From: Streptomyces albireticuli
GTDB lineage: Bacteria > Actinomycetota > Actinomycetes > Streptomycetales > Streptomycetaceae
Length of the DNA: 64,000 nt
Assembly (NCBI RefSeq): GCF_002192455.1
Contig: NZ_CP021744.1
Span: forward strand, 4,807,501 to 4,871,500
Direction: 5' to 3'
Shown here one piece after another: positions 1 through 64,000 of this stretch; within the stretch, counting starts at the first letter, position 1; each line of letters opens with the position of its first letter. A program made the translations under genes and the position numbers. Under the pieces are notes generated by a model that was not told where the DNA came from, made no database searches, and saw only the letters and a list, made by a program, of their open reading frames with translations.

Positions 1-140
1 CGGGCACGCTGTTGGGTGTCTGAGGGTACGGACTTCGGTCTGAACCTTCTAACGCCGGCCCCGGTGAACTCCACTGCAAGGTGGGGGTGATGGGTGGCTG
101 GTCGTTGCTTGAGAACTGCACAGTGGACGCGAGCATCTGT
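1..140 (+). other. 16S-23S internal transcribed spacer (partial)
   Basis: This is the 3' part of the rRNA spacer, and it runs directly into the 23S start. Bases 119-135 are perfectly complementary to 3269-3285 downstream of the 23S, forming a 17-bp stem that brackets the 23S precursor and is the expected RNase III processing helix. No tRNA gene is present in the visible spacer. The 16S gene lies outside the window. Confidence 0.8.
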
Positions 141-3263
<3,123 letters not shown>

Positions 3264-3339
3264 TCAGTTGCTCGCGTCCACTGTGTAGGTTCTGAAGTAA
3301 CGACCCGTGTCGATATCCGGTTTCGTTAATTTCATAGAG

Positions 3340-3457
3340 TTTCGGTGGTCATAGCGTTAGGGAAACGCCCGGTTACATTCCGAACCCGGAAGCTAAGCCT
3401 TTCAGCGCCGATGGTACTGCATGGGGGACCGTGTGGGAGAGTAGGACGCCGCCGAAC
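3340..3457 (+). rRNA. 5S ribosomal RNA
   Basis: About 118 nt beginning GTTTCGGTGGTCATAGCG and ending GACGCCGCCGAAC, with terminal pairing of the two ends and the conserved loop CCGAACCCGGAAGCTAAG. It lies 76 bp after the 23S, the normal bacterial arrangement of one operon. A terminator follows within 10 bp. Confidence 0.97.
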
Positions 3458-3466
3458 AATTTTTAG

Positions 3467-3506
3467 CCTCAGGCCCCGAGTTTTCACTCGGGGCCTGAGG
3501 CATTTT
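3467..3506 (+). terminator. rRNA operon terminator
   Basis: A perfect 14-bp stem (3467-3480 with 3487-3500) around a 6-nt loop, followed by CATTTTTG. It sits 10 bp after the 5S rRNA and is a typical intrinsic terminator for the rrn operon. Confidence 0.9.
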
Positions 3507-3530
3507 TGCGTTCACAACCTGTCGAGTTTT

Positions 3531-3594
3531 CGGGGCCGGTTCCCGCTTTCTCCTCCACCGAGGAAGGAAAGCGGGAACCGGCCCCGAGTCTTTT
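3531..3594. terminator. long bidirectional terminator hairpin
   Basis: A perfect 20-bp stem (3531-3550 with 3567-3586) around a 16-nt loop that itself contains a small CCTC/GAGG pairing. T-rich tracts lie on both sides (GTTTT before, CTTTTATT after). It separates the rRNA operon from the convergent membrane-protein gene, whose stop codon at 3593 lies just beyond it, so it can serve both directions. Confidence 0.85.
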
Positions 3595-4819
3595 ATTCGC
3601 CGGCCGCCCGTGCGAGCTCCAGGTCCAGCGACTCACGTCGAATGCGCTGATCCATGTACAGCAGCGCCGTCATGCTCGCCGTAAGGGGGAAGGTGACGGT
3701 CGAACCGATGGTCGCGCCGATGCCCGCGACAATGAGCTCCGTCCAGCCGACAGTGCCGGCCGTCGTGTCGCCGCCGAGAACGGCCTCGACGATGGACACC
3801 GGAATCTGCGCGATCATCGAGATCGTGAAGGTCAGCACCAGGGCCAGCAGCTGGACGCCGAAGATCCGCCACCACGCGCCGCGCACCAGCTTCGCCGAGC
3901 GCCGCATCGCCGCGAGCACACCCTGCTGCTCCAGCATCAGCGCCGGTGCCGCCAGGCAGTAGCGGATCCACAGCCACGTACCCGCCACGGCCGCGGCCAG
4001 GCCGCCCAGCGCGGCGAGGGCCACGCCCGAGGACTCCAGGTCCGGCGAACCGGAGTTCGCGAGCAGCAGGCCCGGGCCCGTGCCCACCGCGAAGACCGCC
4101 GCGATCAGCAGCGGCAGCATCACCATCAGACCGCACATCCGCGCCAGCCGGGGCCGCGCGTTCCGCCACGCCTCGCCCACCGTCGTCGTACGGCCCAGGA
4201 CCGCGCGGCTGACGATGACCGTCAGCAGGGCCGTGGCGACGATCGAACCCAGAAGGCTGAGGAACCACGCGGCGCTCGTACCGCCCAGGTTCTCGCCTAT
4301 GTTCCGCAGCAACGCCTCGGCGTCCTCCGCGTCGGCGGGGTCCAGCGAGGCCACGTCGCGGAACCACAGGCCCGCCACCGCGGTCGCCACGGCCTGGGTG
4401 CCGATCGCGAGCGTCAGGGAGATCCCGAAGACCGGGCGCCAGTTGCGGCGGACCGTGTGCAGCGTGCCCTCGATGAGCTCGCCGACGGCCAGCGGACGCA
4501 GCGGGATCACCCCGGGCTGCGGGGCCTTCGGCGGCGCCGTCCAGCCGCCGCGCGCCCCCCAGCCGCCACCCTGCCCCGGGTCGCCGGCGCCCTGGCCGCT
4601 GCGGGCGCGCTGTCTGGGAGGGCGGCGGGGCGGGGGCGGGCCCGCGGCCGGTGTGGACCACCGGCCCCCGGGCGGCTGCTGCCGGGCCCACTGCGAGGAG
4701 CGCGCGGACTCGTCCGTGCCGGGGGTCCCGCCCGCCGGCGCGGGCTCCTCCGGAGCGGCCGGGTCGTGCTCGTCGGAGGGGGAGGTCCCGGGCGAGGTCC
4801 GGCCCGGAGTGTCGTTCAT
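3593..4819 (-). CDS. polytopic membrane protein with Pro-rich N-terminus
   Basis: A 408-residue protein of unknown function. The first 130 or so residues are hydrophilic and rich in Pro, Gly and Arg, so probably a cytoplasmic tail. The rest, beginning near GVIPLRPLAVGELIEGTL, has about six hydrophobic segments spread over 260 residues. That pattern and the entry motif resemble actinobacterial proteins annotated with a glycerophosphodiester-phosphodiesterase-type membrane domain, but no catalytic phosphodiesterase motif is visible. The start at 4819 is preferred over 4882 because GAGAAGGAG lies just upstream of it. The gene is monocistronic, convergent with the rRNA operon and divergent from mtnA. 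Confidence 0.8.
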   Translation of the reverse strand: MNDTPGRTSPGTSPSDEHDPAAPEEPAPAGGTPGTDESARSSQWARQQPPGGRWSTPAAGPPPPRRPPRQRARSGQGAGDPGQGGGWGARGGWTAPPKAPQPGVIPLRPLAVGELIEGTLHTVRRNWRPVFGISLTLAIGTQAVATAVAGLWFRDVASLDPADAEDAEALLRNIGENLGGTSAAWFLSLLGSIVATALLTVIVSRAVLGRTTTVGEAWRNARPRLARMCGLMVMLPLLIAAVFAVGTGPGLLLANSGSPDLESSGVALAALGGLAAAVAGTWLWIRYCLAAPALMLEQQGVLAAMRRSAKLVRGAWWRIFGVQLLALVLTFTISMIAQIPVSIVEAVLGGDTTAGTVGWTELIVAGIGATIGSTVTFPLTASMTALLYMDQRIRRESLDLELARAAGE

Positions 4820-5012
4820 GGTCGGTGACTCCTTCTCGCTGGCCCGCTCGCCGGTGCGGCGACCGGGCGGATCGCCAGCCATCGTGTCACGGTGCGGGAC
4901 GCCGCCGGAGGGGCCCGTACCGCCCCTCCCGGAAGCCCGCGGACGGGCTCGTAAGGGGGAGGAACCCGGAGGCGACCTTCAATAGTGGGAGCGCGGCGGG
5001 CAGACTGGACGG

Positions 5013-6164
5013 ATGGCTGATCAGTACGTGGCAACCACGGAATCCGCCGGACTCCCCGCCGTGCCCGCGCTCCGCTGGGAGGAGCCGCCGGAAGGGCCCG
5101 TGCTCGTGCTCCTCGATCAGCGGCGGCTTCCCGCGGAGGAGGTCGAGCTGCGGTGCACGGACGTGCCCGCCCTGGTCGACGCCATCCACACCCTCGCCGT
5201 GCGCGGCGCGCCCCTGCTGGGCATCGCCGGGGCGTACGGGGTCGCGCTCGCGGCCGCGCGGGGCTTCCAGGTGGACGACGCCGCCGACCTGCTCGCCCAC
5301 GCCCGCCCGACAGCCGTCAACCTGGCCCACGGGGTGCGGCGCGCCCAGCGGGCGTACCAGGACGCGCTCAAGGCGGGCGCCGACACCGGACGCGCCGCGG
5401 CGGCCACCCTCGCCGAGGCCCGTGCCCTGCACCGCGAGGACGCCGAGGACAGCGCCCGCATGGCCGCCCACGGGCTGGCGCTGCTGGAGGAGCTGCTGCC
5501 CGGCGGTGGCTACCGGCTGCTGACCCACTGCAACACCGGCGCCCTGGTCTCCGGTGGCGACGGCACGGCGCTGGCGGTGGCCGGCGCTGCGCACGGTGTG
5601 GGGCAGCTGAGGCGGCTGTGGGTGGACGAGACGCGTCCGCTGCTTCAGGGCGCCCGGCTGACCGCGTACGAGGCGGCACGGTCGGGCATGGCGTACACGC
5701 TGCTCACCGACAACGCGGCGGGCTCGCTCTTCGCGGCCGGCGAGGTCGACGCGGTGCTGATCGGGGCCGACCGGATCGCGGCGGACGGCTCGGTGGCCAA
5801 CAAGGTGGGCAGCTATCCGCTGGCGGTGCTGGCGCGGTACCACCACGTGCCCTTCATCGTGGTGGCGCCCCGTACAACGGTGGACCTGGGCACGCCCGAC
5901 GGGGCGGCGATCGAGGTCGAGCAGCGGCCCGGGCACGAGGTGACGGAGTTCGCGGTGCTGCCCGCGGCCGGGGCCCAGCCGGGCGCCGGGGTTCCGGTCG
6001 CGCCGCTGGGCACCCAGGCGTACAACCCTGCGTTCGATGTCACACCACCGGAACTGGTGACGGCGATCGTCACCGAGAGCGGGGTGGTGTCCCCGGTCAC
6101 GCGTACGGGGCTCGCGGAGCTCTGTGCCCTGTCCCGGACGGGACTTGGCGGGATATCCGGCTGA
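5013..6164 (+). CDS. mtnA: S-methyl-5-thioribose-1-phosphate isomerase
   Basis: This cytoplasmic enzyme of the methionine salvage pathway converts methylthioribose-1-phosphate to methylthioribulose-1-phosphate. The 383-residue protein has the family signatures: RGAPLLGIAGAYG (about 64-76), the catalytic Cys in THCNTGALVSGG (Cys173), the catalytic Asp in GADRIAADGS (Asp253), then NKVGSYPLAVLA and TVDLGTPDGAAIEVEQRPGH. Length is normal for the family (about 350-380). The ribosome binding site before ATG 5013 is weak (GGACGG). No other methionine-salvage gene is adjacent. The neighbour mtrA has its own upstream region, so mtnA is probably transcribed alone. Confidence 0.95.
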   Translation: MADQYVATTESAGLPAVPALRWEEPPEGPVLVLLDQRRLPAEEVELRCTDVPALVDAIHTLAVRGAPLLGIAGAYGVALAAARGFQVDDAADLLAHARPTAVNLAHGVRRAQRAYQDALKAGADTGRAAAATLAEARALHREDAEDSARMAAHGLALLEELLPGGGYRLLTHCNTGALVSGGDGTALAVAGAAHGVGQLRRLWVDETRPLLQGARLTAYEAARSGMAYTLLTDNAAGSLFAAGEVDAVLIGADRIAADGSVANKVGSYPLAVLARYHHVPFIVVAPRTTVDLGTPDGAAIEVEQRPGHEVTEFAVLPAAGAQPGAGVPVAPLGTQAYNPAFDVTPPELVTAIVTESGVVSPVTRTGLAELCALSRTGLGGISG

Positions 6165-6264
6165 TTTCCCGGGCGATTTCCGCAGCCGGCGCGAGGTGCC
6201 GAAGGTGTTCCGGGTCAACGGGACACACCGATGTATGCCACTCACAACACGTGAGGTGGGTCAC

Positions 6265-6281
6265 CCGGCTCTATGAGCCGG
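6265..6281 (+). promoter_or_regulatory. inverted repeat upstream of mtrA
   Basis: A perfect 7-bp inverted repeat (6265-6271 and 6275-6281) with a 3-nt centre lies 25 bp before the mtrA start. A second dyad, GGTGGGTCACC, immediately precedes it. GATGAT at 6294-6299 sits 7 bp before ATG 6306 and could be a -10 element for a leaderless mtrA transcript. The repeats are plausible regulator sites (MtrA autoregulation is known in actinobacteria), but I cannot match them to a consensus with certainty. Confidence 0.35.
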
Positions 6282-6305
6282 ATGCGAAAATGGGATGATG
6301 TCGAT

Positions 6306-6983
6306 ATGAAGGGACGCGTCCTTGTCGTCGACGACGACACCGCACTGGCCGAGATGCTCGGCATTGTGCTGCGTGGTGAGGGTTTCGAGCCGTCGTTTGT
6401 AGCGGACGGCGACAAGGCACTTGCTGCTTTTCGTGAGGCCAAACCAGATCTTGTGCTGCTCGACCTGATGCTGCCCGGCAGGGACGGCATCGAGGTGTGC
6501 CGTCTCATCCGGGCGGAGTCGGGCGTGCCGATCGTCATGCTGACCGCCAAGAGCGACACGGTCGACGTGGTCGTCGGGCTGGAGTCCGGTGCGGACGACT
6601 ACATCATCAAGCCGTTCAAGCCGAAGGAGCTGGTGGCCCGTATCCGAGCCCGTCTGCGCAGGTCGGAGGAGCCGGCGCCGGAGCAGCTGACCATCGGTGA
6701 CCTGGTCATCGACGTGGCCGGGCACTCCGTGAAGCGTGAGGGGCAGTCGATCGCGCTGACCCCGCTGGAGTTCGACCTGCTGGTCGCGCTCGCCCGCAAG
6801 CCGTGGCAGGTGTTCACCCGCGAGGTGCTCCTGGAGCAGGTGTGGGGCTACCGCCACGCGGCGGACACCCGCCTGGTCAATGTGCATGTGCAGCGGCTGC
6901 GCTCGAAGGTCGAGAAGGACCCCGAGCGGCCGGAGATCGTCGTGACCGTGCGCGGTGTGGGCTACAAGGCCGGGCCGAGCTGA
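6306..6983 (+). CDS. mtrA: DNA-binding response regulator MtrA
   Basis: OmpR/PhoB-family response regulator, 225 residues. The receiver domain (about 3-115) has the acidic pair DDD at 9-11, phosphoacceptor Asp53 in LLDLMLPG and conserved Lys in IIKPFKP. The C-terminal winged helix (about 130-223) includes ALTPLEFDLL and the recognition region RLVNVHVQRLRSKVE. It pairs with MtrB encoded 1 bp downstream, and in actinobacteria controls cell-wall and cell-division genes and development. ATG 6306 gives the N-terminus MKGRVLVVDDD. No Shine-Dalgarno is evident. In-frame starts at 6273 and 6282 exist but would add non-conserved residues. Confidence 0.96.
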   Translation: MKGRVLVVDDDTALAEMLGIVLRGEGFEPSFVADGDKALAAFREAKPDLVLLDLMLPGRDGIEVCRLIRAESGVPIVMLTAKSDTVDVVVGLESGADDYIIKPFKPKELVARIRARLRRSEEPAPEQLTIGDLVIDVAGHSVKREGQSIALTPLEFDLLVALARKPWQVFTREVLLEQVWGYRHAADTRLVNVHVQRLRSKVEKDPERPEIVVTVRGVGYKAGPS

Positions 6984-6984
6984 C

Positions 6985-9042
6985 ATGTCGGGCAACGGTG
7001 CCGCTCCGGAGCGGGGCGTGGGGCGGCCCGTCGACACGGCGGGCGGCATATCTCTCCTGCGGCGGCTGTGGCGCGCCGCCAGGCAGCTGCCCGACGGCGC
7101 GGCGTCGGGGCCGGTCCATCCGGTCCTGCGGCTGTACGTGCGGTGGGTGCGGCGTCCGCTGCTGCCCGCGATGCGGCTGTGGCGGCGCAACATCCAGCTG
7201 CGGGTGGTCGCCACCACGCTGCTGATGTCGCTCGGTGTGGTGCTCCTGCTCGGTGTCGTGGTCATCGGGCAGGTGCGCAACGGCCTGCTCGAGGCCAAGC
7301 GGCACGCCTCGCAGAGCCAGGCCGAGGGCGGGTTCAAGGCCGCGCGGGAGGCCGCCGACACCGTGAGCGACGGCCGTGGCGGCCAGGACGGCTCGCAGTC
7401 CGGCGGCCGTGACACGGGTGCCTGGCTGACCGGGCTCGTCCAGCAGCTCGCCAGCGGTGGCCAGGGCGTCTACCACGTGGTGGCGCTCAGCTCCGGCAGC
7501 GGTGACCTCTCCTCCGTGGGCGCGCGCGGCCCGCGTGCCTCCGGCGATCTCGATCCCGAGCACAGCATCCCCGTCGACCTGCGCAAGCAGCTCGACCTGA
7601 AGACCGGGGCCCTGGAGCGCTCCGCGTCGATCAAGCACAGCGCCGCCGACGAGGGCGAGCCCGCCCTGGTCGTGGGCAAGCGGATGTACGGGCCCGACGG
7701 CAAGGCCTATCAGCTCTACTACCTCTTCCCGTACACGCAGGAGGAGAAGTCCCTCAAGCTGGTCAAGGGCACGCTGCTGACCGCCGGGGTGTTCGTGGTG
7801 GTGCTGCTGGGCGCCATCGCCTGGCTCGTGGTGCGGCAGATCGTCACGCCCGTGAGGATGGCGGCCAGCATCTCCGAGCGGCTCGCGGCGGGCGTGCTCC
7901 AGGAACGGATGAAGGTCACCGGCGAGGACGACATCGCCCGTCTGGGTGAGGCCTTCAACAAGATGGCACAGAACCTCCAGGTCAAGATCCAGCAGCTGGA
8001 GCAGCTGTCGCGGATGCAGCGCCGCTTCGTCTCGGACGTCTCGCACGAGCTGCGGACCCCGCTGACGACCGTACGGATGGCCGCCGAGGTCATCCACGAG
8101 GCGCGGGAGGACTTCGATCCCGTGACCGCGCGCTCCGCCGAGCTGCTCTACGGGCAGGTGGACCGCTTCGAGTCGCTGCTGGCGGACCTGCTGGAGATCA
8201 GCCGGTTCGACGCGGGCGCGGCGGCGCTGGAGGCCGAGCCGGTCGACCTGCGCGACGTGGTGCACCGGGTCGTGGACGGCGCGCTGCCGCTCGCCGAGCG
8301 CAAGGGCACCAAGCTGCTGGTGCGCGGTGGCGAGCAGCCCGTCGTGGCGGAGGCGGACGCCCGCCGTGTGGAGCGGGTGCTGCGCAATCTCGTGGTCAAC
8401 GCCGTGGAGCACGGCGAGGGCCGGGACGTGGTCGTACGGCTGGCGACCGCCGGCGGCGCGGTCGCGGTCGCGGTGCGTGACTACGGCGTCGGGCTGAAGC
8501 CCGGCGAGGCGACGCGTGTGTTCAACCGCTTCTGGCGGGCCGACCCGGCGCGCGCCCGGACCACCGGGGGCACCGGCCTCGGCCTCTCGATCGCGGTCGA
8601 GGACGCCCGGCTGCACGGCGGCTGGCTCCAGGCGTGGGGCGAGCCCGGCGGCGGTTCGCAGTTCCGGCTGACGCTGCCGCGCACGGCCGGCGACACGCTG
8701 CGCGGCTCGCCGATCCCGCTGGAGCCGGACGACTCGCGGCGCAACCGCGGGATGAACGAGGCCGGTGTGCCGCTCGCCGTGTCGGGCCGGGGCGGTGCCG
8801 CCGCGGTGCCGGCCGCGCCGGCGGGCCCTTCGCCCGTACCGGCGCAGACGCGGGCCACGCCGACCGTGGACCCCACGGCGCTGCCGGGCAGCGGGGCGCG
8901 GGTCGTGCCGCGGCCGGGTGGCACGCCGTTCGACAGGACGGACCGGCCGGAGAAGGCCTCCGGAGCCGCCGGGAGCGAGGCCCGGGAGCAGGGGCGGGCC
9001 GATGCCCGGACCGGACGTGAGGGGCAGGCGCGTGGGCGCTGA
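6985..9042 (+). CDS. mtrB: sensor histidine kinase MtrB
   Basis: Membrane sensor kinase for MtrA, 685 residues. A first transmembrane segment (about 72-95, TTLLMSLGVVLLLGVVVIG) and a second near 260-285 (FVVVLLGAIAWLVV) flank an extracytoplasmic sensor region of about 165 residues. HAMP follows, then the dimerisation/phosphoacceptor motif FVSDVSHELRTPLTTV with His354. The ATPase domain has the N box LRNLVVNAVEHG and G boxes (GVGL, GGTGLGLSI). The last 100 residues are a Pro/Ala-rich low-complexity tail. The gene starts 1 bp after mtrA stops and overlaps lpqB by 11 bp, so the three are one translationally coupled operon. Confidence 0.96.
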   Translation: MSGNGAAPERGVGRPVDTAGGISLLRRLWRAARQLPDGAASGPVHPVLRLYVRWVRRPLLPAMRLWRRNIQLRVVATTLLMSLGVVLLLGVVVIGQVRNGLLEAKRHASQSQAEGGFKAAREAADTVSDGRGGQDGSQSGGRDTGAWLTGLVQQLASGGQGVYHVVALSSGSGDLSSVGARGPRASGDLDPEHSIPVDLRKQLDLKTGALERSASIKHSAADEGEPALVVGKRMYGPDGKAYQLYYLFPYTQEEKSLKLVKGTLLTAGVFVVVLLGAIAWLVVRQIVTPVRMAASISERLAAGVLQERMKVTGEDDIARLGEAFNKMAQNLQVKIQQLEQLSRMQRRFVSDVSHELRTPLTTVRMAAEVIHEAREDFDPVTARSAELLYGQVDRFESLLADLLEISRFDAGAAALEAEPVDLRDVVHRVVDGALPLAERKGTKLLVRGGEQPVVAEADARRVERVLRNLVVNAVEHGEGRDVVVRLATAGGAVAVAVRDYGVGLKPGEATRVFNRFWRADPARARTTGGTGLGLSIAVEDARLHGGWLQAWGEPGGGSQFRLTLPRTAGDTLRGSPIPLEPDDSRRNRGMNEAGVPLAVSGRGGAAAVPAAPAGPSPVPAQTRATPTVDPTALPGSGARVVPRPGGTPFDRTDRPEKASGAAGSEAREQGRADARTGREGQARGR

Positions 9043-10849
9043 ACGCAGACCGCGCCGAGGCGCGGCGGGGCTCGGCGCGCTCGCGCTCAGCGGTGTGCTG
9101 CTGGCCGGGTGCGCCTCGATGCCGGACAGTGGCGAGGTGACCCCGGTCGACTCCTCGCAGCGCGCCGACGCGGACTCGCAGGTGCGGGTCTACGGGGTCG
9201 CGCCGCACAAGAACGAGCAGCCGCAGGAGCTGGTGACCGGCTTCCTGGAGGCCACGACCAGCGACGACCCGGACTACGAGACGGCCCGGATGTACCTGGC
9301 CAAGGGCGCGAAGCGGCAGTGGAACCCGGCGCTGGGGACCGTCGTGCTCGCCGAGGCGCCGCAGGTGCACGTGGAGCGCAGCGGTGACCGCGAGGAGGAC
9401 TACACGGTCACGCTTGTCGGCAAGCAGGTCGCCAGGATCGACGCGCGGCACGCCTACAAGCCGGAGGAGGCCGCGTTCCAGAAGCAGATCCATCTGGTCC
9501 GGGAGGACGGTGAGTGGCGCATCGACGCGCCGCCGCCCGGGCTGGTGCTGGGTGCCGCCGATTTCCAGCGTATTTACCGGTCGGTCAACAAGTACTACTT
9601 CGCGGAGCTGGGCGCGGCCGGCAAGGGCAAGGGCCGGGACATGCTCGTCGCCGACCCCGTCTATCTGCGCAAGCGGATAGACCCCGTGACGTCCACGGTG
9701 AAGGCGCTGCTGGACGGCCCCACGAGCTGGCTCGACCCGGTGGCCACGACGGCCTTCCCGACGGGGACGCGCGTCGTCGACCAGCGGCTCTCCCTCGACG
9801 ACTCCAACGCCCTGAAGGTCCGCATCGACGGCTGGGCGGCGGGGACCAACGAGGAGCAGTGCCGGCGGATGGCCGCCCAGCTCCTGTACACCGTTCAGGA
9901 CCAGTCGGCCAAGGTCAGCCAGGTCTCGCTGCTGCGCGGTGACGGCTCGCAGCTGTGCGTGCTGGGCCGGGACCAGGCGCGCTCGTACGCGCCCGTGCAG
10001 AGCGAGAGCCGCCCCGACCAGCAGTATTTCGTCGACGCGCAGCACCGGATGGTGAGCCTGGTCGACGGCGACGAGGAGCCGCGCCGGGTGCCGGGGCCGT
10101 TCGGCGCCGACAACGGCGCGCAGCTGAGAGCCGTGGCCGTGGACCGGAAGCAGCAGCGCGCGGCGGGTGTGACGGCCAACGGCCAGGGGCTGTACGTGAC
10201 CGGGCTGGAGCCCGGGGCGCAGCTGGGCGAGGCCCGGGTGACCGCCCGGGGCGGCGCGAAGACGGGGCTGACCACGCCCAGTTGGGACGGCCTCGGGGAT
10301 CTGTGGGTCGCGGACCAGGACCCCGAGCGGCCGCGGCTGCTGAGGCTGGCGGGTGGTACGGGCGCGCCGGAGGAGGTCCAGGTGCCCCGGCTCGACGGCG
10401 GGCGGATCACCGGGCTGCGGGTGGCCGCCGACGGGGTGCGGATCGCCCTGCTGGTGACCAAGGACGACCGCACGACGCTGAAGCTGGGCCGGGTCGAGCG
10501 GCGCGGCGGCGCCGGCCGGGCGACCCTCTCGGTGCAGGAACTGCGCTCCGTCGCGCCCCGGTTGGAGCAGGTGGACGCGGTGTCCTGGGCGGGTGGCAGC
10601 CGGCTGCTGGTGGCGGGCCGGGAACAGGGCGGGCTCCAGCAGCTCCAGTACGTCGAGACCGACGGCTCGCTGTCGAACGCGTCCGGGCTGCCGGGCATCA
10701 CCGGGGTGCGGGGCGTGGCCGCCTCGGAGACGGCGTCCAAGTCGTCGGCGCTGGTGGCGGAGGGGGACGGCGGGATCGTGCGGCTGATGCCGGACACGAA
10801 CTGGAAGCTGGTCGCCAAGGAGGGGTCCGCGCCGGTCTATCCGGGGTGA
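9032..10849 (+). CDS. lpqB: lipoprotein LpqB with GerMN and beta-propeller regions
   Basis: Membrane-anchored lipoprotein that works with the MtrAB two-component system in actinobacteria, where it influences MtrB signalling. From GTG 9032 the 605-residue product has a basic N-terminus, a hydrophobic stretch and the lipobox LLAGC with Cys27. A GerMN-like domain follows, with repeated phrases such as VKALLDGPTSWLDPV near residue 220. The C-terminal half reads like a beta-propeller. GTG 9032 is chosen over ATG 9002 because GAGGGG lies 7 nt before it and it leaves a standard signal peptide. It overlaps the mtrB 3' end. Confidence 0.93.
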   Translation: MGAERRPRRGAAGLGALALSGVLLAGCASMPDSGEVTPVDSSQRADADSQVRVYGVAPHKNEQPQELVTGFLEATTSDDPDYETARMYLAKGAKRQWNPALGTVVLAEAPQVHVERSGDREEDYTVTLVGKQVARIDARHAYKPEEAAFQKQIHLVREDGEWRIDAPPPGLVLGAADFQRIYRSVNKYYFAELGAAGKGKGRDMLVADPVYLRKRIDPVTSTVKALLDGPTSWLDPVATTAFPTGTRVVDQRLSLDDSNALKVRIDGWAAGTNEEQCRRMAAQLLYTVQDQSAKVSQVSLLRGDGSQLCVLGRDQARSYAPVQSESRPDQQYFVDAQHRMVSLVDGDEEPRRVPGPFGADNGAQLRAVAVDRKQQRAAGVTANGQGLYVTGLEPGAQLGEARVTARGGAKTGLTTPSWDGLGDLWVADQDPERPRLLRLAGGTGAPEEVQVPRLDGGRITGLRVAADGVRIALLVTKDDRTTLKLGRVERRGGAGRATLSVQELRSVAPRLEQVDAVSWAGGSRLLVAGREQGGLQQLQYVETDGSLSNASGLPGITGVRGVAASETASKSSALVAEGDGGIVRLMPDTNWKLVAKEGSAPVYPG

Positions 10850-10861
10850 CGGCTTCTCGGC

Positions 10862-10894
10862 GGGGCGGGTGTTCCCGGGGGCCCCGCCCCTTTT
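10862..10894 (+). terminator. terminator after lpqB
   Basis: GGGGCGGG at 10862-10869 pairs with CCCGCCCC at 10883-10890, followed by TTTT. It lies 13 bp after the lpqB stop and would end the mtrA-mtrB-lpqB operon. The T tract is short, as is usual in Streptomyces. Confidence 0.65.
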
Positions 10895-10922
10895 CCGGAT
10901 GTCCTCTTTTCCGGATGTCCTC
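10891..10922. repeat. perfect 16-bp tandem duplication
   Basis: TTTTCCGGATGTCCTC occurs twice head to tail (10891-10906 and 10907-10922) in the gap between lpqB and the comF-like gene. It is non-coding and directly abuts the terminator T tract. It may be a recent duplication or a paired protein-binding site. Confidence 0.85.
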
Positions 10923-11056
10923 GGAGGCGGCACCGGCTGTTTACGGGCTGTATGCGGTGCGTCTGAGACCTCTGAGATCTCTGTTGCCGGTGGTGCGCGC
11001 GCCGGGAGTTTTCCACAGGGGTGGCGGGGGACGTCGCCCGGCGCGACAGTAGGTCT

Positions 11057-11914
11057 ATGCGCGGGTGGTGGCAGGAGATCGCCGGACTGGTGCTACCGGT
11101 CGACTGCGCGGGGTGCGGCCGGTGGCGGTCCCCGCTGTGCGAGGTGTGCCGCGAGGCCCTCGACGGGCGCGCGGCGCGGCCCGTACGGCCGGAACCGGAG
11201 CCCGCCGGCCTGCCACCCGTGCACGCGGCGGCGGTGTACGGCGGCAGGGTGCGAGCGGTGCTGCTCGCGCACAAGGAAAGGGGCGCGCTGGGGCTCGTGG
11301 GGCCGCTGGGGTCCGCACTCGCGGGGGCGGTGCGGTCGGCGACCCGGGCCCTTCGCGTGGAGACGGCGGCGCCGGGCGGCGTGCGCGCGGAGTGTGTGCC
11401 TCTCCGCGGCGCCCGTCCGCGCGCCGCGATCGCGGGCGCCGGGCCGCTGCTGCTCGTGCCCGTGCCCTCGGCCCGGCGGGCCGTCGTGGCGCGGGGGCAC
11501 GACCCGGCGCGGCGGATCGCGCTGGCCGCCGCGCGGGCACTGCGGCGCTCGGGCGCGGACGCCCGGGTCGCGCCGCTGTTGCGGCAGCGCAGGGCCGTCG
11601 CCGACCAGTCGCGGCTCGACGCCCGGCAGCGCCGGGCCAATGTGGCCGGGGCCCTGGAGGTGGTCCCGGGCGGGGAGCGGTGGTTGACGGCGCAAGGACC
11701 GGTGGTGCCGGTGGACGATCTGATGACGACCGGCGCCTCGCTGGCCGAGGCATCCCGCGCGCTCTCCTGGGCAGGCGGGAGGGTGCTGGGCGCGGCCGTG
11801 GTGGCCGCTCCCGCGCGGGCCTTCGGCGGGGAGCCCCCGGGCGCGAAGCGGAACGGCATGGAACGGAGAGGCAACGGCGCTCGTTACTCAGGTAAAGCGC
11901 AGGAAAACACCTGA
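11057..11914 (+). CDS. ComF-family phosphoribosyltransferase-like protein
   Basis: A 285-residue protein of the ComF/GntX family. The N-terminal zinc ribbon has four cysteines (Cys17, Cys20, Cys28, Cys31). The C-terminal phosphoribosyltransferase fold has a PRPP-binding loop VDDLMTTGAS near residue 220. Family members contribute to DNA uptake in naturally competent bacteria, but the role in Streptomyces is not established, so a nucleotide or PRPP-related function is only inferred. ATG 11057 follows AGTAGG and yields the conserved N-terminus. The region around residues 85-135 is richer in Ala/Arg than in typical members and may be a lineage insertion. Confidence 0.88.
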   Translation: MRGWWQEIAGLVLPVDCAGCGRWRSPLCEVCREALDGRAARPVRPEPEPAGLPPVHAAAVYGGRVRAVLLAHKERGALGLVGPLGSALAGAVRSATRALRVETAAPGGVRAECVPLRGARPRAAIAGAGPLLLVPVPSARRAVVARGHDPARRIALAAARALRRSGADARVAPLLRQRRAVADQSRLDARQRRANVAGALEVVPGGERWLTAQGPVVPVDDLMTTGASLAEASRALSWAGGRVLGAAVVAAPARAFGGEPPGAKRNGMERRGNGARYSGKAQENT

Positions 11915-12182
11915 ATGGAGGTACGTCCCGGTAGGGGCTACCGACAGGAGTCCGGGCGAGATATGTTCGGTTGTGAGGAATGGCAAGGGCTATGCCTCAT
12001 ATCTCCGAATGGCGCGTTTCGTGCGCTTTCGCGGAAGCTTGAAGTCGACGGGATGTAGATCTTGTCGATGGGGGAGGAGGAGGTGAAACCGCCAAGTCGG
12101 TGGCTCCGGGTATCCCCGGAGCTTGATGCAAGAGGGATGCGCTCCGCACCTTCGGCGGGGCGATCCGGGAACGGAGTTCTGC
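11915..12182 (+). promoter_or_regulatory. structured leader upstream of hpf
   Basis: A 268-bp non-coding stretch. The part nearest hpf is rich in hairpin potential: an 8-bp perfect stem at 12103-12122 (GCTCCGGG, loop TATC, CCCGGAGC), preceded by a weaker ACCG/CGGT stem near 12088. Leader RNAs upstream of raiA/hpf-type genes have been described in actinobacteria (the raiA-hairpin class, from memory). Whether this is one cannot be decided by eye. Confidence 0.35.
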
Positions 12183-12872
12183 GTGGACATCGTCGTCAAA
12201 GGCCGCAAGACCGAGGTGCCCGAGCGCTTTCGCAAGCACGTGGCCGAGAAGCTGAAGCTGGACAAGATCCAGAAGCTCGACGGCAAGGTGATCAGCCTCG
12301 ACGTCGAGGTGTCCAAGGAGCCCAACCCCAGGCAGGCCGACCGCTCCGACCGGGTCGAGATCACCGTGCGGTCCCGAGGACCCGTGATCCGGGCGGAAGC
12401 CGCGGCCGCCGATCCGTACGCCGCGCTGGACCTGGCGCACAGCAAGCTGGAAGCGCGGCTGCGCAAGCAGAACGACAAGCGTCACGCCCGCAGGGGCAAC
12501 GGACGCATTCCCGCGAGTGACGTCGCGTCGACCGTGATCGGTGCCGCGGAGCTCACCGACACCGGTGAACTCGCCACGGAGCACGCGGTGGACGGCGTTC
12601 CGGTGACCCACATGGGGCCGCTGGAGGTGCGGGGCGAAGGCCCCCTGGTGGTCCGCGAGAAGACCCACACCGCCGCCCCGATCACTCTCGACCAGGCGCT
12701 CTACGAGATGGAGTTGGTCGGTCACGACTTCTATCTGTTCGTCGACTCCGAGAGCAAGATGCCCAGCGTCGTCTACCGCCGGCACGCCTACGACTACGGC
12801 GTCATCCGGCTGAACGCCGACCCGCTCTTCGAGGCGGAACCCGGCGGTGCCGGCGGAGCGCTCGGCGGCTGA
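12183..12872 (+). CDS. hpf: ribosome hibernation promoting factor, long form
   Basis: Binds the 30S subunit and promotes 100S ribosome dimers in stationary phase or stress. The 229-residue product starts MDIVVKGRKTEVPERFRKHV and has the N-terminal RaiA-type alpha/beta domain (about 1-105). A linker leads to the C-terminal dimerisation domain (about 165-225) containing LYEMELVGHDFYLFVD and VVYRRHAYDYGVI, which marks the long form. GTG 12183 is chosen because ACGGAG is 6 nt upstream and the protein then begins where the family does; a longer frame from 12123 exists. It is followed by an orphan response regulator. Confidence 0.94.
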   Translation: MDIVVKGRKTEVPERFRKHVAEKLKLDKIQKLDGKVISLDVEVSKEPNPRQADRSDRVEITVRSRGPVIRAEAAAADPYAALDLAHSKLEARLRKQNDKRHARRGNGRIPASDVASTVIGAAELTDTGELATEHAVDGVPVTHMGPLEVRGEGPLVVREKTHTAAPITLDQALYEMELVGHDFYLFVDSESKMPSVVYRRHAYDYGVIRLNADPLFEAEPGGAGGALGG

Positions 12873-13101
12873 CCCGGCAGGCCCGGCAGCGGGCCCGCCC
12901 CTCCGTGAACGGTGCCCTCGGAGCGCCCCGGCGCTCCCGGGGGCACCCTCGTGCGACGTGGTAGCACCGCTCGGGCGTCCGCCGTGAAATCATGGCCGTG
13001 CGGCCAACCACCGGTCCGCCGAAACCGGTTGGGGCGGACGTAACACTGTGCAACCACCGCGAGGGGCTCCAGACCTTCAGGGGTCTCCAGGGGGAGGAAC
13101 A

Positions 13102-13842
13102 ATGGCGGACAGGTTCGGGCCCGTGCTCGTGCCCGGCGAGGACGACGAGGGCCCCTGTGAGGACAGGGGCGGCGCACGCGAGGAGCCCATCCGGGTCCTG
13201 GTCGTGGACGACCACGCGCTCTTCCGCCGGGGACTGGAGATCGTCCTCGCCCAGGAGGAGGACATCCAGGTCGTGGGCGAGGCCGGGGACGGCGCGGAGG
13301 CCGTGGACAAGGCCGCCGACCTGCTGCCCGACATCGTCCTGATGGACGTCAGGATGCCCCGGCGGGGCGGCATCGAGGCCTGCACCTCCATCAAGGAGGT
13401 GGCCCCCAGTGCGAAGATCATCATGCTGACGATCAGCGACGAGGAGGCCGACCTCTACGACGCCATCAAGGCCGGGGCGACGGGCTACCTCCTCAAGGAG
13501 ATCTCCACCGACGAGGTCGCGACCGCGATCCGGGCGGTCGCCGACGGCCAGTCGCAGATCAGCCCCTCGATGGCGTCCAAGCTGCTGACCGAGTTCAAGT
13601 CGATGATCCAGCGCACCGACGAGCGCCGGCTGGTGCCCGCGCCCAGGCTCACCGACCGTGAGCTGGAGGTCCTCAAGCTCGTCGCCACCGGTATGAACAA
13701 CCGCGACATCGCCAAGGAGTTGTTCATCTCCGAGAACACCGTCAAGAACCACGTCCGCAACATCCTGGAGAAGCTCCAGCTGCACTCCAGGATGGAAGCG
13801 GTGGTCTACGCGATGCGGGAGAAGATCCTGGAGATCCGCTGA
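13102..13842 (+). CDS. LuxR/NarL-family response regulator (orphan)
   Basis: A 246-residue regulator. Receiver domain about 31-147 with acidic pair DD at 36-37, phosphoacceptor Asp82 in VLMDVRMP, and Lys in GYLLKE. LuxR-type helix-turn-helix about 178-243: LTDRELEVLKLVATGMNNRD followed by ISENTVKNHVRNILEKL. A 30-residue acidic N-terminal extension precedes the receiver. No histidine kinase gene is adjacent, so its partner, if any, is encoded elsewhere. ATG 13102 follows GGGAGGA. Targets are not evident from the sequence; linkage to hpf suggests a stress or growth-phase role, which is inference. Confidence 0.9.
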   Translation: MADRFGPVLVPGEDDEGPCEDRGGAREEPIRVLVVDDHALFRRGLEIVLAQEEDIQVVGEAGDGAEAVDKAADLLPDIVLMDVRMPRRGGIEACTSIKEVAPSAKIIMLTISDEEADLYDAIKAGATGYLLKEISTDEVATAIRAVADGQSQISPSMASKLLTEFKSMIQRTDERRLVPAPRLTDRELEVLKLVATGMNNRDIAKELFISENTVKNHVRNILEKLQLHSRMEAVVYAMREKILEIR

Positions 13843-13909
13843 CGGGCACAACCCCCGCCGGCAGGACCGCGGCAGGCCGGCGGATCCTCTTCGGCCGGCC
13901 GCCGGACCG

Positions 13910-15133
13910 TCAGTCCAGGGCGGCGATCAGCTCGGCGGCCAGCCGCGCGTCGTCGCAGCGCTCGATCCGGACGGAGTCGCAGCCCACCCACTCGGCCGCC
14001 TCCCGCAGCGCCTGGGCCATCGGCGCCACGGCCTTGGCGCCGTCCAGCGAGACCTGGCGGGCCACGAGCGTCCGCCCCTCACGGCCGGGGTCCACCCGGC
14101 CGGCCAGCCGCCCGCCCGTGAGCAGCGGCATCGCGAAATAGCCGTGCACCCGCTTCGCCTTCGGTGTGTACGCCTCCAGGCGGTGGGTGAAACCGAAGAT
14201 CCGCTCCGTGCGCGGCCGGTCCCAGATCAGCGAGTCGAACGGCGACAGCAGCGTCGTGCGGTGCCGGCCCCGGGCCGGGGCGGCCAGCGCCGCCGGGTCC
14301 GCCCAGGCGGGCCGGGACCAGCCCTCGACCTCCACCGGCACCAGACCGGTGCCCTCGATCACCGCGTCCACCTGCTCGGCCTTGAGCCGGTGGTAGTCCG
14401 CGAGGTCCGCCCGGGTGGCGACCCCCATCGCCGCGCCCGCCTGCGCGACCAGCCTCCGGACGCACTCCGTGTCGTCGATGTCGTCGTGGAACAGGGCGTC
14501 CGGCACGGCGCGCTCCGCCAGGTCGTACACCCGCTTCCAGCCGCGCCGCTCGGTGCAGACGACCTCGCCGGTGTCGAGCAGCCACTCCACCGCGATCTTC
14601 GTCTCGGACCAGTCGTACCATTCGCCGCCGTTCTTGGCGCCGCCCAACTCGGTGGCCGTCAGCGGGCCCTCCGCCTTCAGCCGGTCGCGGACGGCCGCGC
14701 AGGAGCGCTCGGCGTCCTCCATCACATGCCAGCGGTGGCCCCGGGCCTGGAAGGCCCGCCGCCGGAAGGCGAAGTGCGGCCACTCCTCGATCGGCAGGAC
14801 GCACGCGGCGTGCGACCAGTACTCGAAGCCGTGGGGGTGGGGGGTGGGCGCGCCGGCCGGGCGCGGCGTCCAGTACGCGGCCTCGACCTCGGCGCGGCCG
14901 ACGGCGCCCAGCCGGGCGTACGGCACCAGCTCGTGCGAGCGGGCGAGCACCGAGATGGTGTCCAGCTGGACCGCGCCCAGCCGCCGCAGCACCCCGCGCG
15001 CCCCGCCCCGCCGGTCCGGGGCGCCGAGCAGGCCCTGGGCCCGCAGCGCCAGGCGCCGCGCCTCGTCCGCGGAGAGCCGGGCCTCGGGCGCACGGCCCTT
15101 CGCCTGAGCGGTAGTTGTCATACGGGAGACCAT
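13910..15133 (-). CDS. AlkX/YcaQ-like DNA glycosylase (winged-helix, HTH_42)
   Basis: A 407-residue winged-helix protein of the superfamily that includes AlkZ and YcaQ/AlkX, monofunctional glycosylases that remove bulky alkylated bases and unhook interstrand crosslinks. The catalytic Q-phi-D motif is seen as VQLD (Gln56, Asp58), which is the AlkX/YcaQ type rather than the AlkZ Q-phi-Q type. Other family segments: RSHELVPYARLG, FEYWSHAACVLP and LLSPFDSLIWDR. The start at 15133 is preceded by AAGGTGAG; ATG 15121 is an alternative. Convergent with the response regulator and 9 bp after the acetyltransferase gene, so the latter two may be co-transcribed. Confidence 0.87.
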   Translation of the reverse strand: MVSRMTTTAQAKGRAPEARLSADEARRLALRAQGLLGAPDRRGGARGVLRRLGAVQLDTISVLARSHELVPYARLGAVGRAEVEAAYWTPRPAGAPTPHPHGFEYWSHAACVLPIEEWPHFAFRRRAFQARGHRWHVMEDAERSCAAVRDRLKAEGPLTATELGGAKNGGEWYDWSETKIAVEWLLDTGEVVCTERRGWKRVYDLAERAVPDALFHDDIDDTECVRRLVAQAGAAMGVATRADLADYHRLKAEQVDAVIEGTGLVPVEVEGWSRPAWADPAALAAPARGRHRTTLLSPFDSLIWDRPRTERIFGFTHRLEAYTPKAKRVHGYFAMPLLTGGRLAGRVDPGREGRTLVARQVSLDGAKAVAPMAQALREAAEWVGCDSVRIERCDDARLAAELIAALD

Positions 15134-15142
15134 GCGCTCACC

Positions 15143-15769
15143 TTAGGGGTGACCACTGACAGCGCCTCGCGCGGACCGGTCCCGCCCGGAGAACGGCAGG
15201 TAGGGGGTCTCCTGCGGCAGTCCGAGGTCCGAGGGGAGCAGTGCGCCGGCCCAGGCGTCGCGGCGGGTGCCCCCGCGGACGATCACCGCGCGCAGGGTGC
15301 CCTCCATCGTGAAGCCCAGCTTCCGGGCGACGGCGCGGGAGCCCTCGTTCCCCGCCTCCGCGACCCACAGCAGCCGCTCCACGCCGAGGTCGCCGAAGGC
15401 CCAGCGGGCCACCGCCCGGCCCGCCTCCACGGTGTAACCGCGGCCGCGGGCCTCCTTCGCCGTCCAGAAGCCGAGCTCGGCCTGGCGGTCGGGCGCGCGC
15501 AGCAGCGCGAGGCGCACCAGGCCGATCGACCCGACGAGGCGGCCGTCGTCCCGGGTGAAGACGCCGAAGCCGTACGAGGAATCGTCGCGCCAGCCGTTCG
15601 GGCAGATCTCCTCGATGTACTGCCGGGCGTCCTCGGGGGTGTAGGGGGAGGGCACCTCGGTCCAGCGCGGGATCTCGGGGTCCTGGCACGCCGCGTGCAC
15701 CGCCTGCGCGTCCGTCGGCACGAACGGGCGCAGCACCAGACGCCCCGTGGTGAGGGTTATGGGCTCCAT
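15143..15769 (-). CDS. GNAT N-acetyltransferase (RimJ/RimL-like)
   Basis: A 208-residue acetyltransferase. It starts METxxTxRLVLRPF-like (residues about 1-16), typical of the RimJ/RimL branch that acetylates N-termini or small molecules. The acetyl-CoA loop is ARGRGYTVEA near residue 115, and NEGSRAVARKLGF is the characteristic C-terminal helix. The substrate cannot be inferred. The start at 15769 is chosen over 15955 because homologous sequence begins there. No Shine-Dalgarno precedes it, but TACACT lies about 7 nt upstream on the coding strand, so a leaderless transcript is likely. Confidence 0.85.
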   Translation of the reverse strand: MEPITLTTGRLVLRPFVPTDAQAVHAACQDPEIPRWTEVPSPYTPEDARQYIEEICPNGWRDDSSYGFGVFTRDDGRLVGSIGLVRLALLRAPDRQAELGFWTAKEARGRGYTVEAGRAVARWAFGDLGVERLLWVAEAGNEGSRAVARKLGFTMEGTLRAVIVRGGTRRDAWAGALLPSDLGLPQETPYLPFSGRDRSARGAVSGHP

Positions 15770-16021
15770 GGACGGAGTGTAGGGAGGACTTTGCCGGGTA
15801 GCTTCTGAATTTCCCCCGCCCGGCACCTTGGGGCGGCGTCGTTCGTTCCCCTTGCGGGTGACAGCGGGCCCAGGCCCCGACGGACCTCCCGGCGCGGCGG
15901 GGTCCTCGCTTACGATGGCCGTTGCGGCGGGGACTGTCCCGTCGTGCCCGCGCACCCTTCCCCTGCCTCGCGGCCGGGGGTGAGCCCAGTGCCAGGCCCG
16001 ACCGGCAAGGAGTCAGCCTAC

Positions 16022-18841
<2,820 letters not shown>

Positions 18842-18851
18842 TCACCTTCGC

Positions 18852-18898
18852 CGGGGCGGGGGCGGGACACCTTCGGGTGTGCCGCCCCCGCCCCGCGC
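18852..18898. terminator. hairpin between secA and the Rv3235-like gene
   Basis: GGGGCGGGGGCGG near 18853-18865 is complementary to CCGCCCCCGCCCC near 18882-18894, forming a 13-bp GC stem with a 16-nt loop between two convergent genes. There is no T tract on the + side, so termination efficiency is uncertain. Confidence 0.5.
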
Positions 18899-18940
18899 GT
18901 TTCCGGGGCGCCCTCGTCCCGCGTGTGGGCGTCCGCGGGC

Positions 18941-19405
18941 TCAGGCGCGGGCGCCCGCCAGCTCGACGGCCGAGCACCGCCACTTGAGGTCCCCGCCGCG
19001 CTCCAGGCGGAAGGCGAGGGCGTGCAGCCGGTCCCCGGAGGCGATCCGGGCGAAGGCCTCGATCACCCCGGGCCGGGGCCGGAACTCGTCGCAGCGCCGG
19101 ACGGCCGGCGTACGGCCCGGCGGCGCGGGCCGCAGCGGGGCCTGCGGCGCGAGCGCGGCGAGCTGGTCGTAGGCGGCGCCGAGGGTGTGGCCGAGCATCC
19201 AGTGCACGGGCCGCTGGCCGCTGAGGGTGAGCAGGAGGCGCTCGGCGAACCAGTAGCGCGGCAGCCGCTCGCGCTCGCGGCGGCGGGCCGCGGCGTCCGG
19301 GTGCGGGCGCCTGCTGTCGGGCCGCCTGCCGTCGGTGCGCCGTGGCGGCGCGGTCCGGCCGCCGCCCGGTGCGGCGGGCCTGGTGGAACCGGTGGACCTG
19401 TACAT
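18941..19405 (-). CDS. Rv3235-like protein (DUF6459-type)
   Basis: A 154-residue cytoplasmic protein of unknown function. The first 45 residues are disordered and Arg/Pro-rich. The conserved part has RYWFAERLLLTLSGQRPVHW and then CDEFRPRPGVIEAFARI, matching the actinobacterial family named after Rv3235, whose gene is habitually next to secA. No catalytic motif is visible. It is convergent with secA with about 100 bp between the stops, where a GGCGGGGGCGGGAC/GCCGCCCCCGCCCC hairpin could end both transcripts. The start at 19405 is the first Met; later starts would remove only the disordered part. Confidence 0.8.
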   Translation of the reverse strand: MYRSTGSTRPAAPGGGRTAPPRRTDGRRPDSRRPHPDAAARRRERERLPRYWFAERLLLTLSGQRPVHWMLGHTLGAAYDQLAALAPQAPLRPAPPGRTPAVRRCDEFRPRPGVIEAFARIASGDRLHALAFRLERGGDLKWRCSAVELAGARA

Positions 19406-19720
19406 GCGGATCGCCCCCGTGGTGCCGGGCCCGGCTGCTGATACCGGGCGGTAACTTCCGTCGGTGATCTTCTATCGGCGCCACCGGGGAGCGGCAAGAT
19501 CGGGAGGGTGGCGGCGGGGGATCCGCGGCCCTTCACCTATCAGGGGGACACGGGTCCGGCGCGTGGCCCGCGACCTGCGGCGGAGCGCGGTCCGGCGGGC
19601 TCGTGGGACGCGCCCGGACAGGGGCTCCCGGCACTTCGATGGGGGACTCGCGCCCGTATGCTGGCAGCACGGTTCACGTCCTCGGCGCACGCCCCCAGGA
19701 CCCTCAGGAAAGCGGCTGTC
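19406..19720. promoter_or_regulatory. 315-bp divergent intergenic region
   Basis: Separates the leftward Rv3235-like gene from the rightward DUF6912-like gene. TATGCT at 19657-19662 is a plausible -10 for the rightward gene, giving a leader of about 50 nt. Its -35 is poor. A GGGCCGCGG-type dyad and other GC-rich patches are present, but nothing else is convincing. The frame open upstream of 19721 lacks conserved sequence. Confidence 0.3.
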
Positions 19721-20224
19721 ATGCGCGTCTACGTCCCCCTGACCCTCCCCGGTCTCGCCGAGGCGCACAAGACCGGACAGCTGGGCCCGGCCCCGCTGGA
19801 CGCCTACGCCGTCACCCCCGCCCTGCGCGAGTGGTATCTGTCCGACGACGTCGAGGAGCTGGAGTACGCGGCCCTCGGCCGCGCCGCCGCGGCCTCCCTG
19901 CGCCTCCTCGCCGCCGACCCGGCCGCCGCCCGCCGCCGGGTGGTCGTCGCGATCGACGTCCCCGACGGCGCCGCCGTGGCCGACCCGGACCGCGGCCTGG
20001 ACCAGGCCGCGATCGGCGAGGTCCGGCTGGCCGCCGCGGTGCCGCTGGCCAAGGCAGCGGCCGTGCACGTCGACTCCGGCGACGCGGAGGCGGACGTCGC
20101 CGCCGCGGCGGCCGCCCTCGGCGCCGCGGACCAGGGCGACGACGACGCGCAGTTCACCGTGGACGGCGCCGAGGACCACGAGCTGATGTGGTTCGGCATC
20201 CAGGAGATCCCGAACCTGGTCTGA
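19721..20224 (+). CDS. DUF6912-like small acidic protein
   Basis: A 167-residue acidic cytoplasmic protein beginning MRVYVPLTLPGLAEAHKTG and ending FGIQEIPNLV. This N-terminus (MRVYvPLT) and length fit a conserved actinobacterial family of unknown function found near secA. It is rich in Ala and Asp, with no transmembrane segment or known catalytic motif. ATG 19721 is chosen because AGGAA lies about 9 nt upstream. The gene is followed by a HAD phosphatase after 94 bp and may share a transcript with it. Confidence 0.8.
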   Translation: MRVYVPLTLPGLAEAHKTGQLGPAPLDAYAVTPALREWYLSDDVEELEYAALGRAAAASLRLLAADPAAARRRVVVAIDVPDGAAVADPDRGLDQAAIGEVRLAAAVPLAKAAAVHVDSGDAEADVAAAAAALGAADQGDDDAQFTVDGAEDHELMWFGIQEIPNLV

Positions 20225-20318
20225 CGGCACGACCGTCCGGCGGCGGCCCGGGACGGGACAGGGCGGCACAGGACGGCCCGGGACGGCGCTGTCGGACCCG
20301 GTCGGTACGGTCTTGGTC

Positions 20319-20999
20319 ATGGGGAAGCACGTGGCACACATCGTCTGGGACTGGAACGGCACGCTCTTTCACGACATCGACGCGGTGATGGCGGCGACCA
20401 ACGCCGCCTTCGCCGAGATCGGCCTGGAGCCGATCACCCTGGAGCGGTACCGCGAGCTGTACTGCGTCCCGATCCCGAAGTTCTACGAGCGGCTGCTCGG
20501 CCGGCTGCCCACCGAGGCCGAGTGGGACCACATGGACGGGGTCTTCCACCGGCACTACCTGGACCACCGCCTCGGCTGCGGCCTCGCGGACGGCGCCAAG
20601 GAACTCCTGGAGAGCTGGCAGACCTCCGGCGGCACCCAGTCGATCATGTCCATGTACGGCCATGAGGACCTCGTGCCGCTGGTGCGGGGCTTCGGCATCG
20701 AGCGCCGGTTCACCCGTGTCGACGGCCGCACCGGACCCTCCGGCGGCAGCAAGGCCGAGCACATGGCCCGCCATCTCGCCGGGCTCGACGGCATACCCGC
20801 CGACCGCACCGTCGTCATCGGCGACGCCCTCGACGACGCGGTCGCGGCCGCCCACGTGGGCGCCCACGCCGTGCTGTACACCGGCGGATCGCACAGCCGG
20901 GCCGGCCTCACGGCCGCCGGGGTGCCCGTCGTGGACAGCCTCGCCGAGGCGGTCGCGGAGGCCGCGCGGCTGGCCGGCCGGAGACGGTCCGCGAGCTGA
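20319..20999 (+). CDS. HAD-superfamily hydrolase
   Basis: A 226-residue phosphatase-type protein. Motif I is DWNGT (11-15): the first Asp is the nucleophile, and Asn replaces the usual second Asp of DxD, as seen in some HAD phosphatases of this family. Motif II is the Ser of SIMSMYG near residue 111. Motif III Lys is in GSKAEHM, and motif IV is VVIGDALDD. Substrate unknown; the nearest general resemblance is phosphoglycolate-type phosphatases. ATG 20319 is used; an in-frame TTG is 6 nt upstream. Little ribosome binding signal is visible, so a leaderless message is possible. Confidence 0.87.
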   Translation: MGKHVAHIVWDWNGTLFHDIDAVMAATNAAFAEIGLEPITLERYRELYCVPIPKFYERLLGRLPTEAEWDHMDGVFHRHYLDHRLGCGLADGAKELLESWQTSGGTQSIMSMYGHEDLVPLVRGFGIERRFTRVDGRTGPSGGSKAEHMARHLAGLDGIPADRTVVIGDALDDAVAAAHVGAHAVLYTGGSHSRAGLTAAGVPVVDSLAEAVAEAARLAGRRRSAS

Positions 21000-21410
21000 G
21001 CGGGCAGCCGGGACGAAGGCCTGTAACCGAGGGAAAGCGCAGGTGCGGACGGTTGTGCGGAAGAAAGTACGGGCGGCCCGGCCGCGTCGCTGTCCAGACC
21101 GTCAAAGTTCCGGCCCGGGTTTTGTACACAAACAGCTCATGACGGCTCCCCGGGGAAGAGCGATAGCCTTACCAGGTGATCAGCGCGATATCCAGCGGGA
21201 GCGACGGCGCTCCTGCCCTGCGCCCGGAGTGCCACCGCCCCCGGGCCACCGCTGATTCCCCGAGCCCGGCACGTCTGACGAAGTTCGTCGAGAACGGCCC
21301 GGCCACCTCTCATTCCGGCATAACGTCGAAGACGACCGGAGACCCCGTGTCGTGGCGTGATGCCTCCACCACCTATGTCACGCAACGGCGCGCGACAGGA
21401 GCCAGAGGAC
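21000..21410 (+). promoter_or_regulatory. 411-bp region upstream of NAD-GDH
   Basis: No supported gene. The stretch around 21121-21132 (TTTGTACACAAA: arms TTTGT and ACAAA around AC) is an AT-rich dyad that stands out in this GC-rich sequence and could be an operator or a promoter element. GATAGCCTTACC near 21162 is a weak -10-like candidate. The remaining 250 bp up to the GDH start would be a long leader. Small frames on both strands here show no recognisable protein. Confidence 0.35.
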
Positions 21411-24400
21411 ATGCAGACCAAGCTGGACGAAGCCAAGGCCGAGCTGCTCGAACGGGCGGCTCGCGTCGCTGAGAACAGCCCTGCCGGGGGGCAACAACCG
21501 ACTGGGCCGAAGGGCGAGGGAGGCCTCGACCCCGAGACCCTGACCGCGTACCTCCAGCGCTACTACCTGCACACCGCGCCCGAGGACCTCAGCGGCCGGG
21601 ACCCGGTCGACGTCTTCGGCGCCGCGCTCTCGCACTACCGGCTCGCCGAGAACCGGCCGCAGGGCACCGCGAACGTGCGGGTGCACACCCCGACCGTCGA
21701 GGAGAACGGCTGGACGTGCAGCCACTCCGTGGTCGAGGTCGTCACCGACGACATGCCCTTCCTGGTCGACTCCGTCACCAACGAGCTCTCCCGGCAGGGT
21801 CGCGGCATCCACGTCGTGATCCACCCGCAGGTCATCGTCCGCCGTGACGTCACCGGCCGCCTGCTGGAGATCATCGGCTCCAACTGCGACGCCCACGGCA
21901 ACGGCAAGGACGCCGAGCTGCCGCACGACGCCGTCACCGAGTCCTGGATCCACGTCGAGATCGACCGGGAGACCGACCGCGGCGACCTCAAGCAGATCAC
22001 CGCGGACCTGCTCCGGGTCCTCTCCGACGTCCGCGAGGCCGTCGAGGACTGGGCGAAGATGCGCGACGCCGCGCAGCGCATCGCCGACGGCCTGCCCGCC
22101 GAGCCGACCCCGGCCGACGTCCCCGCCTCGGAGCTCGAGGAGGCCCGCGAGCTGCTGCGCTGGCTCGCCGCCGACCACTTCACCTTCCTCGGCTACCGCG
22201 AGTACGAGCTGGCGAAGGTCTCCACCGAGAGCGGCGAGGAGGACGTGCTCAGCGCCGTCCCCGGCACCGGCCTCGGCATCCTGCGCTCCGACCCCGCGCA
22301 CCACGACGAGGGCCACCACGCGGGCCCCGGCCACGCCCACCTCACCGGCCCCGCGTCCCCCTCGTTCAACCGGCTGCCCGCCGACGCCCGCGCCAAGGCC
22401 CGCGAGCACAAGCTGCTCGTCCTCACCAAGGCCAACAGCCGCGCCACCGTGCACCGGCCCTCCTACCTCGACTACGTCGGGGTGAAGAAGTTCGACGCCG
22501 ACGGCAACGTCACCGGCGAGCGCCGCTTCCTCGGCCTGTTCTCCTCCGCCGCGTACACCGAGTCGGTGCGCCGCGTGCCCGTCGTCCGCCGTAAGGTCGC
22601 CCAGGTCCTGGCCGACGCCGGCTTCACCCCGGACAGCCACGACGGCCGCGACCTGCTCCAGATCCTGGAGACGTACCCGCGCGACGAGCTGTTCCAGACC
22701 CCGGCCGACCAGCTGCGGGCCGTCGCCACCAGCGTGCTCTACCTCCAGGAGCGCCGCCGGCTGCGGCTCTTCCTCCGCCAGGAGACCTACGGGCGCTACT
22801 ACTCCGCCCTGGTCTACCTCCCGCGCGACCGCTACACCACGGGCGTCCGGCTGCGGCTGATCGACATCCTCAAGGAGGAGCTCGGCGGCACCAGCGTCGA
22901 CTTCACCGCCTGGAACACCGAGTCGGTCCTCTCCCGGCTGCACTTCGTCGTCCGCGTCGAGCCCGGCGCCACGCTGCCCGACCTCACGGACGCCGACGTC
23001 GAGCGCATCGAGGCCCGCCTGGTCGAGGCCGCGCGCTCCTGGGCGGACGGCTTCGCCGAGACGCTGACCGCCGAGGTCGGCGAGGAGCGCGCCGCCGAGC
23101 TGCTGCGCCGCTACGGCCAGGCCTTCCCCGAGGGCTACAAGGCGGACCACAGCCCCCGCGGCGCCGTCTCCGACCTCGGTCACCTGGAGAAGCTGACCAC
23201 GGCCGGCGGCGACCGCGACTTCGAGCTGAGCCTCTACGAGCCGGTCGGCGCGGGCCCCGGCGAGCGCCGCTTCAAGATCTACCGCACCGGTGAGCCCGTC
23301 TCGCTCTCCGCCGTCCTGCCGGTCCTGCACCGGCTCGGCGTCGAGGTCGTCGACGAGCGCCCGTACGAGCTGCGCTGCGCCGACCGGACGACCGCCTGGA
23401 TCTACGACTTCGGTCTGCGGATGCCGGACCGGACCGAGGGCGACGACGCGCGCGGCCGCTTCCAGGAGGCCTTCGCGGCCGTCTGGACCGGCGAGGCGGA
23501 GAACGACAACTTCAACATGCTCGTGCTGAAGGCCGGCCTGGACTGGCGCCAGGCCATGGTGCTGCGGGCCTACGCCAAGTACTTGCGGCAGGCCGGTTCG
23601 CCGTTCAGCCAGGCGTACATGGAGGACACCCTCAGCACCAACGTCCACACCACGCGCCTGCTGGTCAATCTGTTCGAGGCCCGGATGTCGCCCGCGCTCC
23701 AGCGGGCGGGCCGCGAGCTGATCGACGGCCTGATGGAGGAGCTGGACGGCGCCCTGGACCAGGTCGCGAGCCTGGACGAGGACCGCATCCTGCGGGCCTT
23801 CCTCACGGTCATCAAGGCCACGCTGCGCACCAACCACTTCCAGCGCACGGCGGCGGGCACGCCGCACCCGTACCTGTCGATCAAGCTCGACCCGCAGGCC
23901 ATCCCCGACCTGCCGGCGCCGCGCCCCGCGTACGAGATCTGGGTCTACTCCCCGCGCGTCGAGGGTGTGCACCTGCGCTTCGGCAAGGTCGCGCGCGGCG
24001 GTCTGCGCTGGTCCGACCGGCGCGAGGACTTCCGCACCGAGGTCCTCGGCCTGGTCAAGGCGCAGATGGTGAAGAACACCGTCATCGTGCCCGTCGGCGC
24101 CAAGGGCGGCTTCGTCGGCAAGCGGCTCCCGGACCCGTCCCTGGACCGCGACGCGTGGCTGGCCGAGGGCATCGCCTCGTACAAGACCTTCATCTCCGGT
24201 CTGCTCGACATCACCGACAACATGGTCGGCGGCGAGGTCGTGCCGCCGAAGGACGTCGTGCGCCACGACGGGGACGACACCTACCTGGTGGTCGCCGCCG
24301 ACAAGGGCACCGCCACGTTCTCCGACATCGCCAACGAGGTCGCGGAGTCCTACGGCTTCTGGCTGGGCGACGCCTTCGCCTCCGGCGGCTCGGCCGGCTA

Positions 24401-26423
24401 CGACCACAAGGGCATGGGCATCACCGCCCGCGGCGCCTGGGAGTCGGTCAAGCGCCACTTCCGGGAGCTGGGCCACAACACCCAGACCGAGGACTTCACG
24501 GTCGTCGGCGTCGGTGACATGTCCGGTGACGTCTTCGGCAACGGCATGCTGCTCTCCGAGCACATCCGCCTCGTGGCCGCCTTCGACCACCGGCACATCT
24601 TCCTCGACCCCACGCCGGACGCGGCCGTCTCCTACGCCGAGCGCCGCCGGCTGTTCGAGCTGCCCCGCTCCTCCTGGGCCGACTACGACACCTCGCTGCT
24701 CTCCCAGGGCGGTGGCATCCACCCCCGCACGGCCAAGTCGATCCCGGTCAACGCCCAGGTGCGGGCCGCCCTCGGCATCGAGGCGGGCGTCACCAAGATG
24801 ACCCCCGCCGAGCTGATGAAGGCGATCCTCAGCTCCCCGGTCGACCTGCTGTGGAACGGCGGCATCGGCACGTACGTGAAGGCGTCCACCGAGTCGCACG
24901 CGGACGTCGGCGACAAGGCGAACGACGCGATCCGCGTCGACGGCCAGGACCTCCGGGTCAAGGTCGTCGGCGAGGGCGGCAACCTCGGTCTGACCCAGCT
25001 CGGCCGGATCGAGTTCGCGCTGTCCGGCGGCCCGGAGTCCACCGGCGGCCGGGTCAACACCGACGCGATCGACAACAGCGCCGGCGTGGACACCTCCGAC
25101 CACGAGGTGAACATCAAGGTCCTGCTGAACAGCCTGGTCATGGACGGCGACATGACCGTCAAGCAGCGCAACAAGCTCCTCGCGGAGATGACGGACGAGG
25201 TCGGCGAGCTGGTCCTGCGCAACAACTACGCGCAGAACACGGCCCTGGCCAACGCCGTCGCCCAGGCCCCCAGCCTGCTCCACGCCCACCAGCGGATCAT
25301 GCGCAGGCTGACCCGCGACGGGCACCTGGACCGGGCCCTGGAGTTCCTGCCCAACGACAGGCAGATCCGCGAGCGGCTCTCGACCGGCCGCGGCCTGACC
25401 CAGCCCGAGCTGGCCGTCCTGCTCGCCTACATCAAGATCACCACCGCCGAGGAGCTGCTGGGCACCGAGCTCCCCGACGACCCGTACCTGGAGCGGCTGC
25501 TCTACGCGTACTTCCCGGAGGCGCTGCGCACCTCCTACGGCGAGCAGATCGACACCCACGCGCTGCGCCGTGAGATCGTCACGACCGTCCTGGTCAACGA
25601 CACGGTCAACAGCGGTGGTTCGACCTTCCTGCACCGTCTGCGCGAGGAGACGGGCGCGTCGCTGGAGGAGATCGTCCGGGCGCAGACCGCGGCCCGGGAG
25701 ATCTTCGGCCTGGGCCGGGTCTGGGACGCCGTCGAGGCCCTGGACAACACCGTCGCCGCCGACGTCCAGACCCGGATCCGGCTGCACGGCCGCCGGCTGG
25801 TCGAGCGCGGCACGCGCTGGCTGCTCAACAACCGCCCGCAGCCGCTCCAGCTGGCCGAGACCATCGAGTTCTTCCGGGACGGCGTGGCCGCGGTCTGGTT
25901 CGAGCTGCCCAAGCTGCTCAAGGGCGCCGACAGCGAGTGGTGGCGCGACATCCACGACGAGCTGGTGGCGGCCGGGGTGCCGGACGACCTGGCCGTGCGG
26001 GTGGCGGGCTTCTCCTCCGCCTTCCCGGCGCTGGACATCGTCGCGGTCTCGGAGCGCACCGGCAAGGAGCCGCTGGACGTGGCCGAGGTGTACTACGACC
26101 TCGGGGACCGGCTGCACATCAGCCAGCTGATGGACCGGATCATCGAGCTGCCGCGCGCCGACCGCTGGCAGTCGATGGCCCGTGCCTCCATCCGCGAGGA
26201 CCTCTACGCGGCCCACGCGGCGCTCACGTCCGACATCCTCTCCGTCGGGAACGGCGCCTCGACGCCGGAGGAGCGCTACCGTGCGTGGGAGGAGAAGAAC
26301 GCCGCGATCCTGGTCCGCGCGCGCACCACGCTGGACGAGATCCGGGGCTCGGACGCCTTCGACCTGGCCAACCTGTCGGTGGCCATGCGGACGATGCGGA
26401 CGCTGCTGCGTACGCACAGCTGA
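21411..26423 (+). CDS. NAD-dependent glutamate dehydrogenase, 180-kDa class
   Basis: Oxidatively deaminates glutamate to 2-oxoglutarate with NAD, linking amino-acid catabolism to the TCA cycle. At 1670 residues it belongs to the very large GDH class first recognised in Streptomyces clavuligerus. The long N-terminal regulatory region (about 1-700) contains ACT-like segments. The catalytic core includes ARGGLRWSDRREDFRTEV (about 860-877), KAQMVKNTVIVPVGAKGGF (about 883-901) and DMSGDVFGNGMLLS (about 1038). A C-terminal helical region follows. ATG 21411 has AGGAG 9 nt upstream; frames from 21357 add non-conserved residues. Monocistronic, with a strong terminator 16 bp downstream. Confidence 0.95.
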   Translation: MQTKLDEAKAELLERAARVAENSPAGGQQPTGPKGEGGLDPETLTAYLQRYYLHTAPEDLSGRDPVDVFGAALSHYRLAENRPQGTANVRVHTPTVEENGWTCSHSVVEVVTDDMPFLVDSVTNELSRQGRGIHVVIHPQVIVRRDVTGRLLEIIGSNCDAHGNGKDAELPHDAVTESWIHVEIDRETDRGDLKQITADLLRVLSDVREAVEDWAKMRDAAQRIADGLPAEPTPADVPASELEEARELLRWLAADHFTFLGYREYELAKVSTESGEEDVLSAVPGTGLGILRSDPAHHDEGHHAGPGHAHLTGPASPSFNRLPADARAKAREHKLLVLTKANSRATVHRPSYLDYVGVKKFDADGNVTGERRFLGLFSSAAYTESVRRVPVVRRKVAQVLADAGFTPDSHDGRDLLQILETYPRDELFQTPADQLRAVATSVLYLQERRRLRLFLRQETYGRYYSALVYLPRDRYTTGVRLRLIDILKEELGGTSVDFTAWNTESVLSRLHFVVRVEPGATLPDLTDADVERIEARLVEAARSWADGFAETLTAEVGEERAAELLRRYGQAFPEGYKADHSPRGAVSDLGHLEKLTTAGGDRDFELSLYEPVGAGPGERRFKIYRTGEPVSLSAVLPVLHRLGVEVVDERPYELRCADRTTAWIYDFGLRMPDRTEGDDARGRFQEAFAAVWTGEAENDNFNMLVLKAGLDWRQAMVLRAYAKYLRQAGSPFSQAYMEDTLSTNVHTTRLLVNLFEARMSPALQRAGRELIDGLMEELDGALDQVASLDEDRILRAFLTVIKATLRTNHFQRTAAGTPHPYLSIKLDPQAIPDLPAPRPAYEIWVYSPRVEGVHLRFGKVARGGLRWSDRREDFRTEVLGLVKAQMVKNTVIVPVGAKGGFVGKRLPDPSLDRDAWLAEGIASYKTFISGLLDITDNMVGGEVVPPKDVVRHDGDDTYLVVAADKGTATFSDIANEVAESYGFWLGDAFASGGSAGYDHKGMGITARGAWESVKRHFRELGHNTQTEDFTVVGVGDMSGDVFGNGMLLSEHIRLVAAFDHRHIFLDPTPDAAVSYAERRRLFELPRSSWADYDTSLLSQGGGIHPRTAKSIPVNAQVRAALGIEAGVTKMTPAELMKAILSSPVDLLWNGGIGTYVKASTESHADVGDKANDAIRVDGQDLRVKVVGEGGNLGLTQLGRIEFALSGGPESTGGRVNTDAIDNSAGVDTSDHEVNIKVLLNSLVMDGDMTVKQRNKLLAEMTDEVGELVLRNNYAQNTALANAVAQAPSLLHAHQRIMRRLTRDGHLDRALEFLPNDRQIRERLSTGRGLTQPELAVLLAYIKITTAEELLGTELPDDPYLERLLYAYFPEALRTSYGEQIDTHALRREIVTTVLVNDTVNSGGSTFLHRLREETGASLEEIVRAQTAAREIFGLGRVWDAVEALDNTVAADVQTRIRLHGRRLVERGTRWLLNNRPQPLQLAETIEFFRDGVAAVWFELPKLLKGADSEWWRDIHDELVAAGVPDDLAVRVAGFSSAFPALDIVAVSERTGKEPLDVAEVYYDLGDRLHISQLMDRIIELPRADRWQSMARASIREDLYAAHAALTSDILSVGNGASTPEERYRAWEEKNAAILVRARTTLDEIRGSDAFDLANLSVAMRTMRTLLRTHS

Positions 26424-26439
26424 CGCCTGAGTGAACTGA

Positions 26440-26479
26440 GGGCGGCCCCGGGGCGAAATCCCCGGGGCCGCCCCTTTTG
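26440..26479 (+). terminator. terminator after NAD-GDH
   Basis: A perfect 14-bp GC stem (26440-26453 with 26460-26473) with loop CGAAAT, followed by CCTTTTGT. It lies 16 bp after the gdh stop. Confidence 0.88.
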
Positions 26480-26507
26480 TCTGGTTGGATCGTGTTAAGA
26501 GAGACGG

Positions 26508-27704
26508 ATGAAGGTCGTCTCTCGACCGGAACCCGCCCCGGTGCGCCGGCGGGTCGTCCGGTCCTGGTTCCCCGCCCCGACGCGCCGGGAGGCGGCCCTC
26601 GCGGCCGTCCTCTACCTCGCGGTCGCCTCCGTCGGCTTCGCGACGCTGCTGCTGGTCAACCACCACCTCGGGCGCGGGGTGGGGGAACTGCTGCACCGCT
26701 GGGACAGCGGCAACTACCTGCACATCGCGGGGCACGGCTATCCGCGCGAGATCGTCTACCGCGACGACGGCGCACCGGCCTTCAGCAGGCTCGCCTTCTT
26801 CCCGCTCGTACCGGGGCTGATAAGGGGCGTGCACCTCCTCACCACGCTCCCGGTGGCGTACGCCGGGGTGGTGGTCTCCTGGTGCGCCGCCGCGGTGGCC
26901 GCCTCCGGCGTGTACGTGCTCGTGCGCGCCATAGGCGGGCGCCCTGGCGCCGGCTACGCGTGCGTGGCGCTGTGGGCCTGCTCGCCGTACGCCTTCGCGC
27001 TGTGGGTGCCGTACTCGGAGGCGGTCTTCAGTGCCGCCCTGGTGTGGGCGATGGTCGCCCTGCTGGCGCGGCGCTGGCTGGCCGCCGCCGCGCTGTGCGT
27101 GGTGGCGGGCGCCGTCCGGCCGACAGCCTCGGTGCTCATCGGCACGGTCGTCCTGGCGGCCGGCTGGGCGGTGGTGCGGCGCCGGGACGGCTGGCGGCCG
27201 TGGGCCGCGCTGGCCCTGGCGCCGCTCGGGCTGCTGGGGAGCTGGCTCTTCCTGGGCGGCAAGGTGGGCCGGGTGGACGGCTGGTTCGAGGCCGAGCGCG
27301 CCTGGGGGCAGTCGTTCGACTTCGGCCGGGGCACGGCGCGCTTCCTGAGGGACGTCCTGCTCTACGACCGCGCCGGCCGGGTCTCCGACGTGCGCGGCGC
27401 CGTGGTGCTCGGCCTGGTGGTGCTGACGGCCGTCGCGGTGCTCGCCCTGGCGCTGGACCGGAGCGTGCCGTGGCCACTGGTGGTGCTGCTCGCGGGGGCG
27501 TGGCTGCTGATGGTCGGCACGCCGGGCTCGCCCTTCTCCAAGCCACGCTTCATGCTGCCGTTCCTGCCGGTTCCGCTGCTGTTGGCGGCCCGTCCGCTCG
27601 CGCGTGCTCGGCTAGGGGTGCGGGTGTGTCTCTACGGTGGAGGTGCGGTGGTCTCGGGGTGGTACGCGGCGGGGTTGCTCGTGTTGTTCGAGGGGTCGCC
27701 GTGA
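26508..27704 (+). CDS. PIG-V-like membrane mannosyltransferase
   Basis: A 398-residue polytopic GT-C type glycosyltransferase with about ten hydrophobic segments. The extracytoplasmic loop after the first transmembrane helix has HRWDSGNYLHIAGHGY (about 64-79), matching the WD-containing signature of PIG-V-type mannosyltransferases, which use polyprenol-phosphate mannose as donor. WVPYSEAVFSAALVW and PFSKPRFMLPFLP are further family-like loops. It likely transfers a sugar at the outer face of the membrane; the acceptor is unknown. ATG 26508 follows AAGAGAGACGG. The 3' end overlaps the convergent GtrA-like gene by 73 bp. It heads the surface-glycan locus. Confidence 0.85.
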   Translation: MKVVSRPEPAPVRRRVVRSWFPAPTRREAALAAVLYLAVASVGFATLLLVNHHLGRGVGELLHRWDSGNYLHIAGHGYPREIVYRDDGAPAFSRLAFFPLVPGLIRGVHLLTTLPVAYAGVVVSWCAAAVAASGVYVLVRAIGGRPGAGYACVALWACSPYAFALWVPYSEAVFSAALVWAMVALLARRWLAAAALCVVAGAVRPTASVLIGTVVLAAGWAVVRRRDGWRPWAALALAPLGLLGSWLFLGGKVGRVDGWFEAERAWGQSFDFGRGTARFLRDVLLYDRAGRVSDVRGAVVLGLVVLTAVAVLALALDRSVPWPLVVLLAGAWLLMVGTPGSPFSKPRFMLPFLPVPLLLAARPLARARLGVRVCLYGGGAVVSGWYAAGLLVLFEGSP

Positions 27705-28348
27705 TGCGAGGGGTCGTCGGGACCGGGCTGGGCGTGCCGCGGCAGCGCTCTGAACACCCAGGCGCGGTAGGACCAGAAGCGGAACAGCGTGGCGGCCCCG
27801 ATGCCCAGGAACTTGAACAGGTTGTTCTGGAACGGGGTGTCCCAGCCGAACCCGTAGGTGGCGATGTAGAGGACGCCGTTCTCGATCACCAGGCCGACGG
27901 CGCTGAAGGCGGCGAAGAGCGCGATCTCCCGGCTGCGGTGGCTCTTGTCGCGGTCCCGGTAGGCGAAGTGGCGCAGTCCCAGGTAGTTGAAGGCGATGGC
28001 GACCAGCGTCGCGATCACGCTGCACCGGACGACCGGCAGGTCCGTGGCCGTGCGGCAGATGTTGAAGACCGCGAGATTGACGAAGATGCCCAGGCCGCCG
28101 ACGGTGCCGAACTTCGCGAACTCCCTCCCGAGGGCCAGCAGCCGCGCCGGGCCGGAGGCGGGTGGGCCGTCCGGGGCCGTCCGCGTCGGCGGGGCTGTCG
28201 GTGTCGCGGGGTCCCCCGGCTCTTCGGGGGTCCCGGGTGTCCTCGGTCGCAGGGGTCGCAAGGGCCTCTCCCGATACGTTCGCCACGCAAAGCAGGCATT
28301 TTCCAGCAGAGAATAGATTGTAGTGTAAATTGCCGCGAAAACTGACAA
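27632..28348 (-). CDS. GtrA-family membrane protein
   Basis: GtrA-like proteins have four transmembrane helices and are thought to flip polyprenol-phosphate-linked sugars or assist their transfer. The core here (about 78-205) starts EFAKFGTVGGLGIFVNLAVF and has the typical RHFAYRDR and FWSYRAWVF segments. The 75-residue N-terminal part is Pro/Thr-rich low complexity and the C-terminus is His/Pro/Asn-rich. The start is uncertain: the frame opens with TTG 28348, without a Shine-Dalgarno and inside an AT-rich island with -10-like TACAAT and TACACT on this strand. A shorter protein from a downstream start is possible. It pairs logically with the polyprenol-phosphate-mannose synthase-like gene at 29793. 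Confidence 0.8.
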   Translation of the reverse strand: MSVFAAIYTTIYSLLENACFAWRTYRERPLRPLRPRTPGTPEEPGDPATPTAPPTRTAPDGPPASGPARLLALGREFAKFGTVGGLGIFVNLAVFNICRTATDLPVVRCSVIATLVAIAFNYLGLRHFAYRDRDKSHRSREIALFAAFSAVGLVIENGVLYIATYGFGWDTPFQNNLFKFLGIGAATLFRFWSYRAWVFRALPRHAQPGPDDPSHHGDPSNNTSNPAAYHPETTAPPP

Positions 28349-28372
28349 AACGGTACAGCGGTAATGGTGACG
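28290..28372. promoter_or_regulatory. AT-rich divergent promoter island
   Basis: An unusually AT-rich stretch in a GC-rich region, between the leftward GtrA-like gene and the rightward nucleotidyltransferase. On the minus strand TACAAT and TACACT occur close together as -10-like hexamers; on the plus strand TAGATT and TAAATT do. It therefore probably holds promoters for both directions, even though the annotated GtrA frame extends into it. Confidence 0.5.
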
Positions 28373-28485
28373 GTACCCGTGGCGGTGCCTTCGGAGAAGC
28401 CGACGGCGGGGCCGGTGGGAGCGCCGGTCGCGGTGCCGGTGGCAGGGCCCGCGGTGACAGCGACGACAACGGCGAGGACAGTGGC

Positions 28486-29565
28486 ATGACAGAGGCGGTT
28501 CTGCTCGTCGGCGGCAAGGGGACCCGGCTCCAGCCGCTCACCCTCACCACGCCGAAGCCGATGGTCCCGGCCGCCGGGGTGCCCTTCCTCGCCCACCAGC
28601 TGGCCCGCGCCAGAGCCGCCGGCGTCCGCCACGTCGTGCTGGCCACCTCCTACCTCGCCGAGGTCTTCGAGCCCTACTTCGGCGACGGCTCCGCCCACGG
28701 CCTGCGCCTGACCTACGTCACCGAGGACGTACCGCTCGGCACCGGCGGCGCCGTCCGCGCCGCGGCGGACGCCCTCACCTCCGGCCCGGCCGACCCCGTG
28801 CTCGTCCTCAACGGCGACATCCTCACAGGGCTCGACCTCAGGGGTCTGCTGGGCCGCCACGAGCGGGCGGCGGCCGACGTCACCCTGCACCTCACCAGGG
28901 CGGAGGACCCCCGGGCCTTCGGCCTGGTGCCCACCGGGCCCGGCGGGCGGGTGCTGGCCTTCACCGAGAAGCCGCGGCGCCCCGAGGAGCTCGTCACCGA
29001 CCAGGTCAACGCGGGCGTCTACGTCTTCCGGCGCGAGGTCATGGACACCATCCCCACGGGCCGCCCGGTCTCCCTGGAGCGCGAGACCTTCCCCGGGCTG
29101 CTGGCCGCCGGCGCCCTGCTGCACGGCGTCGTCGACACCTCGTACTGGCTCGACCTCGGCCGCCCCGCCTCCTTCGTGCGGGCCTCGGCCGACCTCGTGC
29201 GGGGCGTCGTCCGGTCGCCCGCGGTCCCCGGCGAGCCGGGCGAGTTCCTGCTGCTGCCCGGCGCCCGTGTGGAGGCCGGGGCGCGGCTCGGCGGCGGCAC
29301 GGTCGTCGGCGCCGGGGCCCATGTCGCGGCGGGCGCAGAGATCGACGGGTCCGTCGTGCTGGACGGCGCCCGGGTCGGGGAGGGGGCAAGGATCCACGCC
29401 AGTATGGTCGGCCGGCAGGCCAGGGTGGGCCCGCGGACCGTGCTGGACGGCGCGGTGATCGGCGACCACGCCGGGGTCGGCGCGGACAACGAACTCCGCG
29501 ACGGCGCGCGCGTCTGGTGCGGCACGACCATCCCCGACGCCGCCATCCGCTTCTCCGCCGTCTGA
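28486..29565 (+). CDS. sugar-1-phosphate nucleotidyltransferase (GDP-mannose pyrophosphorylase-like)
   Basis: Makes an NDP-sugar from a sugar-1-phosphate and an NTP. The 359-residue protein has the N-terminal pyrophosphorylase loop LVGGKGTRLQPLT (about 6-18) with TPKPMVPAAG, then VLNGDIL carrying the metal-binding Asp and FTEKPRRPEE. The C-terminal third (about 240-355) is a left-handed beta-helix with hexapeptide-like repeats (GARVEAGARLGGGTVVGAGA). The architecture fits mannose-1-phosphate guanylyltransferases, which would supply GDP-mannose to the synthase encoded next, but glucose or another sugar cannot be excluded. GAGGA lies about 8 nt before ATG 28486. The 120-bp Gly-coding stretch before it is open in frame from a TTG at 28330. 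Confidence 0.85.
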   Translation: MTEAVLLVGGKGTRLQPLTLTTPKPMVPAAGVPFLAHQLARARAAGVRHVVLATSYLAEVFEPYFGDGSAHGLRLTYVTEDVPLGTGGAVRAAADALTSGPADPVLVLNGDILTGLDLRGLLGRHERAAADVTLHLTRAEDPRAFGLVPTGPGGRVLAFTEKPRRPEELVTDQVNAGVYVFRREVMDTIPTGRPVSLERETFPGLLAAGALLHGVVDTSYWLDLGRPASFVRASADLVRGVVRSPAVPGEPGEFLLLPGARVEAGARLGGGTVVGAGAHVAAGAEIDGSVVLDGARVGEGARIHASMVGRQARVGPRTVLDGAVIGDHAGVGADNELRDGARVWCGTTIPDAAIRFSAV

Positions 29566-29602
29566 CGGGCCGGCATGGCGAACGGCCCGCCTTACGGACA
29601 AC

Positions 29603-29677
29603 GCTCACCTTGACGAACCAGCTCACCTTGACGAACCAGCTCACCGTGACGAACGCAGCTCACCTTGACGAACGACC
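29603..29677 (+). repeat. four direct repeats, 18-19 bp period
   Basis: GCTCACCTTGACGAACCA occurs exactly at 29603-29620 and 29621-29638. Near-copies follow at 29639-29657 (one substitution plus an extra base) and 29658-29675. Each unit contains TTGACG or GTGACG. The array is non-coding, lies between the nucleotidyltransferase and the polyprenol-phosphate-mannose-synthase-like gene, and precedes an 11-bp inverted repeat. Confidence 0.9.
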
Positions 29678-29702
29678 GTAAGGGCGACGGCCGCCCTTAC
29701 GG
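29676..29702 (+). promoter_or_regulatory. 11-bp inverted repeat after the direct-repeat array
   Basis: A perfect inverted repeat: CCGTAAGGGCG (29676-29686), loop ACGGC, CGCCCTTACGG (29692-29702). CTTACGG also occurs at 29591-29597 before the array. It may be a terminator for the upstream gene without a T tract, or an operator. It lies 91 bp before the next start codon. Confidence 0.55.
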
Positions 29703-29792
29703 GTGACGCCCCCACCGCACCCGCGGCACCGTCCCCGTACGGAACCGCCCGATCCCGGGAAACCCACCGGCCACACCGACAAGGACAGGCAC

Positions 29793-30599
29793 ATGAGCGC
29801 ACATCACAGCCCCGCCGGCCCGCCGCTCCCGGAGGAGTGGGGACGCACCGCGACCACCGTGGTCATGCCCACGTACAACGAGGCGGACAACCTCCCGGCG
29901 ATGGCCGAGGCGCTCATGTCCCTGCCGCTGGAGGGGCTGCGGCTGCTCGTCGTCGACGACAACAGCCCGGACGGCACCGGCAAGATCGCCGAGGACCTCG
30001 CCGAGCGGTACAACACCCCGGACCGCACCCGCGTGGCCGTCCTGCACCGCACCGCCAAGGACGGCCTCGGCCGCGCCTACGCCGCCGGGATGACCCGCGC
30101 CGTCGACGAAGGCGCCGCGTACGTCCTCCAGATGGACGCCGACGGCAGCCACCCGGCGGGCAAGGTCGCCGAGTTGCTCGGCGTCGCCCTCGCCACCGGC
30201 GCGGACGTCGTCGTCGGCAGCCGCTACGTGCCCGGCGGCACCCTGTCCGACGCCTGGAGCGCCCACCGCAGACTGCTCTCCCGCTGGGCCAACGCCTACG
30301 CCAGCACGATCCTGGGCACCCGCGTCCGTGACATCACCAGCGGCTTCAACCTCTGGAGCGCGGACGCGCTGCGCGCCATCGACCTCCACACCGTCGGCAG
30401 CGCGGGCTACAGCTTCCAGGTCGAGATGAAGTACCGCGCGCTGCGCGCGGGCCAGAGCGTCCTGGAGGTGCCGATCCACTTCGAGGACCGGACCGTCGGC
30501 GAGTCGAAGATGAACCTGGCCGTCCAGCTCGAATCCGTGGCCATGCCATGGCGGCTGCGCGCGAGGGCCGCCCGTGCTTCCGGCCACCGCGCCCGCTGA
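29793..30599 (+). CDS. polyprenol-phosphate mannose synthase-like GT2
   Basis: A 268-residue GT2 of the dolichol/polyprenol-phosphate mannose synthase type. It would transfer a sugar, probably mannose, from an NDP-sugar to polyprenol phosphate on the cytoplasmic side. Motifs: [19 protein letters not shown] (about 22-40), [11 protein letters not shown] (about 53-63), the metal-binding DADGSHP (about 113-119), GSRYVPGG, and the acceptor-loop segment DITSGFNLW. Ends without transmembrane helices, like the catalytic half of mycobacterial Ppm1. Its lipid-linked product would feed the GT-C enzymes encoded around it. ATG 29793 follows AAGGACAGG. The next gene overlaps its 3' end by 26 bp. Confidence 0.9.
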
Positions 30600-32351
30600 G
30601 CGCGTGACCCCGACCGCCACCGGGGTCCCTCCGCCCGGCCCGCGCGCGCCGCGTGCCGCCGTCTCCGCCGCCGCCCTCCTGCCGGCCGTCCTCCTCCTGC
30701 TGATGGTCGTCCGGCTGCCGTGGTCCGGCGACCTGGGGATGCACGCGGCGGTCCTGGAGCGGCTGCGCGCCGACCTCTTCCACCCGGGCAACCCGCTGGT
30801 CGACGAGGACACCCCGAGCCCGTACCACTCGCCGTGGATGGTCCTGCTGGCGCTCCTCGCCTCGGCGACCGGCCTGGGGACGTTCTCCGTGCTGCGGCTG
30901 GCGGCGCTCGTCGACCTCGTCCTGCTCGTCTCCGGCGTCGCGGTGTTCGTGCGCACCTTCACTCGGGAGCGGGCGGCCGTCCCGCTGGCGCTGCTGTGCC
31001 TGCTCTGCCTGTACGGCGTGCGGCTGTTCGCGTGGAGCGGGTTCCCGGGGCTCACCTCGCTCTGCCTGGCCCTCGCCTACCCGAGCACGTTCGCCCTCGG
31101 GCTCGCCTTCCACCTGTGGGCACTGCTGCGCCGGGCCGTGGCCGGTGCCTGGCGGACGCCGGCCTTCCTGGGACTGGGGCTGCTGCTGGCCTGGGTGCTG
31201 CTGGCCCATCAGTTCACCGGCGCGGTGGCCGTGCTCGGCGCCGTCGCGATGCTGCTGGGCGCCCGGCCGTGGCCCGCCCGCGCGGTGTGGCTGCGGGCCG
31301 GTGCCGGGGCGGCCGTCGCCCTGGTGGTGCCCGCCTGCTGGCCGTACTACTCCTTCTACGCGCTGCTCGGTACGGGTGGTCTGGACGCCATCCACCGGCC
31401 GCTCTACGCCCATCTCACGGCGAGGTTCTGCCTGGTGCTGCTCGGGGCCGCCGCCCTCGCCGCGCGTGCGTCGCGGGACCGCCGCGATCCGCTGGTGCTG
31501 TTCTTCGGGCTGGGGCTCGTCGTGTTCGCGGCCGGCGGGGTGACCGGCCATCAGGCGTGGGGACGGATCCTGCCGGCCGTCCTGGTGCCCGCCCAGGTGG
31601 CCCTTGCGCTGGAGACGGCCCGGCGGGCCGCCCTCGTCCCGCTGACGGCCGCCGCCCTGCTCGTCGGCGCGTGGACGCAGGCCGGGGTGCTGACGTACGT
31701 GCTGCGACCGGCCGCCGTGCCGCCCGTCCTGCGGCAGGTGCGCGCGGTCGCGCTCTGGCCTTCGTTCGCCTGGGCGGCGCGCGAGGTGCCCAAGGGGCAG
31801 ACGGTGCTGACCGACGACTACTACGCGCTGCGGATGCTGCCCGCCTACGGCGCGTACACCGTCGCGCCCGCCTACCCCGATGTCTTCCTCCGCGACGAAG
31901 GGCGCCGGTGGGAGGCGACCCACCGCTACTTCGCCGCGGCGACCTCCCGGGCCGAACGGCTCGGCATCCTCAAGGAGTACGGCGTGCGGTGGGTGGTGCA
32001 GAGGAACGGCGGTCCGGGGCTGGCGCCGGGCGATCCGGTGCTGCGGAGGGTGGCCTCGGGGCCGCGGGGGCTGGTGTTGTGGGAGGTGGTGTCGGGGCGG
32101 TCTTCCGGGGTGCGGCGCGTGCCGGGAGCACGGGGAGCACGGGGGGTGTCAGGGGTTCCGGGGGTGCCGAGCCGGTCGGGGCCTTGGGGTTCTCCGGTGC
32201 TGCTGGTGGCTTCGGGGGCTCTGGGTTCTCCGGTGCTGCCGGTGACTTCCGGGCCTCCGGGTCCTCCGGGGCTGCCGTTGGCTCCTGGGCTTCCGGGTCC
32301 TCCGAGGTCCTCGCGGCCTCCGCCGACCGTGCCCCGGCGGGTGTCCGGTGA
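30574..32351 (+). CDS. polytopic GT-C-like membrane protein, frameshifted near 3' end
   Basis: About ten hydrophobic segments over the first 390 residues, then a soluble C-terminal domain (ending near [13 protein letters not shown]), the general layout of lipid-linked glycosyltransferases; no catalytic family signature was recognised with certainty. The first frame is clear to about 32100 but then runs, unrelated, through the next gene to 33696. Shifting by one base gives a tail that stops at 32351, overlapping the next start as GTGA. A missing base in the G6 run at 32141-32146 would restore this. The tail contains three 36-bp repeats. GTG 30574 has GAGGG upstream; GTG 30604 is an alternative. 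Confidence 0.72.
32187..32303 (+). repeat. 36-bp tandem repeat in glycosyltransferase tail
   Basis: Three consecutive units (32187-32222, 32223-32258, 32259-32294), each beginning GGGTTCTCCGGTGCTGC or a close variant, plus a 9-bp partial copy. In the frame ending at 32351 they encode a [12 protein letters not shown]-like unit. Confidence 0.9.
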
Positions 32352-33742
32352 GCGCGCCCGACGCCGTCGGCCGCTGGCTGCGCGGGCGGGCACCGTGGCC
32401 GGTGCTGGTGGCGGCGCTGGTGGTGTGCGCGCTGGACGTGGCCCGGGTGATGGAGAGCCCGCGCGTGGGCATGGACAACGCCGTCGTGGTGCGCGCGGCC
32501 GAGACCCTTCTCGACGGCGGCTCGCCGTACGCGGACAAACGGTTCCTCTATCTGCCGGGCGCCGTGTTCGCGGCGGTCCCCCAGACGGCGGTCGCCGAGC
32601 GGGTGCTCTTCTACGCCGTCCCCGTGGGCACCGCGCTGCTCGTCCTGGTGGGCGTGGCCCTGGCCCTGCGGATCTTCGACGTCCGCGCGGACAGCCGGCT
32701 GGCGGTGGCCGTCATCGCCGGGCTCGGGGTGTTCCTGCCGTTCCACGGACTCGTCCACCTCGGCAACTGGACGGTCGTCTCCGCCGTCGCCTTCCCCGCC
32801 GCGCTGCTGCTGGCCCGGCGGGAGCGCTGGTGCGCGGCGGCGGCCGTGATCGGGGCGGCGATAGCGCTCAAGCCGATGCTCGTGCCCCTCCTGCTGCTGT
32901 TCGTCCTCGCCCGGCGGTGGCGGGCGCTGGCGGTGGCCGTGGGCGTGCCCGCCGTGGTGTCGACGCTGTCGGCCCTGGCCATGCCGCGGCCGGGGCTGTT
33001 CTTCACCCGGACGCTGCCGTTCCTGCTGCACGGTCAGGACGCCTACGCACGCCCGTTCGACGCCTCGTGGCCGGCCGTGCTGCCCCGGCTCGGGGTGCCG
33101 CAGCCCGTGGCCTTCGGGCTGGCGGTGCTGGCCGCGGGGGCGGTGCTGCTCTTCGCCCGGGCCCGGTGGCGGGCCGGGGGGAACGCCGAGCTGCGGCTGG
33201 TGGAGTGCGCGTCACTGCTGATGCTGGCGGCGTTCCTGGTGTCCCGGCCGTCGTTCCTCCACTACATGCTGGTGGTGCTGCCGTCGCTGGTGGCGTCGGT
33301 GGTGGTGCGTGGTGCCGCGGCGCGGTCGGTGTGGTTCTGGCTGGCGCTGCTGCCGCAGTTCATCGGGGTGCACTGGCCGTACCTGGAGGGCTCGCGGCGG
33401 CACGCCTTCAAGGACATCGTCATGATCACCGGGGTCGCCGGGGCGCTGTGCCTGCACACGTGGCGGGGGAGGGGCGGACTTCCCGGAGAGGTGGCCGACG
33501 AGGGGCCGGACCGGGCCGGCGAGGAGCCCGGCCGGGTCGGCGAGGGCTCGGGCGGGGTCGGCGAGGAATCCGGCCGGGCGGCCCGGGAGGGCGGCACCGG
33601 GGCCGTCGACGGGACCGCGGGTGGGGCCGCGGAGAGGGCCGACGCCGCGACCGCCGACGAGGTGACTGTCAGTGGTCACGTCTACTCTCTTCGTAGTGAC
33701 CGCGATTCGACGAATCGCGCCGATCGCTCGGAAATGAGGTGA
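32348..33742 (+). CDS. DUF2029/GT87-type membrane glycosyltransferase
   Basis: A 464-residue polytopic protein of the GT87 (DUF2029) type. The N-terminal loop has the usual acidic-residue segment after the first helix (MDNAVVVRAAETLLDGGSPY), then KRFLYLPGAVFA, and the central LKPMLVPLLLLFVLARRW matches the family's conserved Lys-Pro. Actinobacterial members use polyprenol-phosphate mannose to extend glycans outside the membrane. About 90 C-terminal residues form an acidic, repeat-bearing, probably disordered tail (VGEGSGGVGEESGR). GTG 32348 overlaps the previous stop as GTGA, indicating translational coupling. The next gene follows 3 bp after its stop. Confidence 0.85.
   Translation: MSAPDAVGRWLRGRAPWPVLVAALVVCALDVARVMESPRVGMDNAVVVRAAETLLDGGSPYADKRFLYLPGAVFAAVPQTAVAERVLFYAVPVGTALLVLVGVALALRIFDVRADSRLAVAVIAGLGVFLPFHGLVHLGNWTVVSAVAFPAALLLARRERWCAAAAVIGAAIALKPMLVPLLLLFVLARRWRALAVAVGVPAVVSTLSALAMPRPGLFFTRTLPFLLHGQDAYARPFDASWPAVLPRLGVPQPVAFGLAVLAAGAVLLFARARWRAGGNAELRLVECASLLMLAAFLVSRPSFLHYMLVVLPSLVASVVVRGAAARSVWFWLALLPQFIGVHWPYLEGSRRHAFKDIVMITGVAGALCLHTWRGRGGLPGEVADEGPDRAGEEPGRVGEGSGGVGEESGRAAREGGTGAVDGTAGGAAERADAATADEVTVSGHVYSLRSDRDSTNRADRSEMR
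33701..33719. promoter_or_regulatory. 19-nt perfect palindrome upstream of GT2/TagF fusion
   Basis: CGCGATTCG, centre A, CGAATCGCG. It lies inside the last codons of the GT87-like gene and 27 bp before the next start. A GTGAC/GTCAC dyad (33662-33679) is also close. Both are relatively AT-rich and look like an operator or promoter region placed inside the upstream gene. Confidence 0.45.
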
Positions 33743-33745
33743 CTT

Positions 33746-36696
33746 GTGCCCACCGCACGCCCTGTCCCCGGCCCGGACGTCACCGTGGTCGTGATCGTCT
33801 ACAACGACGCGGAGCGGCTGCCGCGCGCCGTGCGATCCGTGCTCGGCCAGTCGCTGCGCAACCTCGAAGTGATCATCGTCGACGACTGCTCGACCGACGC
33901 CACCCGCGCCACCGCCCGCCGGCTGGCCGCGTCCGACCGCCGGGTGCGCTGTCTGCGCCTGCCCGTCAACAGCGGCGGCTGCGGCGCCCCGCGCAACGCC
34001 GGCATCGAGGCCGCGGCCGCGCCCCATGTGATGTTCCTGGACAGCGACGACGAACTGCCGTACCACGCCTGCAAGTCGCTGCTGCTCGCCGCCGAGGAGA
34101 CCGGCGCCGACCTCGTCACCGGCGAGGTCACCCGGAATTTCGAGGAGACCGGCACCACCGGCCTGTGGTACCCGGAGCTGTTCGGCGACGTCCGGGTCGT
34201 CGACGGCATCCGCGCCGCCCCCGAGTACTTCCTCGACCACCTCTCCACCAACAAGCTCTACCGCGCCGACTTCCTCGCCCGTCACCGGCTGCGCTTCCCC
34301 GAGGGCGTCCACTACGAGGACCAGCTGTTCTCCGCCCAGGCCTTCACCCTCGCCCGCACCTTCGCGGTCGTCCCCTGGCCCGTCTACACCTGGTGGCTCG
34401 CCGCCGACCCGGACCGGCTGTCCATCTCCTCCAGCCGGCACCGCATCCGCAACGCCATGGACCGCGTCCTCGCCGCCCGGCTCATCGACGCCTTCCTGGA
34501 GGAGAGCGGCAACGCCGACCTCCGCCCCGCGAAGGACGAGAAGTTCCTCCGCCACGACCTCCGCCTCTACCTCGGCGACCTGCCCTTCCGCGAGCTGTGG
34601 TGGATCACGGAGTTCGCCGCCGTCGTCACCCCCTACCTGCGCACCCTCGCCCCCGAGGCGCTCGCCGCGATGCCGCGCGAGCAGCGCGTCTGTCAGTACT
34701 TGCTGGAAGCGGGCCGGTTCGCCGAGGCCGCCGAGTGCGCCCGCACCCTCGACCGCCCGCACCTCGCCCCCCGCCACGTCGTCCGGGAAGGCGGGCGCGT
34801 GTACTGGGGGCGGACACCCCCCGAGGGCCCCGAGGCCGCCGCCGGCCTCGACGTCACCGACTGGCGCCTGGACGAACAGCCCTTCACCACCGGTCCGTTG
34901 CGCCACGAGGTGGCCCGCATCGACCCAGCGGGCCCCCTGCTGCGCGTCCTGCTGCACACCTACGACCCCGCCCGGCTGCTCGCGGGCACCGAGCCGGTCA
35001 CCGCCGAACTGCGCATCGCCACCACGGCCGAGCCCCTCACCGTCCCCTTCCGCTACGACCCGCCCCACCTCGGCCCGGACGGCACCCCCGGCCCCCGCAC
35101 CGCCGAGATCGACCTCGACCCGCGCCGCATCCCCCTCGGCGTCACGGGTTTCCGGGGCCGCCGCCACCCCGTCGTCGTGCTCGAACGGATGGGCCTCACC
35201 CGCACCGACCCCCTCCTCGCCCCCGCCACCCTCCCCCGCTGCGCACCCGCCTCCCGCAGTACGGCCCGCTCGGCGCCCACAGCGTGCGGATGGGCTGCGA
35301 GGGCCACGGCGCCGGCCGGCTCGAACTCACCTGGGAGCGCACCGGCGCCCTCGGCCGCGCCGAGACCGCCGCCCCCCGCCTCCGCCCGGCCCGCCGCCGG
35401 GTCCAGCGGCTCACCCGCCGCGTCACCGGCCCCCGCGCCAAGGCCCTCACGTACCACGAGCTCCAGCGCCTTCCCGTGGACGACACCCTCGTCGTCTTCG
35501 AGGCCCTGGAAGGCCGCGGCTACGCCGACAGCCCCCGCGCCCTCCACGAGGAGATCCTGCGGCGCGGCCTCCCGCTGCGCGCCGTGTGGTCCTGCGCCGG
35601 CCCCACCTCCTCCTACCCGGAGGGCGTGCCCCTCGTCCGGCGCGGCAGCTGGGAGTACGTCCGCACGCTCGCCCGCGCCCGCTACTGGATCGACTCGCAC
35701 GGCTTCCCCACGCTCTACGGCAAACGGCCCGGCACCCGCTATCTCCAGACCTGGCACGGACAGGCCCTCAAACACATGGGCTTCGACGTCCCCGAACTCC
35801 GCCTCGCCGGCCCCGAGCGGCAGCGCCGGCACCGTGAGGCCGTCGGCCGCTGGGACGCCCTCATCGCCCCCAGCGAGGAGTTCGAGCGCACCTTCGTCCG
35901 GGCCAACGGCTACACCGGCAGGCTGCTGCGCACCGGCCTGCCTCGCAACGACGCCCTCGTCCGCTGGAACGACCCCGAGCAGCGCGACCGCGCCGCCACC
36001 GCCCGCGCGCGCCTCCAGGTCCCCGACGGCCGCAAGGTGCTCCTCTACGCCCCGACGTTCCGCGACGGCGCCCGCGGCACCGGTGAGTCCGTCCGGGTGG
36101 ACCTCGCGGAGCTGGTGCGCCGCACCGGCGAGGAGTGGACGGTCGTCGTCCGCCCGCACTACTACGAACGGTTCGCCGTGCCCCGCGAGCTGGGCCACGC
36201 CGTGCGCGACGGACGCCAGTTCCCCGACCTCAACGACCTGCTGCTCGCCTCCGACGCGCTGCTCACGGACTACTCGTCCGTGATGTTCGACTACGCCAAC
36301 CTCGGCCGTCCCATCCTGCTCTGGGCCGACGACTACGCCCACTACCGCTCCACCGCCCGCGGCCTGTACTACGACCTGCCCGAGATCGCCCCCGGGCCCA
36401 TGCTCACCACGGTCGGCGAACTGGCCGCGGGGCTGGCCGACCTGGGCGCGCTGCGGGAGGAGTGGGCGGGGGCGTACGGAAGGTTCCAGGCGCGGTTCAA
36501 CCCGTACGAGACGGGGCGGTCGAGCGGGGCCGTGGTCGACCTGTTCTTCGAGGAGCTCGTCTCCCCGGGCGGGGCGGTGGACGAGGAAGCGACCCCGGAT
36601 CCGCCGGCCGACGAGCGGGCGGCCACACCTGTCGGCTCGTCCGCCGGACCGGCTTCCGGACCACTTCTCGGGCCGTCCGCCGGGGGGAGGGGCTGA
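33746..36696 (+). CDS. bifunctional GT2 / CDP-glycerol glycerophosphotransferase, frameshifted
   Basis: The N-terminal part is a GT2 (VIVDDCSTD, VNSGGCGAPRNAG, FLDSDDE) with a long accessory region. The C-terminal part is a TagF-like polymerase: DSHGFPTLYGKRPG, YLQTWHGQALKHMG, VLLYAPTFRDG, VVVRPHYYE, LLTDYSSVMFDYANL and RFNPYETG. Such fusions build poly(glycerol-phosphate)-type teichoic polymers with added sugars. The two parts lie in different frames: the first holds to about 35230 and the second continues from there to 36696. One base missing in the C5 run 35233-35237 explains it. The product would be about 983 residues. GTG 33746 has GAGGTG upstream. Confidence 0.85.
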
Positions 36697-36697
36697 C

Positions 36698-37909
36698 GTG
36701 GGCACTCGCGACCTCTTCCTCGTCGGCATCGACGTGGACTCCATGGGCGGTTCGCAGCGCGTGCTGCACACCCTCGCCCAGGGCTTCGCGGAGCGCGGCC
36801 ACCGCGTCGATCTGATCGGCATCCGCCCCAGCCCCGAGCCCCACACGTTCGTCGCCGACCCCGGCTACCGGCACACCACCCTCTATGCCGAGCCGCCGGC
36901 CCCGCCGTGGCGGGCCGAGTCCTTCGCCGAGCGGCTGAACCCGGCCCGGGTGCGGGCCGCGCGCTCCGAGCGGCGGGAGCGGGACCTGGCCCGTGAGCGG
37001 CTGGCCCGGCGGTTCGCCGCCGCGCGGGAGGGCCTTGTCCTCATCGGCTCGCCCTGGGCGGCGGTCTGGCTGGAGGCGGTGGACCGGCCGCATCTCAGGG
37101 GCATCGGGCAGTACCACGAGTCCTTCCTCCAGGCGTGCCGCTCGGAGAACCTCCGGCTGATCCTCCGGCACTACCCGGAGCTGGAGAAGTCGGTGTTCCT
37201 GAGCGAGCCCGACGCGGCGGAGTTCCGCCGCATGCGGCTGCCGAACGCGACGGTGATGCCCAATCCGCTGCCGTTCACGCCCGGTGAGCCCGCGCCGCTG
37301 GACACCCGGCGGGTGGGCGCGGTCGGCCGGCTGGAGGAGGTCAAGCGCCTGGACCGGCTTCTCGAAGCGTTCGCCGGGGCGACCGGGGCGACCGGGGCGA
37401 CCGGGGGGACCGGGGGGACCGGGGGCGGTGAGTCCGGTGGTTCCCCGGGGCCGGCCGGTGGCGACGGCTGGGAGCTGCACTTCTTCGGTGACGGTCCGCT
37501 GGAGCCCGAGCTCCGGGCGCGGGCCGAGCGGCTCGGCGTCGCCGGCCGGGTCCGCTTCCGCGGCAGCGTGCGGGACATGGCCGCCGCCTACCGGGAGCTG
37601 TCCGTCGTCGCCCTCACCAGCGAGCGCGAGGGCCGGCCCATGGCCCTCGCGGAGGCCTCCGCCTCGGGTGTGCCGTGCGTGAGCTTCGACCTGTCGGGCG
37701 GCGTCCGGGAGCTCGTCGTGGACGGCCGCACGGGCACGCTCGTACCGCCCGGCGACACGGCCGCGTTCACCGGGGCCCTGCGCGCGCTGATGACGGACGG
37801 CGCCCTGCGGGAGCGCTACGGGCGGGCCGCGCGTGAGCATGTGGCGCCGCTGCGGCTGCCGGCGGTGCTGGACCGGTGGGAGGCCCTGTTCGAGGAGATC
37901 GACCGGTAG
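36698..37909 (+). CDS. GT4-family glycosyltransferase
   Basis: A 403-residue GT-B enzyme. The N-terminal domain starts LVGIDVDSMGGSQRVLHTLA with the acceptor-side Gly loop. The C-terminal donor domain has AVGRLEEVKRLDRLLEAFA, FGDGPLEPELRA and the E-x7-E-like region SEREGRPMALAEASASGVP. A glycine-rich insertion (residues about 228-250) made of five 9-bp repeats interrupts the donor domain where other members have a short loop. It probably modifies the teichoic-type polymer made by the preceding fusion, since the two genes are separated by a single base and GGGGGGAGG precedes its GTG start. Confidence 0.88.
   Translation: MGTRDLFLVGIDVDSMGGSQRVLHTLAQGFAERGHRVDLIGIRPSPEPHTFVADPGYRHTTLYAEPPAPPWRAESFAERLNPARVRAARSERRERDLARERLARRFAAAREGLVLIGSPWAAVWLEAVDRPHLRGIGQYHESFLQACRSENLRLILRHYPELEKSVFLSEPDAAEFRRMRLPNATVMPNPLPFTPGEPAPLDTRRVGAVGRLEEVKRLDRLLEAFAGATGATGATGGTGGTGGGESGGSPGPAGGDGWELHFFGDGPLEPELRARAERLGVAGRVRFRGSVRDMAAAYRELSVVALTSEREGRPMALAEASASGVPCVSFDLSGGVRELVVDGRTGTLVPPGDTAAFTGALRALMTDGALRERYGRAAREHVAPLRLPAVLDRWEALFEEIDR
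37381..37425 (+). repeat. 9-bp tandem repeat, five copies, in GT4 gene
   Basis: GACCGGGGC twice, then GACCGGGGG three times, with no break. It encodes alternating Gly-Ala-Thr/Gly-Gly-Thr and expands the loop before the beta-strand WELHFFGDG. In-frame change in copy number would not break the gene. Confidence 0.9.
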
Positions 37910-38163
37910 CGCGGCCGTCGCGGGACCGGGGTCAGGGGGAGCGGATGCGAGGGGGCGTCAGGGTGGGAGCGGAAACAGGAACGGGAGCGCGAGCGGCGCG
38001 GCGGACAGGGGCGCGGGAGCGGTTCCGGGCCGCCCGGACCGCCGGTGGTAGCTGTCCGCCGTGGGCGTGGCCGCTACGGGCCCTGTGCGGACGGATCGCC
38101 GCGCGCGTCCCCGCGGTCCTCGCCGCGTCGCTCTGCGCCTCGGTGCCCAGGGGCGCCGCCGTG
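37910..38163. other. 254-bp convergent intergenic region
   Basis: Lies between the GT4 gene and the leftward GT2 gene. It is extremely GC-rich and holds imperfect GC hairpins but no clear terminator with a T tract. A 142-codon minus-strand frame overlapping it (37958-38386) has no recognisable features and is not supported. Confidence 0.4.
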
Positions 38164-39942
38164 CTACCGGGGCGCGCCGCCCGGTCGCCTCACCGTCCGG
38201 CGCAGCCGGCGCAGGGCTATGCCGGCGGCGGAGCGCATGCCCGGCGCCAGGCGGAGGGTGAGGGAGCCCGCCGCCGTGGCGTGCGGCCGGACCAGCAGCA
38301 GGCCGAAGCGCGGGCTCGGCACGGCGGTGCGGCGCAGGGCGCCCGTGGCGCGTACGGAGGTGCGGAAGGAGTCGCCGGACGCGCACCGCACCTGGACGCG
38401 GATGTCCCAGGACTGCGGGTCGGCGCCGGAGCCGTCACGGCGGCCGAGCGCGGCGAGCGCGCCCAGGCCCAGGACGGCCCTCGCCGTCCACGAGGCCTCC
38501 CCGGCGGTCCCTTCCGGGGTTTCTTCGGCGGCCCCTTCGGCGGTCCCTTCAGGGATCTCTTCGGTAGTCTCTTCGGCAGTCTTTTCGGTGGTCAGGGGTA
38601 TGTTCCGCCGCAGCGTGGCCGAGCCGTCCCGGCGACGGAGGGTGAGGTCGACGGTGCGCGGCGGGTCGGCGGTCAGCCGCCCGTAGAGGTCGTGCACGCG
38701 CAACCGCAGTTCGGCGCGGGGGCCGCGGCAGGGGAACGCCGCCGCGCCCAGCTCCCCGTCGACGGCCACCGGGAGATGGGCGGTGGGTACGGCCGCCGGG
38801 CCGGTGAGGCCGTCCAAGGCGGCGCCGGGGAGGTCCGGCGCCCAGACCGGGGCGCCGTCCGCCGTCGCGTACGGCGGCAGCAGCCGCGGCGGGCGGGCGG
38901 CGAGCTGGGCCAGGCGGTCCAGGTCGCGCGGGGCGTCGGCGGCCAGCACGGCGCGGGCGATCCAGCGGGCCGGCGGCCGCGCGGCCCGCAGTTCCGCCTC
39001 CTCGTACGTGCCGAGGTGGTCGCGGGTCACCCGCCACCACTCCGCCCGGTAGCCGGGCCCCCGCGCCGGCAGTTCGCGGACGTACATGCGCAGGTCGTGG
39101 TCGAGGAACTTCACCCGGGCGGCGCGGGCGAGCGGCTCGCTGCCCGCCTCGCGGAAGACCTCCACGCTCCGCCGGTGGGCCCGCACGCGCGCCTGCCAGT
39201 TGGCGACGCGCTCGCGGTCCAGGGAGATCGAGGGGGCGGCCGCGTCGCGCCGCACGTGCCAGAGATAGACCGTGTCCGGGACGGTCGCCACGCGTGGCAG
39301 GGCCGCCAGCACCCGGGCCGTGAAGACGAAGTCCTCGTAGATGAAGGGCCCTTCGGGAAAGGTGATGCCGTGCTCGGCGAGGAAGGCGCGCGCGTACAAC
39401 TTGTTGACGCAGAGCGTGTCGTGGAGGAGCGCCGGCCGGTGCTCGGGGGAGCGGTGGACGGCGGCCCGCCGGTAGAGGCCGGGCTGCCAGCGGGTGTCGC
39501 GGCCGCTCGGGAGCTCGCGGCGGACGCACAGGCCGGCCGCCACAGGCGCGTCGTACCGCAGGGCGGCGCGCAGGAGGGCCGCCGCCGCGCCCTCGGGAAG
39601 CGTGTCGTCGCTGTCCAGGAACATCACGTACGGCGCGGTGGCGACCCGCAGGCCGTCGTTGCGCGGCGCGCCGCAGCCCCCGCTGTTGACGGTGCGGTGG
39701 ATCACGCGCAGACGGGGTTCGCGGGCGGCCAGCTCGTCCAGGACCGGGCCGGTGCGGTCGGTGGAGGCGTCGTCGACGGCGACGACCTCGGCGACGGCCG
39801 GCCCCTGGGCGAGGGCGGAGCGTACGGCGTCGGCGATGTGCGCGGCGTCGTCGAAGCCGATGACGACCACGCTGACCTGCCCGGGGGGCACGCCCGGTGC
39901 GGGCTCCGGGGTGCCGCTGTCACACGCCTCCATAACAGACAT
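38164..39942 (-). CDS. GT2 glycosyltransferase, paralogue of the GT2/TagF N-terminal half
   Basis: A 592-residue protein whose first 130 residues closely match the start of the fusion at 33746: VSVVVIGFDDAAHIADAVRS, VAVDDASTDRTG, the shared TVNSGGCGAPRND and VMFLDSDDTLPEG. The mid-region FIYEDFVFTARV also parallels it. It lacks the glycerophosphotransferase half. A Thr/Glu-rich stretch (about 453-487) comes from seven degenerate 12-bp repeats at 38503-38586. It likely adds a sugar to the same surface polymer. The start at 39942 has AGGTAG upstream in an AT-rich promoter-like stretch. It is the only gene of the glycan locus core reading leftward besides the GtrA-like gene. Confidence 0.85.
   Translation of the reverse strand: MSVMEACDSGTPEPAPGVPPGQVSVVVIGFDDAAHIADAVRSALAQGPAVAEVVAVDDASTDRTGPVLDELAAREPRLRVIHRTVNSGGCGAPRNDGLRVATAPYVMFLDSDDTLPEGAAAALLRAALRYDAPVAAGLCVRRELPSGRDTRWQPGLYRRAAVHRSPEHRPALLHDTLCVNKLYARAFLAEHGITFPEGPFIYEDFVFTARVLAALPRVATVPDTVYLWHVRRDAAAPSISLDRERVANWQARVRAHRRSVEVFREAGSEPLARAARVKFLDHDLRMYVRELPARGPGYRAEWWRVTRDHLGTYEEAELRAARPPARWIARAVLAADAPRDLDRLAQLAARPPRLLPPYATADGAPVWAPDLPGAALDGLTGPAAVPTAHLPVAVDGELGAAAFPCRGPRAELRLRVHDLYGRLTADPPRTVDLTLRRRDGSATLRRNIPLTTEKTAEETTEEIPEGTAEGAAEETPEGTAGEASWTARAVLGLGALAALGRRDGSGADPQSWDIRVQVRCASGDSFRTSVRATGALRRTAVPSPRFGLLLVRPHATAAGSLTLRLAPGMRSAAGIALRRLRRTVRRPGGAPR
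38503..38586 (-). repeat. degenerate 12-bp tandem repeat, seven copies
   Basis: Units such as GGCGGTCCCTTC and GGCAGTCTTTTC (plus-strand reading) repeat seven times. On the coding strand they give the Glu/Thr/Ala-rich segment of the GT2 gene, probably a flexible spacer. Confidence 0.8.
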
Positions 39943-39978
39943 TTCTACCTAAATAAGCACACTTGTAAGGTGCCCGCA

Positions 39979-40077
39979 GGCATTCGGAGCATCCGAGGCA
40001 TCAGAGGTATCCGCGGCGCCCGCGGCATCCGAGGCGCCCGAGCGGTCCGAGACATCCGAGACATCCGAGACGCCTGG
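39979..40077 (+). repeat. 9-bp tandem array, eleven copies, before GT39-like gene
   Basis: Eleven contiguous 9-bp units related to GGCATCCGA or GACATCCGA end 8 bp before the ATG of the GT39-like gene at 40085. The array is open in that gene's frame back to a stop at 39950 but has no start codon there. It replaces any normal ribosome binding site region and separates two divergent glycosyltransferase genes. Confidence 0.9.
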
Positions 40078-40084
40078 GGCAGTC

Positions 40085-41935
40085 ATGCGGCCCGTGGCTG
40101 AGCGTGGCGGGCGGCGGGCAGCGGCGGCCGTGCCCGCCGGCCCGGCCCGGACGGCGGCGCCGTCGCCCGCGCGCCGTCGCCCGCTGCCGGTACGGCCGCC
40201 CGTCCTCGCCGTCGCCGTCCCCGCCGCCGTCATGCTCGTCCTCGGGCTCTGGGGCCTGGACCGGGGCACGATGTGGCGGGACGAGAGCGCCACCTTCCAG
40301 ATCGCCCGTCGCTCCCTGCCCGAGATCGGGCACGCGCTCGGCACCGTCGACGCCGTCCACGGCCTCTACTACCTGCTGATGCACGCCGTACTCGCCGTCC
40401 GGGACGACGAACTCGCCCTGCGGCTGCCGTCCGTCGCCGCCTCCGCCGCCACGGCCGGGCTCGTCGGCGCGCTCGGCTGCCGCCTCGCCCGCCCGCGCGT
40501 GGGCCTGTGGGCCGGGCTGCTGTACGCCACCACGCCCTTCGTCAGCCACTACGCGCAGGAGGCCCGCTCGTACGCCCTGGTCGCCGCCGGGGCGGCGCTC
40601 GCCACCTGGCTGCTGGTCCGCGCCGTCGACCACGGCTCGGCGGGGCGCTGGGCGGGCTACGGCGCGGTGGCCGCCGGGACGGCGCTGCTCCACGAGTTCG
40701 CCGTCCTGCTCCTGGCCGCGCACGCCGTGACCCTGCTGGCCTCCCGGGTGCCGTGGCGCACATGGCGGGCCTGGGGGTGCGCGGCGGCCGGCTGCTGCCT
40801 CGCGCTGCTGCCGCTGGTGATCGTCTCGCGGGCGCAGAGCGCGCAGGTGTCGTGGATCAGGACGCCGGGGCGGCGGGAGGCGGAGGCGCTGCTGTACGCG
40901 TTCGCGGGGCCGGGGGAGCCGGTGCTGACGGTCACGCTGGTGCTGGCCGGGATCTCCCTGCTGGCACCCGTGGCGAGCCGGGGGAGGCGGGTTCTCTCCG
41001 CTGCCCGCTCCTTCTCGCGGCCGGGGGCGATCCCCCGGACCCCCGGGCCGCGCTCCGCGCCGCGCCCCCGGACGCCGGACGGGCCGGGTGCCGGCGCCCG
41101 CTCGATGTCGGCCTCCGCCGTCGGCGAGCTGGTCCTCCGCGTGTCCGGAGCACGATCCCGGGCGGCTTCCCGGCTCGTCCGGCCACTGAGGGCCGGAGTC
41201 CCCGTGTCGCTGAACGCCGTGGCGGTGCCGCTCGCGGTCGTGCCGCCCGTGCTCCTCTTCGGCGCCGCGCAGTTCCAGCCGCTGTTCCTCGACCGCTATC
41301 TGCTCTTCTGCCTCGCCGGGGTGCCGCTGCTCGCCGCCGCCGGGGCCGACCGCGTCCTCACCGCCCTCGCAGCCCTCAAGGCCCTCCCCGCCTTCCGGGC
41401 CCTCCCCGCCGTCCCGGCGCTGCGGCCGCCCGGGCCCCGGGTGGGGCGGCGGGCCGTGGCCGTGGCCGGGGCGCTGGCCGTCGTGGCGGCCTTCGCGTGC
41501 CAGCTCCCCGCGCAGCGGCGCGAGCGGCTGCCCGTCAGCCGAGGGGACGAGCTGGCCCCGGTCGCCGCCCTCGTCGGACGGCTGGCCGGGCCCGGTGACG
41601 CGGTGCTCTTCCTCCCCCTGCACGAGCGCCGCGTCGCCCTGGCCTACCCCCGGGACTTCACCGGCCTGCGCGACCTCACCCTCGCCCGGTCACCCGCCGC
41701 CTCCGGCACCCTCTTCGGCGAGGAGGTCACCGCCGGCGCGCTGCGCGACCGCCTGGCCGGGCTCCCCCGGGGCAGCCGCGTCTGGGTCGTGCAGGACACC
41801 GCGACCGTCGGCACCCGGTGGTTCCGCGCCCAGCGCGCCGAGTACGCCAAGACGACCGTGCTCGACGGGCTGTGCGAAGAAGGGGCCTCGGTCTTCGTGC
41901 GCGGGGGCGCGGTCACGCTCCGCATACGCCGGTGA
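40085..41935 (+). CDS. GT39/ArnT-like membrane glycosyltransferase
   Basis: A 616-residue polytopic protein with about ten hydrophobic segments. After the first helix comes the GT-C signature TMWRDESATFQIARRSLPE with the Asp-Glu pair. YYLLMHAVLAV and HYAQEARSYALVAA are further hallmarks of the ArnT/PMT-like group. The enzyme probably moves a sugar from a polyprenol-phosphate donor to an outer-face acceptor. A Pro/Arg-rich loop (about 310-350) and an Ala/Leu/Pro repeat (ALKALPAFRALPAVPAL, about 433-449) are unusual insertions. ATG 40085 lacks a clear Shine-Dalgarno because the 9-bp array lies right upstream. It converges with the ABC importer genes. Confidence 0.83.
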   Translation: MRPVAERGGRRAAAAVPAGPARTAAPSPARRRPLPVRPPVLAVAVPAAVMLVLGLWGLDRGTMWRDESATFQIARRSLPEIGHALGTVDAVHGLYYLLMHAVLAVRDDELALRLPSVAASAATAGLVGALGCRLARPRVGLWAGLLYATTPFVSHYAQEARSYALVAAGAALATWLLVRAVDHGSAGRWAGYGAVAAGTALLHEFAVLLLAAHAVTLLASRVPWRTWRAWGCAAAGCCLALLPLVIVSRAQSAQVSWIRTPGRREAEALLYAFAGPGEPVLTVTLVLAGISLLAPVASRGRRVLSAARSFSRPGAIPRTPGPRSAPRPRTPDGPGAGARSMSASAVGELVLRVSGARSRAASRLVRPLRAGVPVSLNAVAVPLAVVPPVLLFGAAQFQPLFLDRYLLFCLAGVPLLAAAGADRVLTALAALKALPAFRALPAVPALRPPGPRVGRRAVAVAGALAVVAAFACQLPAQRRERLPVSRGDELAPVAALVGRLAGPGDAVLFLPLHERRVALAYPRDFTGLRDLTLARSPAASGTLFGEEVTAGALRDRLAGLPRGSRVWVVQDTATVGTRWFRAQRAEYAKTTVLDGLCEEGASVFVRGGAVTLRIRR

Positions 41936-41978
41936 AGCCGCGCCCCGCGCCCGCGACGGCCACCGCCACCGCACCGCC

Positions 41979-42860
41979 TCACTTCACCGCGCCCGCCATC
42001 ACCCCGCTGACGAACTGCCGCTGGAAGGCGAAGAAGACCGCGAGGGGGACGGCCATGGAGAGGAAGGCCCCCGAGGCGAGGATGTCGATGTTGTCGCCGA
42101 ACTGCCGCACCTGCTGCTGGAGCGCGACCGTGATCGGCGGGTTCCCGCTGTCGGCGAAGATCAGGGCGATCAGCATGTCGTTCCACACCCACAGGAACTG
42201 GAAGATGCCGAGCGAGGCGATCGCCGGGCCGCCCAGCGGCAGCACCACCCGCAGGAACAGCCGGATCTCGCCCGCCCCGTCCAGCCGGGCCGCCTCCAGC
42301 AGCTCGCGGGGGATCTCCGCGAAGAAGTTCCGCAGCAGGAAGACCGCGAACGGCAGCCCGAAGGCGGTGTGGAAGAGCACCACGCCCGGGGTCGACTCGA
42401 AGATGCCCAGGGAGTTGAAGAGCTTCGCGACCGGGATCAGCGCGACCTGCACCGGCACCACCAGCAGGCCCACGACGGCCATGAACCACCAGTCGCGGCC
42501 CGGGAAGTCGAGCCAGGCGAAGGCGTAGCCGGCCAGCGCGCCGACGAAGACCACCAGCACCGTCGCCGGCACGGTGATCAGCGCCGTGGTGAGGAGGGAC
42601 TTCATCACCGTGTCGTTGGAGAAGAGGGTGCTGTAGCTCTCGGTGGTGAGCTGCGCCGGGTGGCTCAGCACCTTCCACCACCCCGAGGCCGCGATGTCGC
42701 CCTTGTCGCGGAAGGAGGAGAGCAGCAGCCCGACGGTCGGCGTCAGCCAGAACAGCCCGACGACGACCAGGAAGAGGCGCATCACGCCACCGCCGAGCCG
42801 CCCGGCGATCCGCGCCGGCAGCGACCGCTTGGCCCGTACGGCCGTGTCCAGGGTGGTCAT
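41979..42860 (-). CDS. carbohydrate ABC transporter permease (MalG-like)
   Basis: Inner-membrane channel subunit, 293 residues, with six hydrophobic segments. The cytoplasmic EAA loop is EAARLDGAGEIRLFLRVVLP, followed by PLGGPAIASLG, the contact site for the ATPase. The C-terminal RQFVSGVMAGAVK is the classic end of this permease class (CUT1 family, sugar or oligosaccharide import). ATG 42860 overlaps the previous stop as ATGA and is preceded by AAGGAG. No ATPase gene is present nearby; Streptomyces CUT1 importers commonly share the ATPase MsiK. Confidence 0.92.
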   Translation of the reverse strand: MTTLDTAVRAKRSLPARIAGRLGGGVMRLFLVVVGLFWLTPTVGLLLSSFRDKGDIAASGWWKVLSHPAQLTTESYSTLFSNDTVMKSLLTTALITVPATVLVVFVGALAGYAFAWLDFPGRDWWFMAVVGLLVVPVQVALIPVAKLFNSLGIFESTPGVVLFHTAFGLPFAVFLLRNFFAEIPRELLEAARLDGAGEIRLFLRVVLPLGGPAIASLGIFQFLWVWNDMLIALIFADSGNPPITVALQQQVRQFGDNIDILASGAFLSMAVPLAVFFAFQRQFVSGVMAGAVK

Positions 42861-44260
42861 CGCTGCCGCTCCTTCCGGATCCGCCTGAGGTTCACCAGCA
42901 TCACCGGCAGTACGAGCACCAGCAGGAAGACGGCGATGGCGCTGCCGACACCCTGGTTGACGTCCGTGCCGAAGGAGGACTGGTACAGCTGGAGCGCCAG
43001 CACATTGGCGTTGTCGAGGCTCGCGCCGGGCGCGATGATGTAGACGAGGTCGAAGATCTTCAGCACGTTGATCATGAGCGTGACGAGGACGACCCCGAGG
43101 ACCGGCGCCAGCAGCGGCACCGTCACCCGGCGGAAGACCTGCCACTCGTTCGCGCCGTCCACCCGCGCGGCCTCCAGGAGTTCGCGCGGCACGCTCGCGA
43201 GGCCCGCCGCGATGAGGACCATCGCGAAGCCCGCCCACATCCACACGTACGCGCCGATGATCGCCGGGGTGACCAGCGAGGGGCCCAGCCAGTCGACGCC
43301 GTTGTAGGGCGCGGCGAAGTTCGAGGCCGGCAGCGACAGCAGCGCGCCGTCCGCCGACGCGGGCAGGGTGAAGGTGCCGTCGGCGGCGGAGGTCGCGGAG
43401 GCGACGGTCCGGCCGTCCCTGACCGCCTCCACCGTGACGCCCTTCAGCGCCTTCTCGCCCGGGTCGATCACGCCCGGCTTCCCCCCGCCGCCCCGGGTGA
43501 AGTCCCGCCACACCGTCCCGGTGACCCGCCCGGCCGCCTCCCGGGGCGGGGCCGCGGCCTGCGCGCCCTTGAGGTCCTTGGGCTTCGCGCCCACCAGGGG
43601 CAGGACGGCCGGGGTGCCCGCCTTCACCACCGTCCGGGTGGTGAACGCCCCGCCGGCCCCGGTGAGCAGCCGGTCGTCCCTGGGGTGCGCCCCGGGGAAC
43701 GGCGCGGGGGCCTTGAAGGTGTCGTGGACGCCCACCCACACGGCGTTCGCGACGCCGCGGTCGGGGTTCTGCTCGTACACCAGCCGGAAGATGATGCCCG
43801 CGGCGAGCATCGAGATCGCCATCGGCATAAAGACGACGATCTTGAATGCCGTGCCCCAGCGCACCCGTTCGGTGAGGACCGCGAAGATCAGCCCCAGCGC
43901 CGTGGCCACGGAGGGCGCGACGATCACCCAGATGACGTTGTTCTTGAGGGCCGTGCGGATCCGTTCGTCGGTGAAGACCTCGCGGTAGTTGTCGACGCCC
44001 GCGAAGCCGTCGCCGGAGGCGTCGAGGAAGCTGCGGTAGACGGAATAGCCGATGGGATAGACGACGAGGGCGCCGAGCAGCGCCAGCGCCGGGAGCAGGA
44101 ACAGCGCGGCGACCCAGGCCCGGGTGCCCAGCGCGCTCCTGGGCTTCCTCCCGGAAGCGCCGGGCGGGCCGGCGGCGCCGGAAGGGCCGGAGGAAGGGGT
44201 GTCAGCGGGCGGGACGGGCGGCCCGGAGGCCGCAGCGCCGCCCGCGGAGGCGGTCGACAT
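42857..44260 (-). CDS. carbohydrate ABC transporter permease (MalF-like) with inserted beta-domain
   Basis: Partner permease, 467 residues, much longer than the usual 300. N-terminal Pro/Gly-rich tail (1-45); transmembrane segments near 50-72, 107-130, 138-162, then 325-345 and later. The EAA loop is EAARVDGANEWQVFRRVTVP. The extra 145 residues (about 177-320) sit in the extracytoplasmic loop between two helices. Part of it (about 246-305, GRVTGTVWRDF to SAADGTFTLP) reads like an SdrD-B/Cna-B-type beta-sandwich. This might touch the binding protein or the cell wall. It is cotranscribed with the binding protein (15 bp upstream) and the MalG-like gene. Confidence 0.9.
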   Translation of the reverse strand: MSTASAGGAAASGPPVPPADTPSSGPSGAAGPPGASGRKPRSALGTRAWVAALFLLPALALLGALVVYPIGYSVYRSFLDASGDGFAGVDNYREVFTDERIRTALKNNVIWVIVAPSVATALGLIFAVLTERVRWGTAFKIVVFMPMAISMLAAGIIFRLVYEQNPDRGVANAVWVGVHDTFKAPAPFPGAHPRDDRLLTGAGGAFTTRTVVKAGTPAVLPLVGAKPKDLKGAQAAAPPREAAGRVTGTVWRDFTRGGGGKPGVIDPGEKALKGVTVEAVRDGRTVASATSAADGTFTLPASADGALLSLPASNFAAPYNGVDWLGPSLVTPAIIGAYVWMWAGFAMVLIAAGLASVPRELLEAARVDGANEWQVFRRVTVPLLAPVLGVVLVTLMINVLKIFDLVYIIAPGASLDNANVLALQLYQSSFGTDVNQGVGSAIAVFLLVLVLPVMLVNLRRIRKERQR

Positions 44261-44275
44261 GATGCGGGGCTCCTG

Positions 44276-45649
44276 TCAGCTCTTGAACGCCTTGGCCGCG
44301 TCGGACTCCAGCTTCCGCTGGGTGCCCGCCACGTCGCCGGGGTTCTTCAGGAAATCCTGGAGATGCTTCCACTCGCCCTGGCCCGGCTTGCCGCCGAAGG
44401 AGGCGGGCGCCAGGTCGGACATGTCGAAGCGGAAGTCGTCGCCGGCCGAGACGAGGGCCTTGGCGATGGAACGGAGCACGTCATTGGGGTAGGCGGCCGG
44501 GTCGAGGTTCCTGTTGGCGGACAGGAAGCCGCCCTCCGCGGCCCACACCCGGGCGGCGTCGGCCGAGGAGAGGAACGTCAGCAGCGCCTGGGCGGCCGGC
44601 CCCTCCTTCAGCGCCACCCCCACGTCGCCGCCGGTCACCACCGGGGGTTTGGCGCCCACCGAGGGGAAGGGGAAGACCTTGGCGTCCTTCCCGATCTCCG
44701 CCCTGGCGGCGAGGATGTTGGCCGCCGCGAAGTCGCCCTCGAAGACCATGGCGGCCTTCGGCTCCTCGCCGCCGCTGAAGGTCTGGGTGACGGAGGTGGG
44801 GAACTGGGTCTGGATCGCGCCGTCGTTGCCGTCCGCCAGCAGGCCCTTGCCGCCGAAGAGCTGCCCCAGGCCGGTCAGGGCGTCCTTCACGGACGGGTCC
44901 GTCCACGGGATCCTGTGCTGCGCCAGCAGGTCGTACTTCTCCGGGCCCGCCTGCGAGAGGTAGACGTTCTCGAACCAGTCGGTGAGCGTCCAGCCGTCCG
45001 CCCCCGCCACCGACACCGGCGGGATGCCGTAGTCGGCGATCAGCTGCGCGGTGTCCAGGAAGTCCCGCCACGTCCGGGGCTCCTTGGCGCCCGCCCCGTC
45101 GAAGACCTTGGTGTTGTACCAGACGAGCGACTTGTTGCTGACCTTGAAGTAGACGCCGTAGCGCTTCCCCTCGTACGAGCCGAGGTCCTGCCAGCCCTTG
45201 CTGAAGTTCTTCGCCAGCTCCGCCGTCGCCTCGTCGCCGAGCGGTTTGAGCCATCCCTTCCGCGCGAATTCCCTGAGCACGCCCGGCTGTTGGAGCATCG
45301 CCACGTCGGGAGGGTCCCCGCCCGCGACCTTCGAGCCGACGAAGGACGACATGTCGTCGCCGCTGGGCACGAAGGCCACCTCGGCGCCCGTGCGCCGCGA
45401 GAACTCGTCCAGGACCTTGGTGAAGCCCTTCTGCTCGGCGCCCGTCCAGACCGCGGTGACCTTGAGCTTCTGGCCGTTGAGCTTCGGGAGCCGGACGGTG
45501 TGCGGGACGACGTCCGAGGAGCCGGGTGCCGGAACCGGGCTTCTCCCGCCGTCGTCGCTGCATCCCGCGGCCGTCAGGGCCAGGGCCCCCGCCGCGATGA
45601 GTGCCAGGGCACCGCGCGCCCCCCGCACCGTGCGAAGCGATGTACGCAT
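44276..45649 (-). CDS. extracellular solute-binding lipoprotein (carbohydrate ABC importer)
   Basis: A 457-residue substrate-binding protein. The signal peptide ends in the lipobox TAAGC, with Cys30 as the lipidation site. The mature part has the two-lobed binding-protein layout typical of family 1 sugar-binding proteins: LKVTAVWTGAEQKGFTKVLD, DPPDVAMLQQPGVLREFA, then YKVSNKSLVWYN-like and AMVFEGDFAAANIL segments. Substrate unknown; alpha-glucoside-type importers look similar. The start at 45649 is preceded by GGGAGGGG. It is the first gene of the importer operon and is not followed by a regulator, so control is presumably from elsewhere. Confidence 0.92.
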   Translation of the reverse strand: MRTSLRTVRGARGALALIAAGALALTAAGCSDDGGRSPVPAPGSSDVVPHTVRLPKLNGQKLKVTAVWTGAEQKGFTKVLDEFSRRTGAEVAFVPSGDDMSSFVGSKVAGGDPPDVAMLQQPGVLREFARKGWLKPLGDEATAELAKNFSKGWQDLGSYEGKRYGVYFKVSNKSLVWYNTKVFDGAGAKEPRTWRDFLDTAQLIADYGIPPVSVAGADGWTLTDWFENVYLSQAGPEKYDLLAQHRIPWTDPSVKDALTGLGQLFGGKGLLADGNDGAIQTQFPTSVTQTFSGGEEPKAAMVFEGDFAAANILAARAEIGKDAKVFPFPSVGAKPPVVTGGDVGVALKEGPAAQALLTFLSSADAARVWAAEGGFLSANRNLDPAAYPNDVLRSIAKALVSAGDDFRFDMSDLAPASFGGKPGQGEWKHLQDFLKNPGDVAGTQRKLESDAAKAFKS

Positions 45650-46044
45650 TGCCGCCCCTCCCGTACGAGCCCCCGATGGGCGGCCGCAGCGCGCACCGGC
45701 CCGGCGTGCGGCCCGCCTCCCCGTGCGACAGTCCTACGCCCGCCCGCGAGCCGCCGCAATACCGTCAACGGGGACAACTCGCTTATCGTGACCGGGCTGT
45801 GATGCGCTGTCACGCGAGCCTCCGGGCCGGTGGCGGGCGCGCCGGGCCCTTTCCGGTCCGGCCCCTTCGCGCCGGCTCCGGTCCGCGGCCCGCCCCGGAG
45901 CGCGGTCCTCGCGCGCCACAGGCCGTCCGGCCCGCCCGGCGCGCGAGGACGCCCGGGCGGGAGTGACCGGATCCGCCGGGCACCTCCACAGTCCGCCGCG
46001 CCCCCCGCCACGGTCGTGCGCCCCCCCCGCCGCCGACGGCGCGG
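45650..46044. promoter_or_regulatory. 395-bp region upstream of the ABC importer operon
   Basis: No supported gene. The stretch near 45757-45815 is less GC-rich and contains CGTGAC (45786-45791) and GTCACG (45808-45813), a split dyad. It probably contains the operon's promoter. The half nearer the FtsK-like gene is nearly pure GC and carries no clear signal; the two genes are not divergent here (both point left), so the FtsK-like transcript must end in it. Confidence 0.3.
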
Positions 46045-49000
46045 TCACAGCAGCGGCGGCGCGGCCTCCGCCCCGGCCGACTGCGCGGCCCGCTGAAGGG
46101 CGCTGGCGAGCAGCGCCAGGTCCGTCGGGCCGTTGCCGAGCTCGCGCACCGGGCGGCGGGTCGGCGGATCGCCCATCCGCTGCCAGTCCAGCGCCACCAC
46201 CGTCGGGCGGAGCGTCGCCGTCCGGGGGATCCGGCCCGTGACCCGGCCGGCCTGGAAGGGCGTCGTCGCGTCGTCGTCCGGGCGCATCAGCCGGCCGCGG
46301 CCCGGCGCGGGCTCGCCCGCGCCGCTGCCGTCCGCCGCCCCGCCGTCGGCCGAGGGCGGGGCGATCTCCAGCGTCGCGCGCAGCCCGGCCCGCTCGACGG
46401 CCGCCGTGTCGGCCGTCCGCTCGGGGCGGCCGGAGGCCGCCACCAGGTGCACCCCGAGCCGCTCGCCGTCCCGGGCCACGGCCTCCAGGGCGCGCACGAC
46501 GGAGCCCGCCGCCGGCCGGCCCGTACTGCCCAGGGCCGGGGCGACCAGCGCGTCGAAGTCGTCGACGAGGACGACGAGACGGGGCAGCGCCGTCTCCGCC
46601 GTGAGCGACGGCCCGTCCCGCTGGGTGCGCAGCTTCAGGGTGCCCGTCGGCAGGCTGTCCAGGTCACCGGCGGCGTCCATCGGGCGGCGGGGCGCCACGA
46701 CCTGCGCGGCGGCGACGGCGGCGTGCTGGGTGTGCCAGGCCGTGAAGTCGAGCCGGCCGAGCAGCTCGGCGCGGCGCTTGAGCTCGGAGCTGAGCGCTTG
46801 CGCGAACTCCCGCATCCGCACCGGGTCGGAGGCCGCGAGGTACGTGGAGACGTGCGGCAGGTCCGTGCACAGCCGCAGCCCCTCGCCCCGCTCGGCGCCG
46901 GCCCCGTCGACCAGCACGAGCGAGAGCCGGTCGGGCCGGTCCGCCGCCGCGAGCGAGGCCGCGAGGGAGCGCAGCAGCTCGGACTTGCCGCTGCCGGTGC
47001 CGCCCTCGACGAGCAGGTGCGGTCCGTCCGCCGCGAGGTCCACGGCGAGCGGGCCGTGCGGCCCGGCCCCGAGCACCGCGACGGCGCGGCCGCCGGGCCG
47101 GGCGCCCCGGTCCGTGGCCGCCGCCCAGCGGGCGGTCAGCGAGGCGGGCGTGGCACGGGCGAGCCCCAGTTCGTCCAGCAGCCGGGCGCTGCGCGGCAGG
47201 GCCGCCGCCACCCGGGAGGCGGGGCCGCCGGCCGCCGCGTCCGACATCCGCAGGGGCGCCAGCGCCCGCGCGAAGCGCTCGGCCCACGCCGCCGACACGG
47301 CGTCCACGGCCGCGACCACGGCCGTGCCGTCGGCACCGTCGGCCGGCGGGTGCGTCGCGGCCGGGTAGCCCGGCCCGGCCGCGGCGACGGCCTCCGCGGG
47401 GCCCGGGTGCGTCAGGCCGTACGGGTCCGGGAAGCCGGCGCCGGGCGTGCCGTACGGATCGGGGGGCGGCGCGTACCGCGTGTCGAGGGCCGTACCGGGG
47501 GCGCCGGGGGGCGTGCCGTCCTGGCCGTACGCGTCGGCCGGCCGTGGCCGCTCGTACGCCTGCCCCGGGTCGGCCGCGGGCCCTCCGGCCGCCGCCACCG
47601 GCGCCCGGTGGATGACCTGGATCACCGTGGCCACGTCGCCGCTCAGCAGCGCCACGGCGCCGCAGTGCGGGAACGCCGGGGACGCGGCTCGGGCCGTGGC
47701 CAGTGTGGCGGAGACCGGCGAGGCGGGCGTCGTGGCGGGGGCCTCGGCCAGACAGAGCAGATGGATGCCCGCCGCCGGGCCGCCCGCCGCCAGCCGGGCG
47801 ACCGTCTCGCGCAGATCGGCCGAGCCGGGGTCGCCGTCGACGATCACGACGGTGCGCGGGCCGGTGTGGCGCTCGGCGGCGTGCGCGACGGCCGCCGCCG
47901 GGGCCGCCGCCCAGTGCGGGCCCAGCGGCCCCTCCTCCAGGCGGCGGACGAGCTCGGAGGTGCGGGCCACGGCCTGCTCACGGTCGTAGGCGGTCAGCAG
48001 CCGGCAGTCCTGGCCGCGCACCGGACGCAGCTGGGGCAGCCAGCCCAGCCAGGACCACTCCGCCAGCCGCTCCTCCGCCGTGCGCGCGCGGTCCGCGCTG
48101 ATCAGGACGAATTCCAGGGTGGCGGGGGAGTGCAGGGCGGCCAGCTGCGCGAGCACCGAGCGGGCCAGCCCGGACAGCCGCGCCCGGGGCCCGGCGAGCC
48201 CCAGGGAGCCCGCCTGCCGCAGCCCTACCGTCACGGGCACGGCCGCCAGGGCCGAGCCGTCCGGGGCGTAGCGGTCGGCGGTGCCCAGCCGGACGGTCAG
48301 CAGGTCCGTGTGGTCCGGGCCGCGCTCCCACAGACGCGGGCCCGGCCCGAGCGCCGTCAGCAGCACGCCCGCCGGGTCCGGCCAGCGCTCGCGCAGCGCC
48401 GCCGCCTCGGTGCGGGCGGTCTCGGCGGAGAGCGCGCCGTCCTCGGGCCACTCGCCGGGCGCCGCCGGCCTGGCGGCCGTGCCGCGGCCGCCGGTCAGCC
48501 GCCGCGCCCACGCCCCTATGCCGCGGTTGCGCCGCCGGGCCGGCTCCTCGGCGGGCCCGGCCGGGGCGGCCGGCGGCTGCGCGGGAGGTGCCTCGGGGCT
48601 CAGCCGCACCCCGCGCCCGCCGTGGGTCACGGGGTCCTCGCCGTACAGCGGGTCCGGGGCCGGGAAGCCGGCCGTGCCGACCGCGCTGCTCGTCCGGCCC
48701 GGCTCCCGCGCCTGCGGCGGGGCGCCCAGCCAGGGGCCGCGCGCCGGGGGAGCCAGCGGGCCCGTCGGCGGGGTGACGACGGGGCCCACCCGCAGGTGCC
48801 CCTCGCCGTCCGGGACGGCGGGCAGCACCGGCGGGTTCGCGTCCCGCGTGCCGTGCAGGCTCAGCACCGACTCGCCCACCCGCAGCAGCCCGCCGGAGGG
48901 GAAGACGACCGGCTCCCCGGTGACCTCCTCGCCTCCGAGGGCCGTGCCGTTGGTGGAGCCGAGGTCCCGCACGGTGACCGTGCCGTCCTCGGCGAGGGTG

Positions 49001-49461
49001 ACCGCGCAGTGCAGCCGGGAGACGTCGGGGTCGTCGAGGGGGACGTCCGCCGACGTGGAGCGGCCGACGTGGACCTCGCCGCCGTGCAGCAGGTGGACCC
49101 CGCCCGCGTCCGGCCCGGAGACCACGTGCAGCCGCACGGCGGCCTCCGGGTCGCCCGACAGCAGCGGGGCGCCCGGGTGCCGCTCGGGGTCGGCGGGGGC
49201 GTTCAGGGACAGGACGGCGCCGTCGATCAGCGGGGGCTCGCCCAGGGCGCGGCGCTGGGCGTCGAGCCGCTCGGCCCCGGCGTAGACGACGGCGGTGCCG
49301 CTGCCGAGGTCGCAGCCGGCGGCCGCGACGGCGGTGGCGAGCCCGCTGGTCACACTGGCGAGGGCGGTGCCCGCGGGGGCGGTCACGAGCACATCGCAGG
49401 CCCGAGTGGTGTGCGTGGTGTGGCCGCTGAGCGGCCCGAGGACGGTCAGCCTGATCTGCAT
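46045..49461 (-). CDS. FHA-FtsK/SpoIIIE-type ATPase (EssC-like, no membrane segment)
   Basis: A 1138-residue cytoplasmic protein. The N-terminal domain is followed by an FHA domain (about 110-180) with the phospho-Thr-binding residues GR (133-134), Ser149/His151 and NG (171-172). A Pro/Ala-rich linker leads to a degenerate ATPase-like region (about 350-560), a disordered stretch with DPYG/AYG repeats (about 590-690), and an intact FtsK/SpoIIIE ATPase: Walker A GGTGSGKS (820-827) and Walker B RLVVLVDDFDAL near 962. The layout resembles EssC/EccC of type VII secretion without transmembrane helices. Divergent from pkaA, whose kinase could phosphorylate the FHA partner. Start set by GGAAGGGA upstream. 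Confidence 0.85.
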   Translation of the reverse strand: MQIRLTVLGPLSGHTTHTTRACDVLVTAPAGTALASVTSGLATAVAAAGCDLGSGTAVVYAGAERLDAQRRALGEPPLIDGAVLSLNAPADPERHPGAPLLSGDPEAAVRLHVVSGPDAGGVHLLHGGEVHVGRSTSADVPLDDPDVSRLHCAVTLAEDGTVTVRDLGSTNGTALGGEEVTGEPVVFPSGGLLRVGESVLSLHGTRDANPPVLPAVPDGEGHLRVGPVVTPPTGPLAPPARGPWLGAPPQAREPGRTSSAVGTAGFPAPDPLYGEDPVTHGGRGVRLSPEAPPAQPPAAPAGPAEEPARRRNRGIGAWARRLTGGRGTAARPAAPGEWPEDGALSAETARTEAAALRERWPDPAGVLLTALGPGPRLWERGPDHTDLLTVRLGTADRYAPDGSALAAVPVTVGLRQAGSLGLAGPRARLSGLARSVLAQLAALHSPATLEFVLISADRARTAEERLAEWSWLGWLPQLRPVRGQDCRLLTAYDREQAVARTSELVRRLEEGPLGPHWAAAPAAAVAHAAERHTGPRTVVIVDGDPGSADLRETVARLAAGGPAAGIHLLCLAEAPATTPASPVSATLATARAASPAFPHCGAVALLSGDVATVIQVIHRAPVAAAGGPAADPGQAYERPRPADAYGQDGTPPGAPGTALDTRYAPPPDPYGTPGAGFPDPYGLTHPGPAEAVAAAGPGYPAATHPPADGADGTAVVAAVDAVSAAWAERFARALAPLRMSDAAAGGPASRVAAALPRSARLLDELGLARATPASLTARWAAATDRGARPGGRAVAVLGAGPHGPLAVDLAADGPHLLVEGGTGSGKSELLRSLAASLAAADRPDRLSLVLVDGAGAERGEGLRLCTDLPHVSTYLAASDPVRMREFAQALSSELKRRAELLGRLDFTAWHTQHAAVAAAQVVAPRRPMDAAGDLDSLPTGTLKLRTQRDGPSLTAETALPRLVVLVDDFDALVAPALGSTGRPAAGSVVRALEAVARDGERLGVHLVAASGRPERTADTAAVERAGLRATLEIAPPSADGGAADGSGAGEPAPGRGRLMRPDDDATTPFQAGRVTGRIPRTATLRPTVVALDWQRMGDPPTRRPVRELGNGPTDLALLASALQRAAQSAGAEAAPPLL

Positions 49462-50022
49462 CGCCGTCAACGGTCCCTTCCTGCCCCTGGGTGCGCGACA
49501 GGGGCCGGGCGCGGCCTTCCCCCACCGGCACGGGCGCGTCGGCACGTACAGGTCACCACGTTCGCGCGGGGCAGTCCGCTCCCTCCCCACCGCATCCGTG
49601 CTTGCGAGCATCCTCGCACCTGCCACCGACGACGCGCCCGACGAGAGCCAATTCGTGATCTTGAACGACGATCGGAGTGTGCGAAAAACGCCGTTGGTGA
49701 GCGAGTGGGGTCGGCGCCGTCTCGTGATCGGTTCGCCGGACGCCTGTTTAGTGATGTCCCTTGACGTCTCTTGCCGTCTTTTTGCGGACGCCCGGACGTG
49801 CGCTCTTTCGCGCGCTCCTGCGCGTCGCGCCGCGGCCCGTAAGGTCGCCCGCACCGCCACACCACCCACTGGTGGCAACCAAGTGTCCGGAACGCGCGTC
49901 TTTACCCCGAGCCCCCCGGATTTCGTCAAGCCGGTGGTCCGTACGACGGCACTACAGTGGGCGCAAGGCCGGGCACGACAGAGGCCATCACAAGCAAGGA
50001 CCACGATCAGGGAGCGCATGAC
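49462..50022. promoter_or_regulatory. 561-bp divergent intergenic region between FHA-FtsK gene and pkaA
   Basis: No convincing gene; a 132-codon minus-strand frame here has only Arg-rich non-descript sequence. The central 49640-49790 is less GC-rich and is where promoters are expected. TACAGT at 49953-49958 is a -10-like hexamer for pkaA that would give a 60-nt leader, and TTGACG at 49762-49767 resembles a -35 element without a good partner. The length suggests regulation of both genes from one region. Confidence 0.35.
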
Positions 50023-51810
50023 GTGCGGCCGGTAGGTAGCAAGTACCTGCTCGAGGAGGTGCTCGGACGCGGCGCGACGGGCACCGTCTGGCGAGCCCGC
50101 CAGCGGGAGGCGGCCGGCGCCGAGGCCGCGGTGGCCGGGCAGCCCGGCGAGGCCCTCGCGATCAAGGTGCTCAAGGAGGAGCTGGCCAACGACGCGGACG
50201 TCGTGATGCGCTTCCTGCGGGAGCGCTCCGTCCTGCTGCGGCTCACCCACCCCAACATCGTCCGCACCCGCGACCTCGTCGTCGAGGGCGATCTCCTCGC
50301 CCTCGTCATGGACCTCGTCGACGGCCCGGACCTGCACCGCTACCTGCGCGAGAACGGCCCCTTCACCCCGGTGGCCGCCGCGCTGCTCACCGCCCAGATC
50401 GCGGACGCCCTCGCCGCCAGCCACGCGGACGGCGTCGTCCACCGCGACCTCAAGCCGGCCAACGTCCTGCTGGCCGGCACCGGCGGTCCGACGCTGCACC
50501 CGATGCTCACCGACTTCGGCATCGCGCGCCTCGCCGACTCCCCGGGCCTGACCCGCACCCACGAGTTCGTGGGCACGCCCGCCTACGTCGCGCCCGAGTC
50601 CGCCGAGGGCCGCCCGCAGACCTCCGCCGTCGACATCTACGGCGCCGGCATCCTGCTGTACGAGCTGGTCACCGGCCGCCCGCCGTTCGCCGGGGCCACC
50701 GCCCTGGAGGTCCTGCACCAGCACCTCAGCGCCGAGCCGCGCCGCCCCAGCACCGTGCCCGAGCCCCTGTGGAAGGTCATCGAGCGCTGCCTGAGCAAGC
50801 GGCCGGAGGAGCGGCCCGGCGCGGAGAACCTGGCCCGCGCGCTGCGCGTCGTCGCCGCCGGCGTCGGCGTGCACGCCTCCCCGGCCCAGGCGGAGGCCGC
50901 GCTCGGCGTCGCCGCGCTGCTCGCCCCCGACCCGGAGCCCGCGCTGGTCCCCGGCACGGGGCAGGGCTCGGCACCGGCCGCCGGCGGCGGTGACGCCGAC
51001 CCCACGCAGGTGCTGCCCTCGACCGGCGGCGCGCCCGCCCCCTGGGCCGACCCGGACGCCGCGACCAGCTTCCTGCCCACGACCCCGCCCGCGCCCGGCG
51101 GCGACGCCGACCCGACCCGGGTCATGCCGGCCGGCTCCGGCGGCGCCCCCGACCCGACGCGCGCCATGCCGCCCGTACCGCCGGGGCCGCCCGGTGGCGA
51201 CGGCGAGCACCCGTGGCAGACGCAGATGCGCGCGGCCCGCGACCGCAACGACCAGACCCAGGTGCAGTACCTCGACCCGAGCGAGGACCCGCTGCGCCGC
51301 CGCCCCCAGCGGCGCGCCCCGCAGCAGCCGCCCCAGCAGCCGCAGCAGCCCCAGCGGCCACCGCAGCGCGCGTACGGGCAGCAGCCCCCGCAGCCGTACG
51401 CGCAGCAGCCCCAGCAGTACGCGCCGAGGCCCCCGCAGCCGCAGCAGGCCCAGCCGCAGCCGTACGCCCCGCCGCGTCCGCCGGAGCGCCGCCGCCGTGG
51501 CGCCGAGCCGCAGCAGCGCTACCAGGAGCCCCAGCCGCAGCGGTACGCCCCGGAGCCCCCGGCCCCGCGCCGGGAGCCCAGACCGCCGCGGCAGCGCAGC
51601 GCGAACCCCATGCGGATCCCGGGTCTCGGCTGCCTCAAGGGCTGCCTTTTCATGATTGTCCTGTTGATCGTCGGTTCCTGGCTCGTCTGGGAGTTCACCC
51701 CGCTGAAGGACTGGGTCGCCGACGGCAAGAGCTTCTGGGACGCCACCTGGGGCTGGATCAAGGATGTGAAGGACTGGATCTCCGGCCTCGGGTCGTCCAA
51801 GGGTCAGTAG
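50023..51810 (+). CDS. pkaA: membrane serine/threonine protein kinase PkaA
   Basis: A 595-residue Hanks-type kinase. Kinase domain about 8-275: glycine loop LGRGATGTV, catalytic Lys48 in ALAIKVLKEE, HRDLKPAN with Asp142, and DFGIARL (164-170). A linker rich in Pro and Gln follows (about 430-520). One transmembrane segment lies near 540-560 (CLFMIVLLIVGSWLVW), with about 35 residues outside. GTG 50023 follows GGGAG. The pair with the next kinase matches the arrangement of pkaA-pkaB in S. coelicolor. There is no PASTA domain, so the sensor function is not obvious. Confidence 0.88.
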   Translation: MRPVGSKYLLEEVLGRGATGTVWRARQREAAGAEAAVAGQPGEALAIKVLKEELANDADVVMRFLRERSVLLRLTHPNIVRTRDLVVEGDLLALVMDLVDGPDLHRYLRENGPFTPVAAALLTAQIADALAASHADGVVHRDLKPANVLLAGTGGPTLHPMLTDFGIARLADSPGLTRTHEFVGTPAYVAPESAEGRPQTSAVDIYGAGILLYELVTGRPPFAGATALEVLHQHLSAEPRRPSTVPEPLWKVIERCLSKRPEERPGAENLARALRVVAAGVGVHASPAQAEAALGVAALLAPDPEPALVPGTGQGSAPAAGGGDADPTQVLPSTGGAPAPWADPDAATSFLPTTPPAPGGDADPTRVMPAGSGGAPDPTRAMPPVPPGPPGGDGEHPWQTQMRAARDRNDQTQVQYLDPSEDPLRRRPQRRAPQQPPQQPQQPQRPPQRAYGQQPPQPYAQQPQQYAPRPPQPQQAQPQPYAPPRPPERRRRGAEPQQRYQEPQPQRYAPEPPAPRREPRPPRQRSANPMRIPGLGCLKGCLFMIVLLIVGSWLVWEFTPLKDWVADGKSFWDATWGWIKDVKDWISGLGSSKGQ

Positions 51811-51961
51811 CGGTGTGGATTTGTCGACACCTGACGGGTGTTTTCCGCCGCGGAAGTGGCGGTTGCTCCGGGATCGGTGTCCCTGACGCCTCCTCGGCCG
51901 CGTAGCTTGGTCGCCGGCGCCCCCGTCGGATGTCGGAGGACTGAAAGGAACCGGAACAGCC

Positions 51962-53299
<1,338 letters not shown>

Positions 53300-53314
53300 C
53301 GGGGCCGGGTTGTG

Positions 53315-53549
53315 GGGGCGCCTGCGGCGGGCTTGTTCCCCACCCCGCCCCTTCCCGTAACCGGGGGCAAGCCCCCGGGCCCCCTTTCCGCGCTCCGCGC
53401 GGTGTCCTCAATCGCCGGACGGGCTGAATTTCAGCCCGTCTGGGGGCACCTCCCAGCGGTAGCTGGGGGAGATTGAGGACCGGGGTCCGGGGCGGAGCCC
53501 CGGTTCGGGAAGGGGCGGGGCTGGGGAACAAGCCCGCCGCAGGCGCCCC
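53315..53549. repeat. 235-bp nested inverted-repeat element
   Basis: Outer arms 53315-53356 and 53507-53549 (42 and 43 bp) are inverted copies with one indel. Inside, a second pair CCTCAATC/GATTGAGG (53406-53413, 53471-53478) encloses a perfect 10-bp hairpin (53418-53427 with 53431-53440, loop ATT). A G-rich third hairpin follows. I recognise this type of sequence as a widely scattered Streptomyces intergenic repeat, from memory. It fills most of the 332-bp gap between pkaB and prfB and would form a very stable RNA structure, so it may end pkaB transcription. Confidence 0.85.
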
Positions 53550-53619
53550 GCCCGCCCGAAATGCGGCGGCTTCCGCCCCGCGGCAACCCTCTTCGGGGCA
53601 GGCAGCCCGGCGCAGCCGT

Positions 53620-53632
53620 TAGGCTGGGTGCG
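53620..53632 (+). promoter_or_regulatory. -10 element of leaderless prfB
   Basis: TAGGCT at 53620-53625 ends 6 nt before the GTG start at 53632, and no Shine-Dalgarno is present. This places the transcription start at or next to the start codon. A consensus -35 is not visible. Confidence 0.4.
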
Positions 53633-54738
53633 TGGCAGTCGTTGATGTATCCGAAGAGCTGAAGTCCCTCTCCTCGACCATGGGGTCGATCGAGGCCGTC
53701 CTGGACCTCGACAAGATGAGGGCTGACATCGCCGTGCTCGAGGAGCAGGCGGCCGCCCCCTCCCTCTGGGACGACCCGGAGGCGGCACAGAAGATCACCA
53801 GCCAGCTGTCGCACCTCCAGGCGGAGCTCCGCAAGGCGGAGTCCCTGCGTGGCCGGATCGACGACCTCTCCGTGCTCTTCGAGCTCGCCGAGGCCGAGGA
53901 CGACGCCGACGCGCTCGCCGAGGCCGAGGCCGAGCTCACCGCCGTCCGCAAGGCGCTGGACGAGATGGAGGTCCGCACCCTCCTCTCCGGCGAGTACGAC
54001 TCCCGCGAGGCGCTGGTCAACATCCGCGCCGAGGCCGGCGGCGTCGACGCCTCCGACTTCGCCGAGCGCCTCCAGCGCATGTACCTCCGCTGGGCCGAGC
54101 GCCACGGCTACAAGACGGAGGTCTACGAAACCTCCTACGCCGAAGAGGCCGGCATCAAGTCGACCACCTTCGCCGTCCAGGTCCCGTACGCCTACGGCAC
54201 GCTCTCCGTCGAGCAGGGCACCCACCGCCTCGTCCGCATCTCGCCCTTCGACAACCAGGGCCGCCGCCAGACGTCCTTCGCGGGCGTCGAGGTGCTCCCC
54301 GTCGTCGAGCAGACCGACCATGTCGAGATCGACGAGTCCGAGCTCCGCGTCGACGTGTACCGCTCCTCCGGCCCCGGCGGCCAGGGCGTCAACACCACCG
54401 ACTCCGCGGTGCGCCTGACCCACATCCCGACCGGCATCGTCGTCTCCTGCCAGAACGAGCGCTCGCAGATCCAGAACAAGGCGACCGCCATGAACGTCCT
54501 CCAGGCCAAGCTCCTCGAGCGCCGCCGCCAGGAGGAGCAGGCCAAGATGGACGCGCTCAAGGGCGACAGCAGCGGCTCCTGGGGCAACCAGATGCGCTCC
54601 TACGTCCTGCACCCCTACCAGATGGTCAAGGACCTCCGTACGGAGTTCGAGGTCGGCAACCCCACCGCCGTCCTCGACGGCGACATCGACGGCTTCCTGG
54701 AGGCCGGCATCCGCTGGCGCAAGCAGCAGGAGAAGTAA
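53632..54738 (+). CDS. prfB: peptide chain release factor 2
   Basis: Recognises UGA and UAA stop codons and triggers peptide release. The 368-residue protein has the RF2 recognition tripeptide SPF (204-206) in [16 protein letters not shown] and the universal GGQ (249-251) in [15 protein letters not shown]. The N-terminal coiled-coil domain runs to about 110. The programmed frameshift typical of E. coli prfB is absent, so the frame is continuous. GTG 53632 is the start, apparently leaderless. The adjacent ftsE-ftsX-smpB-ssrA order is a common actinobacterial group. Confidence 0.97.
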
Positions 54739-56291
<1,553 letters not shown>

Positions 56292-56486
56292 CTACGCGGC
56301 GAAGTTGTGCGCGACCAGGGCCACGGCTATCAGCGCCACCAGCAGCGCGAGCAGCGTGGCCGGGGTCAGCCCGGCGAAGATGCCTTCCTGGTGCTGAAGG
56401 CGCTCCCTGCTGGCCCGGCACACGGGGCAGCGGCCCTCACTGACGGGGGCCGCGCAGTTGGCGCACACCAGTCGGTCGCATGTCAT
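56292..56486 (-). CDS. small zinc-ribbon membrane protein
   Basis: A 64-residue protein. The first half has two CxxC pairs (CANC and CPVC, with an extra Cys at residue 3) forming a compact zinc ribbon; the second half is a single hydrophobic helix ([20 protein letters not shown]). It is probably a tail-anchored membrane protein with a cytoplasmic zinc ribbon. The coding case is good: GGAGGAGGAG precedes the start at 56486 and a terminator follows. Function is unknown; its position between the LAETG protein and ftsE is not informative. Confidence 0.78.
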
Positions 56487-56779
56487 GCGATCTCCTCCTC
56501 CGGTACGTCCAACGTGTGGGAGAGCCGAGCGGTTCCCCTTACCACTGTGCCAGCTTCCCCGCCGTTCGGCGCGACCGGTCGGCGGAGGCGGGGTGCCACG
56601 GCCGGGGCGCCTGTTCCCATTGTCCTGATTTTGTCCCCCGGGGCGGTGCCCGCAAACGCGCCATCACCCGATGCCGACTGCGCGTGCACCGGTCGGTCGC
56701 GTATGGTCACGGACACCGACGGGAGCCGCGGTCGCGCGGTGTTCCGTGCCCCCTATCCAGGTCGACGCTTGGTGCACTC

Positions 56780-57469
56780 GTGATCCGATTCGACAATGTC
56801 TCCAAGTCCTATCCCAAGCAGAACCGCCCTGCGCTCCGCGAGGTCTCGCTGGAGATCGAGAAAGGCGAGTTCGTCTTCCTGGTCGGTTCCTCGGGGTCCG
56901 GTAAATCCACCTTCCTGAGACTGCTCCTGCGCGAGGAGCGGGCCAGCGCGGGCCAGGTCCACGTGCTCGGCAAGGACCTCGCCCGGCTCTCCAACTGGAA
57001 GGTGCCCCAGATGCGCCGCCAGCTGGGCACGGTCTTCCAGGACTTCCGCCTCCTGCCCAACAAGACCGTCAGCGAGAACGTGGCCTTCGCCCTGGAGGTC
57101 ATCGGCAAGCCCCGCGGCGAGATCCGCAAGGCCGTCCCGCAGGTCCTGGAGCTGGTGGGCCTCGGCGGCAAGGAGAGCCGGATGCCCGGCGAGCTCTCGG
57201 GCGGTGAGCAGCAGCGCGTGGCCATCGCCCGCGCCTTCGTCAACCGCCCGATGCTGCTGATCGCCGACGAGCCGACCGGCAACCTCGACCCGCAGACCTC
57301 CGTCGGCATCATGAAGCTGCTGGACCGGATCAACAGGACCGGGACCACCGTCATCATGGCGACCCACGACCAGCAGATCGTGGACCAGATGCGCAAGCGC
57401 GTCATCGAATTGGAACAGGGCCGTCTCGTACGCGACCAGTCGCGCGGCGTCTACGGCTACCAGCACTGA
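56780..57469 (+). CDS. ftsE: cell-division ABC ATPase FtsE
   Basis: ATPase of the FtsEX complex, which couples ATP hydrolysis to activation of peptidoglycan hydrolases at the septum. The 229-residue length is standard. Walker [10 protein letters not shown] (36-44), Q loop in [13 protein letters not shown], signature LSGGEQQRV (139-147), Walker B LLIADEP (159-165) and His of [11 protein letters not shown] 56780 gives the conserved N-terminus [12 protein letters not shown]. No ribosome binding site is seen, and TATGGT at 56702-56707 is a possible -10. ftsX follows 9 bp downstream. Confidence 0.96.
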
Positions 57470-57478
57470 AAGGACGCC

Positions 57479-58393
57479 ATGCGCGCCCAGTTCGTCCTGT
57501 CGGAGATCGGCGTCGGTCTCCGCCGTAATCTCACGATGACCTTCGCGGTGATCGTCTCCGTGGCTCTGTCGCTCGCGCTCTTCGGCGGGTCGCTGCTCAT
57601 GCGCGAGCAGGTCAGCACGATGAAGGGCTTCTGGTACGACAAGGTCAACGTCTCGATCTACCTCTGCAACAAGACCGACGCGCAGTCCTTCCCGGCCTGC
57701 GCCAAGGGAGCGGCGACCGAGGACCAGAAGAAGGAGATCCGCGCCGACCTGGAGAAGATGGCGGTCGTCCAGAAGGTGCAGTTCGAGACGTCCGACGAGG
57801 CGTACAAGCACTACAAGGAGCAGTTCGGGAAGAACTCCCCGATCGCCGCCTCGGTGACCCCGGACCAGATGCAGGAGTCCTTCCGGATCAAGCTGAAGGA
57901 CCCCACCAAGTTCAAGGTCATCTCCACCGCCTTCTCGGAGCGCCCCGGCGTGCAGATGGTGCAGGACCAGAAGGACGTCCTGTCCGATCTGTTCAACCTC
58001 CTCAACGGCATGAACTTCGCGGCCCTCGGCGTGATGTGCCTGATGCTGGTCGTCGCGCTGATGCTGATCGTCAACACGGTCCGGGTATCCGCGTTCAGCC
58101 GTCGGCGGGAGACCGGCATCATGCGTCTGGTCGGCGCGTCCAGCTTCTACATCCAGATCCCCTTCGTCATGGAGGCCGCCTTCGCCGGTCTCCTGGGCGC
58201 GGGTCTGGCCTGCGTGCTGCTGGTCAGCGGCCAGTACTTCCTCGTGAACAACTGGCTCGTGAACCACATCGACGTCATCACCTTCATCGGGTGGGACGCG
58301 GTGCTGGCCAAGCTGCCGCTGGTGCTGGCGATGGGGCTGCTGATGCCCGCCCTGGCGGCGTTCGCCGCCCTGCGGAAGTACCTCAAGGTCTGA
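57479..58393 (+). CDS. ftsX: cell-division membrane protein FtsX
   Basis: Membrane partner of FtsE, 304 residues with four transmembrane helices: near 21-42 (TMTFAVIVSVALSLALFGGS), then about 180-200, 230-250 and 275-297. The extracytoplasmic loop between helices 1 and 2 (about 45-175) carries two cysteines (YLCNKT, FPACAKG) that may form a disulfide, as in actinobacterial FtsX. It would activate NlpC/P60-type hydrolases outside the membrane. GAAAGGA precedes ATG 57479. A terminator lies directly after the stop. Confidence 0.95.
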   Translation: MRAQFVLSEIGVGLRRNLTMTFAVIVSVALSLALFGGSLLMREQVSTMKGFWYDKVNVSIYLCNKTDAQSFPACAKGAATEDQKKEIRADLEKMAVVQKVQFETSDEAYKHYKEQFGKNSPIAASVTPDQMQESFRIKLKDPTKFKVISTAFSERPGVQMVQDQKDVLSDLFNLLNGMNFAALGVMCLMLVVALMLIVNTVRVSAFSRRRETGIMRLVGASSFYIQIPFVMEAAFAGLLGAGLACVLLVSGQYFLVNNWLVNHIDVITFIGWDAVLAKLPLVLAMGLLMPALAAFAALRKYLKV

Positions 58394-58400
58394 CGAGCGC

Positions 58401-58440
58401 GAAGGGCGCCGTGCGGTCAACTCCCCGTACGGCGCCCTTC
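58401..58440 (+). terminator. terminator after ftsX
   Basis: GAAGGGCGCCGT (58401-58412) pairs with ACGGCGCCCTTC (58429-58440). It begins 7 bp after the ftsX stop and would end the ftsEX transcript just before the leaderless peptidase gene. Confidence 0.75.
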
Positions 58441-58447
58441 CGTGTCC

Positions 58448-58461
58448 TAGACTCACGCGCA
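58448..58461 (+). promoter_or_regulatory. -10 element of leaderless S41 peptidase gene
   Basis: TAGACT at 58448-58453 is 7 nt from ATG 58461, with no Shine-Dalgarno. A leaderless transcript starting at or next to the ATG is the simplest reading. The -35 would fall in the terminator stem and is not consensus. Confidence 0.45.
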
Positions 58462-59741
58462 TGCCCGGCCCGTCGATGTTCGTCCCGCGGCGCCGCGCCC
58501 GCCGCGCCGCCGCGCTGACACTGGTCTTCGCGGGCGTACTGGCGACGGGTGCCGCGGCCGGCTCCTGGAGCGCGGACGCGCAGGAGGGCCGGGAGCGGGC
58601 CTGGACCCGCACCTTCGCCCACCCGGCCGCGGCGCCGGGCGCCGAGGACCGGGCTCCGGCGCCTCCCGTGGACCACCGCGCCGTCGAGGCCGCCGCCGCG
58701 CAGGCCGCGCAGGACGGCAAGTCGGGCTCGGAGGCCGCCACGGAGGTCGTCACCCGCAGCGGCGACCGCTGGTCCGCCGTCTACAGCGCCCGCGAGTACG
58801 AGGGGTTCGCGCGCTCCCTCGACGGCGGCTACGTCGGCGTCGGCCTGTCCGCCCGCCGGTCCGCCGAGGGCCGCACGGAGGTCGACAGCGTCCGCCCCGG
58901 CAGCCCCGCCGCGCGCGCCGGCCTCCGGCCCGGCGACCGGATCCGCAGCGTCGACGGGCAGGACGTCGACGGCTTCCCCGTCACCGAGGTCGTCGCCCGG
59001 CTGCGCGGCGACGCGGCGGCGCCCGGCCGGTGGGGCGAGGGCGGCGAGGGGTACGGTCCGCCGGCCGCCGTGGGCGTGCCCGGTACGCCCGTGACGCTCG
59101 GGCTCCAGCGCGGCGACCGGCTCTGGGACCGCACGCTGCGCCGGGCGCGGCTGGTCACCGAGAGCGTCGCCGTGGAGCGGCTCCAGGACGAGGGCTCGGG
59201 GGCTCGGGCCACCCGCATCAAGGTCGAGTCGTTCACGCGGGGCACCGGCGAGCGGGTCGGCCGGGCCGTGCGCGCCGCCGGGCCCGCCGAGGGCATCCTG
59301 CTGGACCTGCGGGGCAACAGCGGCGGTCTGGTGACCGAGGCCGTCACCGCCGCCTCCGCCTTCCTCGACGGCGGCCTCGTCGCCACCTACGACGTCCGGG
59401 GCAGCCAGCGCGCCCTGGAGGCCCGGCCCGGCGGCGCCACCCGGCCGCCGCTGGTCGTGCTCGTCGACGGCGGCACCATGAGCGCCGCCGAGCTGCTGAC
59501 CGGCGCCCTCCAGGACCGCGGCCGGGCCGTCGTCGTCGGCTCCCCGACCTTCGGCAAGGGCTCGGTGCAGATGCCCACCCGGCTCGCGGACGGCTCGGTC
59601 GCCGAGCTGACCGTCGGCCACTACCGCACACCCGGCGGGCGGACGGTCGACGGCCGGGGCATCGCGCCCGACCTGGTCGTCCGCGGCGACGCCGAGCGGC
59701 GGGCCCGCACAGTATTGAGTGGCCTCGGGGGTGGGTCGTAG
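58461..59741 (+). CDS. S41 carboxy-terminal processing protease
   Basis: An exported serine protease of the CtpA family, 426 residues, with an N-terminal membrane anchor or signal peptide (about 13-35). A PDZ domain (about 125-215) has YVGVGLSARRS and RPGDRIRSVDGQDVDGFPV. The catalytic part has GILLDLRGNSGGLV, nucleophile Ser341 in DGGTMSAAELL and general base Lys366 in TFGKGSVQMP, a Ser-Lys dyad. It likely trims cell-envelope proteins outside the membrane. Its place between ftsX and smpB is common in Streptomyces. smpB follows 18 bp after its stop and may be co-transcribed. Confidence 0.92.
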   Translation: MPGPSMFVPRRRARRAAALTLVFAGVLATGAAAGSWSADAQEGRERAWTRTFAHPAAAPGAEDRAPAPPVDHRAVEAAAAQAAQDGKSGSEAATEVVTRSGDRWSAVYSAREYEGFARSLDGGYVGVGLSARRSAEGRTEVDSVRPGSPAARAGLRPGDRIRSVDGQDVDGFPVTEVVARLRGDAAAPGRWGEGGEGYGPPAAVGVPGTPVTLGLQRGDRLWDRTLRRARLVTESVAVERLQDEGSGARATRIKVESFTRGTGERVGRAVRAAGPAEGILLDLRGNSGGLVTEAVTAASAFLDGGLVATYDVRGSQRALEARPGGATRPPLVVLVDGGTMSAAELLTGALQDRGRAVVVGSPTFGKGSVQMPTRLADGSVAELTVGHYRTPGGRTVDGRGIAPDLVVRGDAERRARTVLSGLGGGS

Positions 59742-59759
59742 TGCGAGAATGGCCGCGCT

Positions 59760-60248
59760 ATGGCTAAAGAGACGGGTCGCAAACTGGTCGCGCAGAACAA
59801 GAAGGCGCGACATGACTACCACCTTCTGACCACCTACGAGTGCGGCCTGGTGCTGACCGGCACCGAGGTCAAGTCGCTGCGTCAGGGCAAGGCCTCGCTG
59901 GCCGACGGCTTTGTGCAGATCGACGGCGGGGAGGCGTGGCTGCACAACGTCCACGTCCCCGAGTACAACCAGGGCACGTGGACGAACCACAGCGCCCGCC
60001 GCAAGCGCAAGCTCCTGCTCCACCGCGCGGAGATCGACAAGCTGGCGTCCAAGACGCAGGAGACCGGGCACACCATCGTGCCGCTGGCCCTGTACTTCAA
60101 GGACGGCCGGGCCAAGGTCGAGATCGCCCTCGCGAAGGGCAAGAAGGAGTACGACAAGCGGCAGACCCTGCGCGAGAAGCAGGACACCCGCGAGTCGAAC
60201 CGCGCCATCGCGGCGGCCCGCCGCCGGCAGCGGGCGTCCGGCCGGTAG
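59760..60248 (+). CDS. smpB: tmRNA-binding protein SmpB
   Basis: Binds tmRNA and brings it to stalled ribosomes in trans-translation. The 162-residue protein has the beta-barrel core ([50 protein letters not shown]) and the basic C-terminal tail [19 protein letters not shown] that enters the mRNA channel. GAGAAT 10-15 nt before ATG 59760 could be a -10 of a leaderless message, or the gene is read from the peptidase transcript. ssrA follows 112 bp downstream. Confidence 0.97.
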
Positions 60249-60360
60249 CCCACGCGGGTAAATACGCTGGCACGGCCCTCCGCCCGTCACGTACGATGGG
60301 CAGCGCACCCCGAGAGGGGCGCACGCACCCCGCAAGGGGCGCACTTTGAAAAAACAACAT

Positions 60361-60727
60361 GGGGATGATCGGTTTCGACAGCGGATGTCGAAGCAGGGGA
60401 AGCGTGTCGAGGAAGCGGCAATGATCTCGTAAACCATATGTCGCAACCAATAATCGCCAACACCAAGCGCGATTCCTTCGCCCTCGCTGCCTAAGTAGCG
60501 ACTTGCGAAGTGTCAGCCCGGGGCTGTTCCCGACCCGGATCCTGGCATCAGCTAGGGAACTAAACCACCAGGCCCGGCCGCGGGGCCTGGTGGGAAACCA
60601 AACAGCGGCTGGGCCTGTCGGAGACTTGTTCGCGTGATCTCCGGGGCCGAGAAAATCGCAGCGAACTGCACACGGAGAAGCCCTGATTCCGCACCGTTGG
60701 ACGCGGGTTCGATTCCCGCCATCTCCA
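60361..60727 (+). ncRNA. ssrA: transfer-messenger RNA (tmRNA)
   Basis: About 367 nt. The acceptor stem is GGGGATG (60361-60367) paired with CATCTCC (60720-60726); the T arm is GGGTTCGATTCCC near 60705. The tag reading frame at 60456-60494 starts at the resume codon GCC and encodes ANTKRDSFALAA then TAA, the actinobacterial-type proteolysis tag ending ALAA. Bases after the discriminator A60727 are CTC, so the terminal CCA is added after transcription. It lies next to smpB, its protein partner. Confidence 0.95.
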
Positions 60728-60743
60728 CTCATCCCATGTGAGG

Positions 60744-60790
60744 CAGAGGCCCCACCGCTCCAAGCGGTGGGGCCTCTGTCGTTTCCAGGG
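60744..60790 (+). terminator. terminator after tmRNA
   Basis: A perfect 16-bp stem (60744-60759 with 60763-60778) with a 3-nt loop, followed by TCGTTT. It begins 17 bp after the mature tmRNA 3' end. Confidence 0.85.
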
Positions 60791-60858
60791 GTGGTTCCCC
60801 CATGGTGGTCCCGGACGCGTGGCCGCCGGGCGGCGCCGCCGATCGAGGAGGGGGTGCG

Positions 60859-62049
60859 GTGAAGCGGATCCTGAGGGTGCTGGCCCTGGCGGTGGCCGGG
60901 GTGCTGGGGCCGGCGGGCGTGGCGGCGGGGCAGGACGGCGGCGGGGGCCGCGGCGACGGCGAGGTGCGGCTGCTGCTCAACGGCGCCTTCGGCAGCCGGC
61001 CCGGCGAGCTGGTCGACATCGATGTCCGGGGCGTCCGCGAGCGGGTCACCGTCAAGGTCGTCTCGCCCGCCTTCGGCCGGCCCGTCGAGCTGACCCCCTA
61101 CGAGCCCCGCGGGCCCGGCGAGGGGCGCGGGCACCACGTCCGCGCCGCCGTCGCGGCGGGCGCCCGGCCCGGCAGCCATCCGCTCACCGTCGAGGCCGGC
61201 GGCCGCGTCGTCGCCGAGGACCGGGTGGAGGTCGCCCCGTCGCGGCGGCCGCGGTTCACGGTGGCGTCGCCGGGCGGGACGCTGCGCCCGGGGGAGCGGC
61301 TGTGGATGTCCTACGACGACCTGTACCCCGGCGAGACCGGCTCGGCCTTCTCCGCGCGCTCCTCGGCCTTCCGCGCGTCCGTCCCGCTGACCCACGACCC
61401 CAGCGGCCCGGACTGGCACAACCCCCGGCTCTTCGCCGGGAGCGCCGAGCTGCCGCCCGGCCTCGCGGACGGCACGTACCGGGTGGTGCTGACCGGCCCC
61501 GGCGGCCGCGCGGTCGACGAGCGGCCGCTGACCGTGCGCGCCGCCCGGCCCGGCGACCGGGACTACCTGGGCCGGGCGCGCGGCCCCGCCCTCTTCGGCG
61601 GCCCCGACGCCCCGGCGCCGGACGCGGCCCGCTCCTACGGCCACACGGTCGCGGCCGGCGGGACCGTCCACGTGCTCTGGCAGGACGAGGCGCCCGACGC
61701 GGGGGAGGAGGAGCGGCTCCGCGCCACCTCACCGGCCTTCGTCCGCCCGGCGGCGCTGCGGCGTGACGACAGCAAGGCCGGGGACGGGCGGGACCCGCGC
61801 TACCTCGGGCCCGCCCGGGTGCGGGCGGACCTGGAGCCGGGCCGCTATCCCGTCACCGTCGTCAGCCACCATGGCCGGGTGAAGCGGACCGGCCGGATCA
61901 CGGTCACCGGATCCGGTACCTCCGCTTCGGTGGACGCGCCCTCGCCCGCCGTCCTGGCCGGGGCGGCCGCGGCGACCGTGGTGGTGGTCACCGGCGCGCT
62001 GCTGCTCCGCCGCCGGACGGCCCGCGCGACCGCCCGGCCACCGCGGTGA
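60859..62049 (+). CDS. secreted, membrane-anchored protein with Ig-like repeats (unknown)
   Basis: A 396-residue exported protein. The N-terminal signal peptide (about 1-29: basic VKR then a hydrophobic run ending AAGQ) is followed by three or four beta-rich segments with similar phrases such as SRPGELVDIDVRG, LRPGERLWMSYDDLYPG and VAAGGTVHVLWQDE, suggesting repeated Ig-like domains. The end is a hydrophobic helix (about 360-383) and a basic tail, so it spans the membrane once with most of it outside. No enzymatic motif. GTG 60859 follows GAGGAGGGG. It overlaps the convergent MFS gene by 62 bp. Confidence 0.75.
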   Translation: MKRILRVLALAVAGVLGPAGVAAGQDGGGGRGDGEVRLLLNGAFGSRPGELVDIDVRGVRERVTVKVVSPAFGRPVELTPYEPRGPGEGRGHHVRAAVAAGARPGSHPLTVEAGGRVVAEDRVEVAPSRRPRFTVASPGGTLRPGERLWMSYDDLYPGETGSAFSARSSAFRASVPLTHDPSGPDWHNPRLFAGSAELPPGLADGTYRVVLTGPGGRAVDERPLTVRAARPGDRDYLGRARGPALFGGPDAPAPDAARSYGHTVAAGGTVHVLWQDEAPDAGEEERLRATSPAFVRPAALRRDDSKAGDGRDPRYLGPARVRADLEPGRYPVTVVSHHGRVKRTGRITVTGSGTSASVDAPSPAVLAGAAAATVVVVTGALLLRRRTARATARPPR

Positions 62050-63325
62050 GCCAGGCCAGCGCGGCGGCCCCGGCGGGCACCCCGTAGGCGGCGCCCGCCC
62101 CCAGGTGCTCGGCGCACCAGCCGCCCGCCGCCGAGCCCGCCGCGACCCCGCCGAGCAGCCCGGTCACGGCCAGCGTCATGCCCTCGTTGAGCCGCCCCGC
62201 GGGCGTCAGGCCCTGAACCAGGCGCATGCCGGTGACCATGGTGGGCGCCGTCGCCGTGCCCGCGATCAGCAGCGCCCCGGCCAGCGCGAGCAGGCTGCCC
62301 AGGGTCCCGGCGAGCAGGGGCAGGAGTGCCGCCGCGGCCATGGCCGCGAGGTGGCGCCGGAACCGGCGGTCCACCGGGCCCGTGGGCCGGGTCAGCCCGT
62401 ACAGCAGCCCGGCCGCGCAGGAGCCGGCCGCCTGGAGGCCGAGCACGGCACCCGCCGCCGGCCGGTGGCCGAGCCCGTCCGCGAACGCCACCGTCACCAC
62501 CTCCAGCGACCCGAAGACCGCCCCGGTGCACAGGAAGACGGCCAGCACCCCGGCGAGGGCCGGGTTGCCGCGCACCGGCGACCGCCCGGAGCGCACCGCG
62601 CCCGACGCGGGCGGCTCGGTGCGGCGCTGGGCGGCGAAGAGCGTGACGCCGGTCAGGAAGCAGGCGGCCGCGACCAGGGTGCCCAGCTCGGGGAAGCCGG
62701 GGACGGCCGTGCACAGCAGCGTGGCGACGACCGGGCCGAGCATGAAGCACGCCTCGTCCGCGGCCTGTTCGAAGGAGTTCGCGGTGTGCAGGGCCGCCGG
62801 GTCGCCCCGGAGCAGGTGGGCCCAGCGGGCGCGCGACATGCCGCCGGTGTTGGGCGTCGTCGCGGTCGCGGCGTACGCGGCGAACAGCGTCCACGCGGGC
62901 GCGTCGAGGAGCACGCACAGCACCAGGGCCAGCGAGCCCAGGGTGGCGCACGCCGCGGCGGGCACGGCCACCTTGGCCTGCCCGTGGCGGTCCACCAGCC
63001 GCGCCGTCCACGGGCCGACGACGGCGGTCGCGCCGAGCCCGGTCGCGGTGACGGCGCCGGCCAGCGCGTACGAGCCGCGCTCGGCCGAGATCATGAGGAC
63101 GGCGCTCACCCCGAACATGCCCATGGGCAGCCGGGCCAGCAGGTTCCAGACGGTGAACGCGCGGGCGCCGGGGACGGCGAGGAGCCGGGCGTACGGGCCG
63201 CGCGGCGCGGTGCTCCGGCGCGCGCGGCCGGCGGGCGCCGAGGGCCACCGGGGCGCGGCGACGAGCGTGCCGCCGGTGACGGCGAGCAGGGGAGCGGGGG
63301 CCGGGGAGGAGGGGCGCGGGGGCAT
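61988..63325 (-). CDS. MFS transporter
   Basis: A 445-residue major facilitator with about twelve hydrophobic segments. Cytoplasmic loop 2-3 carries the family motif in degenerate form (ARLVDRHGQAKV). The order FGVSAVLMISAERGSYALAGA and ACFMLGPVVATLL resembles drug-efflux or sugar-efflux type MFS proteins of actinobacteria. Substrate unknown. The N-terminal 35 residues are Pro/Ala-rich. The start at 63325 follows GAAGGTGGA. It is divergent from a LysR gene, a frequent regulator-target pair. Confidence 0.87.
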   Translation of the reverse strand: MPPRPSSPAPAPLLAVTGGTLVAAPRWPSAPAGRARRSTAPRGPYARLLAVPGARAFTVWNLLARLPMGMFGVSAVLMISAERGSYALAGAVTATGLGATAVVGPWTARLVDRHGQAKVAVPAAACATLGSLALVLCVLLDAPAWTLFAAYAATATTPNTGGMSRARWAHLLRGDPAALHTANSFEQAADEACFMLGPVVATLLCTAVPGFPELGTLVAAACFLTGVTLFAAQRRTEPPASGAVRSGRSPVRGNPALAGVLAVFLCTGAVFGSLEVVTVAFADGLGHRPAAGAVLGLQAAGSCAAGLLYGLTRPTGPVDRRFRRHLAAMAAAALLPLLAGTLGSLLALAGALLIAGTATAPTMVTGMRLVQGLTPAGRLNEGMTLAVTGLLGGVAAGSAAGGWCAEHLGAGAAYGVPAGAAALAWLTAVAGRSRGPSGGGAAARR

Positions 63326-63410
63326 GCCGTCCACCTTCGCCGCGCCCCCGGGGCCCGGTCCAACACCTGATCGGTGGCCATTCACGCACATCTGTTGTTG
63401 ACTGCCGCGG

Positions 63411-64000
63411 GTGCCGTACGACATCGAGCCGCGCCTGCTGCGCGCCTTCGCCGCCACCGCCGAAGAGCTCCACTTCACCCGCGCCGCCGCCCGGCTGTTC
63501 GTCGCCCAGCAGGCGCTCAGCCGCGACATCCGCCGCCTCGAACAGCGCCTGGGCGCCGAGCTGTTCGCCCGGACGACCCGGCAGGTCACCCTCACCGCGG
63601 AGGGTGCCCGGCTGCTGCCGTACGCCCGCCGGGTGCTCGCCGCCCACGACGAGCTGGCCGCCGCGTTCGCCCACGAGGAGCGGCCCCTGATCGTGGACAG
63701 CGCGACGGTCGGCGTCACGGGCCGGGTGCTGGAGGCCGCCCGGCTGGCCGCCCCCGACCGCGAGCTGGTGGCCCGCTTCCACAGCGGGCTCACCGGCGCC
63801 GCCCGGGAGATCCTGGCCGGCCGGCTGGACGTCTCCTTCGGCCGGCTCGCCGGCCTCGGCCCCGCCGTCCGGGCCCGCCTCGACCACCTGCCCGTACGGT
63901 ACGAGCCCATGGCCGTCCTGCTGCCGGAGGACCACCGGCTCGCCGCCCTGCCCGAGGTGCCGCTGGCGGCGCTGGCCGGCGAGACCCTCTACGCGGCGGC
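63411..64000 (+). CDS. LysR-family regulator (3' truncated by the window)
   Basis: The first 196 codons of a LysR-type transcription factor; the gene continues past 64000. The N-terminal winged helix has LLRAFAATAEELHFTRAAAR, VAQQALSRDIRRLEQRLG and ELFARTTRQVTLTAEGARLL. The effector-binding domain begins near residue 90 (LIVDSATVGVTGRVLEAARL). GTG 63411 is used. The 85-bp gap to the divergent MFS gene, which includes the AT-rich CACATCTGTTGTTGACTG, is where a LysR operator controlling both genes would lie. Confidence 0.88.
   Translation, partial: MPYDIEPRLLRAFAATAEELHFTRAAARLFVAQQALSRDIRRLEQRLGAELFARTTRQVTLTAEGARLLPYARRVLAAHDELAAAFAHEERPLIVDSATVGVTGRVLEAARLAAPDRELVARFHSGLTGAAREILAGRLDVSFGRLAGLGPAVRARLDHLPVRYEPMAVLLPEDHRLAALPEVPLAALAGETLYAA

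Follow-up and report, generated by a model that had tools for sequence, protein, structure and literature searches.

A conserved ten-gene sugar-transfer locus, found mainly in whorl-forming Streptomyces, as a candidate wall glycopolymer locus

Ten sugar-transfer genes at positions 26508-41935 of the window (the whole 64,000-nucleotide stretch of Streptomyces albireticuli DNA that was analyzed) form a coherent locus flanked by gdh and prfB (Table 1). A sequence-only reading had treated them as a single themed locus, which is borne out by the conservation of their order in relatives, and its placement of the GtrA, GT87, GT4, minus-strand GT2 and PMT_2 genes (27632, 32348, 36698, 38164 and 40085) is confirmed by profile matches. 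The NDP-sugar synthesis gene it read at 28486 corresponds to a GDP-mannose-type pyrophosphorylase, with 28486 being a later in-frame start within ORF 28330-29565 and probably the true one; a paralogue of this guanylyltransferase, 71% identical, lies at ~4.781 Mb of G000:C1 (L130:16378-17460). The polyprenol-phosphate-mannose-synthase-like GT2 it read at 29793 likewise holds, since this possible start is in frame with ORF 29703-30599 and the best solved-structure match of the protein is 5mlz, a dolichol monophosphate mannose synthase (DPMS; E 1.7e-24). The mannose theme of the locus follows from the NF052502 match, the DPMS structure match, the PMT_2 enzyme and the GT87 enzyme, which we take to belong to the PimE-type family.

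Table 1. Features of the locus, in window coordinates, with the main evidence for each.
Feature	Position	Strand	Evidence
Polytopic GT-C-like enzyme, putative mannosyltransferase	26508..27704	+	motif RWDSGxY, weak profile and fold signals
GtrA/DPMS transmembrane protein, probable lipid-sugar flippase	27632..28348	-	PF04138 E 1.8e-21
Mannose-1-phosphate guanylyltransferase	28330..29565	+	NF052502, 527 bits against a cut-off of 440
GT2, polyprenol/dolichol-phosphate-mannose-synthase-like	29703..30599	+	PF00535 E 7e-28
GT-C-fold enzyme, homologous part of the 30574 ORF	30574..32098	+	AlphaFold model and VIA-align
36-base tandem repeat where the 30574 gene ends	32176..32304		TRF
GT87 enzyme, probably polyprenol-phosphate-mannose-dependent	32348..33742	+	PF09594 E 9.6e-18
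N-terminal GT2 (GT-A) half of TagF-type polymerase	33746..35232	+	NCBIfam GT2 models, DSD at residue 99
PF04464 TagF-type phosphotransferase half, in a different frame here	35233..36696	+	PF04464 E 7.7e-89
GT4 accompanying the polymerase	36698..37909	+	PF13692 E 1.8e-29
GT2, 39% identical to the GT2 half of the fusion	38164..39942	-	PF00535 E 1.8e-24
PMT_2-type GT-C enzyme	40085..41935	+	PF13231 E 1.7e-11

The GT-C set proposed earlier stands by profile for the GT87 and PMT_2 enzymes and by fold for 30574, whereas the signals for 26508 are weak. The profile search gave neither the 26508 nor the 30574 protein a Pfam match of its own, and a solved-structure sequence search with the alignments of both families returned no match. 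The AlphaFold model of the 30574 protein (pLDDT 77) is nevertheless that of a GT-C enzyme by fold, as its best 25 VIA-align rows (Z 17-22) include oligosaccharyltransferases, AftA, PMT and ArnT, and a W-x-G-D-L-G-x-H motif is invariant in 20 sequences of the family. For 26508, residues R64, W65, D66, S67, G68 and Y70 are invariant in 18 family members, a scan of which gave weak matches to PIG-U (5), GT87 (4), PIG-V (4) and PMT_2 (2), and the top Foldseek rows of its model (pLDDT 66) are GT-C enzymes or complexes containing one, at E 0.033 or worse. These signals suggest a GT-C-like and presumably PIG-V-like protein.

While the enzyme class suggested for 30574 holds, the reading frame does not hold over its full length. 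The 1040-residue ORF runs over into the GT87 gene, its homology stops at about residue 508 (window 32098), codon-position GC changes at ~32.1 kb, and the coding frame changes near the tandem repeat, a stretch (32176-32304) that fails to align with loci L073 (S. albireticuli) or L084 (S. eurocidicus); orthologues end close to the next gene. Judged from these sequence features, only the part up to about residue 508 is a real gene. An alternative gene at that place, 30720-32351, is rejected because codon-position GC speaks against it and because the other frame is the one with GT-C homology.

The GT2/CDP-glycerol phosphotransferase fusion of the sequence-only reading has both of its domains, and these share one frame in all 24 orthologue loci outside the window, but the copy studied here is not a single open frame, with the GT2 half in the 33746 frame and the PF04464 half in the 33739 frame. 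Alignment with L073, L084 and L075 places one uncompensated single-base gap near 35,235, in a C run. The one-frame reading also recurs in 18 of the 20 loci retrieved with a GT-C query that contain both domains, the exceptions being the broken draft L089 and the non-syntenic L090, and programmed frameshifting is rejected as the default on account of these counts. The GT2 half matches NCBIfam GT2 models with a best E of 1e-22, none reaching its cut-off, and has orthologues of 58-95% identity in the 24 loci. The PF04464 half has solved-structure matches to TagF, Cps3D and TarL; it aligns with the TagF structure 3l7i at E 3.7e-55 with both histidine positions conserved (His 444 and His 584, counted on this alignment), which we take to be the catalytic histidines of TagF, while 8qoy (Cps3D) aligns with the TagF part only (E 3.6e-24). 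In six-frame text, TWHG occurs in 24/24 and RPH[YP] in 20/24 orthologue loci, and the GT4 gene adjoins the fusion in every one of the 24.

If the polymerase were truly frameshifted, the polymer would be lost or switched off in the sequenced strain and the other genes would be remnants, a reading to which the uncompensated C-run gap relative to L073, L084 and L075 and a further change of frame in the tail of 30574 both lend weight. Opposed to this, a comparison with L073 (using the starts 28486 and 29793, and leaving out the unaligned ~32.11-32.30 and 33.50-33.65 kb) gives no other uncompensated gap in the coding sequence that aligns, breaks also occur in the draft L089, and single-base slips in C runs are generally known as a common kind of sequencing error. 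We thus regard loss of the polymer as possible but on the unlikely side.

The GT-C query retrieved 22 loci from public genomes, 16 of which show the same-order nine-gene run; among the remaining six, two lack 26508 only, two are cut by contig ends and two are different. Former Streptoverticillium species are the source of 13 of the 22 loci, and several other former Streptoverticillium names, such as mobaraense, orinoci and thioluteum, do not appear among them, for which a collection gap and true absence are both possible. A PF04464 match is present in 20 of these loci and is only 42% identical in L088 (Streptantibioticus) and 35% in L090 (S. griseoaurantiacus); L091 and L094, where it is missing, are contigs that stop at the GT-C gene. 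Among 390 genus genomes with gdh, all ten that are nearest by this gene (window included; gdh identity at least 91%, against 86% for the next genome) carry a fusion orthologue; the wider region was read in 8 of the 9 that are not the window genome, and the cluster is seen in all 8, with G059 being without 26508. The scatter in close relatives that would have spoken against a common theme is therefore absent. A gdh tree made by a quick method separates 29 cluster rows from 32 others with an SH-aLRT of 99 (L088 and L091, which have no gdh, were left out, L090 is placed among the 32, and several genomes are present twice), and is not independent of the locus because gdh adjoins it. The clade, defined by this one linked gene and species names, takes in 19 of the 22 loci. 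The locus is real and conserved, and the copies recovered here come mainly from the whorl-forming branch of Streptomyces, a branch with whorled spore chains and industrial producers.

The locus probably builds a phosphate-containing wall polymer to which mannose is added outside the membrane, and we propose that it does so in two modules. The backbone module (33746-39942, i.e., the GT2/TagF-type fusion, the GT4 and the GT2 paralogue) would assemble, in the cytoplasm, a polymer joined by phosphodiester bonds, in which sugars most likely alternate with phospho-units, either polyol phosphate or sugar phosphate. The fusion of a GT2 to a TagF-type domain suggests sugar within the backbone and not as decoration alone. 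In the decoration module (26508-33742 plus 40085), the 28330 product would make GDP-mannose, the 29703 GT2 would move mannose onto polyprenol phosphate, GtrA (27632) would flip this lipid, and the GT-C enzymes 26508, 30574, 32348 and 40085 would place the mannose on a polymer presumably exported via an unlinked transporter and attached by LCP ligases, for which the genome has nine PF03816 places. The GT-C substrate is not readable from the fold, and the explanation as a whole, with the locus being largely specific to one clade, we hold at even chances.

The mannosylated glycerol-phosphate polymer imagined earlier survives in its likely sugar and its polyprenol-phosphate donor, but glycerol phosphate is not supported. 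The TagD-like synthase reported missing from the window has no TIGR01518 match anywhere in the genome (control positive in 12/14, B. subtilis included), and the suggested search for a CDP-glycerol synthase elsewhere found none; a TagD hidden among the PF01467 proteins is rejected, as the two read as NadD and CoaD. No TarI-type CDP-ribitol synthase besides IspD was found with PF01128, which gave one strong match beside IspF and two weak ones that read as GlmU and MobA-like, and PF03808 (TagA/WecG) had no match in the genome (control positive in 7/14). By genome profile search, TagD and TagA/WecG of the type I glycerol-phosphate WTA pathway and the TarI-type enzyme of the ribitol-phosphate pathway were thus not found. 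The TagD cut-off was reached in 0/121 genus genomes, with weaker matches in 82; among the 39 with no TagD match, PF04464-query matches persist in 18 of the 20 listed, in a survey that scored the four best candidates per genome, such that a genome without a match may still hold the gene. TagD is accordingly rejected as a genus-wide marker of PF04464, since many genomes with PF04464-query matches have no TagD match; G031, G058 and G121 have low-scoring TagD-like matches and no match to the PF04464 query from the window.

The lack of a known CDP-glycerol or CDP-ribitol synthase makes a sugar-phosphate backbone a live rival, in which the PF04464 half would transfer sugar 1-phosphate from a nucleotide sugar to give a poly(diglycosyl 1-phosphate), the PDP class known from S. 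coelicolor as a minor wall polymer. The genus survey points the same way, as does a NadD gene followed by an LCP gene in this genome, the arrangement described for the PDP ligase PdtA. TagF uses CDP-glycerol and TarL uses CDP-ribitol, so that the solved-structure matches, with Cps3D also using CDP-glycerol in the accessible part of PMC5974469, speak for a CDP-polyol donor; the same part describes related GT-A/TagF polymerases whose transferred unit can be either glycerol phosphate or hexose phosphate. Other Streptomyces are moreover reported to have poly(glycerol phosphate) and poly(ribitol phosphate), which means that some CDP-polyol synthase must exist there. On balance we find the sugar-phosphate reading rather unlikely, and a glycerol-phosphate backbone is unproven. 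Still more speculative is the combined idea that the single-chain fusion is a poly(diglycosyl 1-phosphate) synthase using nucleotide sugars only, its product being mannosylated outside in the verticillate clade.

Fusion-orthologue regions were read more widely in 16 of the 24 cases (stretches of 13 to 38 kb), and the mannose module is missing from the stretch read in 6 of these 16 (G296-type species show this arrangement) and partial in two, so the coupling of polymerase and mannose genes is not obligatory. The mannose module could hence be a mere neighbor of the polymer module and act in protein O-mannosylation or in making a lipomannan-like lipid glycan, and polyprenol phosphate mannose does serve protein O-mannosylation in S. 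coelicolor, according to the available text of PMC5882110. We consider this doubtful, given that PF04464 accompanies the GT-C gene in all but the two cut contigs, even where it has diverged; taken together, the two counts make mannose look accessory to the polymer. Chance co-location of unrelated sugar genes, although clusters of this kind recur downstream of gdh, a hot spot for them (8/11 genus genomes), is already contradicted by the gene order conserved across relatives and is highly improbable.

The preferred two-module reading resembles three-component transmembrane glycosylation (B. subtilis CsbB/GtcA/YfhO and Listeria GtlA/GtcA/GtlB, as covered in the accessible portion of PMC8035078) in combining a GT2 polyprenyl-phosphate glycosyltransferase, a GtrA protein and a GT-C enzyme, represented here, as far as profile and structure matches indicate, by 29703, the PF04138 protein, and the GT87, PMT_2 and 30574 enzymes. 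In those systems the GT-C enzyme acts outside on a wall polymer, and the same role is predicted by analogy. The locus differs in its mannose-type donor, for which it carries a GDP-mannose pyrophosphorylase of its own, in the number of distinct GT-C enzymes (as many as four), and in its coupling to a GT2/TagF polymerase. The fusion shares with the capsule polymerases Cps1B and relatives, as the available part of PMC5974469 presents them, a GT-A domain followed by a two-histidine TagF-like domain, on one polypeptide in the orthologues and split in the window copy, and differs in its Gram-positive locus and its GT4 and GT2 partners. The teichuronic-acid-like utr loci of PMC13274773 are likewise species-variable Streptomyces wall-glycan genes with a glycan on a polyol-phosphate polymer; the aminotransferase, epimerase and other enzymes named in the part consulted have no match among the ten genes here. 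A literature search on Streptoverticillium wall polymers found nothing on point in the open-access collection covered, the older chemistry being mostly outside its scope.

Umbrella-toxin lectins use Streptomyces wall glycans as receptors, and the loci for these glycans vary between species (PMC13274773, in the part consulted). The present locus gives genetic access to a wall polymer that appears to be a marker of whorl-forming Streptomyces. With no recognised CDP-polyol synthase in the genome, the donor of the GT2/TagF protein becomes a concrete question for one purified enzyme. Were the poly(diglycosyl 1-phosphate) reading true, it would explain why TagF-like genes are kept in Streptomyces without a recognised TagD, and dedicated mannosylation would give the verticillate clade a clade-marking surface polymer.

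A TagF homologue of S. coelicolor, SCO2997, is reportedly tied to sporulation (work attributed to Kleinschnitz, 2011). PF04464-type genes also follow gdh in other Streptomyces, and one at the corresponding position in G002 shares 43% identity with the fusion over the PF04464 half. Matches to the PF04464 query lie ~2-14 kb downstream of gdh in 8 of the 11 genus genomes in which gdh was found.

The locus is genuine, and its support is stronger than that available to the sequence-only reading, which had proposed ten genes for a glycerol phosphate polymer decorated outside the membrane with mannose-type sugars. Profile scans bear out that reading of the parts (see table; genes are named by start position in the window), while the fusion is split across frames, 30574 had to be shortened and glycerol phosphate as the backbone remains unproven. 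In our model, a wall phosphodiester polymer would be made by the GT2/TagF-type fusion and then mannosylated outside the membrane; we give this model an even chance, because the product itself is only predicted.

The window covers positions 4,807,501–4,871,500 of its genome, and a paralogue of 28330, 71% identical, lies approximately 25 kb upstream of it, with phosphomannomutase and phosphomannose isomerase domains between the two genes. Pfam gives no match for the 30574 protein itself and a single, chance-level one among 20 members of its family. In structure comparison, its model, with a pLDDT of 77, aligns with GT-C enzymes at Z of 17–22 over 330–436 residues in the top 25 rows. The PF04464 half of the fusion matches the structure of TagF, presumably that of S. 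epidermidis, with an E of 3.7e-55 and both histidine positions retained.

Features of the locus and its surroundings, with membrane spans from a crude hydrophobicity count
Feature	Window position	Strand	Evidence	Spans
Membrane protein	26508		weak GT-C signals only; RWDSG-Y motif invariant in family	7–9
GtrA	27632		profile match	3
GDP-mannose pyrophosphorylase	28330		NF052502, 527 bits vs cut-off 440; soluble-looking	0
GT2	29703		best solved-structure match dolichol-phosphate mannose synthase; soluble-looking	0
GT-C	30574		structural model	7–9
GT87	32348		profile match	7–9
Fusion, GT2 half	33746–35232			0
Fusion, PF04464 half	35233–36696			0
GT4	36698			0
GT2, soluble-looking	38164			0
PMT_2	40085		profile match	7–9
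36-base tandem repeat	32176–32304			
Short tandem repeat	37374–37424			
Short tandem repeat	38502–38593			
2165-residue ORF between sugar ABC genes and prfB	46045–52542	minus	FHA and FtsK/SpoIIIE domains	
Candidate glycerophosphoryl diester phosphodiesterase membrane-domain protein	3593–4882	minus	weak match	

Both domains of the fusion share one frame in all 24 orthologue loci outside the window. The window's copy is divided: judged by translation and by GC content at the codon positions, the GT half follows the frame of 33746, whereas the PF04464 half follows that of 33739, and alignment to three loci of other genomes (L073, L084, L075) reveals one uncompensated single-base gap, within a C run near 35,235. 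The ORF of 30574 has 1040 residues, with similarity to homologues holding up to residue ~508, beyond which it overlaps the next gene in a different frame; the 36-base repeat in this stretch is unaligned to L073 or L084. All three tandem repeats fall within glycosyltransferase genes or at their ends, and some coincide with alignment gaps against relatives. Several locus genes of a Streptomyces lilacinus draft (L089) carry frame breaks, possibly assembly errors.

Scanning GTDB representative genomes for the 30574 protein with six exact 8-residue patterns, which may miss copies, returned 22 loci. The order 26508, GtrA, NTP-transferase, GT2, GT-C, GT87, GT2 half, PF04464 half, GT4 occurs in 16 of these; the run is complete except for 26508 in L080 and L093, cut by contig ends in L091 and L094, and different in L088 and L090. 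At a contig end, L088 holds three mannose-module genes (60–73%) near a diverged fusion (41–42%) and GT4 (36%) in another order, as a rearranged second version. Thirteen loci represent twelve species with epithets among former Streptoverticillium names (NCBI listing), four come from isolates without a species name, and the remainder from S. klenkii, S. triculaminicus, S. huiliensis, Streptantibioticus parmotrematis (L088) and S. griseoaurantiacus; mobaraense, orinoci, thioluteum and other former Streptoverticillium names fall outside the 22 pattern-scan loci.

The neighbouring gene gdh was detected in 390 of an even draw of 392 genus genomes, and reaches at least 91% in ten, the window's own included (next best 86%); the closest relative found by gdh is L073, also Streptomyces albireticuli (98–99%). 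The PF04464 half of the fusion is present in each of the ten genomes at 74% or above, and the cluster was seen in the eight of nine other genomes read over a wider region (G059 without 26508), whereas the stretch read in the ninth, G043, spans just 4.3 kb. In a gdh tree built by a quick method from 61 rows, a branch with an SH-aLRT of 99 separates the 29 cluster rows from the rest; since gdh adjoins the locus, this tree is no independent test.

From the distribution across fusion and GT-C-gene loci, we infer a core formed by the polymerase pair (fusion and GT4), with the mannose module as an addition. GT4 adjoins the fusion in 24 of 24 orthologue loci. Among the 16 of 24 fusion-orthologue regions outside the window that were read more widely, the module is present in eight, partial in two (G194, G337) and absent from six (G093, G098, G353, G151, G023, G296); G093 has a weak GtrA-like match only, G296 keeps gdh, fusion, GT4, GT2 and ABC gene in place with the mannose genes missing, and G098 has histidine kinase and peptidase-type genes beside fusion and GT4. 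A PF04464 match occurs in 20 of the 22 GT-C-gene loci, the other two ending at the GT-C gene. At ~30–45% identity, both halves share a frame beside GT4 in 14 of 16 distant loci (not seen in L012 and L013), two of the 14 being from other genera (L005, L011). This distant pair is widespread (L003–L011, L039–L043).

A classical glycerol-phosphate teichoic pathway does not hold up, as neither TagD (TIGR01518) nor TagA (PF03808) has a match in the host genome (8.14 Mb, one contig). PF01467 matches there in two places only, read as NadD and CoaD rather than TagD; one strong IspD adjoins IspF and a CarD-like gene, and the two weak IspD matches look like GlmU and a MobA-like protein (names from reading of the sequences). 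The TagD cut-off was reached in none of 121 genus genomes, with weaker matches in 82, and the PF04464 query matched 18 of 20 listed genomes without a TagD match (39 such genomes in all). Many genus genomes encode a full-length, low-scoring (~54–70 bits) TagD-like protein, also where the PF04464 query is matchless. Because the searches recognised no CDP-polyol synthase, either Streptomyces has an unrecognised one or there are TagF-like proteins that transfer sugar phosphates. Sugar phosphate transfer is shown for related capsule polymerases with TagF-like parts in passages of PMC5974469, and poly(diglycosyl 1-phosphate) is a minor component of S. coelicolor walls according to extracts of PMC7831098 and PMC11481543. 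NadD is followed by an LCP gene in the host genome, the arrangement described for the PDP ligase PdtA. Against sugar phosphate count poly(glycerol phosphate) in S. hygroscopicus and poly(ribitol phosphate) in S. griseus, as reported in portions of PMC3196553 and PMC13274773, respectively.

PF04464-type genes occur commonly across the genus. In S. coelicolor, SCO2999 is gdh. Going by its title, Kleinschnitz 2011 reports SCO2997 of this species as a TagF homologue involved in sporulation. For wall teichoic acid, a passage of PMC3937824 names SCO2979, SCO2998 and the glycosyltransferases SCO2981-2983 and SCO2997. PF04464 matches have a hot spot behind gdh: in a smaller set of 11 genus genomes with gdh located, the window's genome excluded, eight have such matches ~2–14 kb downstream of it, the exceptions being G004, G008 (short contig) and G012.
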